64,000 nucleotides of DNA from the NCBI RefSeq assembly GCF_963678975.1, contig NC_089276.1, positions 22,551,059 through 22,615,058 on the forward strand. Direction: 5' to 3'. Shown piece after piece: positions 1 to 64,000 of the stretch. The DNA comes from Dysidea avara (lineage: Eukaryota; Porifera; Demospongiae; Dictyoceratida; Dysideidae). The notes beneath the pieces were generated by a model. That model worked only from the letters and a program-made list of their open reading frames with translations. It made no database searches and had not been told where the DNA came from. The first letter of the stretch is position 1. Each line of letters begins with the position of its first letter. The position numbers were made by a program, and so were the translations under genes.

Positions 1-535
1 GATAATATGTAACACTTTGCATGGGTAGATCAAAGAAATAATCCCTTTGATTTGGGCAGATCAAAGGAATAATTCCTTTGATTTGCCTATTTGTGTTGTT
101 AAGTGTTTCTTTCTTTTAAAAACTGCTAAAATGTATATAAAACCTATATAGGCAAGATGCACTTTACATTATGACAATTGAGTCTACTGTGGCTCTCAAT
201 TGAGACGAACTGAATCCCACAATAAAACTATCTCTTGGTGATATAGGTTTCTTATACATTTTGAAAACCTTGCATAGTAAGTGCTAGTGCTATAGTTGAA
301 ACAATTTTGAAACTATACCAAACCACATTAAAAGCACTTTACCAAACCACATTAAAAGCACTTTCAAGTACATCAAAAGTACTCTCAAATACATGAATTA
401 ACTTCAAGTTCAAAGGCTTTTAAACTGATTGATTTGATAAATTTAAGGTTTTAAATACAACTTCAAAGTATTGCATAATAGTTGCAATTACCACATTCAC
501 CCCTGATCTTCCTTATATGTCAAAACAGCGTAGTT
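1..535. other. AT-rich stretch without a gene
   Basis: No open frame or splice-bounded exon is visible. A 25-bp sequence (ACCAAACCACATTAAAAGCA plus a few bases) is tandemly duplicated at about 317-363. The stretch lies upstream of the first recognisable CCDC93 exon in the window and is probably intronic. Confidence 0.5.
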
Positions 536-614
536 GTAGCCCTGCTACATTTCTTATGTAGCCCAGCTAGCAGGGCCTGCTACATTTCGTATGTAGCCCA
601 GCTAGCAGGGCTAC
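536..614. repeat. Short duplicated palindromic repeat
   Basis: A ~38-bp sequence containing CTGCTACATTTC and GTAGCCCAGCTAGCAGG occurs twice in tandem. The block opens with GTAGCCCTGCT and closes with its reverse complement AGCAGGGCTAC, so it is a tandem duplication with inverted ends. Its function is unknown. Confidence 0.6.
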
Positions 615-790
615 CTAGCTGGGCGGCTCCTTTGATCTGAAGTGTGAAAGTGTTGCATACAATATATGTATCATCATACAGCCGAAGGTGTCAATTTGCA
701 GCAGCACCATGCATGGCTTCCCTACTTTGTAAATGGGAATCGTCTGTTTTCCATGGCTGCTGGGTTGATTGCAGAGGAGCTACCAAATTT

Positions 791-1535
791 CAGGCTTGGG
801 GTCAAATACTTTGAAAAGTAATTAAGTACAAATACTCTGAAAGTATGAAATACAAATACTGTACTTATACCCAGGATGTATTTAAAATACAAATACTTTT
901 AAAAGCATTTAAATACTCTTAAAATCCTTCTGTACTTTGATCTGAACTACACGTTACTAGTGCAACCACCCAATAGTACACGCTTGTTTTAATATTGTTA
1001 TAATAAAATTTCAAGTGCATGGTAAAGGCAACTGACCACTCATAATAGCTTAGTAACTAGCTAGCTACTTAACTTATTGAATACATATCTTATAAACATA
1101 TGTTCCTCAAATTGTTTATCAGTTAAATGGCATCGATCAGGGCGAAAGAATTTACCTGCAATGCTAAATAGTCTTTCTACGGGTGCTGAGAATGCAGGTA
1201 GGTCTTCTTCTTGTGGTATGCAGGGTGAAAGTAAGTACTCTTCAATAATCGTGTTTAAATGCTTGGAAGTATCAGCAGTTGCAAAGTCAGAATGATTTAT
1301 TAAATCATTGAAAAAGGTTTTCATTTTCTTGGCTGGAGGTTCAGAGTCTTCCTCTGTGTGTTCAGAAATTTCAGAAGCAAAGTATTTGAAGTATTTTGCA
1401 GAAAGTATTTTAAGTTTTTACACAAAGTATTTAAATACAAATACATGTTGTTTCAAAACTTTAAAATACAAATACTTAAAAATAGTATTTAAATACAGCT
1501 AAATACAAATACTCATGTATTTGACCCCAAGCCTG
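791..1535. mobile_element. hAT transposon remnant with terminal inverted repeats
   Basis: The element begins CAGGCTTGGGGTCAAATAC and ends with the exact reverse complement GTATTTGACCCCAAGCCTG. Subterminal regions on both sides are rich in AAATACAAATACT, as in transposase-binding arrays. The middle codes for the C-terminal dimerisation part of a hAT transposase on the minus strand. It has inserted into a dispersed repeat: the left flank (GATTGCAGAGGAGCT) and the right flank (from 1536) are continuous in the related repeat near 52.3 kb. An intact 8-bp target duplication was not found. Confidence 0.75.
1061..1324 (-). pseudogene. hAT transposase C-terminal dimerisation fragment
   Basis: The 87-residue frame carries the hAT C-terminal signature: APVERLFSIAGKFFRPDR, then LTDKQFEEHMFIRYV. 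This is the dimerisation segment found at the end of Ac/hobo/Tam3 transposases. The DNA-binding BED finger and the catalytic DDE core are absent, so this is an internally deleted, non-autonomous copy within the 791-1535 element. Confidence 0.8.
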
Positions 1536-1725
1536 CAATACTGTTCTTCATTTGTAACGCTCTGTAACGGGCTGAACATAGTTGAAAGCAAAGTGTAATG
1601 TTTACTTTACAAGTCAGTAATTGATAACTGGGACGAGAGTTCAGATGAACACATAAACTCTGGCACCATCCTTTCTTTTGATGCGATATTCCCTGGTTCA
1701 CCAGTCTTAATAATGTTACCAAAAG
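1536..1725. repeat. Right part of a dispersed repeat split by the hAT insertion
   Basis: The sequence from CTGTTCTTCATTTGTAACGC to GGTTCACCAGTCTTAATAAT matches, with many substitutions, the repeat at 52,160-52,450 (shared words include GGTTGAACATAG or GGCTGAACATAG, and TTCACCAGTC). The left part of the same repeat lies just upstream of 791. No coding potential is seen. Confidence 0.6.
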
Positions 1726-1734
1726 TAAACAAAC

Positions 1735-1860
1735 AAGTATAAGGAAAAATTAGGAATTTTAAGTTCAATTAGGAATCATAGAAAAAAAATGTTTCCCTAC
1801 TTTTTTTTCTATGATCCCTAATCAAACTTAAAATTCCCTATTTTTTTCCTTATACTTGTA
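1735..1860. repeat. Foldback (hairpin) element
   Basis: Two ~55-bp arms (1735-1789 and 1801-1860) are near-perfect reverse complements, built on AAGTATAAGGAAAAATTAGG and TTTCTATGATCCCTAATC. They are separated by about 11 bases. This is a small hairpin MITE; its ends resemble those of the larger foldback at 52,477-52,780. Confidence 0.7.
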
Positions 1861-1911
1861 TACTAATGTATAGTATTTGCTAGTTCACATAATCATATTA
1901 TTATGTTACAG

Positions 1912-4900
1912 TGTCCTGAAGCAACTGAGAGCACTGGTGGGTATGAATGAGAACCTGAAGAAACAAGAACACCAGTTTAAAGCACATTGCAAGGTATAAC
2001 ACAGCAAAACGTGATTACTGTTTGTGATATTTTGTTCAGCCACTATTGTATGTGTATTCCAGTGATCATGATTTAAAGTTGTATTTCTTTGTTACATTAG
2101 GAGGAGATGGAGAGGCTAAAGATAGCCATTTCTAAACTACAAAGTGGAGAGGGAGATGAAGACAGTGAAGAAAAGGTCAGAGCTCTCATCTTGTTTGATT
2201 TCGTACTTAGTAATGTTATCCTGTAGGAGAGATTGACTGCTATTAGTAAACAATTAGAAGCTGATAAGGAGAAACTGCAGAAGATACGATTGCTGCTTGC
2301 TCGTAAAAATCGTGAGATTGCCCTCCTACAAAGAAAGATTGATGAGGTCCCATCACGAACTGAACTCACTCAGTATCAGAGGAGGTTTATTGAGTTGTAT
2401 GGACAAGGTATGTGTTGCTGTGTTTAGTTGTCAAGATACTTCATAGTGGGGATCAAAGTATTTTATATACAGTTACAGAATACTGGATGGCTAAACATAC
2501 TGTGAATTTCTGTCCATTTAAACATTGCACACTGTGTATCGCATACTGAGTATTGTGTATTGCATTATATACCACTTTAGTGTGGGCGTTCAAAGGCGCC
2601 GCTCGGTGTCTAACTGGAATATTGCCTGGGCAATATCATGGGAAAGTGGTTTTGCCCATGACTTTGATGCCCAGTCAGTTCAAAGAAACAATATGCTTTG
2701 ACTCATTATATTGAGCGACATAGAGCTTTGTATTGTGGGATTTGTTTTTATAGTGGTTGCTAAGCTTAATATATTTTCAAAGATAGATTAGTTGGTTGTT
2801 AGTAAAGGATAATGAAGACACAAAATAAGTGTTTGGGTGATCGTGGATGCGTATTTCTACCCACCGCGTATCAGCCTTTGAACAGACCACAGAATGGCAA
2901 AACTACTACTGCTACGCTGAAATAGGTTAGTAACTTACAGTCCTAAGTACTTAACTTAATATAATAACTTACTTACTGTCCCAATAGCGAAGGTAGTTGG
3001 CTTAACTTAGTACAAAAATGATAACAATATAAACTCCATCCCACAATCACAGGTTTTTTAACATTATGTGTTGAAGCACAATAACGTATTAATGACGTTT
3101 TAAAGTCTCTGTGAAGCAATTGTGGGATTTAATTTTAATACAAACTGTACAGCAGTATGATCTCTAAGGTAAAATTTCTATTACAAATAACAAACGCCTA
3201 AATTCTATGTATAAGAAGAAAAAAAAGGGAAAAGTCCATAATGATTAATCATCAAATATTTCATCATAGTCAATACCTTGCAGTGTTTCATCACAAATAC
3301 GTTGCTCTTCCTTACTGGCTGATTGATGCAGTGCCTGGCCAGAAAATGCAACAGAGCATCCTGTAAATGTACAACCATTTAGTATAAACGTTGGTGCTGT
3401 TGTTGCAGGTAATAGACTACTAGACATGGAACTGTTACCAGCTCATGAGGCAATACTCGTAAATACCTATCCAGTATCTTCACATGGCATCTTTCTTTAT
3501 CAACTTCATATTGCCTAACCACTTTATTTGTTTGATTAAGTGAGGCAAATCCACCTTGGTTGTTTTTTGATCCGCGTTCAGTGTAAACATAGCACGCAAC
3601 CACCTTACCATTGACATTATCCATTTGTCTTTTGATTTGAGATAATTTCAAGCTTCTGTGTTCTAAACCTCCCCTGAGACAAAAGTTTTTTCCATTGTAG
3701 AAAAACACAGCATTTAATAAACCAGTAGGATGATCACACCACTATCCCATAGCACATCCTCATCACTTTTAGACAACACAGGGGTAGTTTTTGTCTCAGT
3801 GCCAATTCCACTACTGTGTAGTCGCCTGAACACAGAATCACATACATTTTTTAGAGGCCGAAACACTGGATCCTGGAATATATTGATTTGTATTTTTGGG
3901 TTAATTTTCCGTAAGTGCCTTTGAATTGCTGATAATAGCATTTTTAAACTCCTAGGAGTGTATTGACTGCCGTCAGCCTTACGTGTTTCTGCAACATATT
4001 TGCAAAGCCACTCGCATATTTCTTCGAAATTCTTGGAAGCCAACACTTCAGGAGGGCACTGTTCTGAAGAATATCTCCGATTTCTTGCTACTCTCCATTC
4101 TTCAAAATTCTTCAGTGCCCACTCAGTATTCTTCATTGTAGCTCTTCGCAGGTGACATCAAACGAAAATCTATCTTCGGATGTTTCCACTTCTTCCTCAT
4201 TGTACTCGCTATTGGACTCTTTCGATCTCTTGCAATTCTCATTTGAAACCTTCGTTTGATGAGAGATTTGGGTGCCCGTTTAGAATCTTTCTCCATTGGC
4301 TCCTCACAGCAAGTACACCACCCAGGAATACCTAAACAGAACTTCTTTGCTCCTTCCTTCGTAATTCCTGGCCTCAAACTCGTCCGTATAAGAAAGAGAC
4401 TTGCTGACAACTTCAGCATGTGGTTGGCCATCACTCATACTGAACAAACCCACAATCAAATGTTCTGTGCATGCTAAAGGAGAAAACGTTTGGATAACGT
4501 AGTAAACCCATGATCGATTTGTTGTGGCTACTCTATAAAAGAAATGGACCAATGGATAGTTTGTTTTTTCACCTATTAGGTGAGTGCACCCCAAGTGATA
4601 TATATCACTTGTGCCATGGCTGCTTGGGATTTTGCTAACATATACACCCACAGCCCTCGGGCCTGCGGCCCTCAGGCTTTGGGTGTATATATATCAGCAA
4701 AATCTCTCGCAGCTATGGTATAACTATTACATAATCCATGTGATATATGTAATATGCATTTCAAGCAATAGTATGCAATGTTCATACGGACAGAAAATCC
4801 ACAGTAGTGAGTCTGAGCAAGTCTACCAAAAAACATATCAGTGAAGTTAAGGTCTTAGTCAACTTTTGCCGTGTTGTCTCTGTAACACTTGTATAGTGGT

Positions 4901-5631
4901 TTTTAATCTTGAAACAGTTGACTGTGCTACATTGTATCACATAAACTTTAGCTAGTAACTTTGTAATTATTGTGGTGTTAAACTGCTAGTGGCATCCACC
5001 CTAACTGAAACACGTCAGTTCTTTACACTTTATAACACTCTGGAGGATCAGAAAGCATTCATGGAGAAAGAGGTCAGTGTACATGTGTAAGAACTGAATT
5101 AATAATTTATATTTTGCTATTCTCACAGTTTGGAATCTTAACTCAAATTCATGAGAACTTTGACATGTGCGTACATGTGTGTGTGTTGTGTGTGCGTGCG
5201 TGCATGTACATTTATTGTTCATGTAAATTACCGTAATACATGACCTAACTGCATGCCAATCATTACAGGGCAATGAATTCAGAAAAGAACAAAGATTTGT
5301 TCTTGAAACAAGTGGAACAGATCTTGGATGGAATTAAGAAAGACAAAGAAAGGGTTGGTATTTAACAGTTGCCTAGCTGGTTATTAGATGATGTTCTCAT
5401 ATAGCTTAACCGTCGTCGACAAGATGAGAAAATGCAGCGAGACAGTTCCAATGATGTATACCTTGAGCTGGTAGAAAAACAACGAAACTATTACAAGACT
5501 GTTAAAGATTTCCAAGATGTGAGTAGAATATATTAAGTGTGTACTATTGTTACACCGAGTAACTTGTTTTATAGGAATGTAGAAAGAATGAAATATACAC
5601 TGCTAAACTGAAAGCAAAACGTGCACAATAG
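1912..5631 (+). CDS. CCDC93: CCDC93, C-terminal exons (5' part outside the window)
   Basis: Coiled-coil domain-containing protein 93 is known as a subunit of the CCC (COMMD/CCDC22/CCDC93) part of Commander, which acts on endosomes in retrieval and recycling of membrane proteins. Eight exons were read from GT-AG borders: 1912-1993, 2101-2175, 2227-2407, 4990-5072, 5129-5166, 5269-5353, 5405-5518 and 5575-5631 (TAG at 5629-5631). Phases join without a break and give about 236 residues. Recognisable family motifs are [71 protein letters not shown] and the ending [15 protein letters not shown]. The sequence is largely heptad-like and charged, as expected for coiled coil. Exon 1 of this set starts in phase 1, so earlier exons must lie upstream. 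Most introns are under 110 bases; the one from 2408 to 4989 is expanded by inserted elements. I compared with the family from memory; identity is confident, exact borders fairly so. Confidence 0.9.
2408..3244. other. CCDC93 intron, no gene seen
   Basis: This first part of the large CCDC93 intron holds short AT-rich sequence and an unclassified GC-richer patch (2580-2720), but no frame with recognisable protein similarity. The rest of the intron is occupied by the recombinase remnant and a short inverted repeat. Confidence 0.5.
3245..4136 (-). pseudogene. Crypton-type recombinase (KIAA1958/DUF3504-like) remnant
   Basis: Read on the minus strand, 4136-3714 gives an N-terminal segment typical of Crypton-derived proteins (KIAA1958, ZMYM2, QRICH1; DUF3504): STQWAL-like [49 protein letters not shown], and GIGTETK. 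It continues in another frame from about 3740 to 3379 with [42 protein letters not shown] and [11 protein letters not shown] further frame at 3427-3245 holds a C-terminal tail ([17 protein letters not shown]). There is a frameshift near 3740, and the tyrosine-recombinase catalytic segment between LRVLP and the tail is missing, so the copy cannot be active. It lies inside a CCDC93 intron, antisense to the gene. Element ends were not found. Confidence 0.8.
4590..4760. repeat. Short inverted-repeat element in the CCDC93 intron
   Basis: Imperfect arms face each other: CCATGGCTGCTTGGGATTTT with ATATACACCCA on the left, and TGGGTGTATATATA with AGCAAAATCTCTCGCAGCTA on the right. They surround a small GC-rich centre (CCCTCGGGCCTGCGGCCCTC). 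This is probably a small MITE. Confidence 0.55.
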
Positions 5632-5940
5632 GCTACTATAATGTTTTCTTTGTGGTAAACATGCAATATTAGAGTGGGTAATATTTTACCATATTGAGTG
5701 TTTAATTTCCAACCTATTTTGTAATGGTGTTAACATGTGTGCAACTACTGGTATAAAGGCTTTCTGTATCTGATTCACAATGTTGCCATAGAAACTTGGT
5801 TTGACCATGTACATATGATGAAGGAGCTGATAGTGCAATGAACTCGTGACCTTCATACTCCTGATGTGTGACTTGATAGTCAAGCAATCAGTTCTCATGT
5901 GATGGCTACATCAGTGGTGTAGGGTAGGGCAATACTTTAA
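5632..5940. other. CCDC93 3' flank, nothing else recognised
   Basis: The stretch after the CCDC93 stop is AT-rich and holds no other gene. It presumably includes the 3' untranslated region; no clear AATAAA-type signal was noted close to the stop. Confidence 0.4.
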
Positions 5941-6670
5941 GTATATGTTAAAGTATAGCCGCGAGTGCTGTACGAGGCGCGCGGCCGAGTACTTTATTTT
6001 TCATATAGCACGAGCAAGGCTATGCTTTAAATGATTTATGGAACTTTCTAGTCGTGTAGCTTCACCATACACTAGGGCTCGTAATTAACAAGCGTTGCAC
6101 GAACTAGTAGCAGCCTGAACGCGCACGAACTAGTAGCAGCCTGAACGCACACAAACTAGTTTAACAAAGTAACTCACACTTATTTCACCATAGTTTGGCA
6201 TAGTAGACGTTCATCGCGTATTTTGGCAGGTTTTGCTCACAACCCACAATCGATTCTATTGTGAGTCACATGGTGAAGTATTTCCGTGATATCTCCAGGA
6301 CTTGTCCGTTTACATTAACAAACGTAACAGCAACGTTACCTTCTCCCACCCATCATCGAAGCATTTTGGTATGTCTATAAAAGCAATCCAGTGGTGGAAC
6401 TCGTATTGGTTGGGGTGATTGATCACTCAGCGCGGCGAGGCTATCAGCCTTCACCGGCTTGGGTGATTAGTCGTATTGGCGTGAGCCCCGTAGGCTATTA
6501 GCCTACACTAAGGCACATGGGCAACTGTGCTTTATTGCCCACAAAGAGTGCTTTATTGCACCAATAAAGCACTCTTTGTGGTCGATGAAGCAGTTGGCCG
6601 GCTGAGAGTGTAGTTTAAGAAATTTAAAGTACACTTTTTCCTTTGATCTCGCCCACGCAAAGTTCTATAA
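5941..6670. repeat. ~730-bp direct repeat, copy 1
   Basis: The segment from GTATATGTTAAAGTATAGCC to CGCAAAGTTCTATAA is repeated almost unchanged at 7215-7979, in the same orientation, with 544 bp between. It carries several short palindromes, including a perfect 20-bp hairpin at 6539-6581. No protein frame is seen. It may be two insertions of one family or a segmental duplication; the ends are not TG...CA, so LTRs are not supported. Confidence 0.8.
6539..6581. repeat. Perfect 20-bp hairpin
   Basis: CCACAAAGAGTGCTTTATTG at 6539-6558 is followed by the loop CAC and the exact reverse complement at 6562-6581. In the second copy of the surrounding repeat the same place has decayed. Confidence 0.85.
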
Positions 6671-7214
6671 CTTCTTATCAAGAACACTTGTTTGTAAAGT
6701 AATTCTCAGTAAAAACAAGCATTCATATTGATATTACAGACTTTCCAAACTGTGTAGTTATAATTTTCAATATTCATATAAAACCTCAATGCTGCATGTC
6801 ACAAATCAAAATATTTCTCAACCCTAAAGTAGTATAATTCTGAGCAGAAAATACTTTAATACCATGCTAGTAGCTCAAAATAGGGCCTCCTACATTTGCA
6901 CAATCCAAAAGACTTCTTACAATTCTTTTGTTACTGAGAGGATTGTTTTTGGGTGAGGATTATAATAGGAGTTTGGCAAAAACCAAGGGCTATTACAAAA
7001 CATGGTAAAAATTCAGTGTTGTCAAACGTGCACGTACCGTTTCCTGTTTACTTGAGTACTAGTTCATACACTAGTGGACCAATACTTGCAAATAACTACC
7101 AGAGGGTTGTCGAATGCTTTTCAAGGGAAACATAAGTCAAGTCTAAAAGATACTTAAGTGTTATAGTGTATATTCTTACTAGGACCACATCATGTACAAC
7201 CAAGTATATTATAT
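6671..7214. other. Spacer between the two direct repeats
   Basis: No gene is seen. Around 7060-7130 (GGACCAATACTTGCAAATAA and AACTACCAGAGGGTTGT) there is weak similarity to 30,600-30,660 (GGACCTATGCTTATTGCAAA and AACTACCAGAGTGTTGT), so part of it is an old dispersed repeat. Confidence 0.5.
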
Positions 7215-7979
7215 GTATATGTTAAAGTATAACCGCGAGTGCTATATGAAAAATAAAGTACGAGGCGCGCGGCCGAGATGCTAATAAAGCACGAGGCGAA
7301 GCCGAGTGCTTTATTAGCATCTCGTACTTTATTTTTCATATAGCACGAGCAAGGCTATGCTTTAAATGATTTATGGAACTTTCTAGTCGTGTAGCTTCAC
7401 CATACACTAGGACTCGTAATTAACAAGCGTTGCACGAACTATTAGCAGCCTGAACGCACACAAACTAGTTTAACAAAGTAACTCACGCGTATTTCACCAT
7501 AGTTTGGCATAGTAGACATTCATCGCGTATTTTGGCAGGTTTTGCTCACAACCCACAATCGATTCTATTGTGAGTCACATGGTGAAGTATTTCCGTGATA
7601 TCTCCAGGACTTGTCCGTTTACATTAACAAACGTAACAGCAACGTTACTTTCTTCCACCCATCATCGAAACATTTAGGTATGTCTATAAAAGCAATCCAG
7701 TGGTGGAACGTCTATTGGCTGGGGTGATTGATCACTCAGCGCGGCGAGGCTATCAGCCTTCACCGGCTTGGGTGATTAGTCGTATTGGCGCGAGCCCCGT
7801 AGGCTATTAACCTACACTAAGGCACGTGGGAAACTGTGCCTTATTGCCCACAAAGAGTGCTTTATTGAACGAATAGAGCATTCTTTGTGGTCGATGAAGC
7901 AGTTGGCCGGCTGATAGTGTACTTTATGAAATTTAAAGTACACTTTTTCCTTTGATCTCGCCCACGCAAAGTTCTATAA
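7215..7979. repeat. ~730-bp direct repeat, copy 2
   Basis: This matches 5941-6670 over its length. It differs by an additional palindrome near 7245-7340, where AAATAAAGTACGAG is mirrored by CTCGTACTTTATTT around a GCACGAGGCGAAGCCGAGTGC centre. Copy 1 has only the shortened remnant, so copy 2 is closer to the original structure. Confidence 0.8.
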
Positions 7980-8023
7980 ATATAATTATATATATAGTAG
8001 AAGTTTGCCAATAAGTTTTCCAC

Positions 8024-8024
<1 letters not shown>

Positions 8025-8057
<33 letters not shown>
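8025..8057. repeat. (CA)n microsatellite
   Basis: About 16 uninterrupted CA units. Confidence 0.95.
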
Positions 8058-8060
<3 letters not shown>

Positions 8061-8530
8061 TGGCTATGAACTGTGCCTGCATACCTTAACAATATTCATG
8101 TATTTAAATAGGTCATCTACTCTAGGATAGAACAAATGATTTTGGATGGATAATTATATCATAGTATGTGTCATTATTAAGTGCTCTAATACTGAAGGGT
8201 GAATAGCTTGTTTAGGGAAAGTAATGCCAAAACGTGCATGCAAATTGTAAAGTTTGCTGTCTTATTGTTCAGTACTTCACTCTACCAATAAGTCAGCAGC
8301 TATCTGGCATGAGAATGCTCCCATGTGTAAGAAAGAAGCTCCTAATTTGAATGATTTTATAGCTACGTATACACATGCTAAGTGACTGAGTTACTATTTG
8401 GTGTGTTCCCTTCCATGAAAGTACGTGAATCTATAGCTGCTCTAACCCAACAAAAAATAGATTTGAATTTGTTTTTGCCATTGATGAAAACCTAAACTAT
8501 CATTATGACCCACAATCTTACTTTGTGACT

Positions 8531-8751
8531 GGGCCTACGAAAATAGGGTATGTGGGCACAAATTACACCCTGTCACATAACATGTCATATCTCAGTACTG
8601 AAGTAGAATATTTCCATTCTGTAACTTGTATTGTAAAGCCTACTAAATGCTTAATAAGTGCTGAAAATTTCATAGTCACAGAGTTATGGAATACAAAGTT
8701 TGAAAAAGTAAGCAATTTTTATTTCCCTGCATGCCCTATTTTTGTAGGCCC
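8531..8751. mobile_element. Small inverted-repeat element (MITE)
   Basis: It starts GGGCCTACGAAAATAGGG and ends CCCTATTTTTGTAGGCCC, an inverted repeat with one mismatch, 221 bp in all. The open frame across it is a by-product. No clear target duplication was found, so the class is open. Confidence 0.65.
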
Positions 8752-9164
8752 GGTAACGTTTTACGTTGTTCACTAAGAAGTACACTGAGTAACCTGTGTT
8801 ATTTTGATAGTGAATCATGTGTGTATTATTGTTTTGGGTTATTCCCCTCCATTATATTACATGTAGCTAATGTTGTAAATTGGCAAAGAAGGTACCGTAT
8901 AGCTGGTAATTTTCGAAAGGTTTTTATTTTCGGATATTTCGAAGAGGCCCTTCTCTGGCTTCGAAAATAAATTCCCACGTCCGGTTGTTTTTCGAAAATA
9001 AATTCCCACAAGTGAAACAACCGTCCAACTTTCGGCGATTCGTTCGTGTATTCCTCGAGTTTTAGCTCAGTATTGCTGATGATAATGGGTAAACTGTATC
9101 TACCGTACCAATAACCAGAAAACAGGTAGTGATCCAGAATGGGCGAATTGATGCCGTACGCTCT

Positions 9165-9969
9165 CAGGGGCATAGCCAGGATTTTTTGAAGGGGGGTTCC
9201 AGCACCAGCATTGAGTTACTAGAATTAAGCAGGGGTCTGGGGGCACAGCCCCCAGCCGCTGAGAGACTTTCAGTATTTTAATAAATCAAAACTCAGCAAA
9301 TTGCTATATTTTATGCAAAAAGTACATTAATTATGATGCATTAAGTGCCCATGGGACGAAGGTAGTACCCGATAAAGTCACCTAGTGGAAACAGACAGCA
9401 TAACACATAGAGACACATAATAGTAATCTGTAAGTGATGGTTATATCTCACTGTGGTATAGGAGCCATGAATCCACTGATACAAATGACAATCAAAACAA
9501 TATAACTATATAAATATGCATAGCATGAATTCATTTTGCATAACACAAGTGATAAATTACTGGAGCTCTATATCTTTAAACACTGCACACCAAAGCTATA
9601 GCAGTATAAGGTCATGCTAAGTTTTGCATTTAATGTTGGAATGTCTGAAAAACTTCATATGGACATGGATATTTACATGCATGTTCTATTAGAGTATACC
9701 TGACTGCTCTATTAGAGTATATACCTGACTGCTCTATTAAAGTATATCGATCTTTTAAACAAGTTTTGAAGAGGGCTCATGCTACCTATGTAAATCCTTC
9801 CCTGAGAGATGAATGTAAGTTTTATCAATTGTTGTGCTGTGCCATTACACTATATTGCTCACTCATTTTGTCCTGCCACACTAAATGGTATGTTAGGATC
9901 CTGCTTGCAGAAGTATAAATTTTACAGGGGGGTTCTGAACCCCCCGGAACTCCCCTCCCTATGCCCCTG
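9165..9969. mobile_element. Non-autonomous hAT-like element, 5-bp target duplication
   Basis: The ends are CAGGGGCATAGCCAGG and CCTATGCCCCTG. The sequence GCTCT stands immediately before and after, consistent with a 5-bp target duplication. Inside, GGGTCTGGGGGCACAGCCCC near the left end resembles the subterminal part of the hAT elements at 24,972 and 59,407. Three head-to-tail copies of the ATTAGAG motif lie at 9683-9752. There is no transposase. Confidence 0.75.
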
Positions 9970-11490
9970 GCTCTAGAATCCGCGTAGGATTGCTTAAGTA
10001 CAAGAATGTTGACCTTGAATATCTCAATGAAGTATTTTCATGTGTTCCATGGGATATCATAGAGTATGGTGCAGATATTGATCAGTGTTGGTTGCAGTGG
10101 AAAGATCTCTTTCTCGCAGCAATTTATCAAGTGGTTCCATCAGTAAAATGGAGTAAGCGTAAACTCAAGCATTGGTTCTCCCATTCAACCATTGAACTAA
10201 TTCACAAAAAGCAACAACTATACAAAGCTTATAAACTCAATCCCACTCCAACACTTCATGATCAGTATAGAAAACTCAGTAATGTTGTGCGCAAGTGCTG
10301 TCGGGACGATACTATCAATCATTCAGTTTCTGTGTCTGCGAGTTATCATTCTAACCCTAAGAGATTTTGGCGATGGATTAACTCAGTTAAGAGGTTTAGA
10401 ACTCCAATTCCTCTACTGTCTTATGCTGGACATAACGTTGCAGATGATTCTGAGAAGGCTGGTGTTTTTAATCAGTACTTCTGAGTTTTTACAAAAGAAA
10501 ATGTATCGAATCTTAATGAGCTTAAACCTAAGATCTCTCAAGTTACTACTATTGATTCAATCACAATTTCACCTGATGATGTTCTTGGCCAGTTGAGCTC
10601 TCTGGATGTTACAAAGTCCTGTGGCCCTGATTGTATTACACCTCGTATGCTGAAACTAGCTAACAGCTGATCATGTGTGCTATTCACTGAGTAGAGTGAT
10701 GAATAAGTCTGTTATTTCAGGATCGTTACCTTTTGACTGGATTTCTGCCAACATTGTTCCCATTCATAAGAAAAACGACCGACATTCTCCTGACAATTAT
10801 CATCCAATTAGTTTGACCTCAATCATTGTGAAAGGTTTGGAACGTATAATTCACAAACATTTATATTCAGTATTGAGAAAAAATGACCTTTTGAGTCAAC
10901 ACCAGTATGGCTTTCAACCGAATCGTTTTACAACTACACTTCTGCTTCAAGCTTTAGATGACTGGACACTCTCACTGGAGCGCCGTGAGTCTGTTCACTG
11001 CTTATTTTTGGACTATGCCAAAGCTTTTGACTCGGTTCCATATGAACGGCTACTTCTGAAATTAGAATCCCTTGGGATAAGTGGTAATCTGTTAGAATGG
11101 ATGTGCTCCTTCCTTACTAAGAGATTTCAGAAGGTGGTTGTAAATGGTTCTTACTCAGATTGGGCACCAGTCACTTCTGGAGTGCCACAAGGGTCTGTTC
11201 TGGGCCCTCTGTTGTTTTTACTTTACATAGATGAGCTGTCTTCAATACCTAATGTGTGCAAATTAAAGCTGTTTGCCGAAGATGTACTCCTTTATTTTTG
11301 TGTGAAATCAGTGAAAGATTGCCAGCTATTACAGAATGATCTCTCTGCTATAGTCTCATGGTCTAAACTGTGGCAGCTTAATTTGAATCCTCTTAAGTAT
11401 GAGGCTTTATCTATTACCAACAAAAGGAAGCCTATTACTTTTACTTATTTTATTGGAGATCAACCACTACAATGGACTAATCTTGTGAAG

Positions 11491-11890
11491 TAGGGCTGGG
11501 CGGTTTCTCGGTATTATAGTAATACCGCGGTATTGCAATGAAACGATATCTGTATCGCGTAGATTTCGGTGAAACGATAATATCACGATATCGATATTAT
11601 TACGATTTTTAGTGTTTGTGACAGCTTATTAAGCCCTTAAGGTTGTTATAATGCACCTCAAATAATCACGTGATACTACTGCAAACAAGGACCTAGTACT
11701 AGCTAGTCAATTTTTTTCACAAAGATCGAGATACTCTAATAGAACAGTCAGCTAGGATCGAGATACCTTAATAAAGCAGTCAGCTACTCTAATATAGCAG
11801 TCATCTTTAATAACCGCGATAAATAGTAATATCGTGATATATTTCTGCACGATATATCGTGATGCGAAACTCCAATACCGCCCAGCCCTA
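11491..11890. mobile_element. 400-bp hAT MITE inserted in the LINE reverse transcriptase
   Basis: The ends are TAGGGCTGGGCGGTTTCTCG and, inverted, AATACCGCCCAGCCCTA. The perfect 8-bp target duplication TTGTGAAG lies at 11,483-11,490 and 11,891-11,898; removing one copy restores the RT reading frame exactly. Three tandem copies of the ATTAGAG motif lie at 11,722-11,803. Confidence 0.95.
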
Positions 11891-12568
11891 TTGTGAAGTA
11901 TCTGGGGATTCAAATTAATAGCAAATTACAATGGTCTACTCAATGTCAGGCTGTTGCTACTAAGGCTGCTAGGGTTTGGAATGTTTTAAGACGTACCATG
12001 CTTGGGTGTGATTCGGAGGCTAGATGTAGAGCATACAAGGCTATAGTAAGGCCACTGTTGGAGTATGCTTGTGTAGTGTGGTATCCACATACTGCTAAAG
12101 ATGTGAATTTGTTGGAGGCTGTCCAGAGACGTGCTGCATGGTGGGCTTGTGGTAGTCGTTGGAACCCAACCACATGTTCTTGGTCTCTTCCCCATGAAAC
12201 CTGTTATCAAAAGTTGCATTTACCTCCCTTGTGTTCCAGGCGTGCGGACTATTTATCAGTTTGTACTCTTCAGGACATTCGTCACAATGGTTCCATTCCT
12301 TTTCTGAAGTACTGTACTTACCACACATTGGCTACACGTAGTCATTCTCTTTCTCTTGTACCACCCCTGTCAACAATTAATGCTAGGAGGTATTCTTACT
12401 TTGTACGGGTATGTTTTGTCTGTAATCAAGTGCCTATTGATATCTTGGGAATTGCAACCCGTACTGCTTTTCGCCATGCTGCATATAAACACTTCTGTGG
12501 CATTTTCTAAATAATTTATTGTTAATGTTGTATTGCTTTCGTGTATTGGTATTTTGCTGTGTAGCTAA

Positions 12569-12938
12569 GGCCACTCCAATTGGTAATTATGTTTCTGGCC
12601 CTTTGAAAATCATTTTTAGGTGCGGGCGGGCGGAATTCAGCAACAAAGCTATAATGAGGTGACTGTTCAAATAGAGTATTTACTGACTGTTCTATTAGAG
12701 TATATCGATCCGTACTATGCACTTTGCCCATTTCTTGCAGGTTTTCACTGATAAAATACAAATTATAACACTTAGATAGTTAGATTGAGCATACTTGTTG
12801 TAGCCCAATATTTTTTCTGAAATCCAGGCTTTTCAAAAAGCTGATGCGGGCATTTTACCCATGTATTTCTGAAATTTCACATTCTCCAAAAAAGGATGCG
12901 GGCGGTGGACCAGAAACATAATTACCAATTGGAGTGGC
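12569..12938. mobile_element. PIF/Harbinger MITE (370 bp)
   Basis: Terminal repeats GGCCACTCCAATTGGTAATT and the inverted copy AATTACCAATTGGAGTGGCC extend over about 30 bp. The 3-bp target duplication TAA stands on each side, as expected for Harbinger (TWA). A GCGGGCGGGCGG block near the left end and GCGGGCGG near the right end are shared with the elements at 50,394 and 51,126. Two ATTAGAG motifs lie at 12,661-12,709. Confidence 0.9.
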
Positions 12939-13264
12939 CTAATGTTGTCTTTGTTTTGTAATGTTGTATTTCGTAGTTATTTTTGTATTCTGGACAGTAC
13001 CTTACAGGGTTACACCTTTTGTACTTGTCCTTCCCGGTCTGTGGTAAATTGATAATTATACAACCAAGTAGCTACTAAGAATAATACGAAATGCGGTAAA
13101 ATTACGTCATTAATAATGAATGAAATAAATAATAAATAATGTTTGAGAAAACTACGAGGCCTAGAGACATGAACTAAGCGGGGATAGATTCGCCTGTGAA
13201 TGAAGGCACAACCGTATAATAAGTACGCCTGTTCGTGCTGATGACTTTACCGTACGTGTAATTC

Positions 13265-13271
13265 TATATAA
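13265..13271 (+). promoter_or_regulatory. TATA-like box of unit A
   Basis: TATATAA in the context TTCTATATAACGCCC. The same box is conserved in all four units and is followed about 40-50 bp downstream by CAGATTGCGCGAAGGAGAAG or a close variant. Its promoter role is inferred. Confidence 0.45.
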
Positions 13272-13655
13272 CGCCCGGCACCACGCCCTTGTTTAATTAC
13301 AGATTGCTCGAAGGAGAAGATTAGTAAACGTCCGCGGAGAGGCCAGGCGCCACTTTACTGGTAAACAACAACATTACAAGTATGTTTAAATGTTTGTAAC
13401 TGTATTTTGTGTGCAGGATATGCGCTCCAGGCGTCATGCAGTGAACAACCAGCTGATGACCAGTTGGGATACCTACTGATACGTTCATAAACAACCAGCT
13501 GGAACAACAAGGTAATGAGTAATGTAATACTTGTACTGGTAATTGTATTATACATCTTCATCCTTCATCTGGCTTACTAGCGGCTGGAATTATTTTCCAC
13601 TCGGGTCGGCTTAACTTCTACTCTACTGTGAGTCTGTAATAGCTCAAGAGACGAT

Positions 13656-14103
13656 TAGGCATGAGGCTATTATGCTCCAAAAATTGAGCATTATGCTTTT
13701 AAGCAGTGCTCAAAAAATCACCTATTATGCTTTTGAGAATTGCCCATTATTCCCAAAATTATGCCACCATAATTGGCTAATAATGTCTGTTTATTGCTGT
13801 ATCAGGCCATTTTCATTGATGTTTAAGCTTCAAATGGTCTAGAATTCTTTAGCTGGTTGCTGTATTAGAGTATTTCATTTCAATGTGACTGCTTTATTAG
13901 AGTAAATAATACTCAGTGACTGCTCTATTAGAGTTTATGACTGCTCTATTAGAGTATCTCGATCTTTTTAAACGGAATTGTGCAATCTGCAAATTTTCCT
14001 ACTGTTAAAGCTTTATAATCACCTCAAAATGCTAGCATAATTCCTGATTCCCACACATACCTATTATTCCCGAAATCATGCCGGCATAATCGCCGCATCC
14101 CTA
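13656..14103. mobile_element. hAT MITE (448 bp)
   Basis: The ends are TAGGCATGAGGCTATTATGC and the inverted GCATAATCGCCGCATCCCTA. Flanks GAGACGAT and GAGCCGAT agree in 7 of 8 bases, an aged 8-bp target duplication. Unit B lacks this insertion at the same place, which confirms the borders. Four ATTAGAG motif copies lie at 13,858-13,968. Confidence 0.85.
13858..13968 (-). repeat. Cluster of four TCGAGATACTCTAATAGAG-type motifs
   Basis: Four head-to-tail copies (minus orientation) of the short motif that recurs at about 27 places. The core CTCTA-A-TAGAG is a near-palindrome of 5-bp arms. The units here are TGACTGCTTTATTAGAGT, TGACTGCTCTATTAGAGT and two similar copies, ending in ATCTCGATC. Confidence 0.85.
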
Positions 14104-14496
14104 GAGCCGATGCAGTACTGCATATACAACAATGTGTAACTATTTCCTGTATGTTGTGCATGGATGTATGCATAATATTATAGACTGTAATCACTGTGCC
14201 AATGCCACACCGCTGATATACTGGTACATCACCAGTGGCCTCTAGTTACAACAGAGTCTGTTGTGCCATATTGGCTTGATTGGGATCAATTGCTAATTGT
14301 GCGCCTTCATCATATCCCTTATTCTGCATAGCCTCACTTCACTGCTGAGTCATCTTCAGAGACACGTCACACCTACAATATATAGTTACTTTCAATATAG
14401 CTAACTTAACTTGGTTTTTGTGTAGGTTGTGTTTAGTATTGTGGTTTTCTGATGCCAGTTAAACTCCCTTGCCTGTGTACATAAAAACTATGCATA

Positions 14497-14711
14497 CACT
14501 AAAAATTTAGTAGTGAATTGCTCTGCCACAATACTCACTACTTTTTGTAGTGAACATCACTAATGTGACTTTTTGCAGTGAACATCACTACTTGGTGGTC
14601 AATGTAGTGACGTTCACTATATACAAAATTAGTAGTGAACGTCACTACACAAAAGTAGTGAGTATTGTGGCAGACATTAGTAGTGACGTTCACTAGTTTG
14701 TTTTTACTGTG
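14497..14711. mobile_element. Tc1/mariner-type MITE with internal GTCACTAC repeats
   Basis: TA target dinucleotides flank an element that ends TTTTTACTGTG; the left end has lost two bases relative to CACTGTAAAAA. It is filled with alternating direct and inverted copies of TAGTAGTGACGTTCACTA. A fuller copy lies at 20,944-21,195. Confidence 0.8.
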
Positions 14712-14978
14712 TAATAGTGTGTATGTATCATTTCCACCGCTACACACACACTGCTCTGAGTGCTGCCTATGGCACTGTTTATACTTTCCCAATGGGTAGG
14801 TTGCAACGTTGGTGTATGTACTTGGTTGTATGTGATGCGGTCCTAGTAATAATATGAATAATTATATATACAACCAAGTACTAAGAATAATACTAATTGC
14901 AGTTAAAATTACGTAATAAATAATAATGAATGAATAAAGAAATGTTTGAGAAAACTACAAGGCCTAGAGACATGAACT

Positions 14979-15840
14979 CAGGGGCGTAGCTAGACGTTTA
15001 GTGACGGTAGGGCCTAGGTGGGGTACACCTTCGCATCAAGTCCTCCCATGCAATATAAATGCACGACATACGAGTCCATCTCACTGTGGACTCTTACACA
15101 TCTATATAGAAATCTTATTAAAGTGCATGGTTGTGCCTAGCTAGCTAAATATACTGCTACAGTGCTGTTTCTGCAGCTAATCGACCCTACAACCTACGCT
15201 CAGCATGCAATTTTACCTAGTTTCTTCTTCCACAGCTCTCACGGATTAACTCTTGATCCAAATTTTAATCGGCTAGCAACATGTCACACATCAGCACTGC
15301 AATGTTGGAGATCCGCTAAACCACAGCGGGCATTAAAAGGAATGCGTAGTAGCATGTGCCTCATCATCTTGATAATCTCCTTAGTATCATAGGTCTAATC
15401 TCCAATCACTATCAGCGCACAACCTTTTTTGCAGTGAGCATTAAAAGGAATACTTCATTTACTAAACCTCTTGCACGTCTTCTTTCAAGAACACCTCACT
15501 CAACACCTGTCATAGAGTAGTATGATATCACCTTGACTTGATATAATCACGATGTGTACAGCCTCATTTTACTGACACCTTCCCTCCAACTCACACATTT
15601 GAACTCGCGATCACGTGATAGTGGGAATTTAATGGAATTTTAAGTTTCTTTGTCCACTGATGTTAGTAATAGCGAAATAACAAGAAATTGTATCTGCAGC
15701 GATGATATTCATATAAAAATCTGCATGGTAACATTGTGAAAAATCGTCACGCGTCGAATCACGTGACTTGCGACATTTACTGACGGTGGGGCCTGGAAAG
15801 CTGACGGTGGGGCACAGGCTCCAGTGTAGCTACGCCACTG
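14979..15840. mobile_element. Non-autonomous hAT element (862 bp)
   Basis: The ends are CAGGGGCGTAGCTAG and GTAGCTACGCCACTG. The exact 8-bp target duplication CATGAACT lies at 14,971-14,978 and 15,841-15,848, and the other units show the uninterrupted site. Next to the ends GTGACGGTAGGGCC is mirrored by repeated GACGGTGGGGC. No transposase is seen. Confidence 0.92.
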
Positions 15841-15925
15841 CATGAACTAAGCGGGGATAGATTCGCCTGTGAATGAAGGAACAACCGTATAATAAGTACG
15901 CCTGTTCGTGGTGTACGTGCAATTC

Positions 15926-15932
15926 TATATAA
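15926..15932 (+). promoter_or_regulatory. TATA-like box of unit B
   Basis: TATATAA in the conserved context TTCTATATAACGCCCAGC, same position as in the other units. Confidence 0.45.
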
Positions 15933-17130
15933 CGCCCAGCACCACACCCTTGCATAATTACAGATTGCGCGAAGGAGAAGATCATTAAACATTCGCGGAG
16001 TGATAGCAGGAGAGCCAGAGGCTACTTTACACGTAAACAACAAGATTACAAGTAAGTTTAGATGTTTATAACTGCGTATTTTGTATGCAGGATATGCGCT
16101 GCAGTGAACAACCATGCAGCTGATGCCCAGCTGGGATACCAGCTGCATGATTCGCTCTTAAACAACCAACTGAAACAACCAGCTGATGCACTCGTGAACA
16201 ACAAGGTAATGAGTAATGTAATATTTGTAGTTGCATGCATTATACATCTTCATCCATCTGGCTTGCTAGCAACTGGAATTGTTTTCCACCTAGCTTACTA
16301 CGCTACTGTAAGTCTGTAATAAACAAGAAGATGCATTGCTGCATATATATACAACAATGTGTAACTATCTCCTGTATGTTGTGCATGGCTATATATATAT
16401 ATACATAATATTATAGACTGATCACTGTGCCAACCAGTGCCAATGCCACACCGCTGATATACTGGCACACAGGGGCGTAGCCAGAACCCGGGCCACCCGG
16501 GCCCAGGCCCGGGCATCAATAATTCGAGATACTCTAATAGAGCAGTCAGATCGAGATAATATATCAGTCTCAGTATTCAGAGAAGCAATGTAGCAAGCTA
16601 CGTGTGTAGTTAGGTATGCTGAACTATGCAAATCATCGAGATCTGTTGTATCACATGATCAGTAGCGCATGTCGGATGCATGGTGGAAATGGCGAAGGAG
16701 TGTTGAGTGGTTGAGGCATATTAAAAGGCAGCAGCTGCGATAAACTTGAGTGATCGTGTTATACATGTGTGAGGTGAGCACAAACTGTGAACAGTTGATG
16801 TATATTATCTGATGATCGGTTTGTATATTTGTCACATGTTGCTGGCACGTGATGTCTCGAATACATTGGAGTACAAGTCAAGTCTAAAGTTACTGACATC
16901 AACAGGAGGACCGACCGAGAGGATAATGTATGCCCTGAAGGAAGTATTGCCAACTAAGCGACTCGAGTGTGGAGGGTTCCCATGTACTAGAAAATTTGAA
17001 GTTGGCTGTCTGGAAGTGAAGATTAAGTTAGTATTAGCTACAATAGGTTTATAGTTTCTATAAGCTGCATAAACAGCAGTGTGTAGGTTTTAGCTAGTTA
17101 GATGCACAAACAGCACTTTTAATGTTACTG

Positions 17131-20100
17131 CCTAAGGTAGGGTCCGCAACGTGAAAAATTAAGTTGCAAGAAACAAATCCCTGACTATCGTAGTATGTTA
17201 CCCTTAGTGCCCCATCACTAATACTACCCTTGGTTTGGAACTGAGTTCCCTTGTTGGAGCAACACGCGGATTTTAATATCTCACGTGATTGATCTTTATT
17301 CCGTGCGCTCCAAAGAAGACGTCCAGAGCTCCCAGATTCTGAGTGTGATATCAAGTGTTGTTGGTTTACCAAACCATGTATAGAAGTGAGTAAAATTTTG
17401 CCTGTGTTTTCCACGGAGGCTGATTTTCTGCGGATGGGTCGAGAATTTTTTTTGTTCGAGGTGCTCTACCAGCCAAGAGAAGAGAAGCCAATCCTATCAC
17501 ATAAGATGGTAATGAAGTTGGATGTATAAGTATTCTACACACCAAGTTTGAAAGAGCTGCGACCTTTCTAACCATCTGGCTGGCAGAGATGAAATTATCA
17601 GTGCATTGATCTTGGTGGGTTGCCTCCTACCTACTGTTACAAACTGTCTTCCTATAGGAGCTTTAAATCACAGGAGATCCAGAAGAACATCTGAGGTTTC
17701 TAAGAAGTGGTCAAATTCTTGACTTAAAGTTTAAAGGTCATTGCATGCTACTACTCTAATAGAACATTCAGTACCCTATACGAAAAACTATGTAGTTCAG
17801 TAAACAATTACCATCTGCTTTTGGATTGTGTAAATTGAACAGCTGTATAGATTGCTTGGAAAGTGTGTATTTTATGGACATTTAAATCTTAAGATGCAGT
17901 TGCTGGAGAGTCTAATAGTATTGAATTTTGAAATCCATGCCATTCATATGCTATGAAGTTGTATCAGCTGGAGCACTCTATTGCAGAACCAGCTCAGGTA
18001 ATCTCACATTTTACATATACCTGGTTTTCTATACAAAAATTAATAATAATTATGTATCTCATGCAACTGCCTAAGCAAATAACAACTCATGTGCAGTATA
18101 GCCATAGTACTGTAATGCTGCTGTGTATATGGCCTATGAGTTTGTGAAATTATTGATTCATGACTGAGATATAGGTAAAGCAGAGCTTCACAGTTTTATT
18201 TGTCAATGTGGGTAGTCTATTACTTTATAGGTGTAGTAGACCAGTATTTTACACATGTTTTTACAGTGTCTTTTTATCATGTTTTGCACAGGTATATAGG
18301 GCAGGGAATCACAAGGCCATGGTCCCCCAGTTTTGGTGGTCAATTCTTGTAGCAAAAGATTAATCACAACTGTTAGTAGCTGCTTAATTTTTAAAGTAAA
18401 AATGACCACCCAAAGTACTGTCTCAGAGCCCTGGGGCATGCATCCAGATGGAATCTGTGTATGTATGGGCTAATTAAAGTGGAACTTTTTACATTTAATT
18501 GCAAGCAGTTGATAGTTAAATGTAAGGAGATGTGCGTGGTTGAATACTTCCTTGAACACGTTAGTGTACTTTATTGTCCAAAGAATACATTTAACCTGTT
18601 GTATTGATTTCTGCTTGTCACAGGTCCATATACATTGGACTGCTCTGTGTAACACCACCTGTTCAAAATAACAAACTTATCTTGAAAATACTCATCAATC
18701 TGCACTGTTATCTACTTTAATGAAGCCAAATTTCTGTTCAACTAGATCTATTAATTTTGTATCTCTGCCTATAGCTATGTCATTGTTCCCTTATCATATT
18801 TTTTGTTCCATTGATTGTTGAGTGCAGCTGTAATTAAGACGCTGTCAACAAAGTTAATAAATGCATGGCTAGAGCAGACTTAAAAGCATACAAATCACTT
18901 GGGGTATCAATTCAGCTAACTGGTTTGTAAAGAAATAATTGGCTATTAAGTTTGCACAATATTTAGCATATTGATGGATAAGAAACAGGTGATTGTGTTA
19001 ATTTATTTAAGCGTATGGTCATACACATGTATGATTTATTTATTGTCTGCCATGGATACTTATTGTAACTACATGTGTGTAATGTAATAGACTAATCGCA
19101 CAATTTGTTTTTGAAGTGACCTAGCATGCGGGTAAGTTAATGTACGGTACGCCTCACGTATAGCTTTATAGGATGTGGAAAATGGATGCAGGAGCTGGAA
19201 TAAGGAATGAAAGACCTGGCAGTTTGTCTACTTTTTGAGCACAATGCAACTACTGAATATAGATAATTATTATATAGAGTTAATTATGAAGGAAACTTTG
19301 CGGTGATAAATTGTGCTACACTTGAAAGTTGTTAACACAACTTTATGGTAAAACAGTTTATTCCAGTCAGGGGCAAGGGGGAGCTGTAGCCCCTGTAAAA
19401 AAATATGGGGTTTTCCCCCCCTAAAATTATCTGTAACTGTGATGGAGAGCTTAGCTCAATAGCATCAATATTTTGAGATACTATAATAGAGCAGTCAAGA
19501 TTGAGATATCCTAATAGAGCAGTCATAGTATTCTTAGAGCCATTAGAGGAGCAGTGTAGCAAGCTACACATGTAGTTATAAATAAGGAGATATAGTCTAG
19601 TTGGTGAAGGGCAACTATTGCCAGCAGGTAGTGACCTTTTTTGGTATTCAACTTACAGCTAGACCATGGCATCATCAATCTAGACCCCATCCCCCCTCAC
19701 CCCCCTAAATAAAGGTGTGTGGTCCACCCTTACTATTCCTGCATTAAAATTATACTGCCAATAATTCCATGAACTATCATTAAATTCACAACTATCATGG
19801 ACAATTCAGTTTTGGTGACTGCTTTCCAAAGTAATGTGAGTGAGATGATGAGTGTGCAACAGGGAAGTGCAACACTTAGTGTGCTGGTCCTAGCATGAAA
19901 TCAACTACATGGCAGGGGTCTGGAATTACATCCTAGAAGACTTTTGTGATTTAACACCTTGATTGAGAGTGCTAATGACAAAATGGAAATTTTAATGCTA
20001 TAAATTAACACTGTAACTTTTAAAAGTCTATACCACAAATGAAACTATAACTACAATTACAACTAAGTGGGTATATAACTAACTACACATGTCAACAATT

Positions 20101-21562
20101 AGTGAAAACTAGCAGCAATTCTATCATCATGTACATTGCAGAATGTCTGGGATGCCATCTCTGGAAGGCTACTTTACTTGTACAAAAATCTCCCAACCAC
20201 ACTGCATGAGGATGTCAAAGTGCAATATGCACCTCAAACATTGCAGATTATACATATAGTTGTGTTCTTCAGTATGATTTAAAGCTATAGCCTTTGCCCT
20301 AAACATTCATTGAAGAAGTTGCTAGCTAGGTTATGCAGGATTATTGACATACATACATACATATAGTCACACATGCACATACACACAACACACACATGCA
20401 TCCCAGCTATAGACTAAAATGTTGTATGCTTTGTGCTTATGTATATGTTTTCTTGTGTGTATCTGTGCTTTATACTCCCTAATGGAGGTCTTCACAGTAC
20501 CAATAAAAAATAAATACATACATACACACACAAGGCCTTTGATCTGTATCTATATTATTTATACAGTAATATTATAATGACTGTGCAACTTTTATTAACT
20601 TAAGCAACTTGTCTACATTAACACAAACAATAGTAGATGGCAAATGTCATGGTTGTTCTAATAGAGTGAATGTTCTAGTAGCTTACAATGGCCTTCTCGC
20701 TTTTTAACTTTAAAAGTCAAGGATTTTACCACTTCTTAGAAACCTCAGATGTTCTTCTGGATCTTCCTGTGATTTAAAGCTCCTAGGAAGACAGATTGTA
20801 ACAGTAGGTAGGAGGCAACCCACCAAGATCATTGCACTGAAAATTTCATCTTTGCCAGCCAGATGGTTAGAAAGGTCGCAGCTCTTTCAAACTTGGTGTG
20901 TTGAATACTTATACATCCAACTTCATTACCATCTTATGTGATACACTGTAAAAATTTAGTAGTGAATTGCTCTGCCACAATACTCACTACTTTTAAGTAG
21001 TGACGTTCACTACTTTTTGTAGTGAACGTCACTACTTTTTGTAGTGAACGTCACTACTTGGTGGTCAATGTAGTGACGTTCACTACAAAATTAGTAGTGA
21101 ACGTCACTACACAAAAATAGTGAGTATTGTGGCAGACATTAGTAGTGACGTTCACTACATTTAGTAGTGACGTTCACTAGTTGGTTTTTACTGTGTAGGA
21201 TTGGCTTCTCTTCTCTTGGCTTGTAGAGCACCTCGAACAAAAAAAATTCTTGACCCATCCGCAGAAAATCAGCCTCCTTGGAAAACACAGGCAAAGTTTT
21301 ACTCACTTCTATACATGGTTTGGTAGGCCAACAACACTTGATATCACACTCAGAATCTGAGAGCTCTGGACGTCTTCTTTGGAGCACACGGAATAAAGAT
21401 CAATCACGTGAGATATTAAAATCTGCGTGTTGCTCCAACAAAGGAACTCAGTTCCAAACCAAGGGTAGTATTAGTGATGGGGCACTAAGGGTAACATACT
21501 ACGATAGTCGGGGATTTGTTTCTTGCAACTTCATTTTTCACGTTGCGGACCCTACCTAAGGG
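17131..21562. mobile_element. Foldback element with ~620-bp inverted arms
   Basis: The left arm (17,131 to about 17,745) and right arm (about 20,683 to 21,562, less a 254-bp later insertion) are inverse copies. The ends read CCTAAGGTAGGGTCCGCAAC and GTTGCGGACCCTACCTAAGG. The ~2.9-kb centre (17,780-20,650) holds no recognised gene, only AT-rich sequence, motif copies at 17,750, 19,473 and 20,654, and a purine-rich patch near 19,370. Its superfamily was not determined. Confidence 0.8.
20944..21195. mobile_element. Tc1/mariner-type MITE (252 bp)
   Basis: The ends are CACTGTAAAAA and TTTTTACTGTG; TA stands on both sides. It interrupts the right arm of the foldback, and the left arm shows the uninterrupted site (CCAATCCTATCACATAAG). 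Internally it consists of repeated TAGTGAACGTCACTAC and its inverse. It is related to 14,497-14,711. Confidence 0.93.
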
Positions 21563-21615
21563 CACATTTTGTGTATGCGTGATTTTCGTTCAGACGTGGT
21601 CTAGGGGGAAGCATA

Positions 21616-21895
21616 GTCTGGCGCCGCCCGCCCCTTCGAAAAAAGTAAGGGTCTGGTGAAATACAGATACTAAATCATTTCTAGCGCCCAGATTCGGCGC
21701 TAGTCAATTAGTGCATGCCAATGACGTTCATACAGAAATCGCCTTGGCAACACAATGCTTTTGTTCGAATTGAAGTGCAATCATCTGACGTAACAAGCAT
21801 TACGTGCGCTGTCTAATTGAATTCCTTTTGAAATGATTAGGTATTTGTATTTCTCCAGACCCTTACTTTATGCGAAGGGGCGGGCGGCGCCAGAC
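21616..21895. mobile_element. 280-bp MITE with ~40-bp GC-rich inverted repeats
   Basis: The left end GTCTGGCGCCGCCCGCCCC followed by TTCG is mirrored by CGAAGG and GGCGGGCGGCGCCAGAC on the right; subterminal GTAAGGGTCTGG matches CCAGACCCTTAC. TA flanks both sides, which fits a Tc1/mariner-type insertion. It lies in the 3' part of the 5.5-kb element. Confidence 0.88.
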
Positions 21896-22549
21896 TAGGG
21901 GAAGCACCCAGGCCTTCCCCCAAGAATATTCCACTTCACTTTTTTGGTCTTCAGCTTACAGCTAGGCCCTGGCATCACCAGAAGTCTGGCTACGCCCCTG
22001 CTGGCACATCACCAATGGCCTCTAGTTACAATGGAGTCTGTTGTGCCATATTGGCTTGATTGGGATTATTTGGTAATTGAGTCATCACCATGTCTCTTGT
22101 TCTGCATAGCCTCACTTTACTGCTGAGTCATTTTCAGAGACACGTCACACCTACAATATAAACTTTCAATATATAGCTAACTTAACTTGGTTTTTTGTGT
22201 CAGTTGTGTTTTAGTATTGCGGTTTTCTGATGCCTGTTAAACTCCCTTGACTGTGTACGTATGCATTTGTATCATTTCCTGTACATCTTTTCTACATGAT
22301 CTGCACACACTGTGTTGGCCATGCACTGTTTGTACATGCCCCTTTAGTAGGTTGTCCCGTTGGTGATTGTACTTGGTTGTGTTTGCCCCTGGTCTAGATA
22401 AATAATAATGAATAAATAACTTAATGTTTGAGAAAACCACGAGGCCTAGAGACATAAACTAACCGGGGATCGATTCGCCTGTAAACGAAGGCACAGACGT
22501 ATAATCGTTGCGCCCGTTCGTGCAGATGACTTGGCCATACGTGTAATTC

Positions 22550-22556
22550 TATATAA
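22550..22556 (+). promoter_or_regulatory. TATA-like box of unit C
   Basis: TATATAA in the conserved context TTCTATATAACGCCCAGT. Confidence 0.45.
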
Positions 22557-23391
22557 CGCCCAGTACTACACCCTTGCTTAATTACAGATTGCGCGAAGGA
22601 GAAGATTAGCGAATGTCCGTGAAGTGACTGCAGGAGAGCGAGAGGCCACTTTACACGTAAACAAGAAGATTACAAGTAAGTTTTTATGTTTGTAACGTCT
22701 CAAGTCTGCATGCCAGCTGCCAGTCACATAAAATATGTAATTAACAATACAAGAAAACATTAAAACACATGCCACACGCTTTATAATATAAAATACAAGT
22801 AAACAATCTTATCTTGTGCAGTTGGCATGGCGAACTTCCTTTGTGTTGGTGTCAGGTAATTCAATACATGCTTAATCTTTTTTGCCTTCACCAGGGGGCT
22901 TAGCTACTACGTTCTGGCTGGCTTGGCTGACTTCCTTTATCTGGTTCATCTGACTTGCATACTCCTACAGTATTGTGTAGCTATCTCCTGCAAGTTGTGT
23001 ATGCATAATTATAGTGTGTCACCCGTCACTGTGCCATTGCTACACCACTGATGAACCTTATTTAGCTCTAGTTGATGCTGATACTTTACTGTATATTGGC
23101 TAATAATTTTTATCTGTTGATGTTGCCTGAAATGTATTGCTGCATACAATACTGCAATAATGTACAGTTCTCTCCTGTATGTTTTGTATACATAATTACA
23201 TATACTGTGTACACATCACTGTGCCATTACCACATGCACCAATGATGAACTGGCACTTAGCTACTGGTGGCCTTTAGTTACGATACCACTATTGTGTTGT
23301 ATCTGTCACTACTATGACATATTGAGTTGATTTGGGGATCGTGCCTTCACCACTTAATAGCCTCACCAGGGGGCTGTAACGTTGGTGTATG

Positions 23392-23762
23392 CAGGGCCGC
23401 CTCCAGGTGGGGGAGGGGGGGGGGGGGCAACTGGGGCATTTTCCTCCGGGCCCCGACCTGAAAGGGGCCCCAGGAGGTCCCATGAAGGGCACCTTGAATA
23501 CCTGTTTAAAAGATCGATATACTCTAATAGAGCAGTCAGATATAAATACTGTAATAGAGCAGTCACAGCACTCTTCAGAGGAGCAGTGTAACAAGCTTAT
23601 AAATAAGGAGATATGGTTGTTGAGTGGTAGTTATTGTCATTGTCAAGAGGCAACTTATAGCTTGGGTGAAGTTGTGATTCAGAATGCATGGAAACCTCCT
23701 TGCCTCTGGGGCCCCACTTCAACTCTTTGCCCTGGGCCCCTTAATTTCTCTGGGTGGCCCTG
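23392..23762. mobile_element. Non-autonomous hAT element (371 bp)
   Basis: The ends are CAGGGCCGCC and GGTGGCCCTG. The exact 8-bp duplication GGTGTATG lies at 23,384-23,391 and 23,763-23,770. Two ATTAGAG motifs (23,511-23,565) are followed by GAGGAGCAGTGTAACAAGC and ATAAATAAGGAGATAT. The same string follows the motif pair at 19,473, and its first part also follows the pair at 16,523, so these elements share one core. Confidence 0.92.
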
Positions 23763-24570
23763 GGTGTATGTACTTGTTTGTATGTGATGCAGTCCTTGTA
23801 AGAATAATCAAGACACACGGTAGTGTGTCGTGCGGCCCAGAAGCCGGCGCGCAACACCCGTGAGTATATTGACAGGAAGAAAGAAAACGCAATTTTCGCA
23901 CCTCCGTAGCTCTGTGCTTCCTTGATGAAACAAGACAAGTTTTGCTGTGGACACTGCCTCCAACTTCAGCACTCCACATTTAAAATTTGAGCGAAATTGC
24001 TCTAAGCGTTCCCGAGATATGCGAATTCAAAAATTGGCTTTGTCTATTCGATTTTTTTTTCTTCTTATTTTTCTTTCTCTTGTCGCACACTTGCAAAAAC
24101 TGCTATAAAACGCGAACGCCATATCCGATTGCCTTGAAATTTGGCACACAGAAGGGGGTATGGTATAAAGGCGCATCACTGTACCACACGCCTACAGGGT
24201 AAACCGCGTATGGGAAGAAGTTGAAAATCGGTGGGTGAATAGGTTAACTATTGAACCTCAAACCTTTTGTGGTATAAATCGAGCTAAAAACCAGGAAGAT
24301 ATAACGAAAACCAAAAGTGTGTAACAACTACGCAATCGAGATTAGCTAATAAAAAACGACTGCTTGCCATGCACGCCTACCAGATAAACCGCTTGGGGTA
24401 ATGCTTTGAAAATCGCTGTATAGATGGTGTAATCATCTTAGAAAGGCTCTTCAATGGTGTAGAAGAATCAGAAATAAAGCCACGGAGTTATAACACGAAA
24501 TCCAATTTGGTGTAGCAAGTGCGACATCGAGATACTCTAATAGAGCAGTCATCATAATAGAGCAGTCACC

Positions 24571-24971
24571 CTGAAGAGAATTCAAGAGATCAGCTAGAAA
24601 CAAGTAACCTGTATAGAGATCAGCTACAAAGAAACCACCATGTAGAGAGTTCAGCTACAAACAAATCGCCCTGTAGAGAGATCAGCTAGAAGAAGTTTCC
24701 TTTTAGAGTTCAGCTGTAAACAAATCACCATGTAGAAAGATCAACTAGAAGAAGTCACCTTGTAGAGAGTTCAGTTACAAAGAAACCACCATGTATAGAG
24801 TTCAGCTATAAACTAGTGACCTTGTAGAGACATCAGCTAGAAGAAGTCAACTTGTAGAGGGTTCAGCTACAAAGAAACCATTCTGTAAAGAGCTCAGCTG
24901 CAAACAAATCACCTATATACAGAATTCAGAAACAAATCACCCTGTAGAGAGATCAGCTAGAAGTAGAAGAA
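24571..24971 (+). repeat. Minisatellite array, left part
   Basis: Two alternating units of about 30 bp: GTAGAGAGTTCAGCTACAAA followed by CAAATCACCCT or GAAACCACCAT, and GTAGAGAGATCAGCTAGAAG followed by AAGTTACCTT. It continues after the hAT insertion at 28,679. The unit length is not fixed to a multiple of three and no frame stays open. Confidence 0.9.
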
Positions 24972-27900
24972 CAGGACTGTAGCCAAGAGGGGTTCGGTAG
25001 GTTCGGACGAACTGCCCTCTTGGGAAAAAGGTGCACAATTTCAGTAAAAAGGTCCACAATTCCAAGTCCATATAAGTCTACAGCAAACTGGAATCGATTC
25101 CTTAAAGTCCACGTACTTAATCCCCAAATCGCTAAAGCTGATAACAATCGATTGTGGTTTTACATTATACACGTGATTTAACACCTTATGTAAACAACGG
25201 TGATGGGACGCGCGAAACAGAAAGAGCGTGAGAGGAAGCGGTCAGCTTCTTCCTGTCAGCGACTAGATAAACTTTTTGCGAAGAAGAGCAAGGTATTTGA
25301 AGAAGAGGTGATTGCAATTGATAGTAATTCTGACGACGATTCCGCTGAAGATGTTTTGACCAGCTCTACTCCCTCCTTACCTTCTGGTAATAATTATATA
25401 GCTAGCTAGCTATATAGCTAGCTTGCTATAGTGAATAGATAGTAGATAAACATTCTAATTCTCGTAAATGCAAGTATTAAATTACCCGGTTTTGAGTGTA
25501 AAATGATTCTACTGTGCTCATGCAAACGTGGCGTGGCTTGTGCCTGTCAGTTATCTACTATACAACAGACTGTCAGTTACTGATTACTCCAGGATGCTGT
25601 AATTCAATGCACAACATATAAACAATAGATTGTGCTAATAATTTTAATTGTCATTAAATTATCAACTCAGTATACCATGTATAGTAGAAATACAGTGTAA
25701 TGTATAGTATGAGTACGTAATACGTAGTATGAAACTGATGGCTCACAATAAATCATTCTTCTAATCTATTATAGGAACGGAAGTCATTTTAAATCCGGTT
25801 GAAGATATTACCAGTAGCCATACTCCACCATCACTACTTACCCCTGCATCATCATCAGCTTCTGAGTCTCAAATGGTGAAAGCAACTGATGTGCCACAAC
25901 CTAGCAAAACACCAAGCCTTGTCCAAATGGACATTGGCATAATCTATTCTAAGGCTACGTCACCTGTTGATTTTTCTGCTGCAGTGCACTCGCTGACGGT
26001 GGCTGAAAAGTATGAATTGCTTACAAACCATAAAATTCCACACAAGGACCATGCATTTCCAACACAGCATGTTGGTGGTTGCAATCGCAGTTTCAAACCT
26101 GCATGCCTTTCACTGCATCCTTGGATGGTGTACAGTGAGCAGGTTGATGGAGTATTCTGCATCATATGTGCCATTTTCTGCACTGATTTGTCCAAAGGAA
26201 GCTTTGTTAACAAGCCATTCCATGCGTGGAACAAAAAAGTGAAAAGGCTAAGGAGCATGAAAATTCTTTGTATCATCAAAAGTGCATGGAACTGGCTGAT
26301 AGCTTCAAATATAATGTTGAGCATCCGGATGTCTCCATCACATCTCAGGTAGATGCTCGCAAAGCTGCAAATATCGAACGCAACCGTAGCATTCTGAAAT
26401 CTTTGGCTAGCGCTGTGCTGTTTTGTGGCAAACAGTGCATAGCCTTGTGAGGAGATGCAGAAAAACCTGAAACACCAGGTAATCCAGGAAATTTTCTTGC
26501 TCTACTAAAATTGCTAGCTACAAATGATGATATATTAAGGAAACATCTGGAAACTCCTGCAATGAGAAATGCAACATGCATCTCTCCTCAAAGTCAGAAT
26601 GATTTGATTGAGGTTATAGGTGAGCAAATATTCCAAGGCATAGTAGATGATGTCAATGCATCTCCATTTTATGCTATTCTGGCAGATGAGGTAACATCCC
26701 ACAATGTGGAGTACCTAGCTTTATGTGTCAGATTTTTTGATCATAAGCAGAATACAATCAGGGAAGAATTTTTGGCATTTCTGCCCTTAGTAAGAATAAC
26801 AGGTGAGGCAATTTCTGCAGTCATATTAGGCTTCTTAAGTAAGAACCAAATTCCAGCATCAAACATGCATGGTCAGGGGTATGATGGTGCTAGCAACATG
26901 GCTTCAGATTCGGTAGGTGTCCAAGCACGTATTAAGCAGGCAGCCCCATTAGCTACGTATGTACATTGTAATGGCCATTGTCTTAATTTAGTTATCAGCA
27001 AAAGTTGTAAATTACCACAAGTACACAATGTTCTTGATCGGATGCAAAGCTGCAGTAAGTTTTTTCTGTACAGTCCAAAGCGAATAGGTGTTTTAGAACT
27101 CATTATAAGGCAAAATGTGGTTGATGAGACAAGAAGAAAACCCTTGTTGGATGTTTGCAGGACCAGATGGGCAGAACGGCAGAGTGCTTATCAACACTTC
27201 TATCAGGCATATGTGTTCATTACTGAGGCTTTGGAGCTGATCGGCTACAAACAGCACATGGAAAAGTATGGCACCACCTATTCAGATTGGGGTACAACAA
27301 GCCGTAGTGATGCACAACAACTGCTAGCAGGAATCATCAGCTTTGAATTTATTGTAGTCTTTCTTACAACTTACCAATATCTCTCACACTTAGCTGGTAT
27401 CACAGTAAAGCTACAGAAACGTACACTTGATATTATTGAAGCTCATGAAGAAATTACAGAGATTACCAAAACTTACAGCCTTGAGCGGAAAAATGTTGAC
27501 TATGGGTTTGCTAAGATATTTGAACACAGCAAAAGAGTTGCAGAAAAAGTAGATTGCACCATTCAAATGCCACGCATTGCCTCTAGGCAGAAGCATCGTA
27601 GCAATGCTGCAGCAGATAATCCTTGTGAATACTTTCAAAGGAATGTAGCAATATCACTGCTGGACCACATAATTTCTTTCTTGGACCAGCAGTTCTGTGA
27701 TTCATCTGTTTCTGCTATTGTGCTGTTAGGGCTTGTGCCATCTATTCTTTGCAGAAAGAATATTAACCTTGAAACAGCTGTTTCCAAATACAGTGCAGAT
27801 CTTCCATCCCCAGAACTATTCCAAATGGAACTTAAGCGTTGGAAAAATCGCTATACTGGTAAGAAAACCAGAGAAAGACCATCATCAGCTGGAGAAGCAC

Positions 27901-28678
27901 TAAAGGAGTGTGACAAGGATATGTTTCCCAACATATTTGTACTTTTACAGATTGCTTGTATCATTCCAGTAACATCCTGCGAATGTGAGAGGAGTGCAAG
28001 TGGATTGAGGCGTTTAAATAATTTTCTAAGGGCATCAATGGGAAAAGATCGGCTCTCCCATTTGGCATTAATGCATATACACTATGACACTCCAATAGAT
28101 CTTGACAGTGTAGTAGATACTTTTGCCACACAACATCCACGTAGACTCGAGCTGAATTCACTGCCCTGAATTTCACATAATTATTATTATGATTTGGCAC
28201 TTGTAACATTTTTTAAACCACCTACAGTTTAATAGCGATAACAATTAACACTTTTATAGTGTACAAATTCTTTATCATGATAATATTATGTGTATAACTA
28301 CATAGTCCCTTGTTGCAATGCATATGGTACAGAATTGACACATCAGTAAAAATCGTGCTATTTTAGTGGCTGAAATGTCACCAAATTCAGTCTTTTAACA
28401 TGTATTCCTTAACAAATTTCCTGGGGGGGCATGCCCCCAGACCCCCCTAGTTTTTTCGCACACCATATGCATAATTATGGTGCAGAATTAGTAAATAATT
28501 GTGCTCTTTTAGTGGCTCAAATTCAGTCTTTCAGCATGAATTTTTTTTTAATTTCCTGGGGGAGCATGCCCCCAGACCCCACTAGTTTTGTGTGCTTCGC
28601 ACACCCTCAGCATCACACTAAAAGGTCCACTTTTTCTTCAAAAGAACCTACCAACCTAAAGGTCTGCCTACGGCCCTG
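24972..28678 (+). mobile_element. Nearly complete hAT transposon (3.7 kb)
   Basis: The ends CAGGACTGTAGCCAAGAG and GGTCTGCCTACGGCCCTG are imperfect inverted repeats; GGTAGGTTCGGACGAACT near the left end pairs loosely with AAAGAACCTACCAACCT at the right. AAGAA stands on each side, fitting a 5-bp target duplication within the minisatellite. The interior codes for one transposase on the plus strand. Two GGGGGCATGCCCCCAGACCC-type blocks near the right end (28,425 and 28,558) recur in the small element at 59,407-60,246, which is therefore a probable deletion derivative. Confidence 0.88.
25203..28169 (+). pseudogene. hAT transposase (TTF-type finger / DUF4371 / hAT C-terminal), lightly damaged
   Basis: Exon 1 is 25,203-25,386 (basic, KQKERERKRSAS), joined to exon 2 from 25,775 by a GT-AG intron in matching phase. 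Exon 2 shows a TTF-type finger (HPWMVYSE, DGVFCIICAIFC), then DUF4371 and the RNase-H-like core: FYAILADEVTSHN (first Asp), HGQGYDGASNMA (second Asp), HCLNLVISKSC, and the hAT dimerisation end CECERSASGLRRLNNFLRAS with LALMHIHYD. Lesions: a one-base loss in a run of A near 26,232 shifts the frame, and CGA to TGA at 26,448-26,450 gives an in-frame stop in the conserved ALRGD-type position. From 26,451 to 28,169 the frame is fully open (the first Met is at 26,511). Only two lesions suggest recent activity. Confidence 0.88.
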
Positions 28679-30012
28679 AAGAAGTTACCTTGTAGAGAGT
28701 TCAGCTACAAAGAAACCATCATGTACAGAATTCAGCTGCAAACAAATCACCTGTACAGAGTTCAGCTACAAACAAATCTCCCTGTAGAGAGATCAGCTAG
28801 AAGAAGTTTCCTTGTAGAGAGTTCAGCTACAAACAAATCACCCTGTAGAAAGATCAGCTAGAAGAAGTCATCTTGTAGAGAGTTCAGTTAAGAAGAAACC
28901 ACTGTGTAGAGAGTTCAGCTATAAACTAGTGACCTTGTAGAGACATCAGCTAGAAGAAGTTACCTTGTGGAGAGTTCAACTACAAAGAAACCATTCTGTA
29001 AAGAACTCAGCTGCAAACAAATCACCTGTACAGAATTCAGCTACAAACAAATCACCCTGTAGAAAGATCAGCTAGAAGAAGTTACCTTGTAGAGAGTTCA
29101 GTTACAAAGAAACCACCATATAGAGAATTCAGCTACAAACAAATCACCCTGTAGAGAGATCAGCTAGAAGAAATTACCTTGTAAAGAGTTCAGCTACAAA
29201 GAAACCACCATGTAGAGAGTTCAGCTGCAAATAAATCACCCTGTAGAGAATTCAGCTACAAACAAATCACCCTGTAGAAAGATCAGCTAGAAGAAGTCAC
29301 CTTGTAGAGAGTTCAGTTACGAAGAAACCACTGTGTAGAGAGTTCAGCTATAAGCTAGTGACCTTGTAGAGACATCATCTAGAAGAAGTTACCTTGCAGT
29401 GGAGAGTTCAACTACAAAGAAACCATTCTGTAAAGAGCTCAGCTGCAAACAAATCACCTGTACAGAATTCAGCTACAAACAAATCACCCTGTAGAAAGAT
29501 CAGCTAGAAGAAGTTACCTTGTAGAGAGTTCAGTTACAAAGAAACCACCATGTAGAGAATTCAGCTACAAACAAATCACCCTGTAGAGAGATCAGCTAGA
29601 AGAAATTACCTTGTAAAGAGTTCAGCTACAAAGAAACCACCATGTAGAGAGTTCAGCTGCAAAGAAACCACCCTGTAGAAAATTCATCCATAAACAAATT
29701 GCCCTCTAGAAAGATCAGTTAGAAGAAGTTACCTTGTAAAGAGTTCAGCTACAAAGAAACCATTCTGTAAAGAACTCAGCTGCAAACAAATCACCTGTAC
29801 AGAATTTAGCTACAAACAAATCACCCTGTAGAGAGATCAGCTAGAAGAAGTTACCTTGTAGATAGTTCAGCTACAAACAAATCACCCTGTAGAGAGATCA
29901 GCTAGAAGAAGTTACCTTGTAGATCGTTCAGCTACAAACAATTCACCCTGTAGATAGAGCAGCTAGAAGAAGTCACCTTGTAGAGTGTTCAGTTAAAAGA
30001 AACCACCATGGA
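28679..30012 (+). repeat. Minisatellite array, right part
   Basis: About 40 units continue the array of 24,571-24,971. A higher-order period is visible: blocks of several units (for example those starting near 28,741, 29,030 and 29,460) repeat almost unchanged, showing later amplification of multi-unit segments. Confidence 0.9.
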
Positions 30013-30189
30013 GATTTCTGTAATAAATATATGTATTGTATATTTATATAATTTGTACATTTACTGATAAAATATTTAAAGTACATCTGCTTCATCTTTT
30101 CTTCTTTCTGTGGTAAAGAAAAAAAGATACATTAAAAAAGTCCCAAAGCCGGCTATAGGCCGGCTTTGTGGTATACAAATACAAAAAGA

Positions 30190-30518
30190 AGTGAAATCTA
30201 ATCCAAAACAGCCAAGCTGTAAAAAAAGAGTGCAGCCCTCAAAAGGCTGTATAATGGTGAAAAAAGGTGTGAAATCCAAGGTGGCGGCCAAGAAATGGCT
30301 GTGATGGTAGGTTAATGGTAAAAATTTTAATAACGACAATTCAGGTGAATTTTTGTGCCACTTCACAAAATTTACCTGAATTGTCATTATTAAAATTTTT
30401 ACCATTAACCTACCATCACAGCCATTTCTTGGCCGCCACCTTGGATTTCACATCTTTTTTCACCATATCTTTTTTGAGGGCCACACTTTTTTTTACAGCT
30501 TGGCTGTTTTGGATTAGA
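30190..30518. repeat. Long hairpin at the end of the satellite-bearing repeat
   Basis: Arms of roughly 150 bp are inverse copies: left AATCCAAAACAGCCAAGCTG through AATGGCTGTGATGGTAGG, right in reverse order, around a loop near 30,350. The inverted copy of the whole repeat has the matching hairpin at 58,557-58,870. Confidence 0.88.
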
Positions 30519-31086
30519 TATTAATAATATGAACAAACTGGTATATTTCAGTTTTATCTGAAATACACATACTGTTTCCTTTTCACTTGATACTTAGTAC
30601 TGGACCTATGCTTATTGCAAAGAACTACCAGAGTGTTGTTTTGAGTTGAAGGATGCTTTTCAAGGTGCTTATTGGGGTGCACTCTATTAGGATTTTTGCA
30701 ACAAACATGGGCAATCACTATTATGAACCCATGCACTGTCGTGGTTCATGATATAGCACTTACACCTGTTAAGTTAAATCTTTCAATATAGGCATATAAA
30801 TAGGCAATTAGGCCATACATTATAATACATTATAATTATTAGGCCTGCTTTTACTGTATCCATACATTATAATTATTAGGCCTGCTTTTACTGTATCCTT
30901 CCTCCCTCCCCCCCACACACACACACATGCAGACTCCTTTGTCACTGTGACCCAAGGACTGTCACCACTGACTTTAATGTTTTGCTTCCATTATGGATGA
31001 TCTTAATAATAAATGTACATGTACAGTAAGTGCATGCATACTAAACTGAATAACATATCTCACAAATATAGCTGTATTATAAGTAG
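30519..31086. other. Intergenic, no gene
   Basis: It holds a 35-bp tandem duplication at about 30,828-30,900 (CATTATAATTATTAGGCCTG and the following bases, twice) and a short CA run near 30,915. The end is probably the 3' flank of the next gene. Confidence 0.5.
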
Positions 31087-31089
31087 TGT

Positions 31090-32097
31090 CTACTGAATAT
31101 AGAGCTCCAGCTGATCTATCAAAGCTGATGCAGTATCAAATGTATACCATGAACACAGTTTAGCTTCTATATCACTTGTAGTTGCTCCGTTCAGCTCACG
31201 ATAGAACCAGGGTTGGGTAGAGTTTGCACAGCATCCAACACTGATACCACAATCTAGTCCATCCCACAATGGGTCATTAAATGCATAGTCATTGACATCA
31301 TCAATGTCTGCACCTCCTGATTCACAATAATAGTTGGCTCCCACAAATGGGGGAACAGCTGGTCCTCCACCAACAGCACATGGACAGTTGGTACCAGAAT
31401 TCTGTAGGTTATCATATCTTCCAATGGTGTATGTCCATATGTGCTGACGAGGGCTTCCATAGGTAATTAGTAGACCTTCTGCATAGTGTCCATCAATTGT
31501 TTGGCCTCCACTGCTATATCCCCAGAAGGCATTTGGAACTCCCTTCTCATACCCTCTTGCTTTACCACAGACCCTCTGGTAACTTGTCCCATTAGTAGAG
31601 AAATATGCAGAAGAACAAGTAGCATGACTATCACTAACCCTACGACAGAAGCTAACACCAGAGTAAGTGTCCTCGCGCCATCCAGAGGGGCAATCATCTC
31701 CTACACTGATATCAATATCTGCGATTCTTCTCCATCCTCCACCCACACCAGCACACGTAGAAATGAAGCCAGCAACAATTGCTGTCATATTGCAATATGT
31801 CCATTGAGTGCCATTAATGCGATAAAACCCTGAATTGTCACCTGTTTCAGGATTATTGTTGTAGATGTCCTCACAGGATGGTCCGGTGTAAGTCATGCCA
31901 CAATATACCTTGGTGAGACCATCTGTGATCCAGTAATATCCTGGCCTGTCATGACTTTCAGGATTTTTATTGTAGATGTCCTCACAAGATTTACCGGGGT
32001 AGAATGGCGATTTAAAATGATACACACTGCACTGGTCACCCATCACCAATTGCTTAGTGAGGATTACTGCTACAAAATAGTAAACTACAAATGTCAT
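31090..32097 (-). CDS. Secreted fibrinogen-like/uncharacterised extracellular protein
   Basis: One uninterrupted frame. I start at the Met at 32,097 (335 residues) because it is followed at once by a hydrophobic signal-peptide-like stretch (FVVYYFVAVILTKQLVMG); the frame also has an upstream Met at 32,163. After it come two tandem modules of about 40 residues, each with SCEDIYN(K/N)NPE, a (Y/F)YWI or FYRI segment and a YC(G/N)MT ending. They resemble the N-terminal subdomain of fibrinogen-related or fibrillar-collagen C-terminal domains. The rest carries GGGWRRIADIDISVGDDCPS, VCGKARGYEKGVPNAF, YGSPRQHIWTY, CPCAVGGG, YYCESG and DPLWDG, with many cysteines, ending in LIDQLELYIQ. I recognise this arrangement from unnamed cnidarian and sponge proteins; its function is not known, and recognition or adhesion is only an inference. 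N-glycosylation sites (NGT, NMT, NST) fit secretion. Confidence 0.8.
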   Translation of the reverse strand: MTFVVYYFVAVILTKQLVMGDQCSVYHFKSPFYPGKSCEDIYNKNPESHDRPGYYWITDGLTKVYCGMTYTGPSCEDIYNNNPETGDNSGFYRINGTQWTYCNMTAIVAGFISTCAGVGGGWRRIADIDISVGDDCPSGWREDTYSGVSFCRRVSDSHATCSSAYFSTNGTSYQRVCGKARGYEKGVPNAFWGYSSGGQTIDGHYAEGLLITYGSPRQHIWTYTIGRYDNLQNSGTNCPCAVGGGPAVPPFVGANYYCESGGADIDDVNDYAFNDPLWDGLDCGISVGCCANSTQPWFYRELNGATTSDIEAKLCSWYTFDTASALIDQLELYIQ

Positions 32098-32648
32098 CTC
32101 TTTATACTGCTCTAGCAACATTAATAGGGTTTCATACCGGGAAATGCATGAAAAATGGCTCATGAAAAAACAACTGCCCGTTATGTTTCCTGTTGGACTG
32201 TGAACTTTATACCATGGACTAATGAATTAACCATAATCATATTCTTTTATACAGTGTCTTTGACCTCTTGTGTACAGGTTACGGTATACGGAAACATTGG
32301 TTAACCAGGAATTTGAGTCATATGGCTTTAAAATTTATTCATACCTATGATTGCATCATGCGTTATGTAATCAAAGGTAATCAATGGGTAGTGATTGCAT
32401 GAAGATTGTAGTCTCGTCCTCGCAGACCTATTATCCGGGGTGGCGCTTATCGATTAGAGGTTATAAGCGCCCCCTCCGAAAGAGTGATGAAATGCCCATA
32501 CCCGAGCCCATACCTTTTTTGTCCGAGAAATCGCCAACTTTGGCGAGTGAGAATTGGTGTTTAATAGTTTCACAGGAGGTGATGATTCTGGAGTGGCAAG
32601 TCATAGCCATGAACTAGCATTTTGGCGGGAGTTGTTCACCACGTGCAG

Positions 32649-34854
32649 TCCGAGGTGCAGCGATAGACGCTTCGTGTATTTTACAAGCTGTAGCCGAGGT
32701 TTCTTCTGATTTTAATATTGAATTAAAAGACGAGCAAGTAGAGGCGATTCTAAATTTTTGTCAAGGTCAAGATGTATTTGTGTCATTACCAACCGGATTT
32801 GGCAAGTCAATGATATATGGCCTACTGCCACTGGTTTTTGATAAGATAAGAGGCAAGTTTAGCTGGTTATGTTTTGATTAACATACTGAATTACAGGTCT
32901 ACCAGGAAGCATTGTTGTTTGTATAAGTCCACTGATCGCGATTATGAGAGACTGGAGCAAGCAGCATGGTTCAGCACAATGGGTATATCTGCAGAATTTG
33001 TGGGAGAGGGGCAGACTGATCCTACAGTGAGGTAAAAGGTTCTAAGAGGAGATGTACAACTCTTATTCATAAGCCCTGAGAATCTTTTGTGCAACATGCT
33101 TTTGACAGAGTGGTACAAGAGGTCTCTCGTCGCTCTGGCCGTTGATGAGGCGCATTATGTCAAGACATGGTAAAGTTACTTGTGATACTGCGTTTACTTT
33201 AATTAGTGTTTTTTTACAGGGGTGATAAGTTTCGTACTGTGTTTGCTCAAATAGGAGAAGTACGATGCCTGATCCCCAGCAACGTCAAAGTTATGGCACT
33301 AACATCCACTGCCACTATTGAAACATTTCAAGTTGTTTCACAGAGGCTTGCTTTGCATAAGCCAGTGACTGTAGCTGTATCACCAAACAGGGTAAACATC
33401 AAGCTATTGGTACAGCCTTCTAAATCGTTAAAAGAGTTTGCTAAGGCTGTTGTACAGGAGCTAAAGGCAAAGAAAACAGCATACCCTAAAACTGTTATTT
33501 TTGCTCGCAGCTATCAAGACTGCACAAGTCTATATTTGACAGTGGCATGTAGCTTAAGAAAGGATATAACATTTCATCGAGGGTACCCTAATTTGTTGAA
33601 GTATCGTCTTGTGTCAATGTACACATGAGCTTCTACTGACGAGATGAAGAAAAAGATAATGACCTTATTTTCACAAGAAAACTGTACTCTGCGTAGGGTG
33701 TAACTAATCACTGGACTGGAACACTGGAATGGAACACTGGACTGGACTACTGGACTGACATATTTTTGGTTTTTACACATTCTGAGGTTGGTTTTATTGA
33801 GTCTTGCTAGCCAAGGACCTTCAGAAAACTTGCAATCTGCTACTAAAATGATGAGTGTGAGAGGTGGAATAAGCAAAAACTTACTTCCAGTGATTTCACC
33901 TATTATGTTCTTCTACAGTACATATACTATACTCCTTATCAGTATGCTGCAGGGAATGTGCTAGTTATGGTTAACCAACAATAAAGTCTTAGAGATAGTA
34001 GCAAGCTCTTGTACAATGTTAATAAATTTGGTCACATATTATAGTACACCAACCAGCACATCTAAGAACCAATCATGATAACAGAAAAACCCTACAGTCG
34101 TGCAATGAGTTTGTATATTGCATGTAGGAATGAATTTAACCACAATAGATTATCCTAGGAAGGATAGGTTGTGTCCAGGGGTCTGAGCTATTTAGTGCAA
34201 GGATTCATAGGTAGCACAAATATAGTAAAATGATTTTTGGTTAGCTATTGCTATAATTATTACAATCTCCAAAACACGATACTAAGAAGTGTATAAATGT
34301 TGTAGAGCATAACAATTAGTCAGTTTTAGCTTACTCCACTCCTCACACTCATCATTTTATTAGCAGACTGCAAGTTTTCTGAAGGTCCTTAGCTAGCAAG
34401 ACTCAATAAAACCAACCTCAGAATGTGTAAAAACCAACCTCAGAATGTGTAAAACCAAAAATATGTCAGTCCAGTAGTCCAGTCCAGTGTTCCAGTCCAG
34501 TAGTCCAGTCCAGTGATTAGTTACACCCCTCTGCGTATTGTCATTGCCACGACATCCTTCAGCATGGGTACTGATATCCCAGACATCCGTCAGATCATTC
34601 ACTGGAGTCCTCCAACTGAGATAGAACAATATGTTCAGGAAATTGGATGAGCAGGTCGAGATGGAGAAGATTCTGTAGCTACTCTGATGTTTGATAAGGC
34701 CATGAAAATGTATGCAGAATGTAAGACAGAGTGTCGACGCAAGAACCTTTTTGGTAATTTTATTGAGTACAACCATAACACTGACCCACACTGTAAATGT
34801 TGTGATGTATGTGAAAGCATTTGTGATTGTACACTTTGCAAAATGCCTATGTAA
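32649..34854 (+). pseudogene. RecQ-like DNA helicase, decayed
   Basis: Pieces in order: ELKDEQVEAILNFCQGQDVF then SLPTGFGKSMIYGLLPLVF (motif I, Walker A), an intron of about 40 bp, VVCISPLIAIMRD (motif Ia), FISPENLLCNML, ALAVDEAHYVKTW (motif II, DEAH), an intron 33,170-33,219, then GDKFRTVFAQIGEVRCL, VMALTSTAT (motif III), KTVIFARSYQDC (motif IV), VIATTSFSMGTDIPDIRQII (motif V) and EIG-AGRDG (motif VI), and a Cys cluster HCKCCDVCESICDC before TAA. Lesions: no upstream ATG, a frameshift around 32,960, TAA at 33,033-33,035, TGA at 33,626-33,628, an 834-bp hAT insertion at 33,695, and TGA in motif VI near 34,648. It faces the DUF6589-like ORF, with about 120 bp between. Confidence 0.85.
33695..34528. 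mobile_element. hAT-type element with long inverted repeats (834 bp)
   Basis: GGGTGTAACTAATCACTGG at the left is mirrored by CCAGTGATTAGTTACACCC at the right; the similarity extends through repeated CCAGTCCAGT and a TGAGGTTGGTTTTATTGAGT block to about 180 bp. The exact 8-bp duplication CTCTGCGT lies at 33,687-33,694 and 34,529-34,536. It splits the helicase between motifs IV and V. Confidence 0.93.
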
Positions 34855-34974
34855 TAATAATATTGTCAATTCATTGTAGTGTTAAAAAGTTACATTTTGT
34901 AAGTACCATACTTTTCAATTATTCAATCTTTGATCTCTTGCTTAGAATATTGCTGTAGTACACTCTTTATATGT

Positions 34975-35628
34975 TTATACATAGCTGGCTGTCTTCCTAG
35001 ACTTGTAAAGACTCGACGTTCTTCCAAGTTGCTTGACCATTTCAGCACATTCCTTGTCAAAAGCTGGCCTTGCGTGGTGCCCTGATTCTTGATATATTCC
35101 AGTTGCTGATGTTATGTTGTCACAGACTTGGTGAACAATTCCAACAGATCGTGCAGCACGACTTAAAGCCTTTGGCGTAACATTGGAATGTAGCCCTCTG
35201 ATCATCCTCTTCAATTGACAATTCAAATATTCTAGATGCAAATCACACGGCACATTGCACCCACGATATCCCTCTGTGTTGATGCACCTAGACCACTTCA
35301 GTTGTGCAGCTTTCCTCTCAGAGAATAAACAATAGTACTGAGTTAAAAGAATCACAACTTCTTTGGAGTAATTGAAACAACATCCAGCCTTGAATACATT
35401 TAAAATAAATTTGTAGTAAGTCATTATTCTATCTCCATCTCCTTCTCGTATGTAATCATTGAATGCATGCCACAGAAGTCCAAGATTCAACACTTGCAAT
35501 GCATACAAAAACACCTTATCAGTTATTCCCATGTTTACATCTGGCTGAAAAGCAATAAACTGTACAACAATTTCTTTAGCCAGGCTTTGTAGAGTTTTTC
35601 TATGTGTGACTGGATTTTGGAAAATCAC
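34975..35628 (-). pseudogene. DUF6589-like protein, C-terminal part
   Basis: This 217-residue frame carries sequences I associate with DUF6589: NLGLLWHAFNDYIREGDGDR, YYKFILNVFKAG, YSKEVVILLTQYYCLFSER, LKWSRCINTEGYRGCNVPCD, LHLEYLNCQLKRMIRGLHSN and AARSVGIVHQVCDN. Family members are usually several hundred residues longer. An acceptor-like CAG just upstream (about 35,630) suggests a preceding exon, and a candidate at 35,700-35,790 is weak. The N-terminal half was not found, so this is listed as partial or decayed. The family occurs in TE-rich cnidarian, sponge and fungal genomes; a transposon origin is likely but not shown here. Confidence 0.7.
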
Positions 35629-38204
35629 CTTGTGGGTGCATTGTTGATTCAGAGAAAAAAATGTATTTTAATAATTTAATACATTGTTACTCACCAGCCT
35701 TGGCAACTACAAGCATGAATTTTTCAACAAAGATGGAGCAATTCATAACATTTAAGAACATCTGATGGCCAAGATAACTCTTGTAGAGTTTCCCACCATT
35801 TTAGATAGATTTTTCACCAGTGTTGCTATATCATGAGTCCTCAAAAAGGGGCTGAGTGTCGGGGTGGCAGGGTGGGTAAGAAATAGACTACAGAATGGAT
35901 GAGGATGGTAATTGAAGGCACCAGACAACAAAACAGCCCATCAGAGGCAGGAATAGACTGAAATCTCACAAAACAAACATACATCACACATTCAGCTTAC
36001 TGATCATCTGTCCAGAGTGTATACATAAACCCCCAAAAGCACTTCCCTGCTGTTCACAAACCTGTACAGACATCTGGCATGGTTATACAGGCTGCCAGAA
36101 AGCAGTCTACCACAAGCAGATCTGACAAGTTGAAGAGGAGTTTGATACGGAATTGTTAGCCTGATAGTGCAGCAACTTCATGCTGGTGTTTTCTTATTTT
36201 TGGCTCTTGCACCCATATGGTTGATTTTGCTATATCTATTCACATATTGTGGCAGCACTAATGCCAAGTACATCAAGATACGCTAATAGAGTAGTTGAAA
36301 GTTACCTCAATAATGTAGGCTCTATTTAGCTTTTGTTTATCACCACACATCATAAGGTGGAGGGTTTTGACTGTCATTTGCAGTATTGTTGAGCCACATC
36401 AATTAGTTCTTAGATTGATCTCTTTTGAATGTCCGCCTGCTAAGTGCATGTTTCCCTTCATGTTAATGATCATTGTGTTCGATTTTTCACACAGTTCTCA
36501 TGACCGGTAAAAATACTGTAATGGCAACTGTACTATAATTTAAGCAAAATAAGTGTTATTTCTTTCTCTGATAGTGTGAAACAAGAAATTGTACTGACCA
36601 CATATTGGTGATTGCTTTATTAGGAATAAGTACATTGCGTGAACTTTGTGATTGTCATATCATGTTCACACTGCTGTGGAAAGGGTATCTCTGATGTCCA
36701 CTCAATTACAATGTTTAAACTTCCTCATCAGTAACTGGTTTTCCAGCCTACTGCCACATAATCTAAAATCATCATTCATTTTGGCCACTGCATACTTTCC
36801 ATGAATTGCAGTAGTCTCCTTTTAAAATTGTATTATGCTTTATCTGATCCATTCTGCCACTTTTGAAATAATGTATGTACATAAGTTAGTCCACTGAGAT
36901 TTTTCAATATGGTCTGGGTTTATGCATTTGTTGTGCATAACCCCAAACATGCTGTCAAATTAACCTTTTTTGGCTACCCTTAGTTTAGTGTCACTGAACT
37001 TGAAGTCAAAGCACATAATGTGTACATACTGTATTGACAATACTATAATATTTTATATGTTATTAAATATCAAATTTCCACATATATACAGTGCATGTAT
37101 CAAAATCGAAAGGTTACAATGCTATTGACAGTGGTGGGAGGGGGTACAGGGAACATGCCACTTTCCTTTCACACACACATACACACACACACACACCATT
37201 GATCATTAAAGTGAAGCCATCCACTGGACGATGCCTCACACTATTGGTAGTGAACCAAACCATGGCTACCTCTTCCTCCCTTGTGGACATGTCATTTAAT
37301 ACTTGTCTGGCAATACCCTGTCTACTTTGAAATTCATGGTGACAAGTTCCTGTGCAGGAAGAGTAGTGTTCTGCACCTTCTGGCACACATCTCTCTACAT
37401 GTTCCTATCTTTGGCAAGGCAGTACTGAATCTCTTGAATCAGGTCCTATAGTTCCTGCTTCGCCTTGTCTCTCCAATGGACCTTAGCTCCATGCACCGGC
37501 TGAGGCTGTGAAAACCACTCAACCGACAGTCTCCGTCCCTCCCCACAGACAGACAGACACACACTAATTCTGTACACAAGATTTTGTAGTCTTGTCAAAT
37601 ACTCTAATAAAACAGTCACCATATGCAACACTATTAAAATCCTCCATTGAGTATGAAAACTTGCATCAGTAGCACCATCCTAAGGGCACATTTATCATAC
37701 AGTACAATAGTACTGCATAGTAAAGATGATGACAGGGTGGGCGCGGCTGGTGATAAAACATCACCCAAAAACTTGCCTTGATTTTTCTTCATAACGACAT
37801 GACAGTATTGGTTGGATAGAGTCAAGCACACTTCTCTTGTTTGTTTCATCATATCCGGACTGGTAGCATTCTTTCCTTCATGACTTTCTTTGTGTTTCTT
37901 CACATGATATGTCAAGCAAACCACGTAATATAGCTATACATGTAATACCATGTAAACATAGTTAGTGAGTGAACCTTGTGTTAAGCTAGATAACTTGATA
38001 AACTTCTAAGTGAGTACATGCAGTTTAGCAATATGTGGTGCATTATACTTTTAACTAATCGACAAAAAATTGCTGACTACCTGCATATACACATATACAT
38101 GTGCATTGTTCCTACTCTACAGTGTAGTCCTAATTTTTCTTATACTTGTACTTGTGTAGCCTGCAAGAATTTATTTTTTTGAAAAATAGTTATTTTATCG
38201 TTAA
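35629..38204. other. Intergenic, mostly unrecognised
   Basis: No gene could be supported. It contains a CA microsatellite at about 37,170-37,197, single ATTAGAG motifs at 36,272-36,297 and 37,595-37,620, and open frames without recognisable similarity. The missing 5' exons of the DUF6589-like gene may lie here. Confidence 0.4.
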
Positions 38205-38513
38205 ACCTGTGACTGTCACTATTCACTGTGCTGGTCATGCACTGTTGTACATGCCCCATTTATAGATTGCCCCGTTGGTAGTTGTACTTGGTTATATGTG
38301 CCCCGGGCCTAGTAATTATACAAACAAGTAGTAAGAATAATAAGAAATGCGGTTAAAATTACGTCATAAATAAATAATTAATAATTGATGTTTGAGAAAA
38401 CTACGAGGCCTAGAGACATGAACCAACCGGGGATAGATTCGCCTATGAATGAAGGCACAAACGTATAATTGTCGCTCCTGTTCGTGCTGATGACCTGACC
38501 ATACGTGTAATTC

Positions 38514-38520
38514 TATATAA
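38514..38520 (+). promoter_or_regulatory. TATA-like box of unit D
   Basis: TATATAA in the conserved context TTCTATATAACGCCCAGTA. Confidence 0.45.
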
Positions 38521-39017
38521 CGCCCAGTACCACACCCTTGCTTAATTATTTACAGATTGCGCGAAGGAGAAAATTAGCGATGTCCGTGCAGGAGAGCCAG
38601 AAGCCACTTGTGTAAACAAGAAGATTACAAGTAAGTTTTTATGTTTGTAACATCTCAAGTCTCTATGCCAGCTGCCAGTGGATTCATTCACGTAAATAAA
38701 CAATACAAGAAAACATTAAAACACATGCCATGCTCTTTACAATACAATTACATATAAAATACAAGTATACAATTTTGTCTTGTGCAGCTGGCATGGCGAA
38801 CTTCCTTTGTGTTGGTGTCAGGCAATTCAATACGTGCTTAATCTTTTTTGCCTTCACCTGGCGTAGCTACTAGGCTCTGGCTGGCTTGGCTGTCTTCCTT
38901 TATCTGGTTCATCTGGCTTGCATACTCCTACAGCATTGTGTAGCTATCTCCTGAAAGTTGTGTATGCATAACTATAGTGTGCACCCATCACTGTGCCATT
39001 GCTACATCACTGATGAA

Positions 39018-39391
39018 CAGCGGCGGAGGAAGTAGTTGATATGAGGGGGGGCTTCGCTGAGCTGACCCAGACTTCTTTCTATAGTTTGGTAAGGTGAGAC
39101 CAAAAAAAAAAAAAAAAAAAGGTCACAACCAGCTCACAAGAGCTTTCCACCTCACCAGCTACCATTTCTAGCTGATAAACTACATAAAAATCCTTACATA
39201 GCTCGCTACACACTGACTACTTTATTAGTGTGACTGCTCTATTAGAGTATCTCGATCTTTATCACGGTTTTCAGCCCCACTCCAAGAAAGATAATTTCGG
39301 TGTGATATCATTCTGAGGGGGGGCTAAGCCCCCCCTCAGCAGACCTAGGGGGGGCTTTAGCCCCCTAGCCCCCCCCTTTCCGCCGCCTATG
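39018..39391. mobile_element. hAT MITE (374 bp) with poly-A core
   Basis: The ends are CAGCGGCGGAGGAAG and CTTTCCGCCGCCTATG; the exact 8-bp duplication CTGATGAA lies at 39,010-39,017 and 39,392-39,399. The interior has GTGAGACC, 19 A, GGTCACA, then CAGCTCAC, TAGCTGATAAACTACATAAA, and ATTAGAG motifs at 39,213-39,259. The element at 62,067 has the same core with different ends. Confidence 0.95.
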
Positions 39392-39782
39392 CTGATGAAC
39401 CTTACTTAACTCTAGTTGAAGTTGATATACAGTGTTGTATATTGGCTAATAATTTTTATCTGGTGATGTTGCCTATAATGTATTGCTGCATACAATACTG
39501 CAATAATGTATAGTTCTCTCCTGTATGTTTTGTATACATATACTTTGTACACATCACTGTGCCATTACCACACCAATGATGTACTGGCACTTAGCTACTG
39601 GTGGCCTTTAGTTACGATGCCACTATTGTGTTATATCTGTCACTACTGTGACATATTGAGATGATTTGGGGATCATTCCTTCACCACCTAATAGCCTCAC
39701 CGGGGGGGCTGTCACGTTGGTGTATGTACTTGGTTGTATGTGATGCGGTCCTAGTAATAATAATAATAATAATAATAATAAA

Positions 39783-40994
39783 GCTAGCTATGATCGAGCG
39801 TGATCGTGCCAGTGAATTCACTCCACCCGAGACTCCCTCAGTCTTCTCTCCAGTGCACAGGAATGGGGATTATTCCATCAGTAAGTCAGTTTTCGGCAAA
39901 CATTCAAGCGTCTACATAACTGATTTGTGACACCAATTTCCATTTATTTGAAATCCACCCGAACTTTGAAATATGCACTCTTCGAAATTAAAATCTTTCG
40001 AAATTCAGATTTTGCTTCTTGTGCGAAAATTTCTGTTTTGAAATAACCCGCTAGCTATACGGTACTAATAAACTATGCTGCATATGCAGTACATTGTATG
40101 ACACAAATCCAATGGGAACTTTCTTTGTCATGAATATTGGGATAGAAAGTTCTTCCTATTATGCTCATAATTTTGTCCAAAACTTAGCCTTCAGTTACCA
40201 TGTTTTGCTATAAATATGCACTTTTAATGAAGCTTTTAAAAAGCTTGTGAACAACATACTGTTTAAAGTAAAAACACAACAATTGTTACAACTTACAAAT
40301 GACTTTTTAATCAAGTTGACTGCTTTGTAAAATAGCTATAGGCCACGTCATAAGCTATCTGCCTGCTTTATTAGAATTACTGACTATTGCATTAGAGTAC
40401 GTAGATCAGTCTTTTTCTGTGAGTACCCATACATGTACAATTGCAAGCTGAACACTTTGAGTGATCTATCTGCAATATATATCCAGTGAATTGTAAGTTC
40501 GATCATTGCAGAAATGAACTAGCTGGGGTATTACTTAAGTTATAAGGAAAAGTACTGGTGTATGAGCTGAAATTGATCCCCTTTTTACTTGACATGTGTT
40601 CTGTTGTTATCTCACCATTGCACCAAACATCCTGCCGTACCATGGCCAATTGCTTAAAGTATACCTTAACTAACACATACTGAAGCATCATAGTTAGTGC
40701 TTGTATATTTTGGAGTATGTGGTCTATCCATTTAGTCGTCTGTTATTGTCACTTGTAGAATGGCAAGTCCACCATGTTACCAAATACAAAACAGTATCCA
40801 GTCACCACCACATTGAGGGTGTACACCCAGGGGTCTTCCAAGTACAATATCCATGATGGAATTGACACTCTGAGTGATCTATCTGGCTAGACGTATCTAC
40901 AATAGGTTCAGTCAGGTTAGCAAATAAACTAGCTGGGTATCCTTCCCTGACCAGGAGATGCTTCTTTAAGCATTTAAGGTCTGTAAAAGCTTAA
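39783..40994. other. Intergenic, possible element remnants
   Basis: 39,880-40,065 ends in CTAGCTATACGGTACTAAT, matching the inverse of ACCGTATAGCTGGTAATTTT at 8892; both neighbourhoods are rich in TTTCGAAA-like words, so an old TIR element family is likely. A frame at 39,790-39,928 (ASEFTPPETPSVFSPVHR) has no known match. Two degenerate ATTAGAG motifs lie at 40,360-40,410. Confidence 0.4.
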
Positions 40995-41224
40995 CAGTGC
41001 TCCCTCAATTATCCAAGCCCCTCCTCTATTATCCAAACACTCAGTTATCTGTACAGTAAAATGACTGCTCTATTAGAGTATTTTGTCTAAGATTATTATG
41101 TTCTGTTACAGTATTTCAACATGGCTTGGTAAATAAATAAATAAATGGGCTTTGATTACCCGACCTTTTGATTATCTGAACATGTCTTGGTCCCCAAGGG
41201 GATCGGATAATCAAGGGAGTACTG
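40995..41224. mobile_element. pogo/Tigger-type MITE
   Basis: CAGTGCTCCCTCAATTATCC at the left and GGATAATCAAGGGAGTACTG at the right form the typical pogo/Tigger inverted repeat; TA follows the right end, and a TA lies one base from the left end. A subterminal TTATCCAAACACTCAGTTAT adds further TIR-like copies. One ATTAGAG motif lies at 41,061-41,082. Confidence 0.85.
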
Positions 41225-41685
41225 TATTCATGTATTTGATACAGTAGCTCTTTCCGTGGGGTGAGATTTGTAATGCTTGTACACAGCACAGCATGAGGTA
41301 CAGTCTTGAAGATGGAACGCATGCATTCATTACAACTGTCAAAATATTATGCTTTCCACACAAGGTTAACACAGAGCCTCTTTGAATATAATTATAGCCT
41401 TACTACATCATGCACATGAACTTAGAAACAAAGTGACGAGGACCAACAACTCTAGGAGATGTATATTCTCAAGAAGTACATCAACAGTGCATGGCTGAGT
41501 AGTTCCTGCTGAAATGTAACTAGTCTTAATCTTGTTACTTGTTACTTTTGTCCCATGTAACTTCGTCACAGTTACTTTTAAAAAGGTAACTATATATAGT
41601 TACTAGTTACTTTCATAAATACGCTATGCTTGTTTGGTAATTGTAACATGATTATTTTGCCCATAACAAGGGAAGGAGAGAACTC

Positions 41686-41723
<38 letters not shown>

Positions 41724-41869
41724 TGTATAGCCTAAATATTTTGAGGGGTAAAATATTCGAGGTTGAGCAATGTAAAAATAAAATTTTCGCTGATTTGCAA
41801 ACAATCCCATACTGGAGCAATGTGAGTAAAGTTTCTTGCTCAAGGAAACAACAACACCAAAGTGGCATA
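41225..41869. other. Intergenic with (TA)n
   Basis: No gene seen. A (TA)n run occupies about 41,690-41,721. AT-rich sequence around 41,510-41,620 (repeated GTAACT) resembles the subterminal GTAAC-rich part of the hAT element at 56,018. Confidence 0.5.
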
Positions 41870-41871
41870 TG

Positions 41872-42018
41872 GTATAGTAGGGATATAACACTTTTTATTG
41901 TTTTACTGTGGTTTAATATATTGTGCACTATACTCCAACTTGTTTCAGTACTTTTTATCTATGTGCTATGGTCCCTACTCTAGTTGAAAATCCCAATTTT
42001 TTCTGTATACTTGTGGTA
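41872..42018. repeat. Solitary arm of a foldback element
   Basis: GTAGGGATATAACACTTTTT through TGCTATGGTCCCTACTCTAG and CTGTATACTTGTG matches the right arm of the foldback at 52,477-52,780. The left arm is missing. Confidence 0.8.
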
Positions 42019-42318
42019 GTATAGTCAAAAGTATTTGCATTTAACCTTCTCACAGATCCTTAGTGGGATAGCATTCACAGAGATGTATACTAGTGAAATT
42101 AGGGTGATGGAGGCTAGCTTTTTGCTAGATAATTATTTCAATAAAATAATAAAGCCTGTTAGATGACCATTTTGATTAAAACCACAAAAATCTATCTAGA
42201 TGCATGTTCATAGTAAACAAATACTATAGTGTTGAGAGATCAATAGATCATAGTTGTAAAAGATCACTATATAGTAGCTCCTAATAACTTAATATTACAG
42301 TCAAGCATATGTACCTTA

Positions 42319-42800
42319 TATGACCGTATTAAAGCCGGGCTCAAATACACGCAGGGGCTCAAATATACGCCGGGTACAGCTAGGGGACTGTCATAATAAA
42401 CACCGGGGCTCATTTAAACGCCGGGGTGCTAATGATATGCACTGAAAGGGGTTCTAAACTCGTGTCAGCTGCTAACTATACAGTGATGTCTCGTCACCAG
42501 TCTTATGATGTCTTGTCTTGTTTGACTATGCCTTCTCTTCTGGTGATGGCCATAGCGTATTTATCGTGGTCATTGTCATCTTTCCACCCGACTTCCAATG
42601 TTTCACCCAGCAGAGGAGTCCAAATACGTGATGGGCTATGGATTTCGTATTTCGTAGGTACTTGTACTGGCACCTGTCATTCTCATCGAGTGGCTAGTAA
42701 GAAATAAACGCCCGGGTCCAAATTAACGCCGGTCTCGTTTAAACGCCAGGTCAAAAATGATTTATAGGAAATAAACGCCCAGGCTTCTATACGGTCATAT
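42319..42800. mobile_element. Inverted-repeat element rich in AAACGCCGG words
   Basis: TATATGACCGTATTAAAGCC at the left is mirrored by GGCTTCTATACGGTCATATA at the right. Subterminal tandem copies of CTCAAATACACGC and CTCATTTAAACGCCGGGG face inverse-type copies near the right end (TTAACGCCGGTCTCGTTTAA). The 93-residue frame inside has no known match. Class uncertain. Confidence 0.7.
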
Positions 42801-43187
42801 ACGGTAACTACTCTAATAGAGTAATCAATGCTACAGTTTAGGACAACTTTGATATTTGTTTTGAAAGTAACTTAAAATCCGATTCCAAAGCTCAAGTGGG
42901 CACATCCCCAGGACACTTAATTTTATTCCTAATCTATAATATTATACTTCTTTAATTTCAGAAATCTCCTTTCTTTGAAAACCCAACATCACATATGAAC
43001 TGTCAACCATGAAATGATGATCTGACTTACAGAATGCTGCATAAGTACATACAGTGTACAGTAAACAAAACATAATCTTATAGTTCTATTTCTACAAGTT
43101 CAGTGTAATATGCAGTACAAGATAACATAGTTCAAAGTAGCTACTAGTGTGTATGCATGATTATTAGTGTCATTGCTATTGATCACA

Positions 43188-43190
<3 letters not shown>

Positions 43191-43239
<49 letters not shown>
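43191..43239. repeat. (TA)n microsatellite
   Basis: About 24 TA units directly after the last exon of the beta-helix gene. Confidence 0.95.
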
Positions 43240-43240
<1 letters not shown>

Positions 43241-43243
<3 letters not shown>

Positions 43244-46200
43244 GTCTTCTATCTGATCAATCACCTCCAGGAAAGAATCCCGGTAGTGAGTAAAATCATC
43301 ACTTGTGTTTGAAATACTGTTACATATAAACAACAACATAATACACACTGGAAACTAACTACTATTGTTTATAGTACAATTGCAAAATTATAGGTAAGCC
43401 ATATAGTAACATTATAAACAACACACATATTTACTACCTCATGTGATGTAGTTATAATACAGTACTTGATAAAATAATTGCAGTAAATAACACAACATGA
43501 TTACTGTGCGTTTGTAGCTATTACCAGCAAAAGCTAGATCTTAAGGGTAATCTGGTAGTATTATTGTCAAGTTTGGTTAATACAGTTAATGTTTTACTAC
43601 TGGTGATGCAATCACTGGGAATGTCATAAAATATTGAGAATTACATACTAATTTGACATAGCCAATTTTTAAGCTAACCAGATTAGAGAAACACAGCTGC
43701 ATTTACATCACTCATGTAGATGATGTAATTGTATACATTATAAGTAAAGTTAAATTTGTGCGATAATGAATAGCTGACATTGACAACTAACTATACTTAC
43801 ATTTCACAGATAGTAGCATTCTTCCTCATATTATCATCAATGATTATTCCAACATCACCCATCGGCACCTCATTATTATCATTGGTGGTAGAAACTGACT
43901 CAATCTTAAAATGTGCAGTTATCTTTGTAGTAATAGTCTTGATGGCCGCTTTGTGTGCTATCAGTTCCAGAGCAATGAAGAAAATCAATGGCAGAATCAT
44001 TACAATGATTATAGTAGCCGTTGAAAATTGTTGACTAACATTGTGAGCAAGTGGTATCAGTGTAGCCAGGACTACTAATTGTAAAATCAACCCATCAAAG
44101 ATGTTCAGGATCTTGTGTTGATAAGGTTTTAATACTATCACTACTACAGCCAAAACACCACTAGAAAAGATCAGCGAAAACTGGGAGAGATCATTGTTGG
44201 ATGGAAATGCAATGATTATCACAATAATAACAAGTCGACAAATCATGTAATATGCTGCAAAGCAACGATACTTGTCTTTGTAACATCCTTGAAACTGATC
44301 CAGTAATGGCTTCATTCTGGTAAAGTTGATCTTCTTGTTAAGGAACGGTTCTAGGAGGAGCACAAGTGGTAGGCCAATCACAATCACTAGTGTACATATC
44401 ATTGCTACAATAAAATATGGTAGATGACGACCATGACAATACTCTATGTCAGGTGATAGGTAAGTGTAAACATTTTCCACATTATCAAATGTTAGTGATC
44501 TCAACAGCAGTAATGAAGTTGTGGCTACAGAAGTATAGGACAAGAGCAGGAGGAAACAAACAGTTCGGATAATTCCTCTACTAATGAATGATGAAAATTT
44601 ATGAGATATTCTTGCTGATTGACAGATTATTACTATTATAACTGAGACAGCTAGTGGATGTGAATAATGAATGAATTGTTGGTCAATTCCACTCATGTTC
44701 TTTACAAAGCAAAGCTGTCCTAAAAATTGAGGAGTGATTTTCACAAGACTGGACAAAGTGGTAACAGTTGTAAACAATCCTTTTGATTGGTACAAATTTT
44801 GACTCAGTAAAATATCCACCACACTGTAATAGTATGTGATAGCATACAAATAACCAATCCCAACATGATAGTATGTCATAATAAACACTAGTATAATTAT
44901 GATTATCCAGTATATCATTGATATTGTGACTACCATTACTGTCTGTCCAGGTGTACATTTGTAAACACTCACACATTCTACAGAATCAAATGAGAGAGTA
45001 TAGCCTTCTTCACAACTACCACAAGCAGTACCAGATCTATGTGAACTACACTGATTCATTCTCACTGGTGAGAGTTCATAAAATCCATTAGTGACTTCAC
45101 AACAAGTAAAGTCACAGTAATTGCTGGGACAAACTGTTACTGTTGATTTATCATTGACTACTCCAAACCAATAACCTCTCTTGATAAGTGATGTACTGTC
45201 AGAACAAGTTATGATATCATCATTATCGTAGCATACACATCTTTTTGCATATGTACTATCATTATAATAGAAACCTGGGTGACATGGTGATAGTTCAATT
45301 ATCAGCTCTACTGAAATAGTTTTCAAGTCAGACTGACGACCATCATGAGAAGTAAGAGTCATGGAAATATTAGACATTGTTGTAACTTCATCTCCTGTCA
45401 CACTTATTCCTCTTAGGTTGTTACAGGAAATTAGCACACCAGTTGATGCTCCAATAATGTGGTAATTTTGACTGTTACTGCTTGCCACAAATCTTGTTGC
45501 ATCAGCAGGGTGATCATAATAGTCCCATACACAGGCATTAATAGTAATTTCTGGACCAAGCATTACATTGTTTACGTAGTATATCCTGCAATTACTGTCA
45601 TTACTTTTAAGCACACATGTAGCTGGCTCATCCAATACTAGTTTTTTGCGAGGAGTATTAACATAATTTCTGAATCTTGCTAGAGATGTCTCATAACCCA
45701 CAATGCTGTTGCTTACGCACAAGTCATCACAAGATGATGGTATATGAACATATATATCTTCACCTACAAGAGCAGTATTATTATAAAAATGAATGTCTCT
45801 AGTATTCAGCAGTATTATATTTTCAGCAGTACCAGAAATTTCTCCATAAATAGCTCCACCAAACCCATTGGCAGTGTTATAACTAAACATAATATCAGAG
45901 CCATCACTGAGTGTTGCTGTGAAGTTATCACTGAGATATATGGCTCCACCATGTCGTTTTGCTGTGTTGTTTACAAATATTGCTAAGGAATGTGTTGCAA
46001 TGCTCATTTTGGATTGCACAATAGATACAGCTCCACCACGTTCAGCAATGTTGTTATCAAATGTTATTGAAGTGTTTTCATGTAATAACACATGTGAATT
46101 AGAACTAGTGGCTATAGCTCCTCCTGAAGAATATATGACTTTGTTATTTTTAAATGATACTGTTGAATTTCCATGAAATACTAGGTAACTGTTTTTAGTA

Positions 46201-48575
46201 CAGCTTAAAGCTCCCCCTGTTAGTTTAGCAGTGTTATATCTAAAAGTTACCAGCGAGTATCCATAAAATGACATAATGCTGTTATCAGCATTTAAAGCAC
46301 CACCTGTTGTTGCTCTGTTGTTAGTAAATGTTATCATTACATTATCATTAAACAACATTTTGCTGCTTACATCAGAGAGTATAGCTCCTCCAAATCTGGC
46401 TCTGTTGTTATGGAATGAGAGGGTTGAGTTTCCATGAAATATTGTGTAGCAGTTACCTTCAGAGAATGAGTCTATAGCTCCACCTCCAAACACAGCACTG
46501 TTGTCACTGAATGTTAACATTGAACTACCACCAAATGACACTGTAGAATTATAATTTTGGTGTACAGCACCTCCTCTATAAGTGGCCTTGTTTTCTGTAA
46601 ATCTCACCATAGAGTGGCCAGTAAACGATACATCACAATTATTAGCATCTAAAGCACCACCCTGTGTTGCTGTGTTGTTAGTGATTGTTACTATTACATT
46701 GTCAGTAAATAACATTTTGCTAGTGTGATCAGAGAGTATGGCTCCTCCGTACCTGGCTGTGTTGCTATGGAATGACAGGGTTGAGTTTCCATGAAATGTT
46801 GTGTAACAGTTACCTCCAGTGTATGAGTCTATAGCTCCACCTCCATACACAGCACTGTTGTCAGTAAATGTTAACATTGAGTTGCCACCAAATGATACTG
46901 TAGAATTATAATTTTGGTGTACAGCACCTCCTTTATAAGTGGCCTTGTTTTCTGTAAATGTTATTCTTGAGCTTCCATCAAATAAAATATTTGAACTATT
47001 AAACTCAGAAATAGCTCCTCCATTAAGGGCAGTATTGTTATGGAATGAAATACTTGCATTATCATATATCAACACATAAGAAGTATGTCTAAAGTTTATA
47101 GCTCCTCCTCCAAAATTTACTGCTTTGTTATGGTTGAACTTAACAACTGAGTTTCTACAAAATAATAAACTGCTGTTCTGTTCAGAATATATAGCACCAC
47201 CATGATGTGTGGCACTATTGTTATTAAAAGTTACTGTGCAGTGTCCATCAAATGATACAGAACTATTGTGTGACCATATAGCCCCTCCATCTAAAAAAGA
47301 AGTGATACTATAAGAAGCTGAATCTACATATGATGCTATGTTTCCAGTAAATATTATTGTTGAGTTTTGCCCAAATGACATGACAGAATTATCCCACACA
47401 GATACAGCTCCTCCAAATCTACCGTTATTGTTACTAAATGTCACTTTTGAGCTTCCATTGATCCAGATAGTAGACCTGTTGACAAACATTGCTCCTCCAC
47501 CTCTAGCTCTGTTATCATCAAATGTTACTAGTGACTCATCTTCAAATGAGATAAGTGATCTTCCCTCAGTAAATATAACACCACCATATCCAACTGCTGA
47601 GTTCCTTGCAAACATTACTACAGCATTCATTCTGATGAATATCTTGGAATGAGTTTGATAGATGGCTCCACCTTTGTTTCTAGCTGAATTGCTGTAGAAG
47701 CTCAAGTTACACTTGTCATCAAATTTGATAATAGAGTTACTGCTATAAATACCTCCACCAGTAGTGACTTTATTATCCTTGAATGAAACACTGTTATTGA
47801 GAATTAGACTGGTGTGTGAAATATAAATGGGTACTCCTCTGTTCTGAATAAACGTAGAATTCTGTAGTAAAGAAATATGGCCATTAACTTTATTATTTGA
47901 ATTATCAATATAAACGACACTTTCAGCTGGTCCATTAAAAGTGAAATCACAATTTTTAATTACCAACTGTATAGTACTATGTTTAGGACTAGATGTATAG
48001 TAAATAGCTGCTCCATGGCCTTTGCGGTATTTGTTATGTGTAAACTGACAATTGTTAATGTACACATTTCCTGACATGTGTGACAATACAACAGCTTGTC
48101 CTACTGAGTGGTGGAAAGAAGAACTCTGTAGTACTATATCAGACGAGTTGTAAAACTTAATTCCTGGAGCATTATCAAAACCACACCTCTCCCAGATGAC
48201 ACCTTCAATAGTGACATTATTGCAGGCTACAAACTTCACTGATCCAATATCATTACAGTTAACAGTGGGATTTTCTTGTCCAATTATTGTAATATTGTTG
48301 AGACCTTCAAGTGTCACATTTGAAGACAACACAACATCAGTTAATATATTGATAACGGTGTTATTTGTAGTCACATTATTCAGTACATCAACAATTGAAT
48401 AGAAAGTATAGTTTTCAATATTACAACATGGAATGTCATCCTCATCACTGCCTGAACCACTAACATCATCTTCATCATCACTAATATGGACATCAATGTC
48501 AGGCATAACTCCTTTAACTCCATCAACATTCCAAATAAGGAATGGTAGAAGAAAAATTAAGTTTATCATTATCAC
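43241..48575 (-). CDS. Surface protein: Pmp-like beta-helix ectodomain plus multi-pass membrane domain
   Basis: Exon 1 runs 48,575 to 43,801 (1591 codons plus two bases). It ends in AT|GTAAGTATAG, a strong donor. The next fitting acceptor (TATGTAACAG) opens exon 2 at 43,316-43,241, which continues the frame for 25 codons (ending VIDQIED) before TGA; total 1616 residues. If unspliced, the frame ends at TAA 43,799-43,797 (1592 residues). Order: signal peptide (1-20), an acidic patch with SGSGSDEDD, then to about residue 1000 a right-handed beta-helix made of repeats like NNxAxxGGAI and FxxNSTVSF. These are the GGA(I/L) and FxxN motifs of chlamydial polymorphic outer-membrane proteins, which also occur in sponge proteins. 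From about 1098 there is a Cys-rich juxtamembrane module (CHPGFYYN, CGSCEEGYTLSFDS), then about nine or ten hydrophobic spans (1212-1565) and a short cytoplasmic tail. Many NxS/T sites fit an outside location. The role is unknown; an adhesion or recognition receptor is inference. Coding is confident because a 4.8-kb frame stays open. Confidence 0.9.
46268..46981 (-). repeat. Tandem duplication of 119 codons inside the beta-helix gene
   Basis: Two ~357-bp blocks (residues about 532-650 and 651-769) are near copies. Both hold AVHQNYNSTVSFGG, GGGAIDS, GNCYT, FHGNSTLSFH and GGAILSD. The offset, measured between AGTGGCCTTGTTTTCTGTAA at 46,581 and 46,938, is exactly 357 bp, so the frame is kept. 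Confidence 0.9.
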
Positions 48576-50390
48576 AGCAGCAGAATAATACTATAGAACT
48601 GTTAGTTAAACAGACTTGAAGTATTTTATAGACACAGAAGTACAGGATGTAATGATAACTGCTCAAACATTACAATTGTATGATGTCATAAGATATATCA
48701 GTACCTATACAGGATATGGCTAAGTGCTATGTTTAAAGGAAGGGTGACATGAAATTTTAATACACACATTTTTATATCAGCATGTATAGGTTGAGATATA
48801 CACACAGTGCAAAAAACCATTTTAAAAAATGAAATTGTTTTATGAAGTTTACAATACAGTATGTGTATAATTTCAGACAATACAGATTTATAGCATTTCG
48901 GCAGCTCACAAGATGGTGCTGGGGTTGGCTTGGAAAACATGTAAGGATAACATTGCCTAGCTGTGCTGTTCAAAGAATACAAAATGAATTTTCATCAGAA
49001 ACATATGCAAGATTCAAATATCCAGAAATATCCAGATTTGTGATATATTATTGATATAGTATATTATTACAAAATTTACAGTGTAATGATTATTTACTAC
49101 CAAATCTACTTGTGTGCTGCTGTGTGGCAGTCTGCTTATCAGGGTGGTCATAACCTGCACATAATGCCTTGGGAATCTGTTGTGTTCTTTGAGTCTTCCT
49201 ACCTCCCTTCTTACCCCATTCATAATTTCATGTAGTAGTTAGTTCTTCCACATAGTCTACACAAGATTATCTAAATTATGATATGAGGCTATAACAATAC
49301 TCACTGTATGTTGCCTGTACAAAAACTTTCCAAACTATAATACCACCCTTTTTATACTTGGGATATGCTATATCATGTCCCATCTTTCATTACAGCCTGT
49401 GTACGACCTGCATTTTCATTGAAGCCGGTGCAATACTGCTGGTTGTAGCTAATCTGTGAACGAACCAGTCTATTATTATTACAGTAGCTACATATGTTTT
49501 GCCTATAGTTGTGCAATTTTACTGCTTCTATAGGACCAATAATTGTCCCTTAATAGGTTACCTAACATGTGTAGGATCAACTGTAAGATCATACTGAAAG
49601 TGATATGAAATATGTGTATATATATATATCATGCATTAGCTATATAACACCAAACGGAACTCTTAAATGTTTATGTTTTTACCTGTGCTCCATCCCCATG
49701 CATGCAGGTATGAAAATACCACAGACTTTGAGGCAAAGCGTATAACACAGAGACCTCAACTTGGAAACTAACTTGGAGTGAGACCTGAAGTTGAAATGCG
49801 TGAGATTTGCTTACTTATGTGCGTGAGGTCTTGTCTTAGTAGGCCAAAAATTCCTGTTAAAATTGCAAAATTTGCAACTTCCTTTGGCTATTTTCCTCCA
49901 TTTTTAGCCATTAGAGCACTGTTTAGTGCTTTGCCAAGAGGTTTGAAGTGAAATACATTAGAGCTTAATTTTCCAGGAATTACAATTCGTGAGATGGAAA
50001 ACCATGCGTGAGACAACAATCCAATGAGTGCCACCCCGAGTCTCACGCGTAATACGTGCCGAGAGAGTTCAAGTGAGGTGTCTGCAACATTGTGAAAGGA
50101 CTCCATGCACCTAGCAATGAAGATGTTTGATACTTGGCAGACAGTCTACTAACATCATTGCAATGCTGTGGATTTGTTATCAGCGGTGTAGTTCTCACTG
50201 GCCTTGGTATCTATTATTAATACACCATTTTGAGTATAGCAACCATATAATCATACAGTACGGCTACGATAGTAATTGTATAGTAGGGACCACAAAGGAG
50301 TAGGCGTGGCTCACGGAATAATCAGTCAGCCTCAATCAGTTTCCCTGACGACGATGAGGTAATATTGGTTAGGCATGCAGTAAGACCAAT
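48576..50390. other. Intergenic, no gene
   Basis: This is the upstream flank of the beta-helix gene. There is AT-rich sequence, a (TA) run near 49,617, and a 49,730-50,100 stretch with repeated words (GTGAGACCTGAAGTTGA, GTGCGTGAGGTCTTG) that looks like an old repeat. No core promoter element could be assigned. Confidence 0.45.
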
Positions 50391-50393
50391 GAA

Positions 50394-50714
50394 ACTTGAT
50401 TACCAGTTTCTCGCTCAGATTTTTGAAAATTTGATGAGGGCGGGCGGTTATTATTCATTATTTTCCAAAAGCACAACACACATCCCAATCATGAAGATTT
50501 CTGCCAAAAAAGTGAGATCTACATAGCTAAAATACGTTACTAATCCATATAACAAATGATTTTTCCATTAGAGTATAGCTGATTACTCCATTAGAGTAAA
50601 GGTGACTGCTCTATTAGAGTATTTCAATCTGAAATACCAATAATGAAATTCCGTGCGGGTGTATCAAAAGCATGCGGGCGATGACGCGAAACTGCTAATC
50701 AAGTTTCATTGGCC
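50394..50714. mobile_element. PIF/Harbinger-like MITE (321 bp)
   Basis: GACCAATGAAACTTGATTA at the left is mirrored by TAATCAAGTTTCATTGGCC at the right, with TAA on both sides. It has GGGCGGGCGG near the left end and GCGGGCG near the right. ATTAGAG motifs lie at 50,565-50,630. Confidence 0.88.
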
Positions 50715-51125
50715 TAAAACTAAGCCCAAAAAGCTTTCAGATCGACCCGAAACGCTTTCAACAAGTTGCTACGGAATTTTAAAAAGTAGAGCCTATTTAT
50801 TTCTATAGTAACGGAATTTTCTATACTGACTGACTGACTGATGACTGCCTTCAGACAAGCGTAACTCGATAACGGCTAAGGCTACGGGCTTGATTTTTTC
50901 ACTGTTCGACGTCGCTTCGACCCGCGACTGGTGCCTTTTGGCATTGCTTTTGGCATACCGCAGTAGTACGGACAATGCACTGATTCTATAAATTCTAATC
51001 GAGGTGCTGTCACAACTGGCCTATTGGAAGTGTACCAGACCCTATTTCGAGCAGGCGCTTATAATCTCTAATCGATAAACGCCGTGGGGAGAAATAGTGG
51101 TCTGGCTGCGCGAGACTAGGACTTA
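50715..51125. other. Intergenic, no gene
   Basis: It holds two copies of ACGGAATTTT (50,771 and 50,811), a (CTGA)n run near 50,826 and a GC-richer segment. At its right end, GGCGCTTATAATCTCTAATC with ATAAACGCC resembles, inverted, the 32,440-32,470 sequence (CGATTAGAGGTTATAAGCGC), a small dispersed repeat. Confidence 0.45.
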
Positions 51126-51517
51126 GGCCACTCCAAATAAATTCTCTGTTTCCCGTCCTGGATTCAGGCATACTTTCATGCGGGCGGGCGGTCCATTTCC
51201 ATTATTTCATTGTAAGATTGGCTAGCTTTTCAAGCTATTATTTGCCTGGCACAGCCAAAAAGGCTGCATAAAAGTATGCTTAAGCTTGTTCCTTCCTTTG
51301 TGAGCTGCAAAAATAACTCAAACGTAAAGTTCGTGCTGACTTGATAGCACTGGTGACACGTGAGCTGACACTGTTTCAAGATAGCTTTTACTGAGCCTAT
51401 CAGTATGCAAGAATAACCGGAAAATAATGGAAGAATACGGAATGATGGAATATTTAGAGCTGGTAGTAACCAGATGGGGGCGGTAGACGGGAAACAGAGA
51501 ATTTATTTGGAGTGGCC
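51126..51517. mobile_element. PIF/Harbinger MITE (392 bp)
   Basis: GGCCACTCCAAATAAATTCT extends to a ~35-bp inverted repeat mirrored by AGAATTTATTTGGAGTGGCC. TTA stands on both sides. The left GCGGGCGGGCGG and right GGGGGCGG blocks match the family at 12,569. Unlike its relatives it has no recognisable ATTAGAG motif. Confidence 0.92.
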
Positions 51518-51529
51518 TTACCAGTGTCC

Positions 51530-52017
51530 TCCTTTGTGTCCCATTTACGGACCCGTCGATTTTGCCAGCAAAATTTTTGGCATAGTGGGTGGGTAAAAAC
51601 AATGAGCAAAATGCTGGCATAATAGGTGTAATTTTTGTGAAGTGGACATAAAAATTGCACAAAAGATCGAGATACTCTAATAGAACAGTCAGACACGCTA
51701 AAATATCGACAATGCATAGCTATAATTGTTACAGGAACAACAAGTGACAATCGAGATACCCTATAATAAAACAGTCACACATGTTAAGCAATATTAGCTA
51801 GCTTCTTGCTTTACATGCATATGTTAGAAGTAATTGCTGATCGAGATACTCTACTAGAATAGTCACTTTAAGGCGAAACTGTAGGCTTTGCACTTGGAAA
51901 TATTCATTTAACAAAGGTCAGTGCTGAGCATAATGTATATAATTCTTGAGCAAAATATTATAATATGGAGCATAATAGGTGAGCTAGGTGGAAAAAAAGC
52001 ATAATATACTGGTCCCT
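51530..52017. mobile_element. Aged hAT-like MITE remnant
   Basis: Words such as GCATAATAGGTG and GCATAATA near both sides resemble the internal sequence of the 13,656-14,103 element, and the right side ends TGGTCCCTA. Exact ends are unclear. It holds three ATTAGAG motifs at 51,663, 51,750 and 51,840. Confidence 0.5.
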
Positions 52018-52028
52018 AATAATCCCAT

Positions 52029-52450
52029 TCATCTTTTTTTTGCTGACAGCGAAAAGCGTCGGTTTGGTGGTAGCACGTGATGGCTTCGGTTCGTAACGCC
52101 TAACGAAAATCGTCCGTATTTTTCGTAGTAGCTATTTTGATTTGCAGAGGAGCTTTTCGAGCAGTTCTTGATTCGTACTGCTGTGTAACGGGTTGAACAT
52201 AGCAGACAACAAAGCGTAATGGATACTTCACTTTTAAGACGATAATTAATATAACTAGGGCGCGGCACCATTTCTTTCGGTGTGCATGGATTGCAGAGGT
52301 GCTGTTCTTGATTCGAAATGCTGTGTAACTGGTTGAACATAGCTGACAACGAAGCATAATGGATACTTCACTTTTCAGACGATAATTAACATAGCTGGGG
52401 AGCACGGCGCCATTCAGATGCGGTATGCGTGGGTTCACCAGTCATAATAA
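52029..52450. repeat. Dispersed repeat with an internal 140-bp tandem duplication
   Basis: The block starting TTCTTGATTCGTACTGCTGT at 52,165 is repeated at 52,305 (TTCTTGATTCGAAATGCTGT), both followed by GTTGAACATAGC and CGTAATGGATACTTCAC-type sequence. The repeat at about 700-790 and 1536-1725 is a related copy. Open frames across it are not conserved. Confidence 0.75.
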
Positions 52451-52476
52451 TTATGTACAAAAAAAAAGTTAAGAAA

Positions 52477-52780
52477 CAAGTACACAGAAAAATTTGGAAT
52501 TTTCAACTAGAGTAGCGATGGCACATCGATAAAAAGTATTGAAACAAGTTGGAGTATATAGTGCACGATATTAAATCACAGTAAAACAATAAGAAATACG
52601 GTGTTGTATTCCTACTGCATGTGCATTTCCATTATGGTACAGTAGGGATATAACATTTCTTATTGTTTTACTGTGATTTAATATCATGTACTATATATAC
52701 TCCAACTTGTTTCAGTACTTTTTATCGATGTGCTATGGTCCCTACTCTAGTTGAAAATTCCAAATTTTCTGTGTACTTGT
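52477..52780. repeat. Foldback element (304 bp)
   Basis: Arms of about 110-120 bp are inverse copies: left ACAAGTACACAGAAAAATTT through AAACAATAAGAAAT, right ATTTCTTATTGTTTTACTGT through TTTTCTGTGTACTTGT. The loop is about 55 bp. It stands at the end of the dispersed repeat, as the smaller foldback at 1735 does in the other copy. Confidence 0.9.
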
Positions 52781-52940
52781 GTATGTATGAGGAACTTTTG
52801 TAGCACAATATAGATCTTTATATTTAATACTGCATGCGCATGTACACAGAAAATACTTCATCAGTCTTTTTCAACACATTATACATAAATGTACATATCT
52901 ACGGTTGTCAGCACCAGCAGTTCCAACATGCATGCAAATA

Positions 52941-53170
52941 CAGTGGAACCTTGATTATCCGAACTAATTGGGGGGGGGGGGGGGGGGGGGGGGTTTGGAT
53001 AATCGAAAATACGTAAGATCGGACATCCATACATTTATATACTGAGCTTTGCTCAACTACTCTAATAAAGCATACACTTTTTGACAAAATACCCTAATTG
53101 AGCAGTCGTTTTGGTGTTCGGATAATCGAGAGTTCAGTTAATCGGTGTTTGGATAATCGAGGTTCCACTG
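52941..53170. mobile_element. pogo/Tigger-type MITE with a 24-base G run
   Basis: CAGTGGAACCTTGATTATCC and GGATAATCGAGGTTCCACTG form the inverted repeat; TA stands on both sides. A run of 24 G (52,970-52,993) follows the left end. Degenerate ATTAGAG motifs lie at 53,057-53,108. Confidence 0.92.
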
Positions 53171-53456
53171 TATGTGAAGGGATGGTTTGGGCAGCTGATA
53201 CATGCAAGCGTATGTAGTGTTGCTCATGGATTGAGCAGAATTTATATGCATACAATTATGTCATCGGATAATTGATATTTGGTAGCACAAAATCTCATAA
53301 AAATACAAGGTTACATATTACAAACATGCAAAAATTAAACCAACAAACATTGCCAGCAGTCAAAACATATATTAAAAGTCCTGCTTCTATACATAAATTA
53401 AGTCAAGCACCTTAATCTTGTGCATAATGGTATTTCTCATGATCCTTAAACAAAAT

Positions 53457-55678
53457 TCAGTATAATATTACTTTAAACAAAAAGAGACTAACCAGTCTTC
53501 CAGTAACAAGCATGGTGGGCATTTCACTTGCTTTTACCTAAATGGTGTAATAACTACATGTATGTATGTATGTTTGTATACCACCTCAACTGGAGAGCAT
53601 AGTGGCTGCTCCTGATCTGTGTAGTTCGAATCATCAGTTGTTTGCTGTGGAGAATGTAAAGTGAATTGTAGTAGTATGACTGTTTGGGTTGAAAATTACT
53701 TGAGCTAATAGTTGCTCTGAGGGTAATACCTGTTCTCCAATTTCAAGCTGAAAAAAGGAATACAAACTTAACCAATAAGACCTAGGAGCTTACCTCTGTA
53801 GCAGCATGAAATATCATACTATTCTGAATTAATGGCCTAACATCAGGAACTATAAAACATGGAGCCACGGTTTTGGGAATTCCTTCCTCTTCGCAAGGAA
53901 CTTGTGGTAACGGATGGTCAAGAACTTGATCAGCTTCTTCTAACAAGCAGTAATGTAAAATCTGATAAGTGACTGAATGGGACTTACCTTCACCACCCAT
54001 CAACATACACAGTGTTATGACAAACACTGACACAACAATCATAATTATAACTACTGTTAATAGTGCTAACATCGTAACATATTTATCAGCATCAGTTGAG
54101 CTCTCAGTACCACTAGTGTGGTCGATTTGGTTGAGACCAATCTTGTAATGATTCATTTCAACAGCTTTGCAGCTGCATTGTGTTTCACAGTCTCCGGTAA
54201 AATAACATAACAAAAATGATTTTTTGGTAAGTTCTGAATCAATTGTTTTAGCTAAACACCTTAGTTTATCAGTATTTAAGCAAACATCGGTCAGTAAACC
54301 AGGTTGACACAATGCTGAAAATTTGTAAATTGGGAAGATTTCAACCACTTGAGTTTGTCTACTGTTGATTGCAATCATCTCTTGTGTCTGATCATGACCA
54401 TATCTATTATCAGTTTTGTCAGAGACTCGCAAAAACAGTGACAAACCTATAAACAGATAGTCCAAAATGATAGAATAAATCATAAATTTACTTACCAGTA
54501 GTTTCAAAGTTCCCAGAAAATACAGTTCGAATAAGAATCCTAAGAAGTTCTGCATCGCAAGGGTACAGTGAAGTAACGCATATATACTGATCCTCTGAAG
54601 AATTGTCATCTTCATCTAATTGTGTGTAACCACTTTGTTTTGGGGCAGTTGATTTCCTTACCCCACAGATCTGCAAATGTAAGCAATCTTCAACCGAATC
54701 ACAAAACTTATCAAGCTCAAAGTTAACAGGTTTAATAGGCTGAAATATAGACCCCAACGTGTTGCAGTTGCTATTACAGCCAGCATTCCACATTGTATCA
54801 TTGAAGCACGGTAAATCTCCTCTATATAAATCAGCGTGTTTTCCATCTTGTTGCAGAAAGAAAGGTTCAGCAGCAGATACTGCATGTAGCAGTGCAAACA
54901 ATGACAATAATAACGGTAGCAACTTTGAAATGTTAAATCTAAAATTAATCCTATTTCTGCTACCACCATGTTTAAAGTCCTGGTGATGGCCACCTATGTC
55001 ATCATCAGTTGCATCCTCTTGGTATACCTGATCTTGTTTAGTGCCATTGTGGTGGTTCACTATTGACAGAATGGTAAAACATATTGCTTTGACTTCCTTT
55101 CCAGGTATACTCTGCAAATCGCCATACATGTCTAACTTTGTATCAGGTGCAAAAATGTGTTCCTGATAATATAGGTTCATCGTGTAGGTGAATTGGTTCG
55201 ATGAATTGATGTTTATTACTATAGTGACAAGCATCATTGCAGCCTTCTGTGCATCAGCAGCAAAAATCAAGAAATGGAAAGTGTACGTGTCAAATTCTGT
55301 GTCGTAGTTAGCAATGTCCGACATAATGTATGTGATTTCTTGCTCAACTGGTACACTGCTATACATCAAAGTCATGTTTGAGTTAAAGGTAATAAAATCT
55401 TCAATTGGTGCCAGGATGTTGATATTCGGAGACATCACAAGATCTTGAAAGCTGACAAACTGTGTATGTGGGAGCATGCACACCGGCTGTGCTTTGAAAT
55501 CCAATGAAAGATGATTCGTCACACAAGATGCACCATCACTGTTGACTCTTGCTTGGAGATGGGTTTTGGCTACTGGGAAGTTTCTTGCTCTTGAAATGCC
55601 TCCTGTTTCCAATGGACAGAGCCAATAAATCACGTAGTAGAAGAATATGTAGCAATGGTGGAGGAAACAGTTTAGCAA
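53457..55678 (-). CDS. Unrecognised single-pass membrane protein, five exons
   Basis: Exon A: 55,678-54,496 (donor CTG|GTAAGTAAAT). Exon B: 54,446-53,794 (donor GAG|GTAAGC). Exon C: 53,747-53,730, an 18-base microexon (LEIGEQ). Exon D: 53,644-53,585 (DDSNYTDQEQPLCSPVE). Exon E: 53,537-53,457, ending TGA. Phases fit at each junction. The N-terminus is hydrophobic; a second hydrophobic stretch at residues 249-270 (ISKLLPLLLSLFALLHAVSA) looks like a signal peptide, so the true start may lie there after an unseen exon, with the upstream part of exon A belonging elsewhere. Beyond it are Cys-rich segments (CFNDTMWNAGCNSNCN, CDSVEDCLHLQICG) with NxT sites, then a clear membrane span (VTMLALLTVVIIMIVVSVFV) and a cytoplasmic tail that carries the small exons. 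I do not recognise the family. Confidence 0.6.
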
Positions 55679-56017
55679 AGATACAGCAATGTTTTCTTTA
55701 AGGCATGTACTTTTTTCTTCTGAAGCAACCTACAGATTAAAACGACAATAATTTTTGCACAAGGATACTTTATACTACAGCAAAATGCACCCAAACATAG
55801 TACTTTTGAAACAAGGATACACAGTTTCAAAAATATGTTATATCATTGTGTACCCATCATCAGGATCATGAATATACACTGTAATTGGCTAGGATTGCAC
55901 AGTCACACATTATCAAAAATTAATAAGCTATGAAACCATTACAGTGCATATCCTAACATTACTATAGAGCAAGCATGAGTGCAGTACACTTATGCAGTAT
56001 ATAATCATGCTTCTAGC
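55679..56017. other. Upstream flank, no gene
   Basis: AT-rich sequence upstream of the membrane-protein gene. No exon or element was recognised before the hAT insertion at 56,018. Confidence 0.4.
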
Positions 56018-57163
56018 CAGTGTTGGGTGTAATGCGTTACATATTATTATTACTTAATGCAGTAATGAAGTAATCTAATGTGCTACATTTCTTATTGCTA
56101 GCAATATCTAACGGACAGTTACTTTACATAAGTAATCATTGCTACTCGTTACTGTAATATCATTACCTAATGAAGAACTAACGTGTTACTTAACTAGTGT
56201 GTTGCTGTAATATTATTACCTAACAAAGTACCTTTATACATTGTGTAATACCAAGAATTCATAATAATATAAAGGGAGGGAGGGAGAGTATCCAATGCTC
56301 AATTGCCCCTTCAAAACACTGTTATAATATTATGCAATAGTGATCATCACCAAAATATGTTAACTTGCTCAAAGGGTTATAAGCGCGCAATATTGCAGTT
56401 AAAGATGTGCATTACGCAGACACAATTAATTATATTTTTTTCAGTGCATTAGAAAAGATGTGGAGGACGCTGCTATTCTCTTGATGAAGAACAGGACAGT
56501 GAAGACAGTTTTAGCACAAACAACTGGCAAGAAAGTGAAAAATACTACCAATGACCCAGTCGGTGAAGGAGACACTGACAATTCAGTGTGAGCAACCACC
56601 AGGACGAAACTTGCATGGTAGAACAAATTAGGTGGTTTCTCATAAGATATCACGATCCACAAGTTCGTCCGCAAGCACTGCTGACAACACAGCTGGCAGA
56701 GGTGATGCAACTCTAGTCCAACCACCAGCAGGCTCCTTTCAATTTTGCAAGAAGGTTACAAAGGAAACAGTGATGGTGGTTAAATAACATGCCCTATGAA
56801 CAAGTGCAGCGGGTAATACCAAACGCTTTAAGTGATTGCAGGTCTTCCCTTTGATATATCAATGCCTATCAACACCTATCAGTGGTTCTTTTGCGGTGAA
56901 GCCTTGTACTGCAGTTTACTGAAATTTTACTAAAATATTTGGATATGATGTAACATTATAACACAGTGTGTTTTTTAAAGGGCAATACAGGCGTTGGATA
57001 CTCTCCCTCCCTTTATATTACTATGAACTCTTGATAATATGTAACTAACATATTACTCTTTTAAACTGAAGTAATATATAACTGTAACGTGTTTCCTCAC
57101 AGTGGTAGTAATGAGTAATAAGTAGCTAATATATTACTTTTTAAAAGTCCTGGCCCAACACTG
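56018..57163. mobile_element. hAT element (1146 bp) with a nested inverted-repeat segment
   Basis: The ends are CAGTGTTGGGTGTAATGCG and CTGGCCCAACACTG; the exact 8-bp duplication CTTCTAGC lies at 56,010-56,017 and 57,164-57,171. Subterminal regions are full of GTAATATTATTACC-like words. Inside, AAAGGGAGGGAGGGAGAGTA (56,271) is mirrored by TACTCTCCCTCCCTTTATA (57,000-57,018), a second element of about 750 bp. It holds a short decayed frame on the plus strand (VKTVLAQTTGKKVKNTTND) that I cannot assign. Confidence 0.88.
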
Positions 57164-58556
57164 CTTCTAGCACACTTTAGAGTAATAAAAAAATATAGGG
57201 ATTTTCCTTCATAACTTACAGTCATCTCTTGTTTCACTACTTTTTATTGTTCAAACTCTACTTCATTTATAAATTAATAATTTTTTAATTACACTAGTTA
57301 AAATACATGTAGTTGTGAGTGTTGTATTAGAGTATTGTATCTTTATCTCACTACAGTACTAGGGATCATGATATAATACCTTATTTTCATGGCTGAGAAG
57401 AGTAACCTCAAGCTCAGCATTGATCATTATTGTGTCCTGATCATTTAAGGGGGCACGGCCCATTACACTCATTTTATAAGCCCAGCTTAGCTGCTACCCG
57501 ATACTACCAAGGATACTACAGTCAGTATAGCACCCAAATAGTTTCATGGTGTCTAAATATGTACACTCCTTAAAGGAAAGTGTCAATATGGAAAATTTAA
57601 CACTCTGGTATGGTTTCCTGGCATGAAGAAGAAGACTTGTTAATTGAAGATAAAAGAAGGACAAGTTTGAAATTATTGACTATAGCTTGTCTATACATAT
57701 CATGCTTCTTGCTGAAATTCTCTAGACAAAGCCTCAAGTCTGCTTTCACTTTCATACACTTACTTGGAGATATAACCAAGGAAATCCAGTTGTTAATTGT
57801 CCATATAGAGTACAATGGGAAGGCCATTCACAATACCTACATTCAGATTTCGACCTGGCAAGAATCCACCACAGAGCAAAGCTTACCTGTGTAAAAGTTT
57901 AATACCAACTCTGCAGAGCCAACCTTCATTTCTCACATGCTGGCTGCTTTACTCACATACGTACGTGCACATGGACAAATATGTGTATGTAGGTAAAGGA
58001 AACAAGGTGTACACCCACAGCCAGCTTTCAGCAGACGGTGGGCACATGTTTGGCTTATAATAATGACAATTGATGTAGTCTAATGCAATTAGTGGCCAAC
58101 CTATTGTACATATGCATACTGATTGTGGTGGTGACAAATTGATAACTACTGATTATTACATTTGTGACCTGATTTTGGAAAACTGACCATTGGGGCTTAA
58201 AAAATAACATCAGCACGAGATGGCACTACACCATCTGGCTCACCAGTTTCACACTTATCAAGTCTACATTCTGAAGTCAAAATCTCCAACAGGCATGTAA
58301 AAACTTGTACAGCACTCTAGTGATCTCCACAAGTAGCAATGCTGTTGGCTTTGACTGCCTTTGAAAGTTATGCAAAGGTGAAATTGTGTGTTTTGTGCCA
58401 TTGTATTTTACTCAGAGCTCCCAGAGGTGCATGATTGGTTTGCCAATACAATACTCATGTATTATAAACCCCCACCCTCCACCTCCTTGTGGGCAACCAT
58501 GACACAACTACTTTGTAGACTTCATGTAGAGTTGCAAATTTTGGTGTTATGTAGTA
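57164..58556. other. Intergenic, no supported gene
   Basis: A 94-codon frame at 57,610-57,894 (+) has no recognised similarity and no splice context. One weak ATTAGAG motif lies at 57,316-57,345. The rest is AT-rich. Confidence 0.4.
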
Positions 58557-58870
58557 ATCTAATCCAAAACAGCCAAGCTGTAAAGAGTATGGCCCTCAAA
58601 AAGGCTATGGTGAAAAAAGATGTGAAATCCAAGGTGGCGGCCAAGAAATGGCTGTGATGGTAGGTTAATGATAAACATTTTAATAATGACAATTCAGGTG
58701 AGTTTGCTGCTGCTTGGTCTTGGCACAAAATTCACCTGAATTCTCATTATTAAAATGTTTACCATAACCTACCATCACAGCTGCCACCTTGGATTTTACA
58801 TCTTTTTTCACCATAGCCTTTTTGAAGGCCGCACTCTTTTTACAGCTTGGCTGTTTTGGATTAGATTTCA
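58557..58870. repeat. Long hairpin, copy 2
   Basis: Inverse arms start TAATCTAATCCAAAACAGCC and end GCTTGGCTGTTTTGGATTAG, with the loop near 58,710. It corresponds to 30,190-30,518. Confidence 0.88.
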
Positions 58871-59019
58871 CTTCTTTTTGTATTTGTATACCACAAAGCC
58901 GGCCTATGGCCGGCTTTGGGGCTTTTTAACCTATATTTTTCTTTACCACAGGAAGAAAAGATGAAGCAGATGTTAAATACTTTAAATATTTCTGATTTAT
59001 CAGTAAAATTGTACAAATT

Positions 59020-59022
<3 letters not shown>

Positions 59023-59065
<43 letters not shown>
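59023..59065. repeat. (TA)n microsatellite
   Basis: About 20 TA units between the hairpin and the minisatellite. Confidence 0.92.
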
Positions 59066-59067
<2 letters not shown>

Positions 59068-61165
59068 CAGAACTCTACATGGTGTTTCTTTGTAACTGAA
59101 CACTCTACAAGGTGACTTCTTCTAGTTGATCTTTGTATAGCATGAATTATTTGTAGCTGAACACTCTACAAGGTAACTTCTTCTAGCTGATCTCTCTACA
59201 GGGTGATTTGTTTGCATTTGAACTCTCTACAAGGTAACTTCTTCTAGCTGATCTCTCTACAGGATCACTTGTTTCTAGCTGATCTCTCTACAGGGTGAAT
59301 TATTTCTAGCTGAACTCTTCACAGGGTGCAGCTGAACTCTATACATGGTGGTTTCTTTGTAACCGAACTCTCTACAAGGTGACTACTTCTAGCTGATCTC
59401 TCTATACAGGGGCGGATCTAGGATTTATAAAAGGGGGGGGGCTAACTCAAGGTACTAATCTCTTGGGTAGAGGTGTGTGAAGCACACTTCCCAGCATGCG
59501 AAGCATGCTGGAACTAGGGGGGTCTGGGGGCATGCTCCCCCAGGAAAATTTTGAAAAATAGATGCTAAAATACTGCAATTTGGAGACATTTCCACATAAA
59601 ATTCATACCTGTAGATATTTTATATACTGCCTTTAGATTATATAGGTCTCTCTGAAGCATTTTGCTAATGGAAAAGTTTGGGTAGGTACAGACAACCAAG
59701 TACATGATGCACCCTTCTTACAATTGCACAGGTGCATGTTATGTTGAAAGTGGAAAATTTTGAAATTTGAACAACACAAGATTGAATCTGAGAGCATTTT
59801 CAATGGAAATTGTGTACCCGAATTAAGTATTTCCATACATATTAACTACACAAGCAGAATGAAGCCCTTTAAACAGACCAATGCACTTCATTGTATGTAT
59901 AGGTGCAGGCAGATTTGGAAAAATTCCATAACAGAACCAACTACATGTTTCTAGTGAATGTTCTATTAGAGTAGTTAGCTGACTGCTCTATTAGAGTATC
60001 TCGATCTTGTACACCTCCAATGCTGATCCGGGTCCTTGTTGCATAAACTTTAGCAAAAATCCACTGATAATACCTTGGAAAGATGTTTATAAGGTGGTTT
60101 TATGAGTATTTGTATTATTAGTGATCATATAATTATGCTAAGACAAAATTTCATTGCAATACTCAGCATATTGATCAAGTAAAGCCTAAATATGAAGGGA
60201 GGGGCTTCAGCCCCCAAAGCCCCCCCCCCCCCTGGATCCGCCCCTGCTATAGGGTGATTTGTTTGTAGCTGAACTCTCTACAAGGTAACTTCTTCTAGCT
60301 GATCTCTCTACATTTGTAGCTGATCTCTCTACATTTGTAGCTGAACTCTCTACAGGTGATTTGTTTGCAGCTGAACTCTCTACATGATGGTATTTTTTGT
60401 AGCTGAACTCTCTACAAGGTAACTTCTAGCTGATCTCTCTACAGGCTGATTTGTTTGTAGCTGAATTCTCTACAGGGTGATTTTTTTGCAGCTGAACTCT
60501 CTACATGATGGTTTCTTTGTAGCTGAACTCTCTACAAGGTAACTTCTTCTAGCTGACGTCTCTACAAGGTCACCTGTTTGTAGTTGAACTCTCTACATGA
60601 TGGCTTCTTTGTAGCTGAACTCTCTACACGGTAACTTCTTCTAGCTGATGTCCCTACACGGTCACTGGTTTGTAGCTAAACTCTCTACATGGTGGTTTCT
60701 TTGTAACTAAACTGCCTACAAGGTAACTACTTCTAGCTGATCTCTGTACAGGATGAATTGTTTGTAGCTGAACTCTCTACAAGGTAACTTCTTCTAGCTG
60801 ATCTCTCTACAGGGTGATTTGTTTGTAGCTGAACTCTCTACAGATGATTTGTTTGCAGCTGAACTCTATACATGATGGTTTCTTTGTAACTGAACTCTTT
60901 ACAAGGCAACTTCTTCTAGCTGATCTCTCTACAGGGAAATTTGTTTGTAGCTGAACTCTCTACATGTTGGTTTCTATGTAACTGAACTTTCTACAAGGTG
61001 ACTTCCTTTAGCTGAACTATCTCTTTCCGTAGTTGAACTCCCTACAAGGTAACTTCTTCTAACTGATCTCTCTACAGGGTGAATTGTTTGTAGCTGAACT
61101 CTCTAAAGGGTGATTTGTTTGTAGCTGATCTCTATACACGTTACTTGTTTCTAGCTGATCTCTTG
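59066..61165 (-). repeat. Minisatellite array, inverted copy
   Basis: Units such as AGCTGAACTCTCTACAAGGT and TAGCTGATCTCTCTACAGGG are the reverse complement of those at 24.6-30.0 kb. It is interrupted by the hAT element at 59,407-60,246. Confidence 0.9.
59407..60246. mobile_element. Non-autonomous hAT-like element (840 bp)
   Basis: CAGGGGCGGATCTAGGA and its inverse GGATCCGCCCCTG are flanked by CTATA on both sides (5-bp duplication). Near the left end, GGGTCTGGGGGCATGC followed by TCCCCCAGGAAAATTTT matches, inverted, the right subterminal part of the autonomous element at 24,972-28,678. Two ATTAGAG motifs lie at 59,959-60,009. Confidence 0.85.
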
Positions 61166-62066
61166 AATTCTCTTCAGGGTGACTGCTCTATTAGGGTGAC
61201 TGCTCTATTAGAGTATCTCGATCTTGCACTTGCTACACCAAGTTGGATTTCGTGTTATAACTCTGTGGCTTTAAGTATGATTCTTCTACACCATTGAAGA
61301 GCCTTTCTAAGATGATTACTCCATCTGTACAGCGACTTTCAAAGCATTACCCCAAGCGGTTTATCTGGTAGGCATGGCAAGTAATCGTTTTTATTAGCTA
61401 ATCTCGATTGCATAATTGCTACACACTGTTGGCTTTTTTTATTGTATCTTCCTGGTTTTTAGCTCGATTTCTTTCAAACCACAAAAGGTTTGAGGTTCAA
61501 CAGTTAACCTATTCACCCACCGATTTTCAGCTTCTTCCCATTAGTGGTTTACCCTGTAGGCATGACAACATATTGGTGTTATTTTTCGTGAATAATCACT
61601 AATAACTCTTTGCCTGTTTATCATATTCCAGCCAAAGTTGGTACCGAGATGTGCCTTTTTACCCTCCTTCTGTGTGTCAAATTTCAAGGCAATCGGATAT
61701 GGCATTCGCATTTCATAGCAGTTTTTGCAAGTGTCCGAAAAGAGGAAGAAAAATAAGAAAAAAACAACAAAAAACTAAGAAACTAAGCCAATTTTTGAAG
61801 TCGCATATCTCGGGAACGCTTGAAGCGATTTCGCTTAAATTTGGTAATTGGATTACTGAAGTTGGAGGGAGTGTCCACAGCAAAAATCGTCTTGTTTCAT
61901 CAAGGCAGCACAGAGCTACGGAGGTGTGAAAATTGCATTTTCGTTCTTCCTGTCACTATACTCACGGGTGTTGCATGCCGGTTTCTTGAGCCGCACAACA
62001 CACTACCATGTGTCTTGCATTTAAAAATTGTCAATTCAAAAATGAAGTAGGAATCTATGCAAATAG

Positions 62067-62388
62067 CAGGGGTGGATCCAGACTTATAGAAAGGGGGGGT
62101 CAAAATTGAACTGAGGCACTACATTGTCTCCGGTTTGATAAGGTGAGACCAAAAAAAAAAAAAAAAAAAAGGTCACATCCAGCTGACAATAGCTGCCCAC
62201 CTCACCAACCACGCATTTATAGCTGATAAAGTACATAAAAATCCTTAAATAGCTCACTACACACTGTTTTAATACTGTGACTGCTTTATTAGAGTGACTG
62301 CTCTAATAGAGTATCTCGATCTTGGTATACTAAAAATTTTTGGAGGGGGGTCAAGAGCCCCCTTTGACCCCCACTGTATCCGCCCCTG
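62067..62388. mobile_element. hAT-like MITE (322 bp) with poly-A core
   Basis: The ends are CAGGGGTGGATCCAG and GTATCCGCCCCTG; flanks GCAAATAG and ATAAATAG agree in six of eight bases. The core (GTGAGACC, a run of about 20 A, GGTCACA, TAGCTGATAAAGTACATAAA, motif cluster at 62,278-62,324) is the same as in 39,018-39,391. Confidence 0.85.
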
Positions 62389-62405
62389 ATAAATAGTAGT
62401 GGAAC

Positions 62406-62544
62406 AAGAGATGAATGATGGTGTTATAGCATAGCTTGGTGGGAAGTCTCTACTTTGGCATTAAACAAAATAATTGTTATAGCCAATGTGCCAAAGTAGG
62501 GACTTTTCCACCTAGCTATGCTGTAATACCATCATTCATCTCTT
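62406..62544. repeat. Hairpin MITE (139 bp)
   Basis: AAGAGATGAATGATGGTGTT through CTACTTTGGCA is mirrored by TGCCAAAGTAG through ACCATCATTCATCTCTT; arms are about 55 bp with a loop of about 30 bp. Confidence 0.9.
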
Positions 62545-63359
62545 AAAATCCTCTTAAAAAATCACTGAAATAATACTAGTATATAATACACCATTAAACA
62601 CTTAAAGGTGGCCGGATATAGAATTTTTTTTAAAAATCACCAAAACTCGAAAATTAGTCTCACTGCCTGACCACAATCACAAGGCTAGAGGCCAAACAAA
62701 GCAGCGCACGGCCACCATTTTATGCCACAGTAACAAACTCACCAGTGGGATGTGCCTTTTGGGGTTCTGACGAGTGTAGGCCTGTGCCTTGTCTTTTCTT
62801 CTATCTTCAATCAGGCTGCTTGTCTTCTTCTTCATCCAATGAAACTATACCAAGGTGTTAATTTTCTGTATCAACACTTTCTTTCAGCAGCATATTTAGA
62901 TACCACAGAATTATTTCAGAGCTGGATTTCAGAAACGTTCAGTCCCAGTGCTACTATAAGAGGTATCTAGCAAATTCGTGATTGGGATCCCGTTCGCGAC
63001 AGCTTCACAACCACACCCAACAAATAAAGATCTAGGTGGACTAATAGTAAGAGTATGGAGACCACAACTTTTAACAATCTAGCTATTTACTTAGCAGTAC
63101 TTAACAGTAAACAAGATCCTTATTGGTCTAGCTGGCTGCACACCCCTTGGCTGACTCAAGATATTCTAATACAACATCATGTATGATATTCTAATAGAAC
63201 AGTCACAAGTTACACTGTAGCTAGCTGTACTACAACAAAAAAGCTAAACAAACTAGTGTTGTGTTAATTTAGAAATGAAGTATGTCCCTAGGATGTTTTT
63301 CAAAGGTGGAATTTTGGGCAGCGTGCAAAATTTTTGGGGCGATCCCTACTTAAATGGTA
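62545..63359. other. Intergenic, no supported gene
   Basis: Open frames here have no recognisable match. A motif pair (63,157-63,207) is the last of the ATTAGAG family in the window. Confidence 0.4.
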
Positions 63360-63913
63360 CTACCATACTGCTGATACATAACATACATACTGCATTACTC
63401 TTAATGGGCTTACACCCGTTTGCATCTGGGCAGCCAGAAATACTACAAGAAACACAATGACATTATTAATTAAAACAATGCATGCATGAATATATACTGT
63501 ACATATATTTCTAACTTCACAAAAGCTCTCTGGAGAAGTCAGCAATACTTTGGACTCAGTTATACGTGGTTCTAAAAAGGGTTGACTCGTGATCTGTGTA
63601 TCTTCTTTCTGTTGAAATTAACAAAATCAGTAGTAAAAATGTTCATGCATGCAAACAATGACACAAGAGCCATATATTGTGAACATCTGGTAGTAGGGAA
63701 TTACAACAAATCTGGGATCAATTCAAGTGGAACTTTGGAATCTTAGAATACATTTTACTTATCACTCATTTGCTAAACACTAAACTTTCTTGTTATATAG
63801 AATATAAACTTACATACCTGAGAAAAGTCATTACCATGTTGCTGTAAACAATACAGAGGCACTTCATGTGCTGTAGAATGATGAAATGGCTGCACCAAAG
63901 AATTTCCAGTCTG
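63360..63913 (-). CDS. 3' exons of a gene running in from the right edge (tentative)
   Basis: Exon 63,913-63,818 (QTGNSLVQPFHHSTAHEV, then LYCLQQHGNDFSQ) lies between a TTTGCAG acceptor and a CAG|GTATGT donor, phase 0 on both sides, 96 bases. A further frame from 63,608 (acceptor TTTCAACAG; KEDTQITSQPFLEPRITESK) stays open to TAG at 63,360. Phase 0 small exons of polar sequence resemble the cytoplasmic-tail exons C-E of the membrane-protein gene at 53.5 kb, so a related gene is possible. The body of the gene is outside the window. Confidence 0.4.
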
Positions 63914-64000
63914 CTGCAAAATTATGTTATACATAAACACTATTATGCATTCAAGTACACTTTGATTCAATTTATAGAAATATTTAGGTGGTCACTGGCT

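Follow-up and report, generated by a model that had tools for sequence, protein, structure and literature searches.

We identified a long, sharply bounded unit of 29 bp, AAGATCGAGATACTCTAATAGAGCAGTCA, that lies inside hAT and Harbinger MITEs and, in a diverged version, inside pogo MITEs, and is represented by about 14,000 exact 20-mers in one animal genome, that of the sponge Dysidea avara. Judging by its sequence, the unit is homologous across these hosts and not convergent. The explanation that fits best, in which we have moderate confidence, is a discrete cis-element that may have been copied between MITEs and kept, and that is probably a putative host-protein-binding site.

Abundance, edges and layout of the unit

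The motif was noticed in a 64-kb window (the whole stretch of DNA analysed), where the initial annotation took it for 20 bases followed by AGTCA. That it is real and present at many loci was borne out. The 20-mer, at up to three mismatches, gave 19 matches in the window and none in 100 dinucleotide shuffles. The 25-mer TCGAGATACTCTAATAGAGCAGTCA, at up to eight mismatches, gave 44 copies, against 0–3 hits (mean 1.2) in 20 first-order Markov controls of window length; copies at 7–8 mismatches (for example, 17746 and 57316) are individually compatible with chance. Twenty-five of the 26 positions listed in the annotation have such a 25-mer copy no more than 8 bp away; at the remaining one, 20654, just the 11-bp core TTCTAATAGAG is present and AGTCA is missing. 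The annotation had also proposed a genome-wide count against a control, and this returned 13,773 exact 20-mers in 550.8 Mb and none of the reversed sequence. A chance origin is thus ruled out by the shuffle, Markov and reversed-sequence controls. At up to seven mismatches the window has 23 loci, and a 190-kb sample of unselected genome, made up of 19 stretches of 10 kb, has 25, making the window about 2.7 times denser than that sample; extrapolation from the 25 sampled loci gives about 72,000 genome-wide.

Alignment of 26 backgrounds revealed abrupt edges and a unit of 29 bp in place of the 20 + 5 bases first described. Information content is about 0.6–2.4 bits per column from −4 to +24, and 0.16 and 0.17 immediately outside. 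Columns −4 to −1 played no part in choosing any of the backgrounds, and columns 20–24 were unused in selecting 12 of them (exact 20-mer) and used for the other 14 (25-mer scan). Three of 325 background pairs scored 6 or more in the upstream flank, compared with a mean of 0.13 pairs in 500 shuffles, none of which reached three. We count these three pairs in favour of the copying explanation, as probable traces of copying together with extra flank.

The 29-bp unit is usually trailed within about 35 bp, in the same orientation, by shorter copies (TACTCTAATARARCAGTCA), and a second, shorter copy lies downstream on the same strand at 43 of 47 exact loci. The head-to-tail arrangement reported in the annotation was confirmed: at a score cut-off giving 136 hits, versus 9–18 in shuffled sequence, we counted 47 neighbours on the same strand at up to 150 bp, and 43 of these were spaced 17–37 bp apart. 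Opposite-strand neighbours within 200 bp numbered 12, and the eight at offsets 5 and 20 are taken as overlaps of the near-palindrome. Helical phasing of the copies was rejected, as spacings of 17, 21, 25, 27 and 32 fit no single period.

Such head-to-tail copies in variable number are those of a minisatellite, and it is possible, though doubtful, that the unit is a neutral minisatellite seed, without function, that spreads by template switching and slippage since it is common, with MITE transposition multiplying the copies. The number of copies ranges from one to three among six aligned members of one repeat, F1, degeneration is common in secondary copies, and the few backgrounds with common extra flank would also be explained. 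A seed of this kind should, however, leave ragged edges, whereas the left and right boundaries of the unit are at constant positions in nearly all 26 backgrounds and the adjacent flank scores under 6 in 322 of 325 pairs.

Host elements and retention of the unit

By TIR and TSD, the hosts comprise hAT elements (8-bp TSD), hAT-like elements (5-bp TSD), two Harbinger families (TAA/TTA) and one pogo/Tigger family (TA) (Table 1). The hAT assignments made in the annotation hold for 11491, 23392 and 39018, by exact 8-bp TSDs, and for 59407, by a 5-bp TSD; that of 13656, with an imperfect TSD at the locus, is upheld by its relative L008, and TSDs of this type are exact in L008, L051 and L078 (TTTACCTG, GACACAAG and CACACAAT, respectively). 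Both Harbinger assignments stand, the second element starting at 50384, not 50394. The pogo/Tigger assignment is clear at 52941; the element at 40995 has Tigger-like ends (up to five mismatches) and a decayed TSD, and is 71% identical to the former over 145 bp.

Table 1. Motif-bearing elements and motif copies in the window
Feature	Position	Strand	Ends	Motif copies and context
hAT-like MITE	9165..9969	−	TIR CAGGGGCATAGCCAGG; 5-bp TSD	three, 9678-9750
hAT MITE	11491..11890	+	TIR TAGGGCTGGGCGGT; 8-bp TSD TTGTGAAG	three, 11726-11803
Harbinger MITE 1	12569..12939	−	TIR GGCCACTCCAATTGG; TSD TAA	two, 12660-12708
hAT MITE	13656..14103	−	TIR TAGGGATGCGGC; 8-bp TSD, 7/8 here	four, 13854-13962
Exact 25-mer	16524..16548	+	hAT-like left end at 16470; no right end found	
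Two motif copies	19473..19525	+		within hAT-like interior related to L006
hAT MITE	23392..23762	+	TIR CAGGGCCGCCTCCAGG; 8-bp TSD GGTGTATG	two, 23514-23565
Unit and second copy	24527..24568	+		inside F1 repeat (31-bp minisatellite family)
hAT MITE	39018..39391	−	TIR CATAGGCGGCGG; 8-bp TSD TTCATCAG	39214-39255
pogo/Tigger-like MITE, decayed	40995..41224	−		one, 41062-41086, core exact
Harbinger MITE 2	50384..50714	−	TIR GGCCAATGAAACTTG; TSD TAA	three, 50557-50627
Three dispersed copies	51667..51865	+		at 51667, 51753 and 51841; host untyped
pogo/Tigger MITE	52941..53170	+	TIR CAGTGGAACCTYGATTATCCGAAC; TSD TA	two, diverged, 53052-53108
hAT-like MITE, family F2	59407..60246	−	TIR CAGGGGCGGATCYAGG; 5-bp TSD CTATA	59955-60004
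Unit and second copy	61180..61221	−		within second F1 repeat
hAT MITE	62067..62388	−	TIR CAGGGGYGGATA; TSD 6/8	62278-62319

Beyond the window, 8-bp TSDs of the hAT kind were found at all four of L056, L067, L084 and L086. Among 18 end pairs examined with CAGGGGCGGATCC or CAGGGGCATAG ends, 13 had an exact 5-bp TSD, three were one base off (L026, L081 and L085) and two fit 8 bp (L022 5026 and W62067); we class the 5-bp-TSD elements as hAT-like from the resemblance of their TIRs. Equal TTA or TAA flanked 20/21 copies of Harbinger 1 and 19/21 of Harbinger 2. All 21 copies of the Tigger family have TA on both sides; the TIR of the family is of the CAGTGGAACC type, which we take to be Tigger. Similarity between F1 copies begins near 23803; a Helitron identity for F1 was considered, given a hairpin near the 5′ end, and dropped as no CTRR end was seen, leaving F1 untyped. 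A de novo scan for TIR plus TSD returned 120 overlapping rows, 11 with the motif, too redundant and permissive to yield a rate. The MITE at 11491 adjoins a reverse-transcriptase ORF.

In four families the motif was present in 84 of 84 copies examined. At least one core was found in 21/21 copies each of Harbinger 1, Harbinger 2 and Tigger, and at least two in 20/21, 21/21 and 21/21, respectively. The young hAT family (11491), for which there were 782 first-look candidates, keeps the unit within one mismatch of its own form in 21/21 copies, and 8-bp TSDs were exact in 20/21; its 39 other scored copies are 99% identical, and with a divergence of about 0.4% it was recently active. The motif is nearly whole in the hAT and Harbinger families. 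The Tigger family has no more than two diverged 18-bp cores (2–3 mismatches of 18; 8–12 of 29), with the first ten bases absent. The central claim, that MITEs belonging to different superfamilies and unrelated at their ends share one motif, is therefore sustained for hAT, Harbinger and pogo/Tigger, with the reservation that Tigger offers diverged cores.

The annotation named two circumstances that would undo this claim. One, a genome-wide frequency equal to chance, does not apply, the frequency being far higher. The other is that all hosts are a single transposon family with diverged ends, which we consider scarcely credible. Several hAT end types, with 5-bp and 8-bp TSDs, do have an interior of about 200 bp in common besides the unit, so some of the diverse hosts are related in their interiors. 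Harbinger, Tigger and hAT, in contrast, have proper TSDs and are unlike in their TIRs, in the length of their TSDs and, outside the array, in almost all of the interior, which refutes a single host family for the three superfamilies; between them the motif array is the main interior match, with otherwise only weak, short matches.

Variation within three families gives a weak, suggestive indication of constraint on the unit. The first copy varied at 19/1386 positions, the other non-CpG interior at 337/12034 and the TIRs at 35/3272; the pooled Fisher p of 0.001 for first copy versus interior is optimistic, because copies within a family are not independent. Ranked within each family against the other interior windows, the first copy stands only at 0.285, 0.096 and 0.263, and strong constraint is unsupported by these ranks. 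The second copy varies above average in both Harbinger families (22/395 and 22/411), and the third copy of Harbinger 2 at the average (11/420). Unconstrained secondary copies in the Harbinger families suit a neutral minisatellite seed, as does the loss of the prefix in Tigger; a first copy about half as variable as other interior DNA, though not beyond doubt, speaks against it.

Proposed origin and maintenance of the unit

Among the three mechanisms offered in the annotation, a host-protein site kept by many elements fits best, and a minisatellite seed or a very small mobile sequence less well. We propose that the unit passed between transposons as a short filler copied during post-excision gap repair, with template switching as the likeliest mechanism; the copying step is one that we infer, because no direct ancestor without the motif was found. 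The unit was then multiplied through each host's own transposition, as the many copies with TSDs show. Its persistence in successful families would reflect probable binding of a host protein, with CTCTA-A-TAGAG as the symmetrical half of a putative composite site, and this might lead to open chromatin or to transcription in cells where transposition counts. No known regulator was matched to the unit. Against a protein site stand the diverged, prefix-less cores of Tigger and the existence of motif-free MITEs, such as the Harbinger MITE at 51126-51517, by which the motif is not universal among MITEs.

A cis-site needed for transposition itself, where a shared helper protein would serve all three kinds of MITE, hAT, Harbinger and Tigger, is unlikely. 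The first copy varies about as little as the TIRs, and the unit is found in a recently active family. But the three superfamilies use different transposases, the motif lies anywhere between about 60 and 250 bp from an element end, and the same Harbinger MITE does without it.

The sharp edges on both sides could also be those of a very small mobile sequence able to insert itself into DNA, including the interiors of MITEs, and for 10 of 47 exact loci no 80-bp stretch of flank recurs at any of the other 46; of these loci, L006, L058, L065 and L076 at least look related to hAT families. We rate this as quite unlikely. Inspection by eye of the 26 aligned backgrounds revealed no TSD flanking the unit, and recombination ends hardly fit in 29 bp. 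The annotation had suggested looking for motif-free members with an empty site. Using the motif-free half of Harbinger 1 as query, we obtained 477 candidates and scored 40, a sample biased towards the most similar copies; none of the seven checked by subtraction had an empty site, their motif halves being of full length at 137–155 bp.

It is also conceivable, if improbable, that the unit parasitizes transposons as a minimal selfish sequence without ends of its own, being copied whole between MITE families through some dedicated or biased mechanism and riding each host's transposase across superfamilies. Other origins were rejected: the window and 14 of 19 sampled 10-kb loci had no Rfam match at gathering score, viral contigs held no exact 19-mer match, and a 257-Gb prokaryote collection held one stretch, about chance by our own estimate. 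A U6 search, made for a PSE-like snRNA-promoter idea, gave no hit, but neither did any of its 14 controls, and it bears on that idea in neither direction.

Comparison with known systems

No report of the motif appeared among the literature listings searched. If our explanation is true, unrelated transposons exchange a cis-element, and possession of it may be a condition of success in the sponge genome; the benefit that a non-autonomous element draws from its interior, and the route by which DNA passes between transposon superfamilies, would become open to testing. Transposons spread regulatory sites, usually through one family or a set of related families at a time. Brassica transposons, for instance, reportedly amplified E2F sites, likewise multiplying a regulator's site, there a short and known one.

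The CERP2 and CELE2 MITEs of Caenorhabditis carry a motif pair, m1m2 (tandem in CELE2), in over a thousand copies in each of the two families; it is bound by the host protein HIM-17 and drives germline promoters (PMC9757741). As in the sponge, MITEs carry a paired motif in many copies. There, m1m2 lies in the inverted repeats of two families described as related; here, a 29-bp unit lies in interiors across three superfamilies. Protein binding and promoter activity are described for the HIM-17 system and putative for the sponge unit. The Tetris foldback transposon of Drosophila virilis, which by the title of its report supplied building blocks for a satellite (PMC4079207), is one transposon family, whereas the sponge repeat crosses superfamilies. 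In carrot, LHY/RVE-type motifs are described in 187 MITE families (PMC13102513), so that one transcription-factor-binding core recurs across MITEs of several superfamilies, as the putative site does here. The carrot core, as that text presents it, is 9 nt long and AT-rich, possibly a set of random variants according to its authors, and present in fewer than 10% of copies in the larger families; the sponge unit, in contrast, is 29 bp long, appears homologous and occurs in every examined copy of four families.

Abundance of the motif and its host elements

The initial annotation had placed the short motif at about 27 loci of the window, with MITEs from more than one superfamily as hosts where these could be typed. 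As can be seen by scanning with the 25-mer (the 20-mer followed by AGTCA), 25 of the 26 coordinates that it listed indeed correspond to a copy at ≤8 mismatches; the other, 20654, holds the 11-bp inner core, with no 25-mer copy at ≤8 mismatches. Altogether, the window contains 44 matches to the 25-mer at this threshold (20 Markov controls averaged 1.2), and 19 matches to the 20-mer at ≤3 mismatches (0 in 100 shuffles). In the whole genome assembly, which includes the window (G000; 550.8 Mb, 108 contigs, 15 of them chromosome-sized at 14.2–65.1 Mb), the exact 20-mer occurs in 6,876 + 6,897 copies, and its reversed control in none. We found 25 loci at ≤7 mismatches in 19 unselected 10-kb stretches, which extrapolates to about 72,000 loci genome-wide, chance matches included. 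The window, with 23 loci in 64 kb, is richer in motif loci than this unselected sample.

Hosts were typed from their terminal inverted repeats (TIRs) and target-site duplications (TSDs), and four MITE families were surveyed copy by copy (20 fetched copies plus the window copy for Harbinger 1). Harbinger 1 has equal TTA or TAA at both ends in 20/21 copies, and carries the core in 21/21 and two cores in 20/21, with 4–6 mismatches to the 29-bp unit. In Harbinger 2, TSDs are equal in 19/21 copies, and all 21 carry two or more cores (2–4 mismatches to the unit). Every one of the 21 Tigger copies is flanked by TA on both sides and has two cores, the best of which is 2–3 mismatches off; the prefix of the unit is not kept (8–12 mismatches of 29). 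The hAT family has exact 8-bp TSDs in 20/21 copies and the unit within one mismatch of the family form in 21/21; with 33 mismatches in 8,400 bases, it has moved recently.

A permissive TIR and TSD scan yielded 120 overlapping rows, only 11 of which contain the motif. A motif-free Harbinger MITE in the window offers a possible comparison for empty sites. In Tigger copies L089–L108, CpG sites differ from the consensus at 10.8% (TIR) and 12.6% (interior), and other sites at 1.4% and 2.9%; the excess of CpG change is a sign of DNA methylation.

The features of the window are collected in the table. Copies of F1, a long repeat, begin to be similar near AATCAAGACACACGGTAGTGTGTC, which is capable of forming a hairpin; no TIR of F1 was seen. 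The two ORFs around the young hAT MITE are placed as if the latter had split a retroelement ORF (10660–12510). The 1597-aa ORF we take to resemble large sponge proteins, and in our judgement the proteins of the window in general resemble demosponge ones.

Host elements and their neighbours in the window. Candidate numbers are first-look counts, unverified as copies; fetched copies were drawn from the best-scoring 40.
Feature	Coordinates	Remarks
Harbinger 1 MITE	12569-12939	570 first-look candidates, best 40 scored
Harbinger 2 MITE	50384-50714	760 first-look candidates, best 40 scored
Tigger MITE	52941-53170	1,144 first-look candidates, best 40 scored
hAT MITE	11491-11890	782 first-look candidates; 39 other scored copies 99% identical
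Decayed Tigger-like element	40995	Kin of the 52941 MITE; core exact
Harbinger MITE	51126-51517	Ends GGCCACTCCAAATAAA, TSD TTA; no motif
F1 long repeat	23803-30519; 58557-62017	31-bp minisatellite arrays and one or more motif copies
F1 minisatellite arrays	24585-24959; 28679-30014; 60334-61163	31-bp
F2 hAT-like MITE	59407-60246	5-bp TSD; nested in F1 minisatellite array
hAT-type transposase ORF	26451-28169	Dimer_Tnp_hAT, DUF4371; between two F1 minisatellite arrays
Reverse-transcriptase ORF	10660-11493	RVT_1; reaches the young motif-bearing hAT MITE
Second ORF	11863-12510	After the hAT MITE
TA-flanked palindromic elements	30201-30514; 58562-58861	Ends ATCCAAAACAGCCAAG
1597-aa ORF	43797-48590	Chlamydia-PMP-repeat match; hydrophobic stretches near end (by eye)

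The 29-bp unit and its possible conservation

Aligning 26 first copies, each taken from a different host background, gave the full unit, AAGATCGAGATACTCTAATAGAGCAGTCA. Columns −4 to +24 carry about 0.6–2.4 bits each, and the flanking columns 0.16 and 0.17. The backgrounds were hand-picked: 12 had been located with the exact 20-mer, the other 14 with the 25-mer scan. Columns used in selection are little proof; columns −4 to −1 played no part in finding any of the 26, nor columns 20–24 in finding the 12, and both sets are well kept.

In later copies of an array, the first ten bases are mostly missing and ACTCTAATARARCAGTCA is retained. A second core (≤5 mismatches of 18) follows on the same strand within about 50 bp at 43 of 47 exact loci, a count made on that strand alone and without a control. 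The commonest gaps between the first copy and the second core are 3, −1 and 7 bp (16, 14 and 6 loci, respectively). When both strands were scanned, there were 47 same-strand neighbours within 150 bp and 12 opposed ones within 200 bp, 8 of the latter at offsets for which the near-palindrome would account.

We compared variation at non-CpG sites within Harbinger 1, Harbinger 2 and Tigger. Departures from the consensus affect 7/462, 5/462 and 7/462 positions in the first copy, 131/5460, 139/4235 and 67/2339 in the rest of the interior, and 11/1302, 12/1133 and 12/837 in the TIRs, respectively. Pooled over the three families, variation of the first copy is half that of the interior (Fisher p 0.001; the copies are related to each other); within families, the ranks of the first-copy window (0.285, 0.096 and 0.263) are not significant. 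Second copies vary above average in Harbinger 1 and 2 (22/395 and 22/411) and not above it in Tigger (6/420), and the third copy of Harbinger 2 is average (11/420). It is suggestive, at most, that the first copy may be conserved beyond its surroundings in these families.

Relations among hosts and spread of the unit

The 47 exact loci all lie within 3.3 Mb of the start of contig C1; 40 were picked among listed places and 7 came from the genome count, and L004 was left out owing to its overlap with L003. Five clusters (15, 9, 5, 5 and 3) emerge, with ten loci left single. The former correspond to a hAT group, the F1 minisatellite repeat, a TAGGGATGCGGC hAT, the hAT-like F2 and a TAGGCACCGGCC hAT (TSD CAATGGGG in L057). 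Within the hAT group, MITEs with CAGGGGCGGATCC ends and 5-bp TSDs (L052, L064, L073, L077 and L087) and those with CATAGGCGGCGG ends and 8-bp TSDs (L056, L067, L084 and L086) have, besides the unit, about 200 bp of interior in common, including a GTGACC-T(n)-GGTC stretch; an exchange of end types thus seems to have taken place within hAT as well. Among 18 CAGGGGC-type end pairs, the 5-bp TSD is perfect in 13 and deviates by one base in 3, and the other 2 fit 8 bp. A sensitive comparison across superfamilies, covering 13 elements (omitting within-family pairs and CAGGGG-type pairs of 5-bp against 8-bp hAT), revealed the motif array, poly-G runs and a few short matches at E 0.02–0.05, and further stretches common to Harbinger MITEs.

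Convergence by point mutation is implausible given near-identical 29-bp strings in unrelated elements; the sequence has been copied. Extra upstream flank (score of at least 6) is common to 3 of 325 background pairs (500 shuffles gave a mean of 0.13, and none reached 3): hAT families 9165 and 23392; F2 and locus L065 (GCATTGGAGGTG); and Harbinger 2 and L072, a locus hAT-like by our reading. These pairs are consistent with short stretches having been copied along with a small amount of flank. We infer that such stretches may have passed between elements, as by template switching in gap repair, after which everything copied would decay except the unit. Donor, recipient and empty ancestor were never seen together, and no empty copy of Harbinger 1 was among the 7 checked of the best 40 scored with a query lacking the motif half.

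Putative role and precedents

The most economical reading of the sequence is that the unit is a putative composite site for a host protein, combining a half that is palindromic (5-1-5) with a directional repeat. We found no description of this motif in the literature searched. The closest precedent for the unit is HIM-17 together with the m1m2 pair of the Caenorhabditis CERP2/CELE2 MITEs (PMC9757741). The carrot MITE motif is a short AT-rich core and differs from the sponge unit in kind (PMC13102513). The spread of a cis-element by transposons is known; what we call new is a long, sharply bounded unit that crosses superfamilies.
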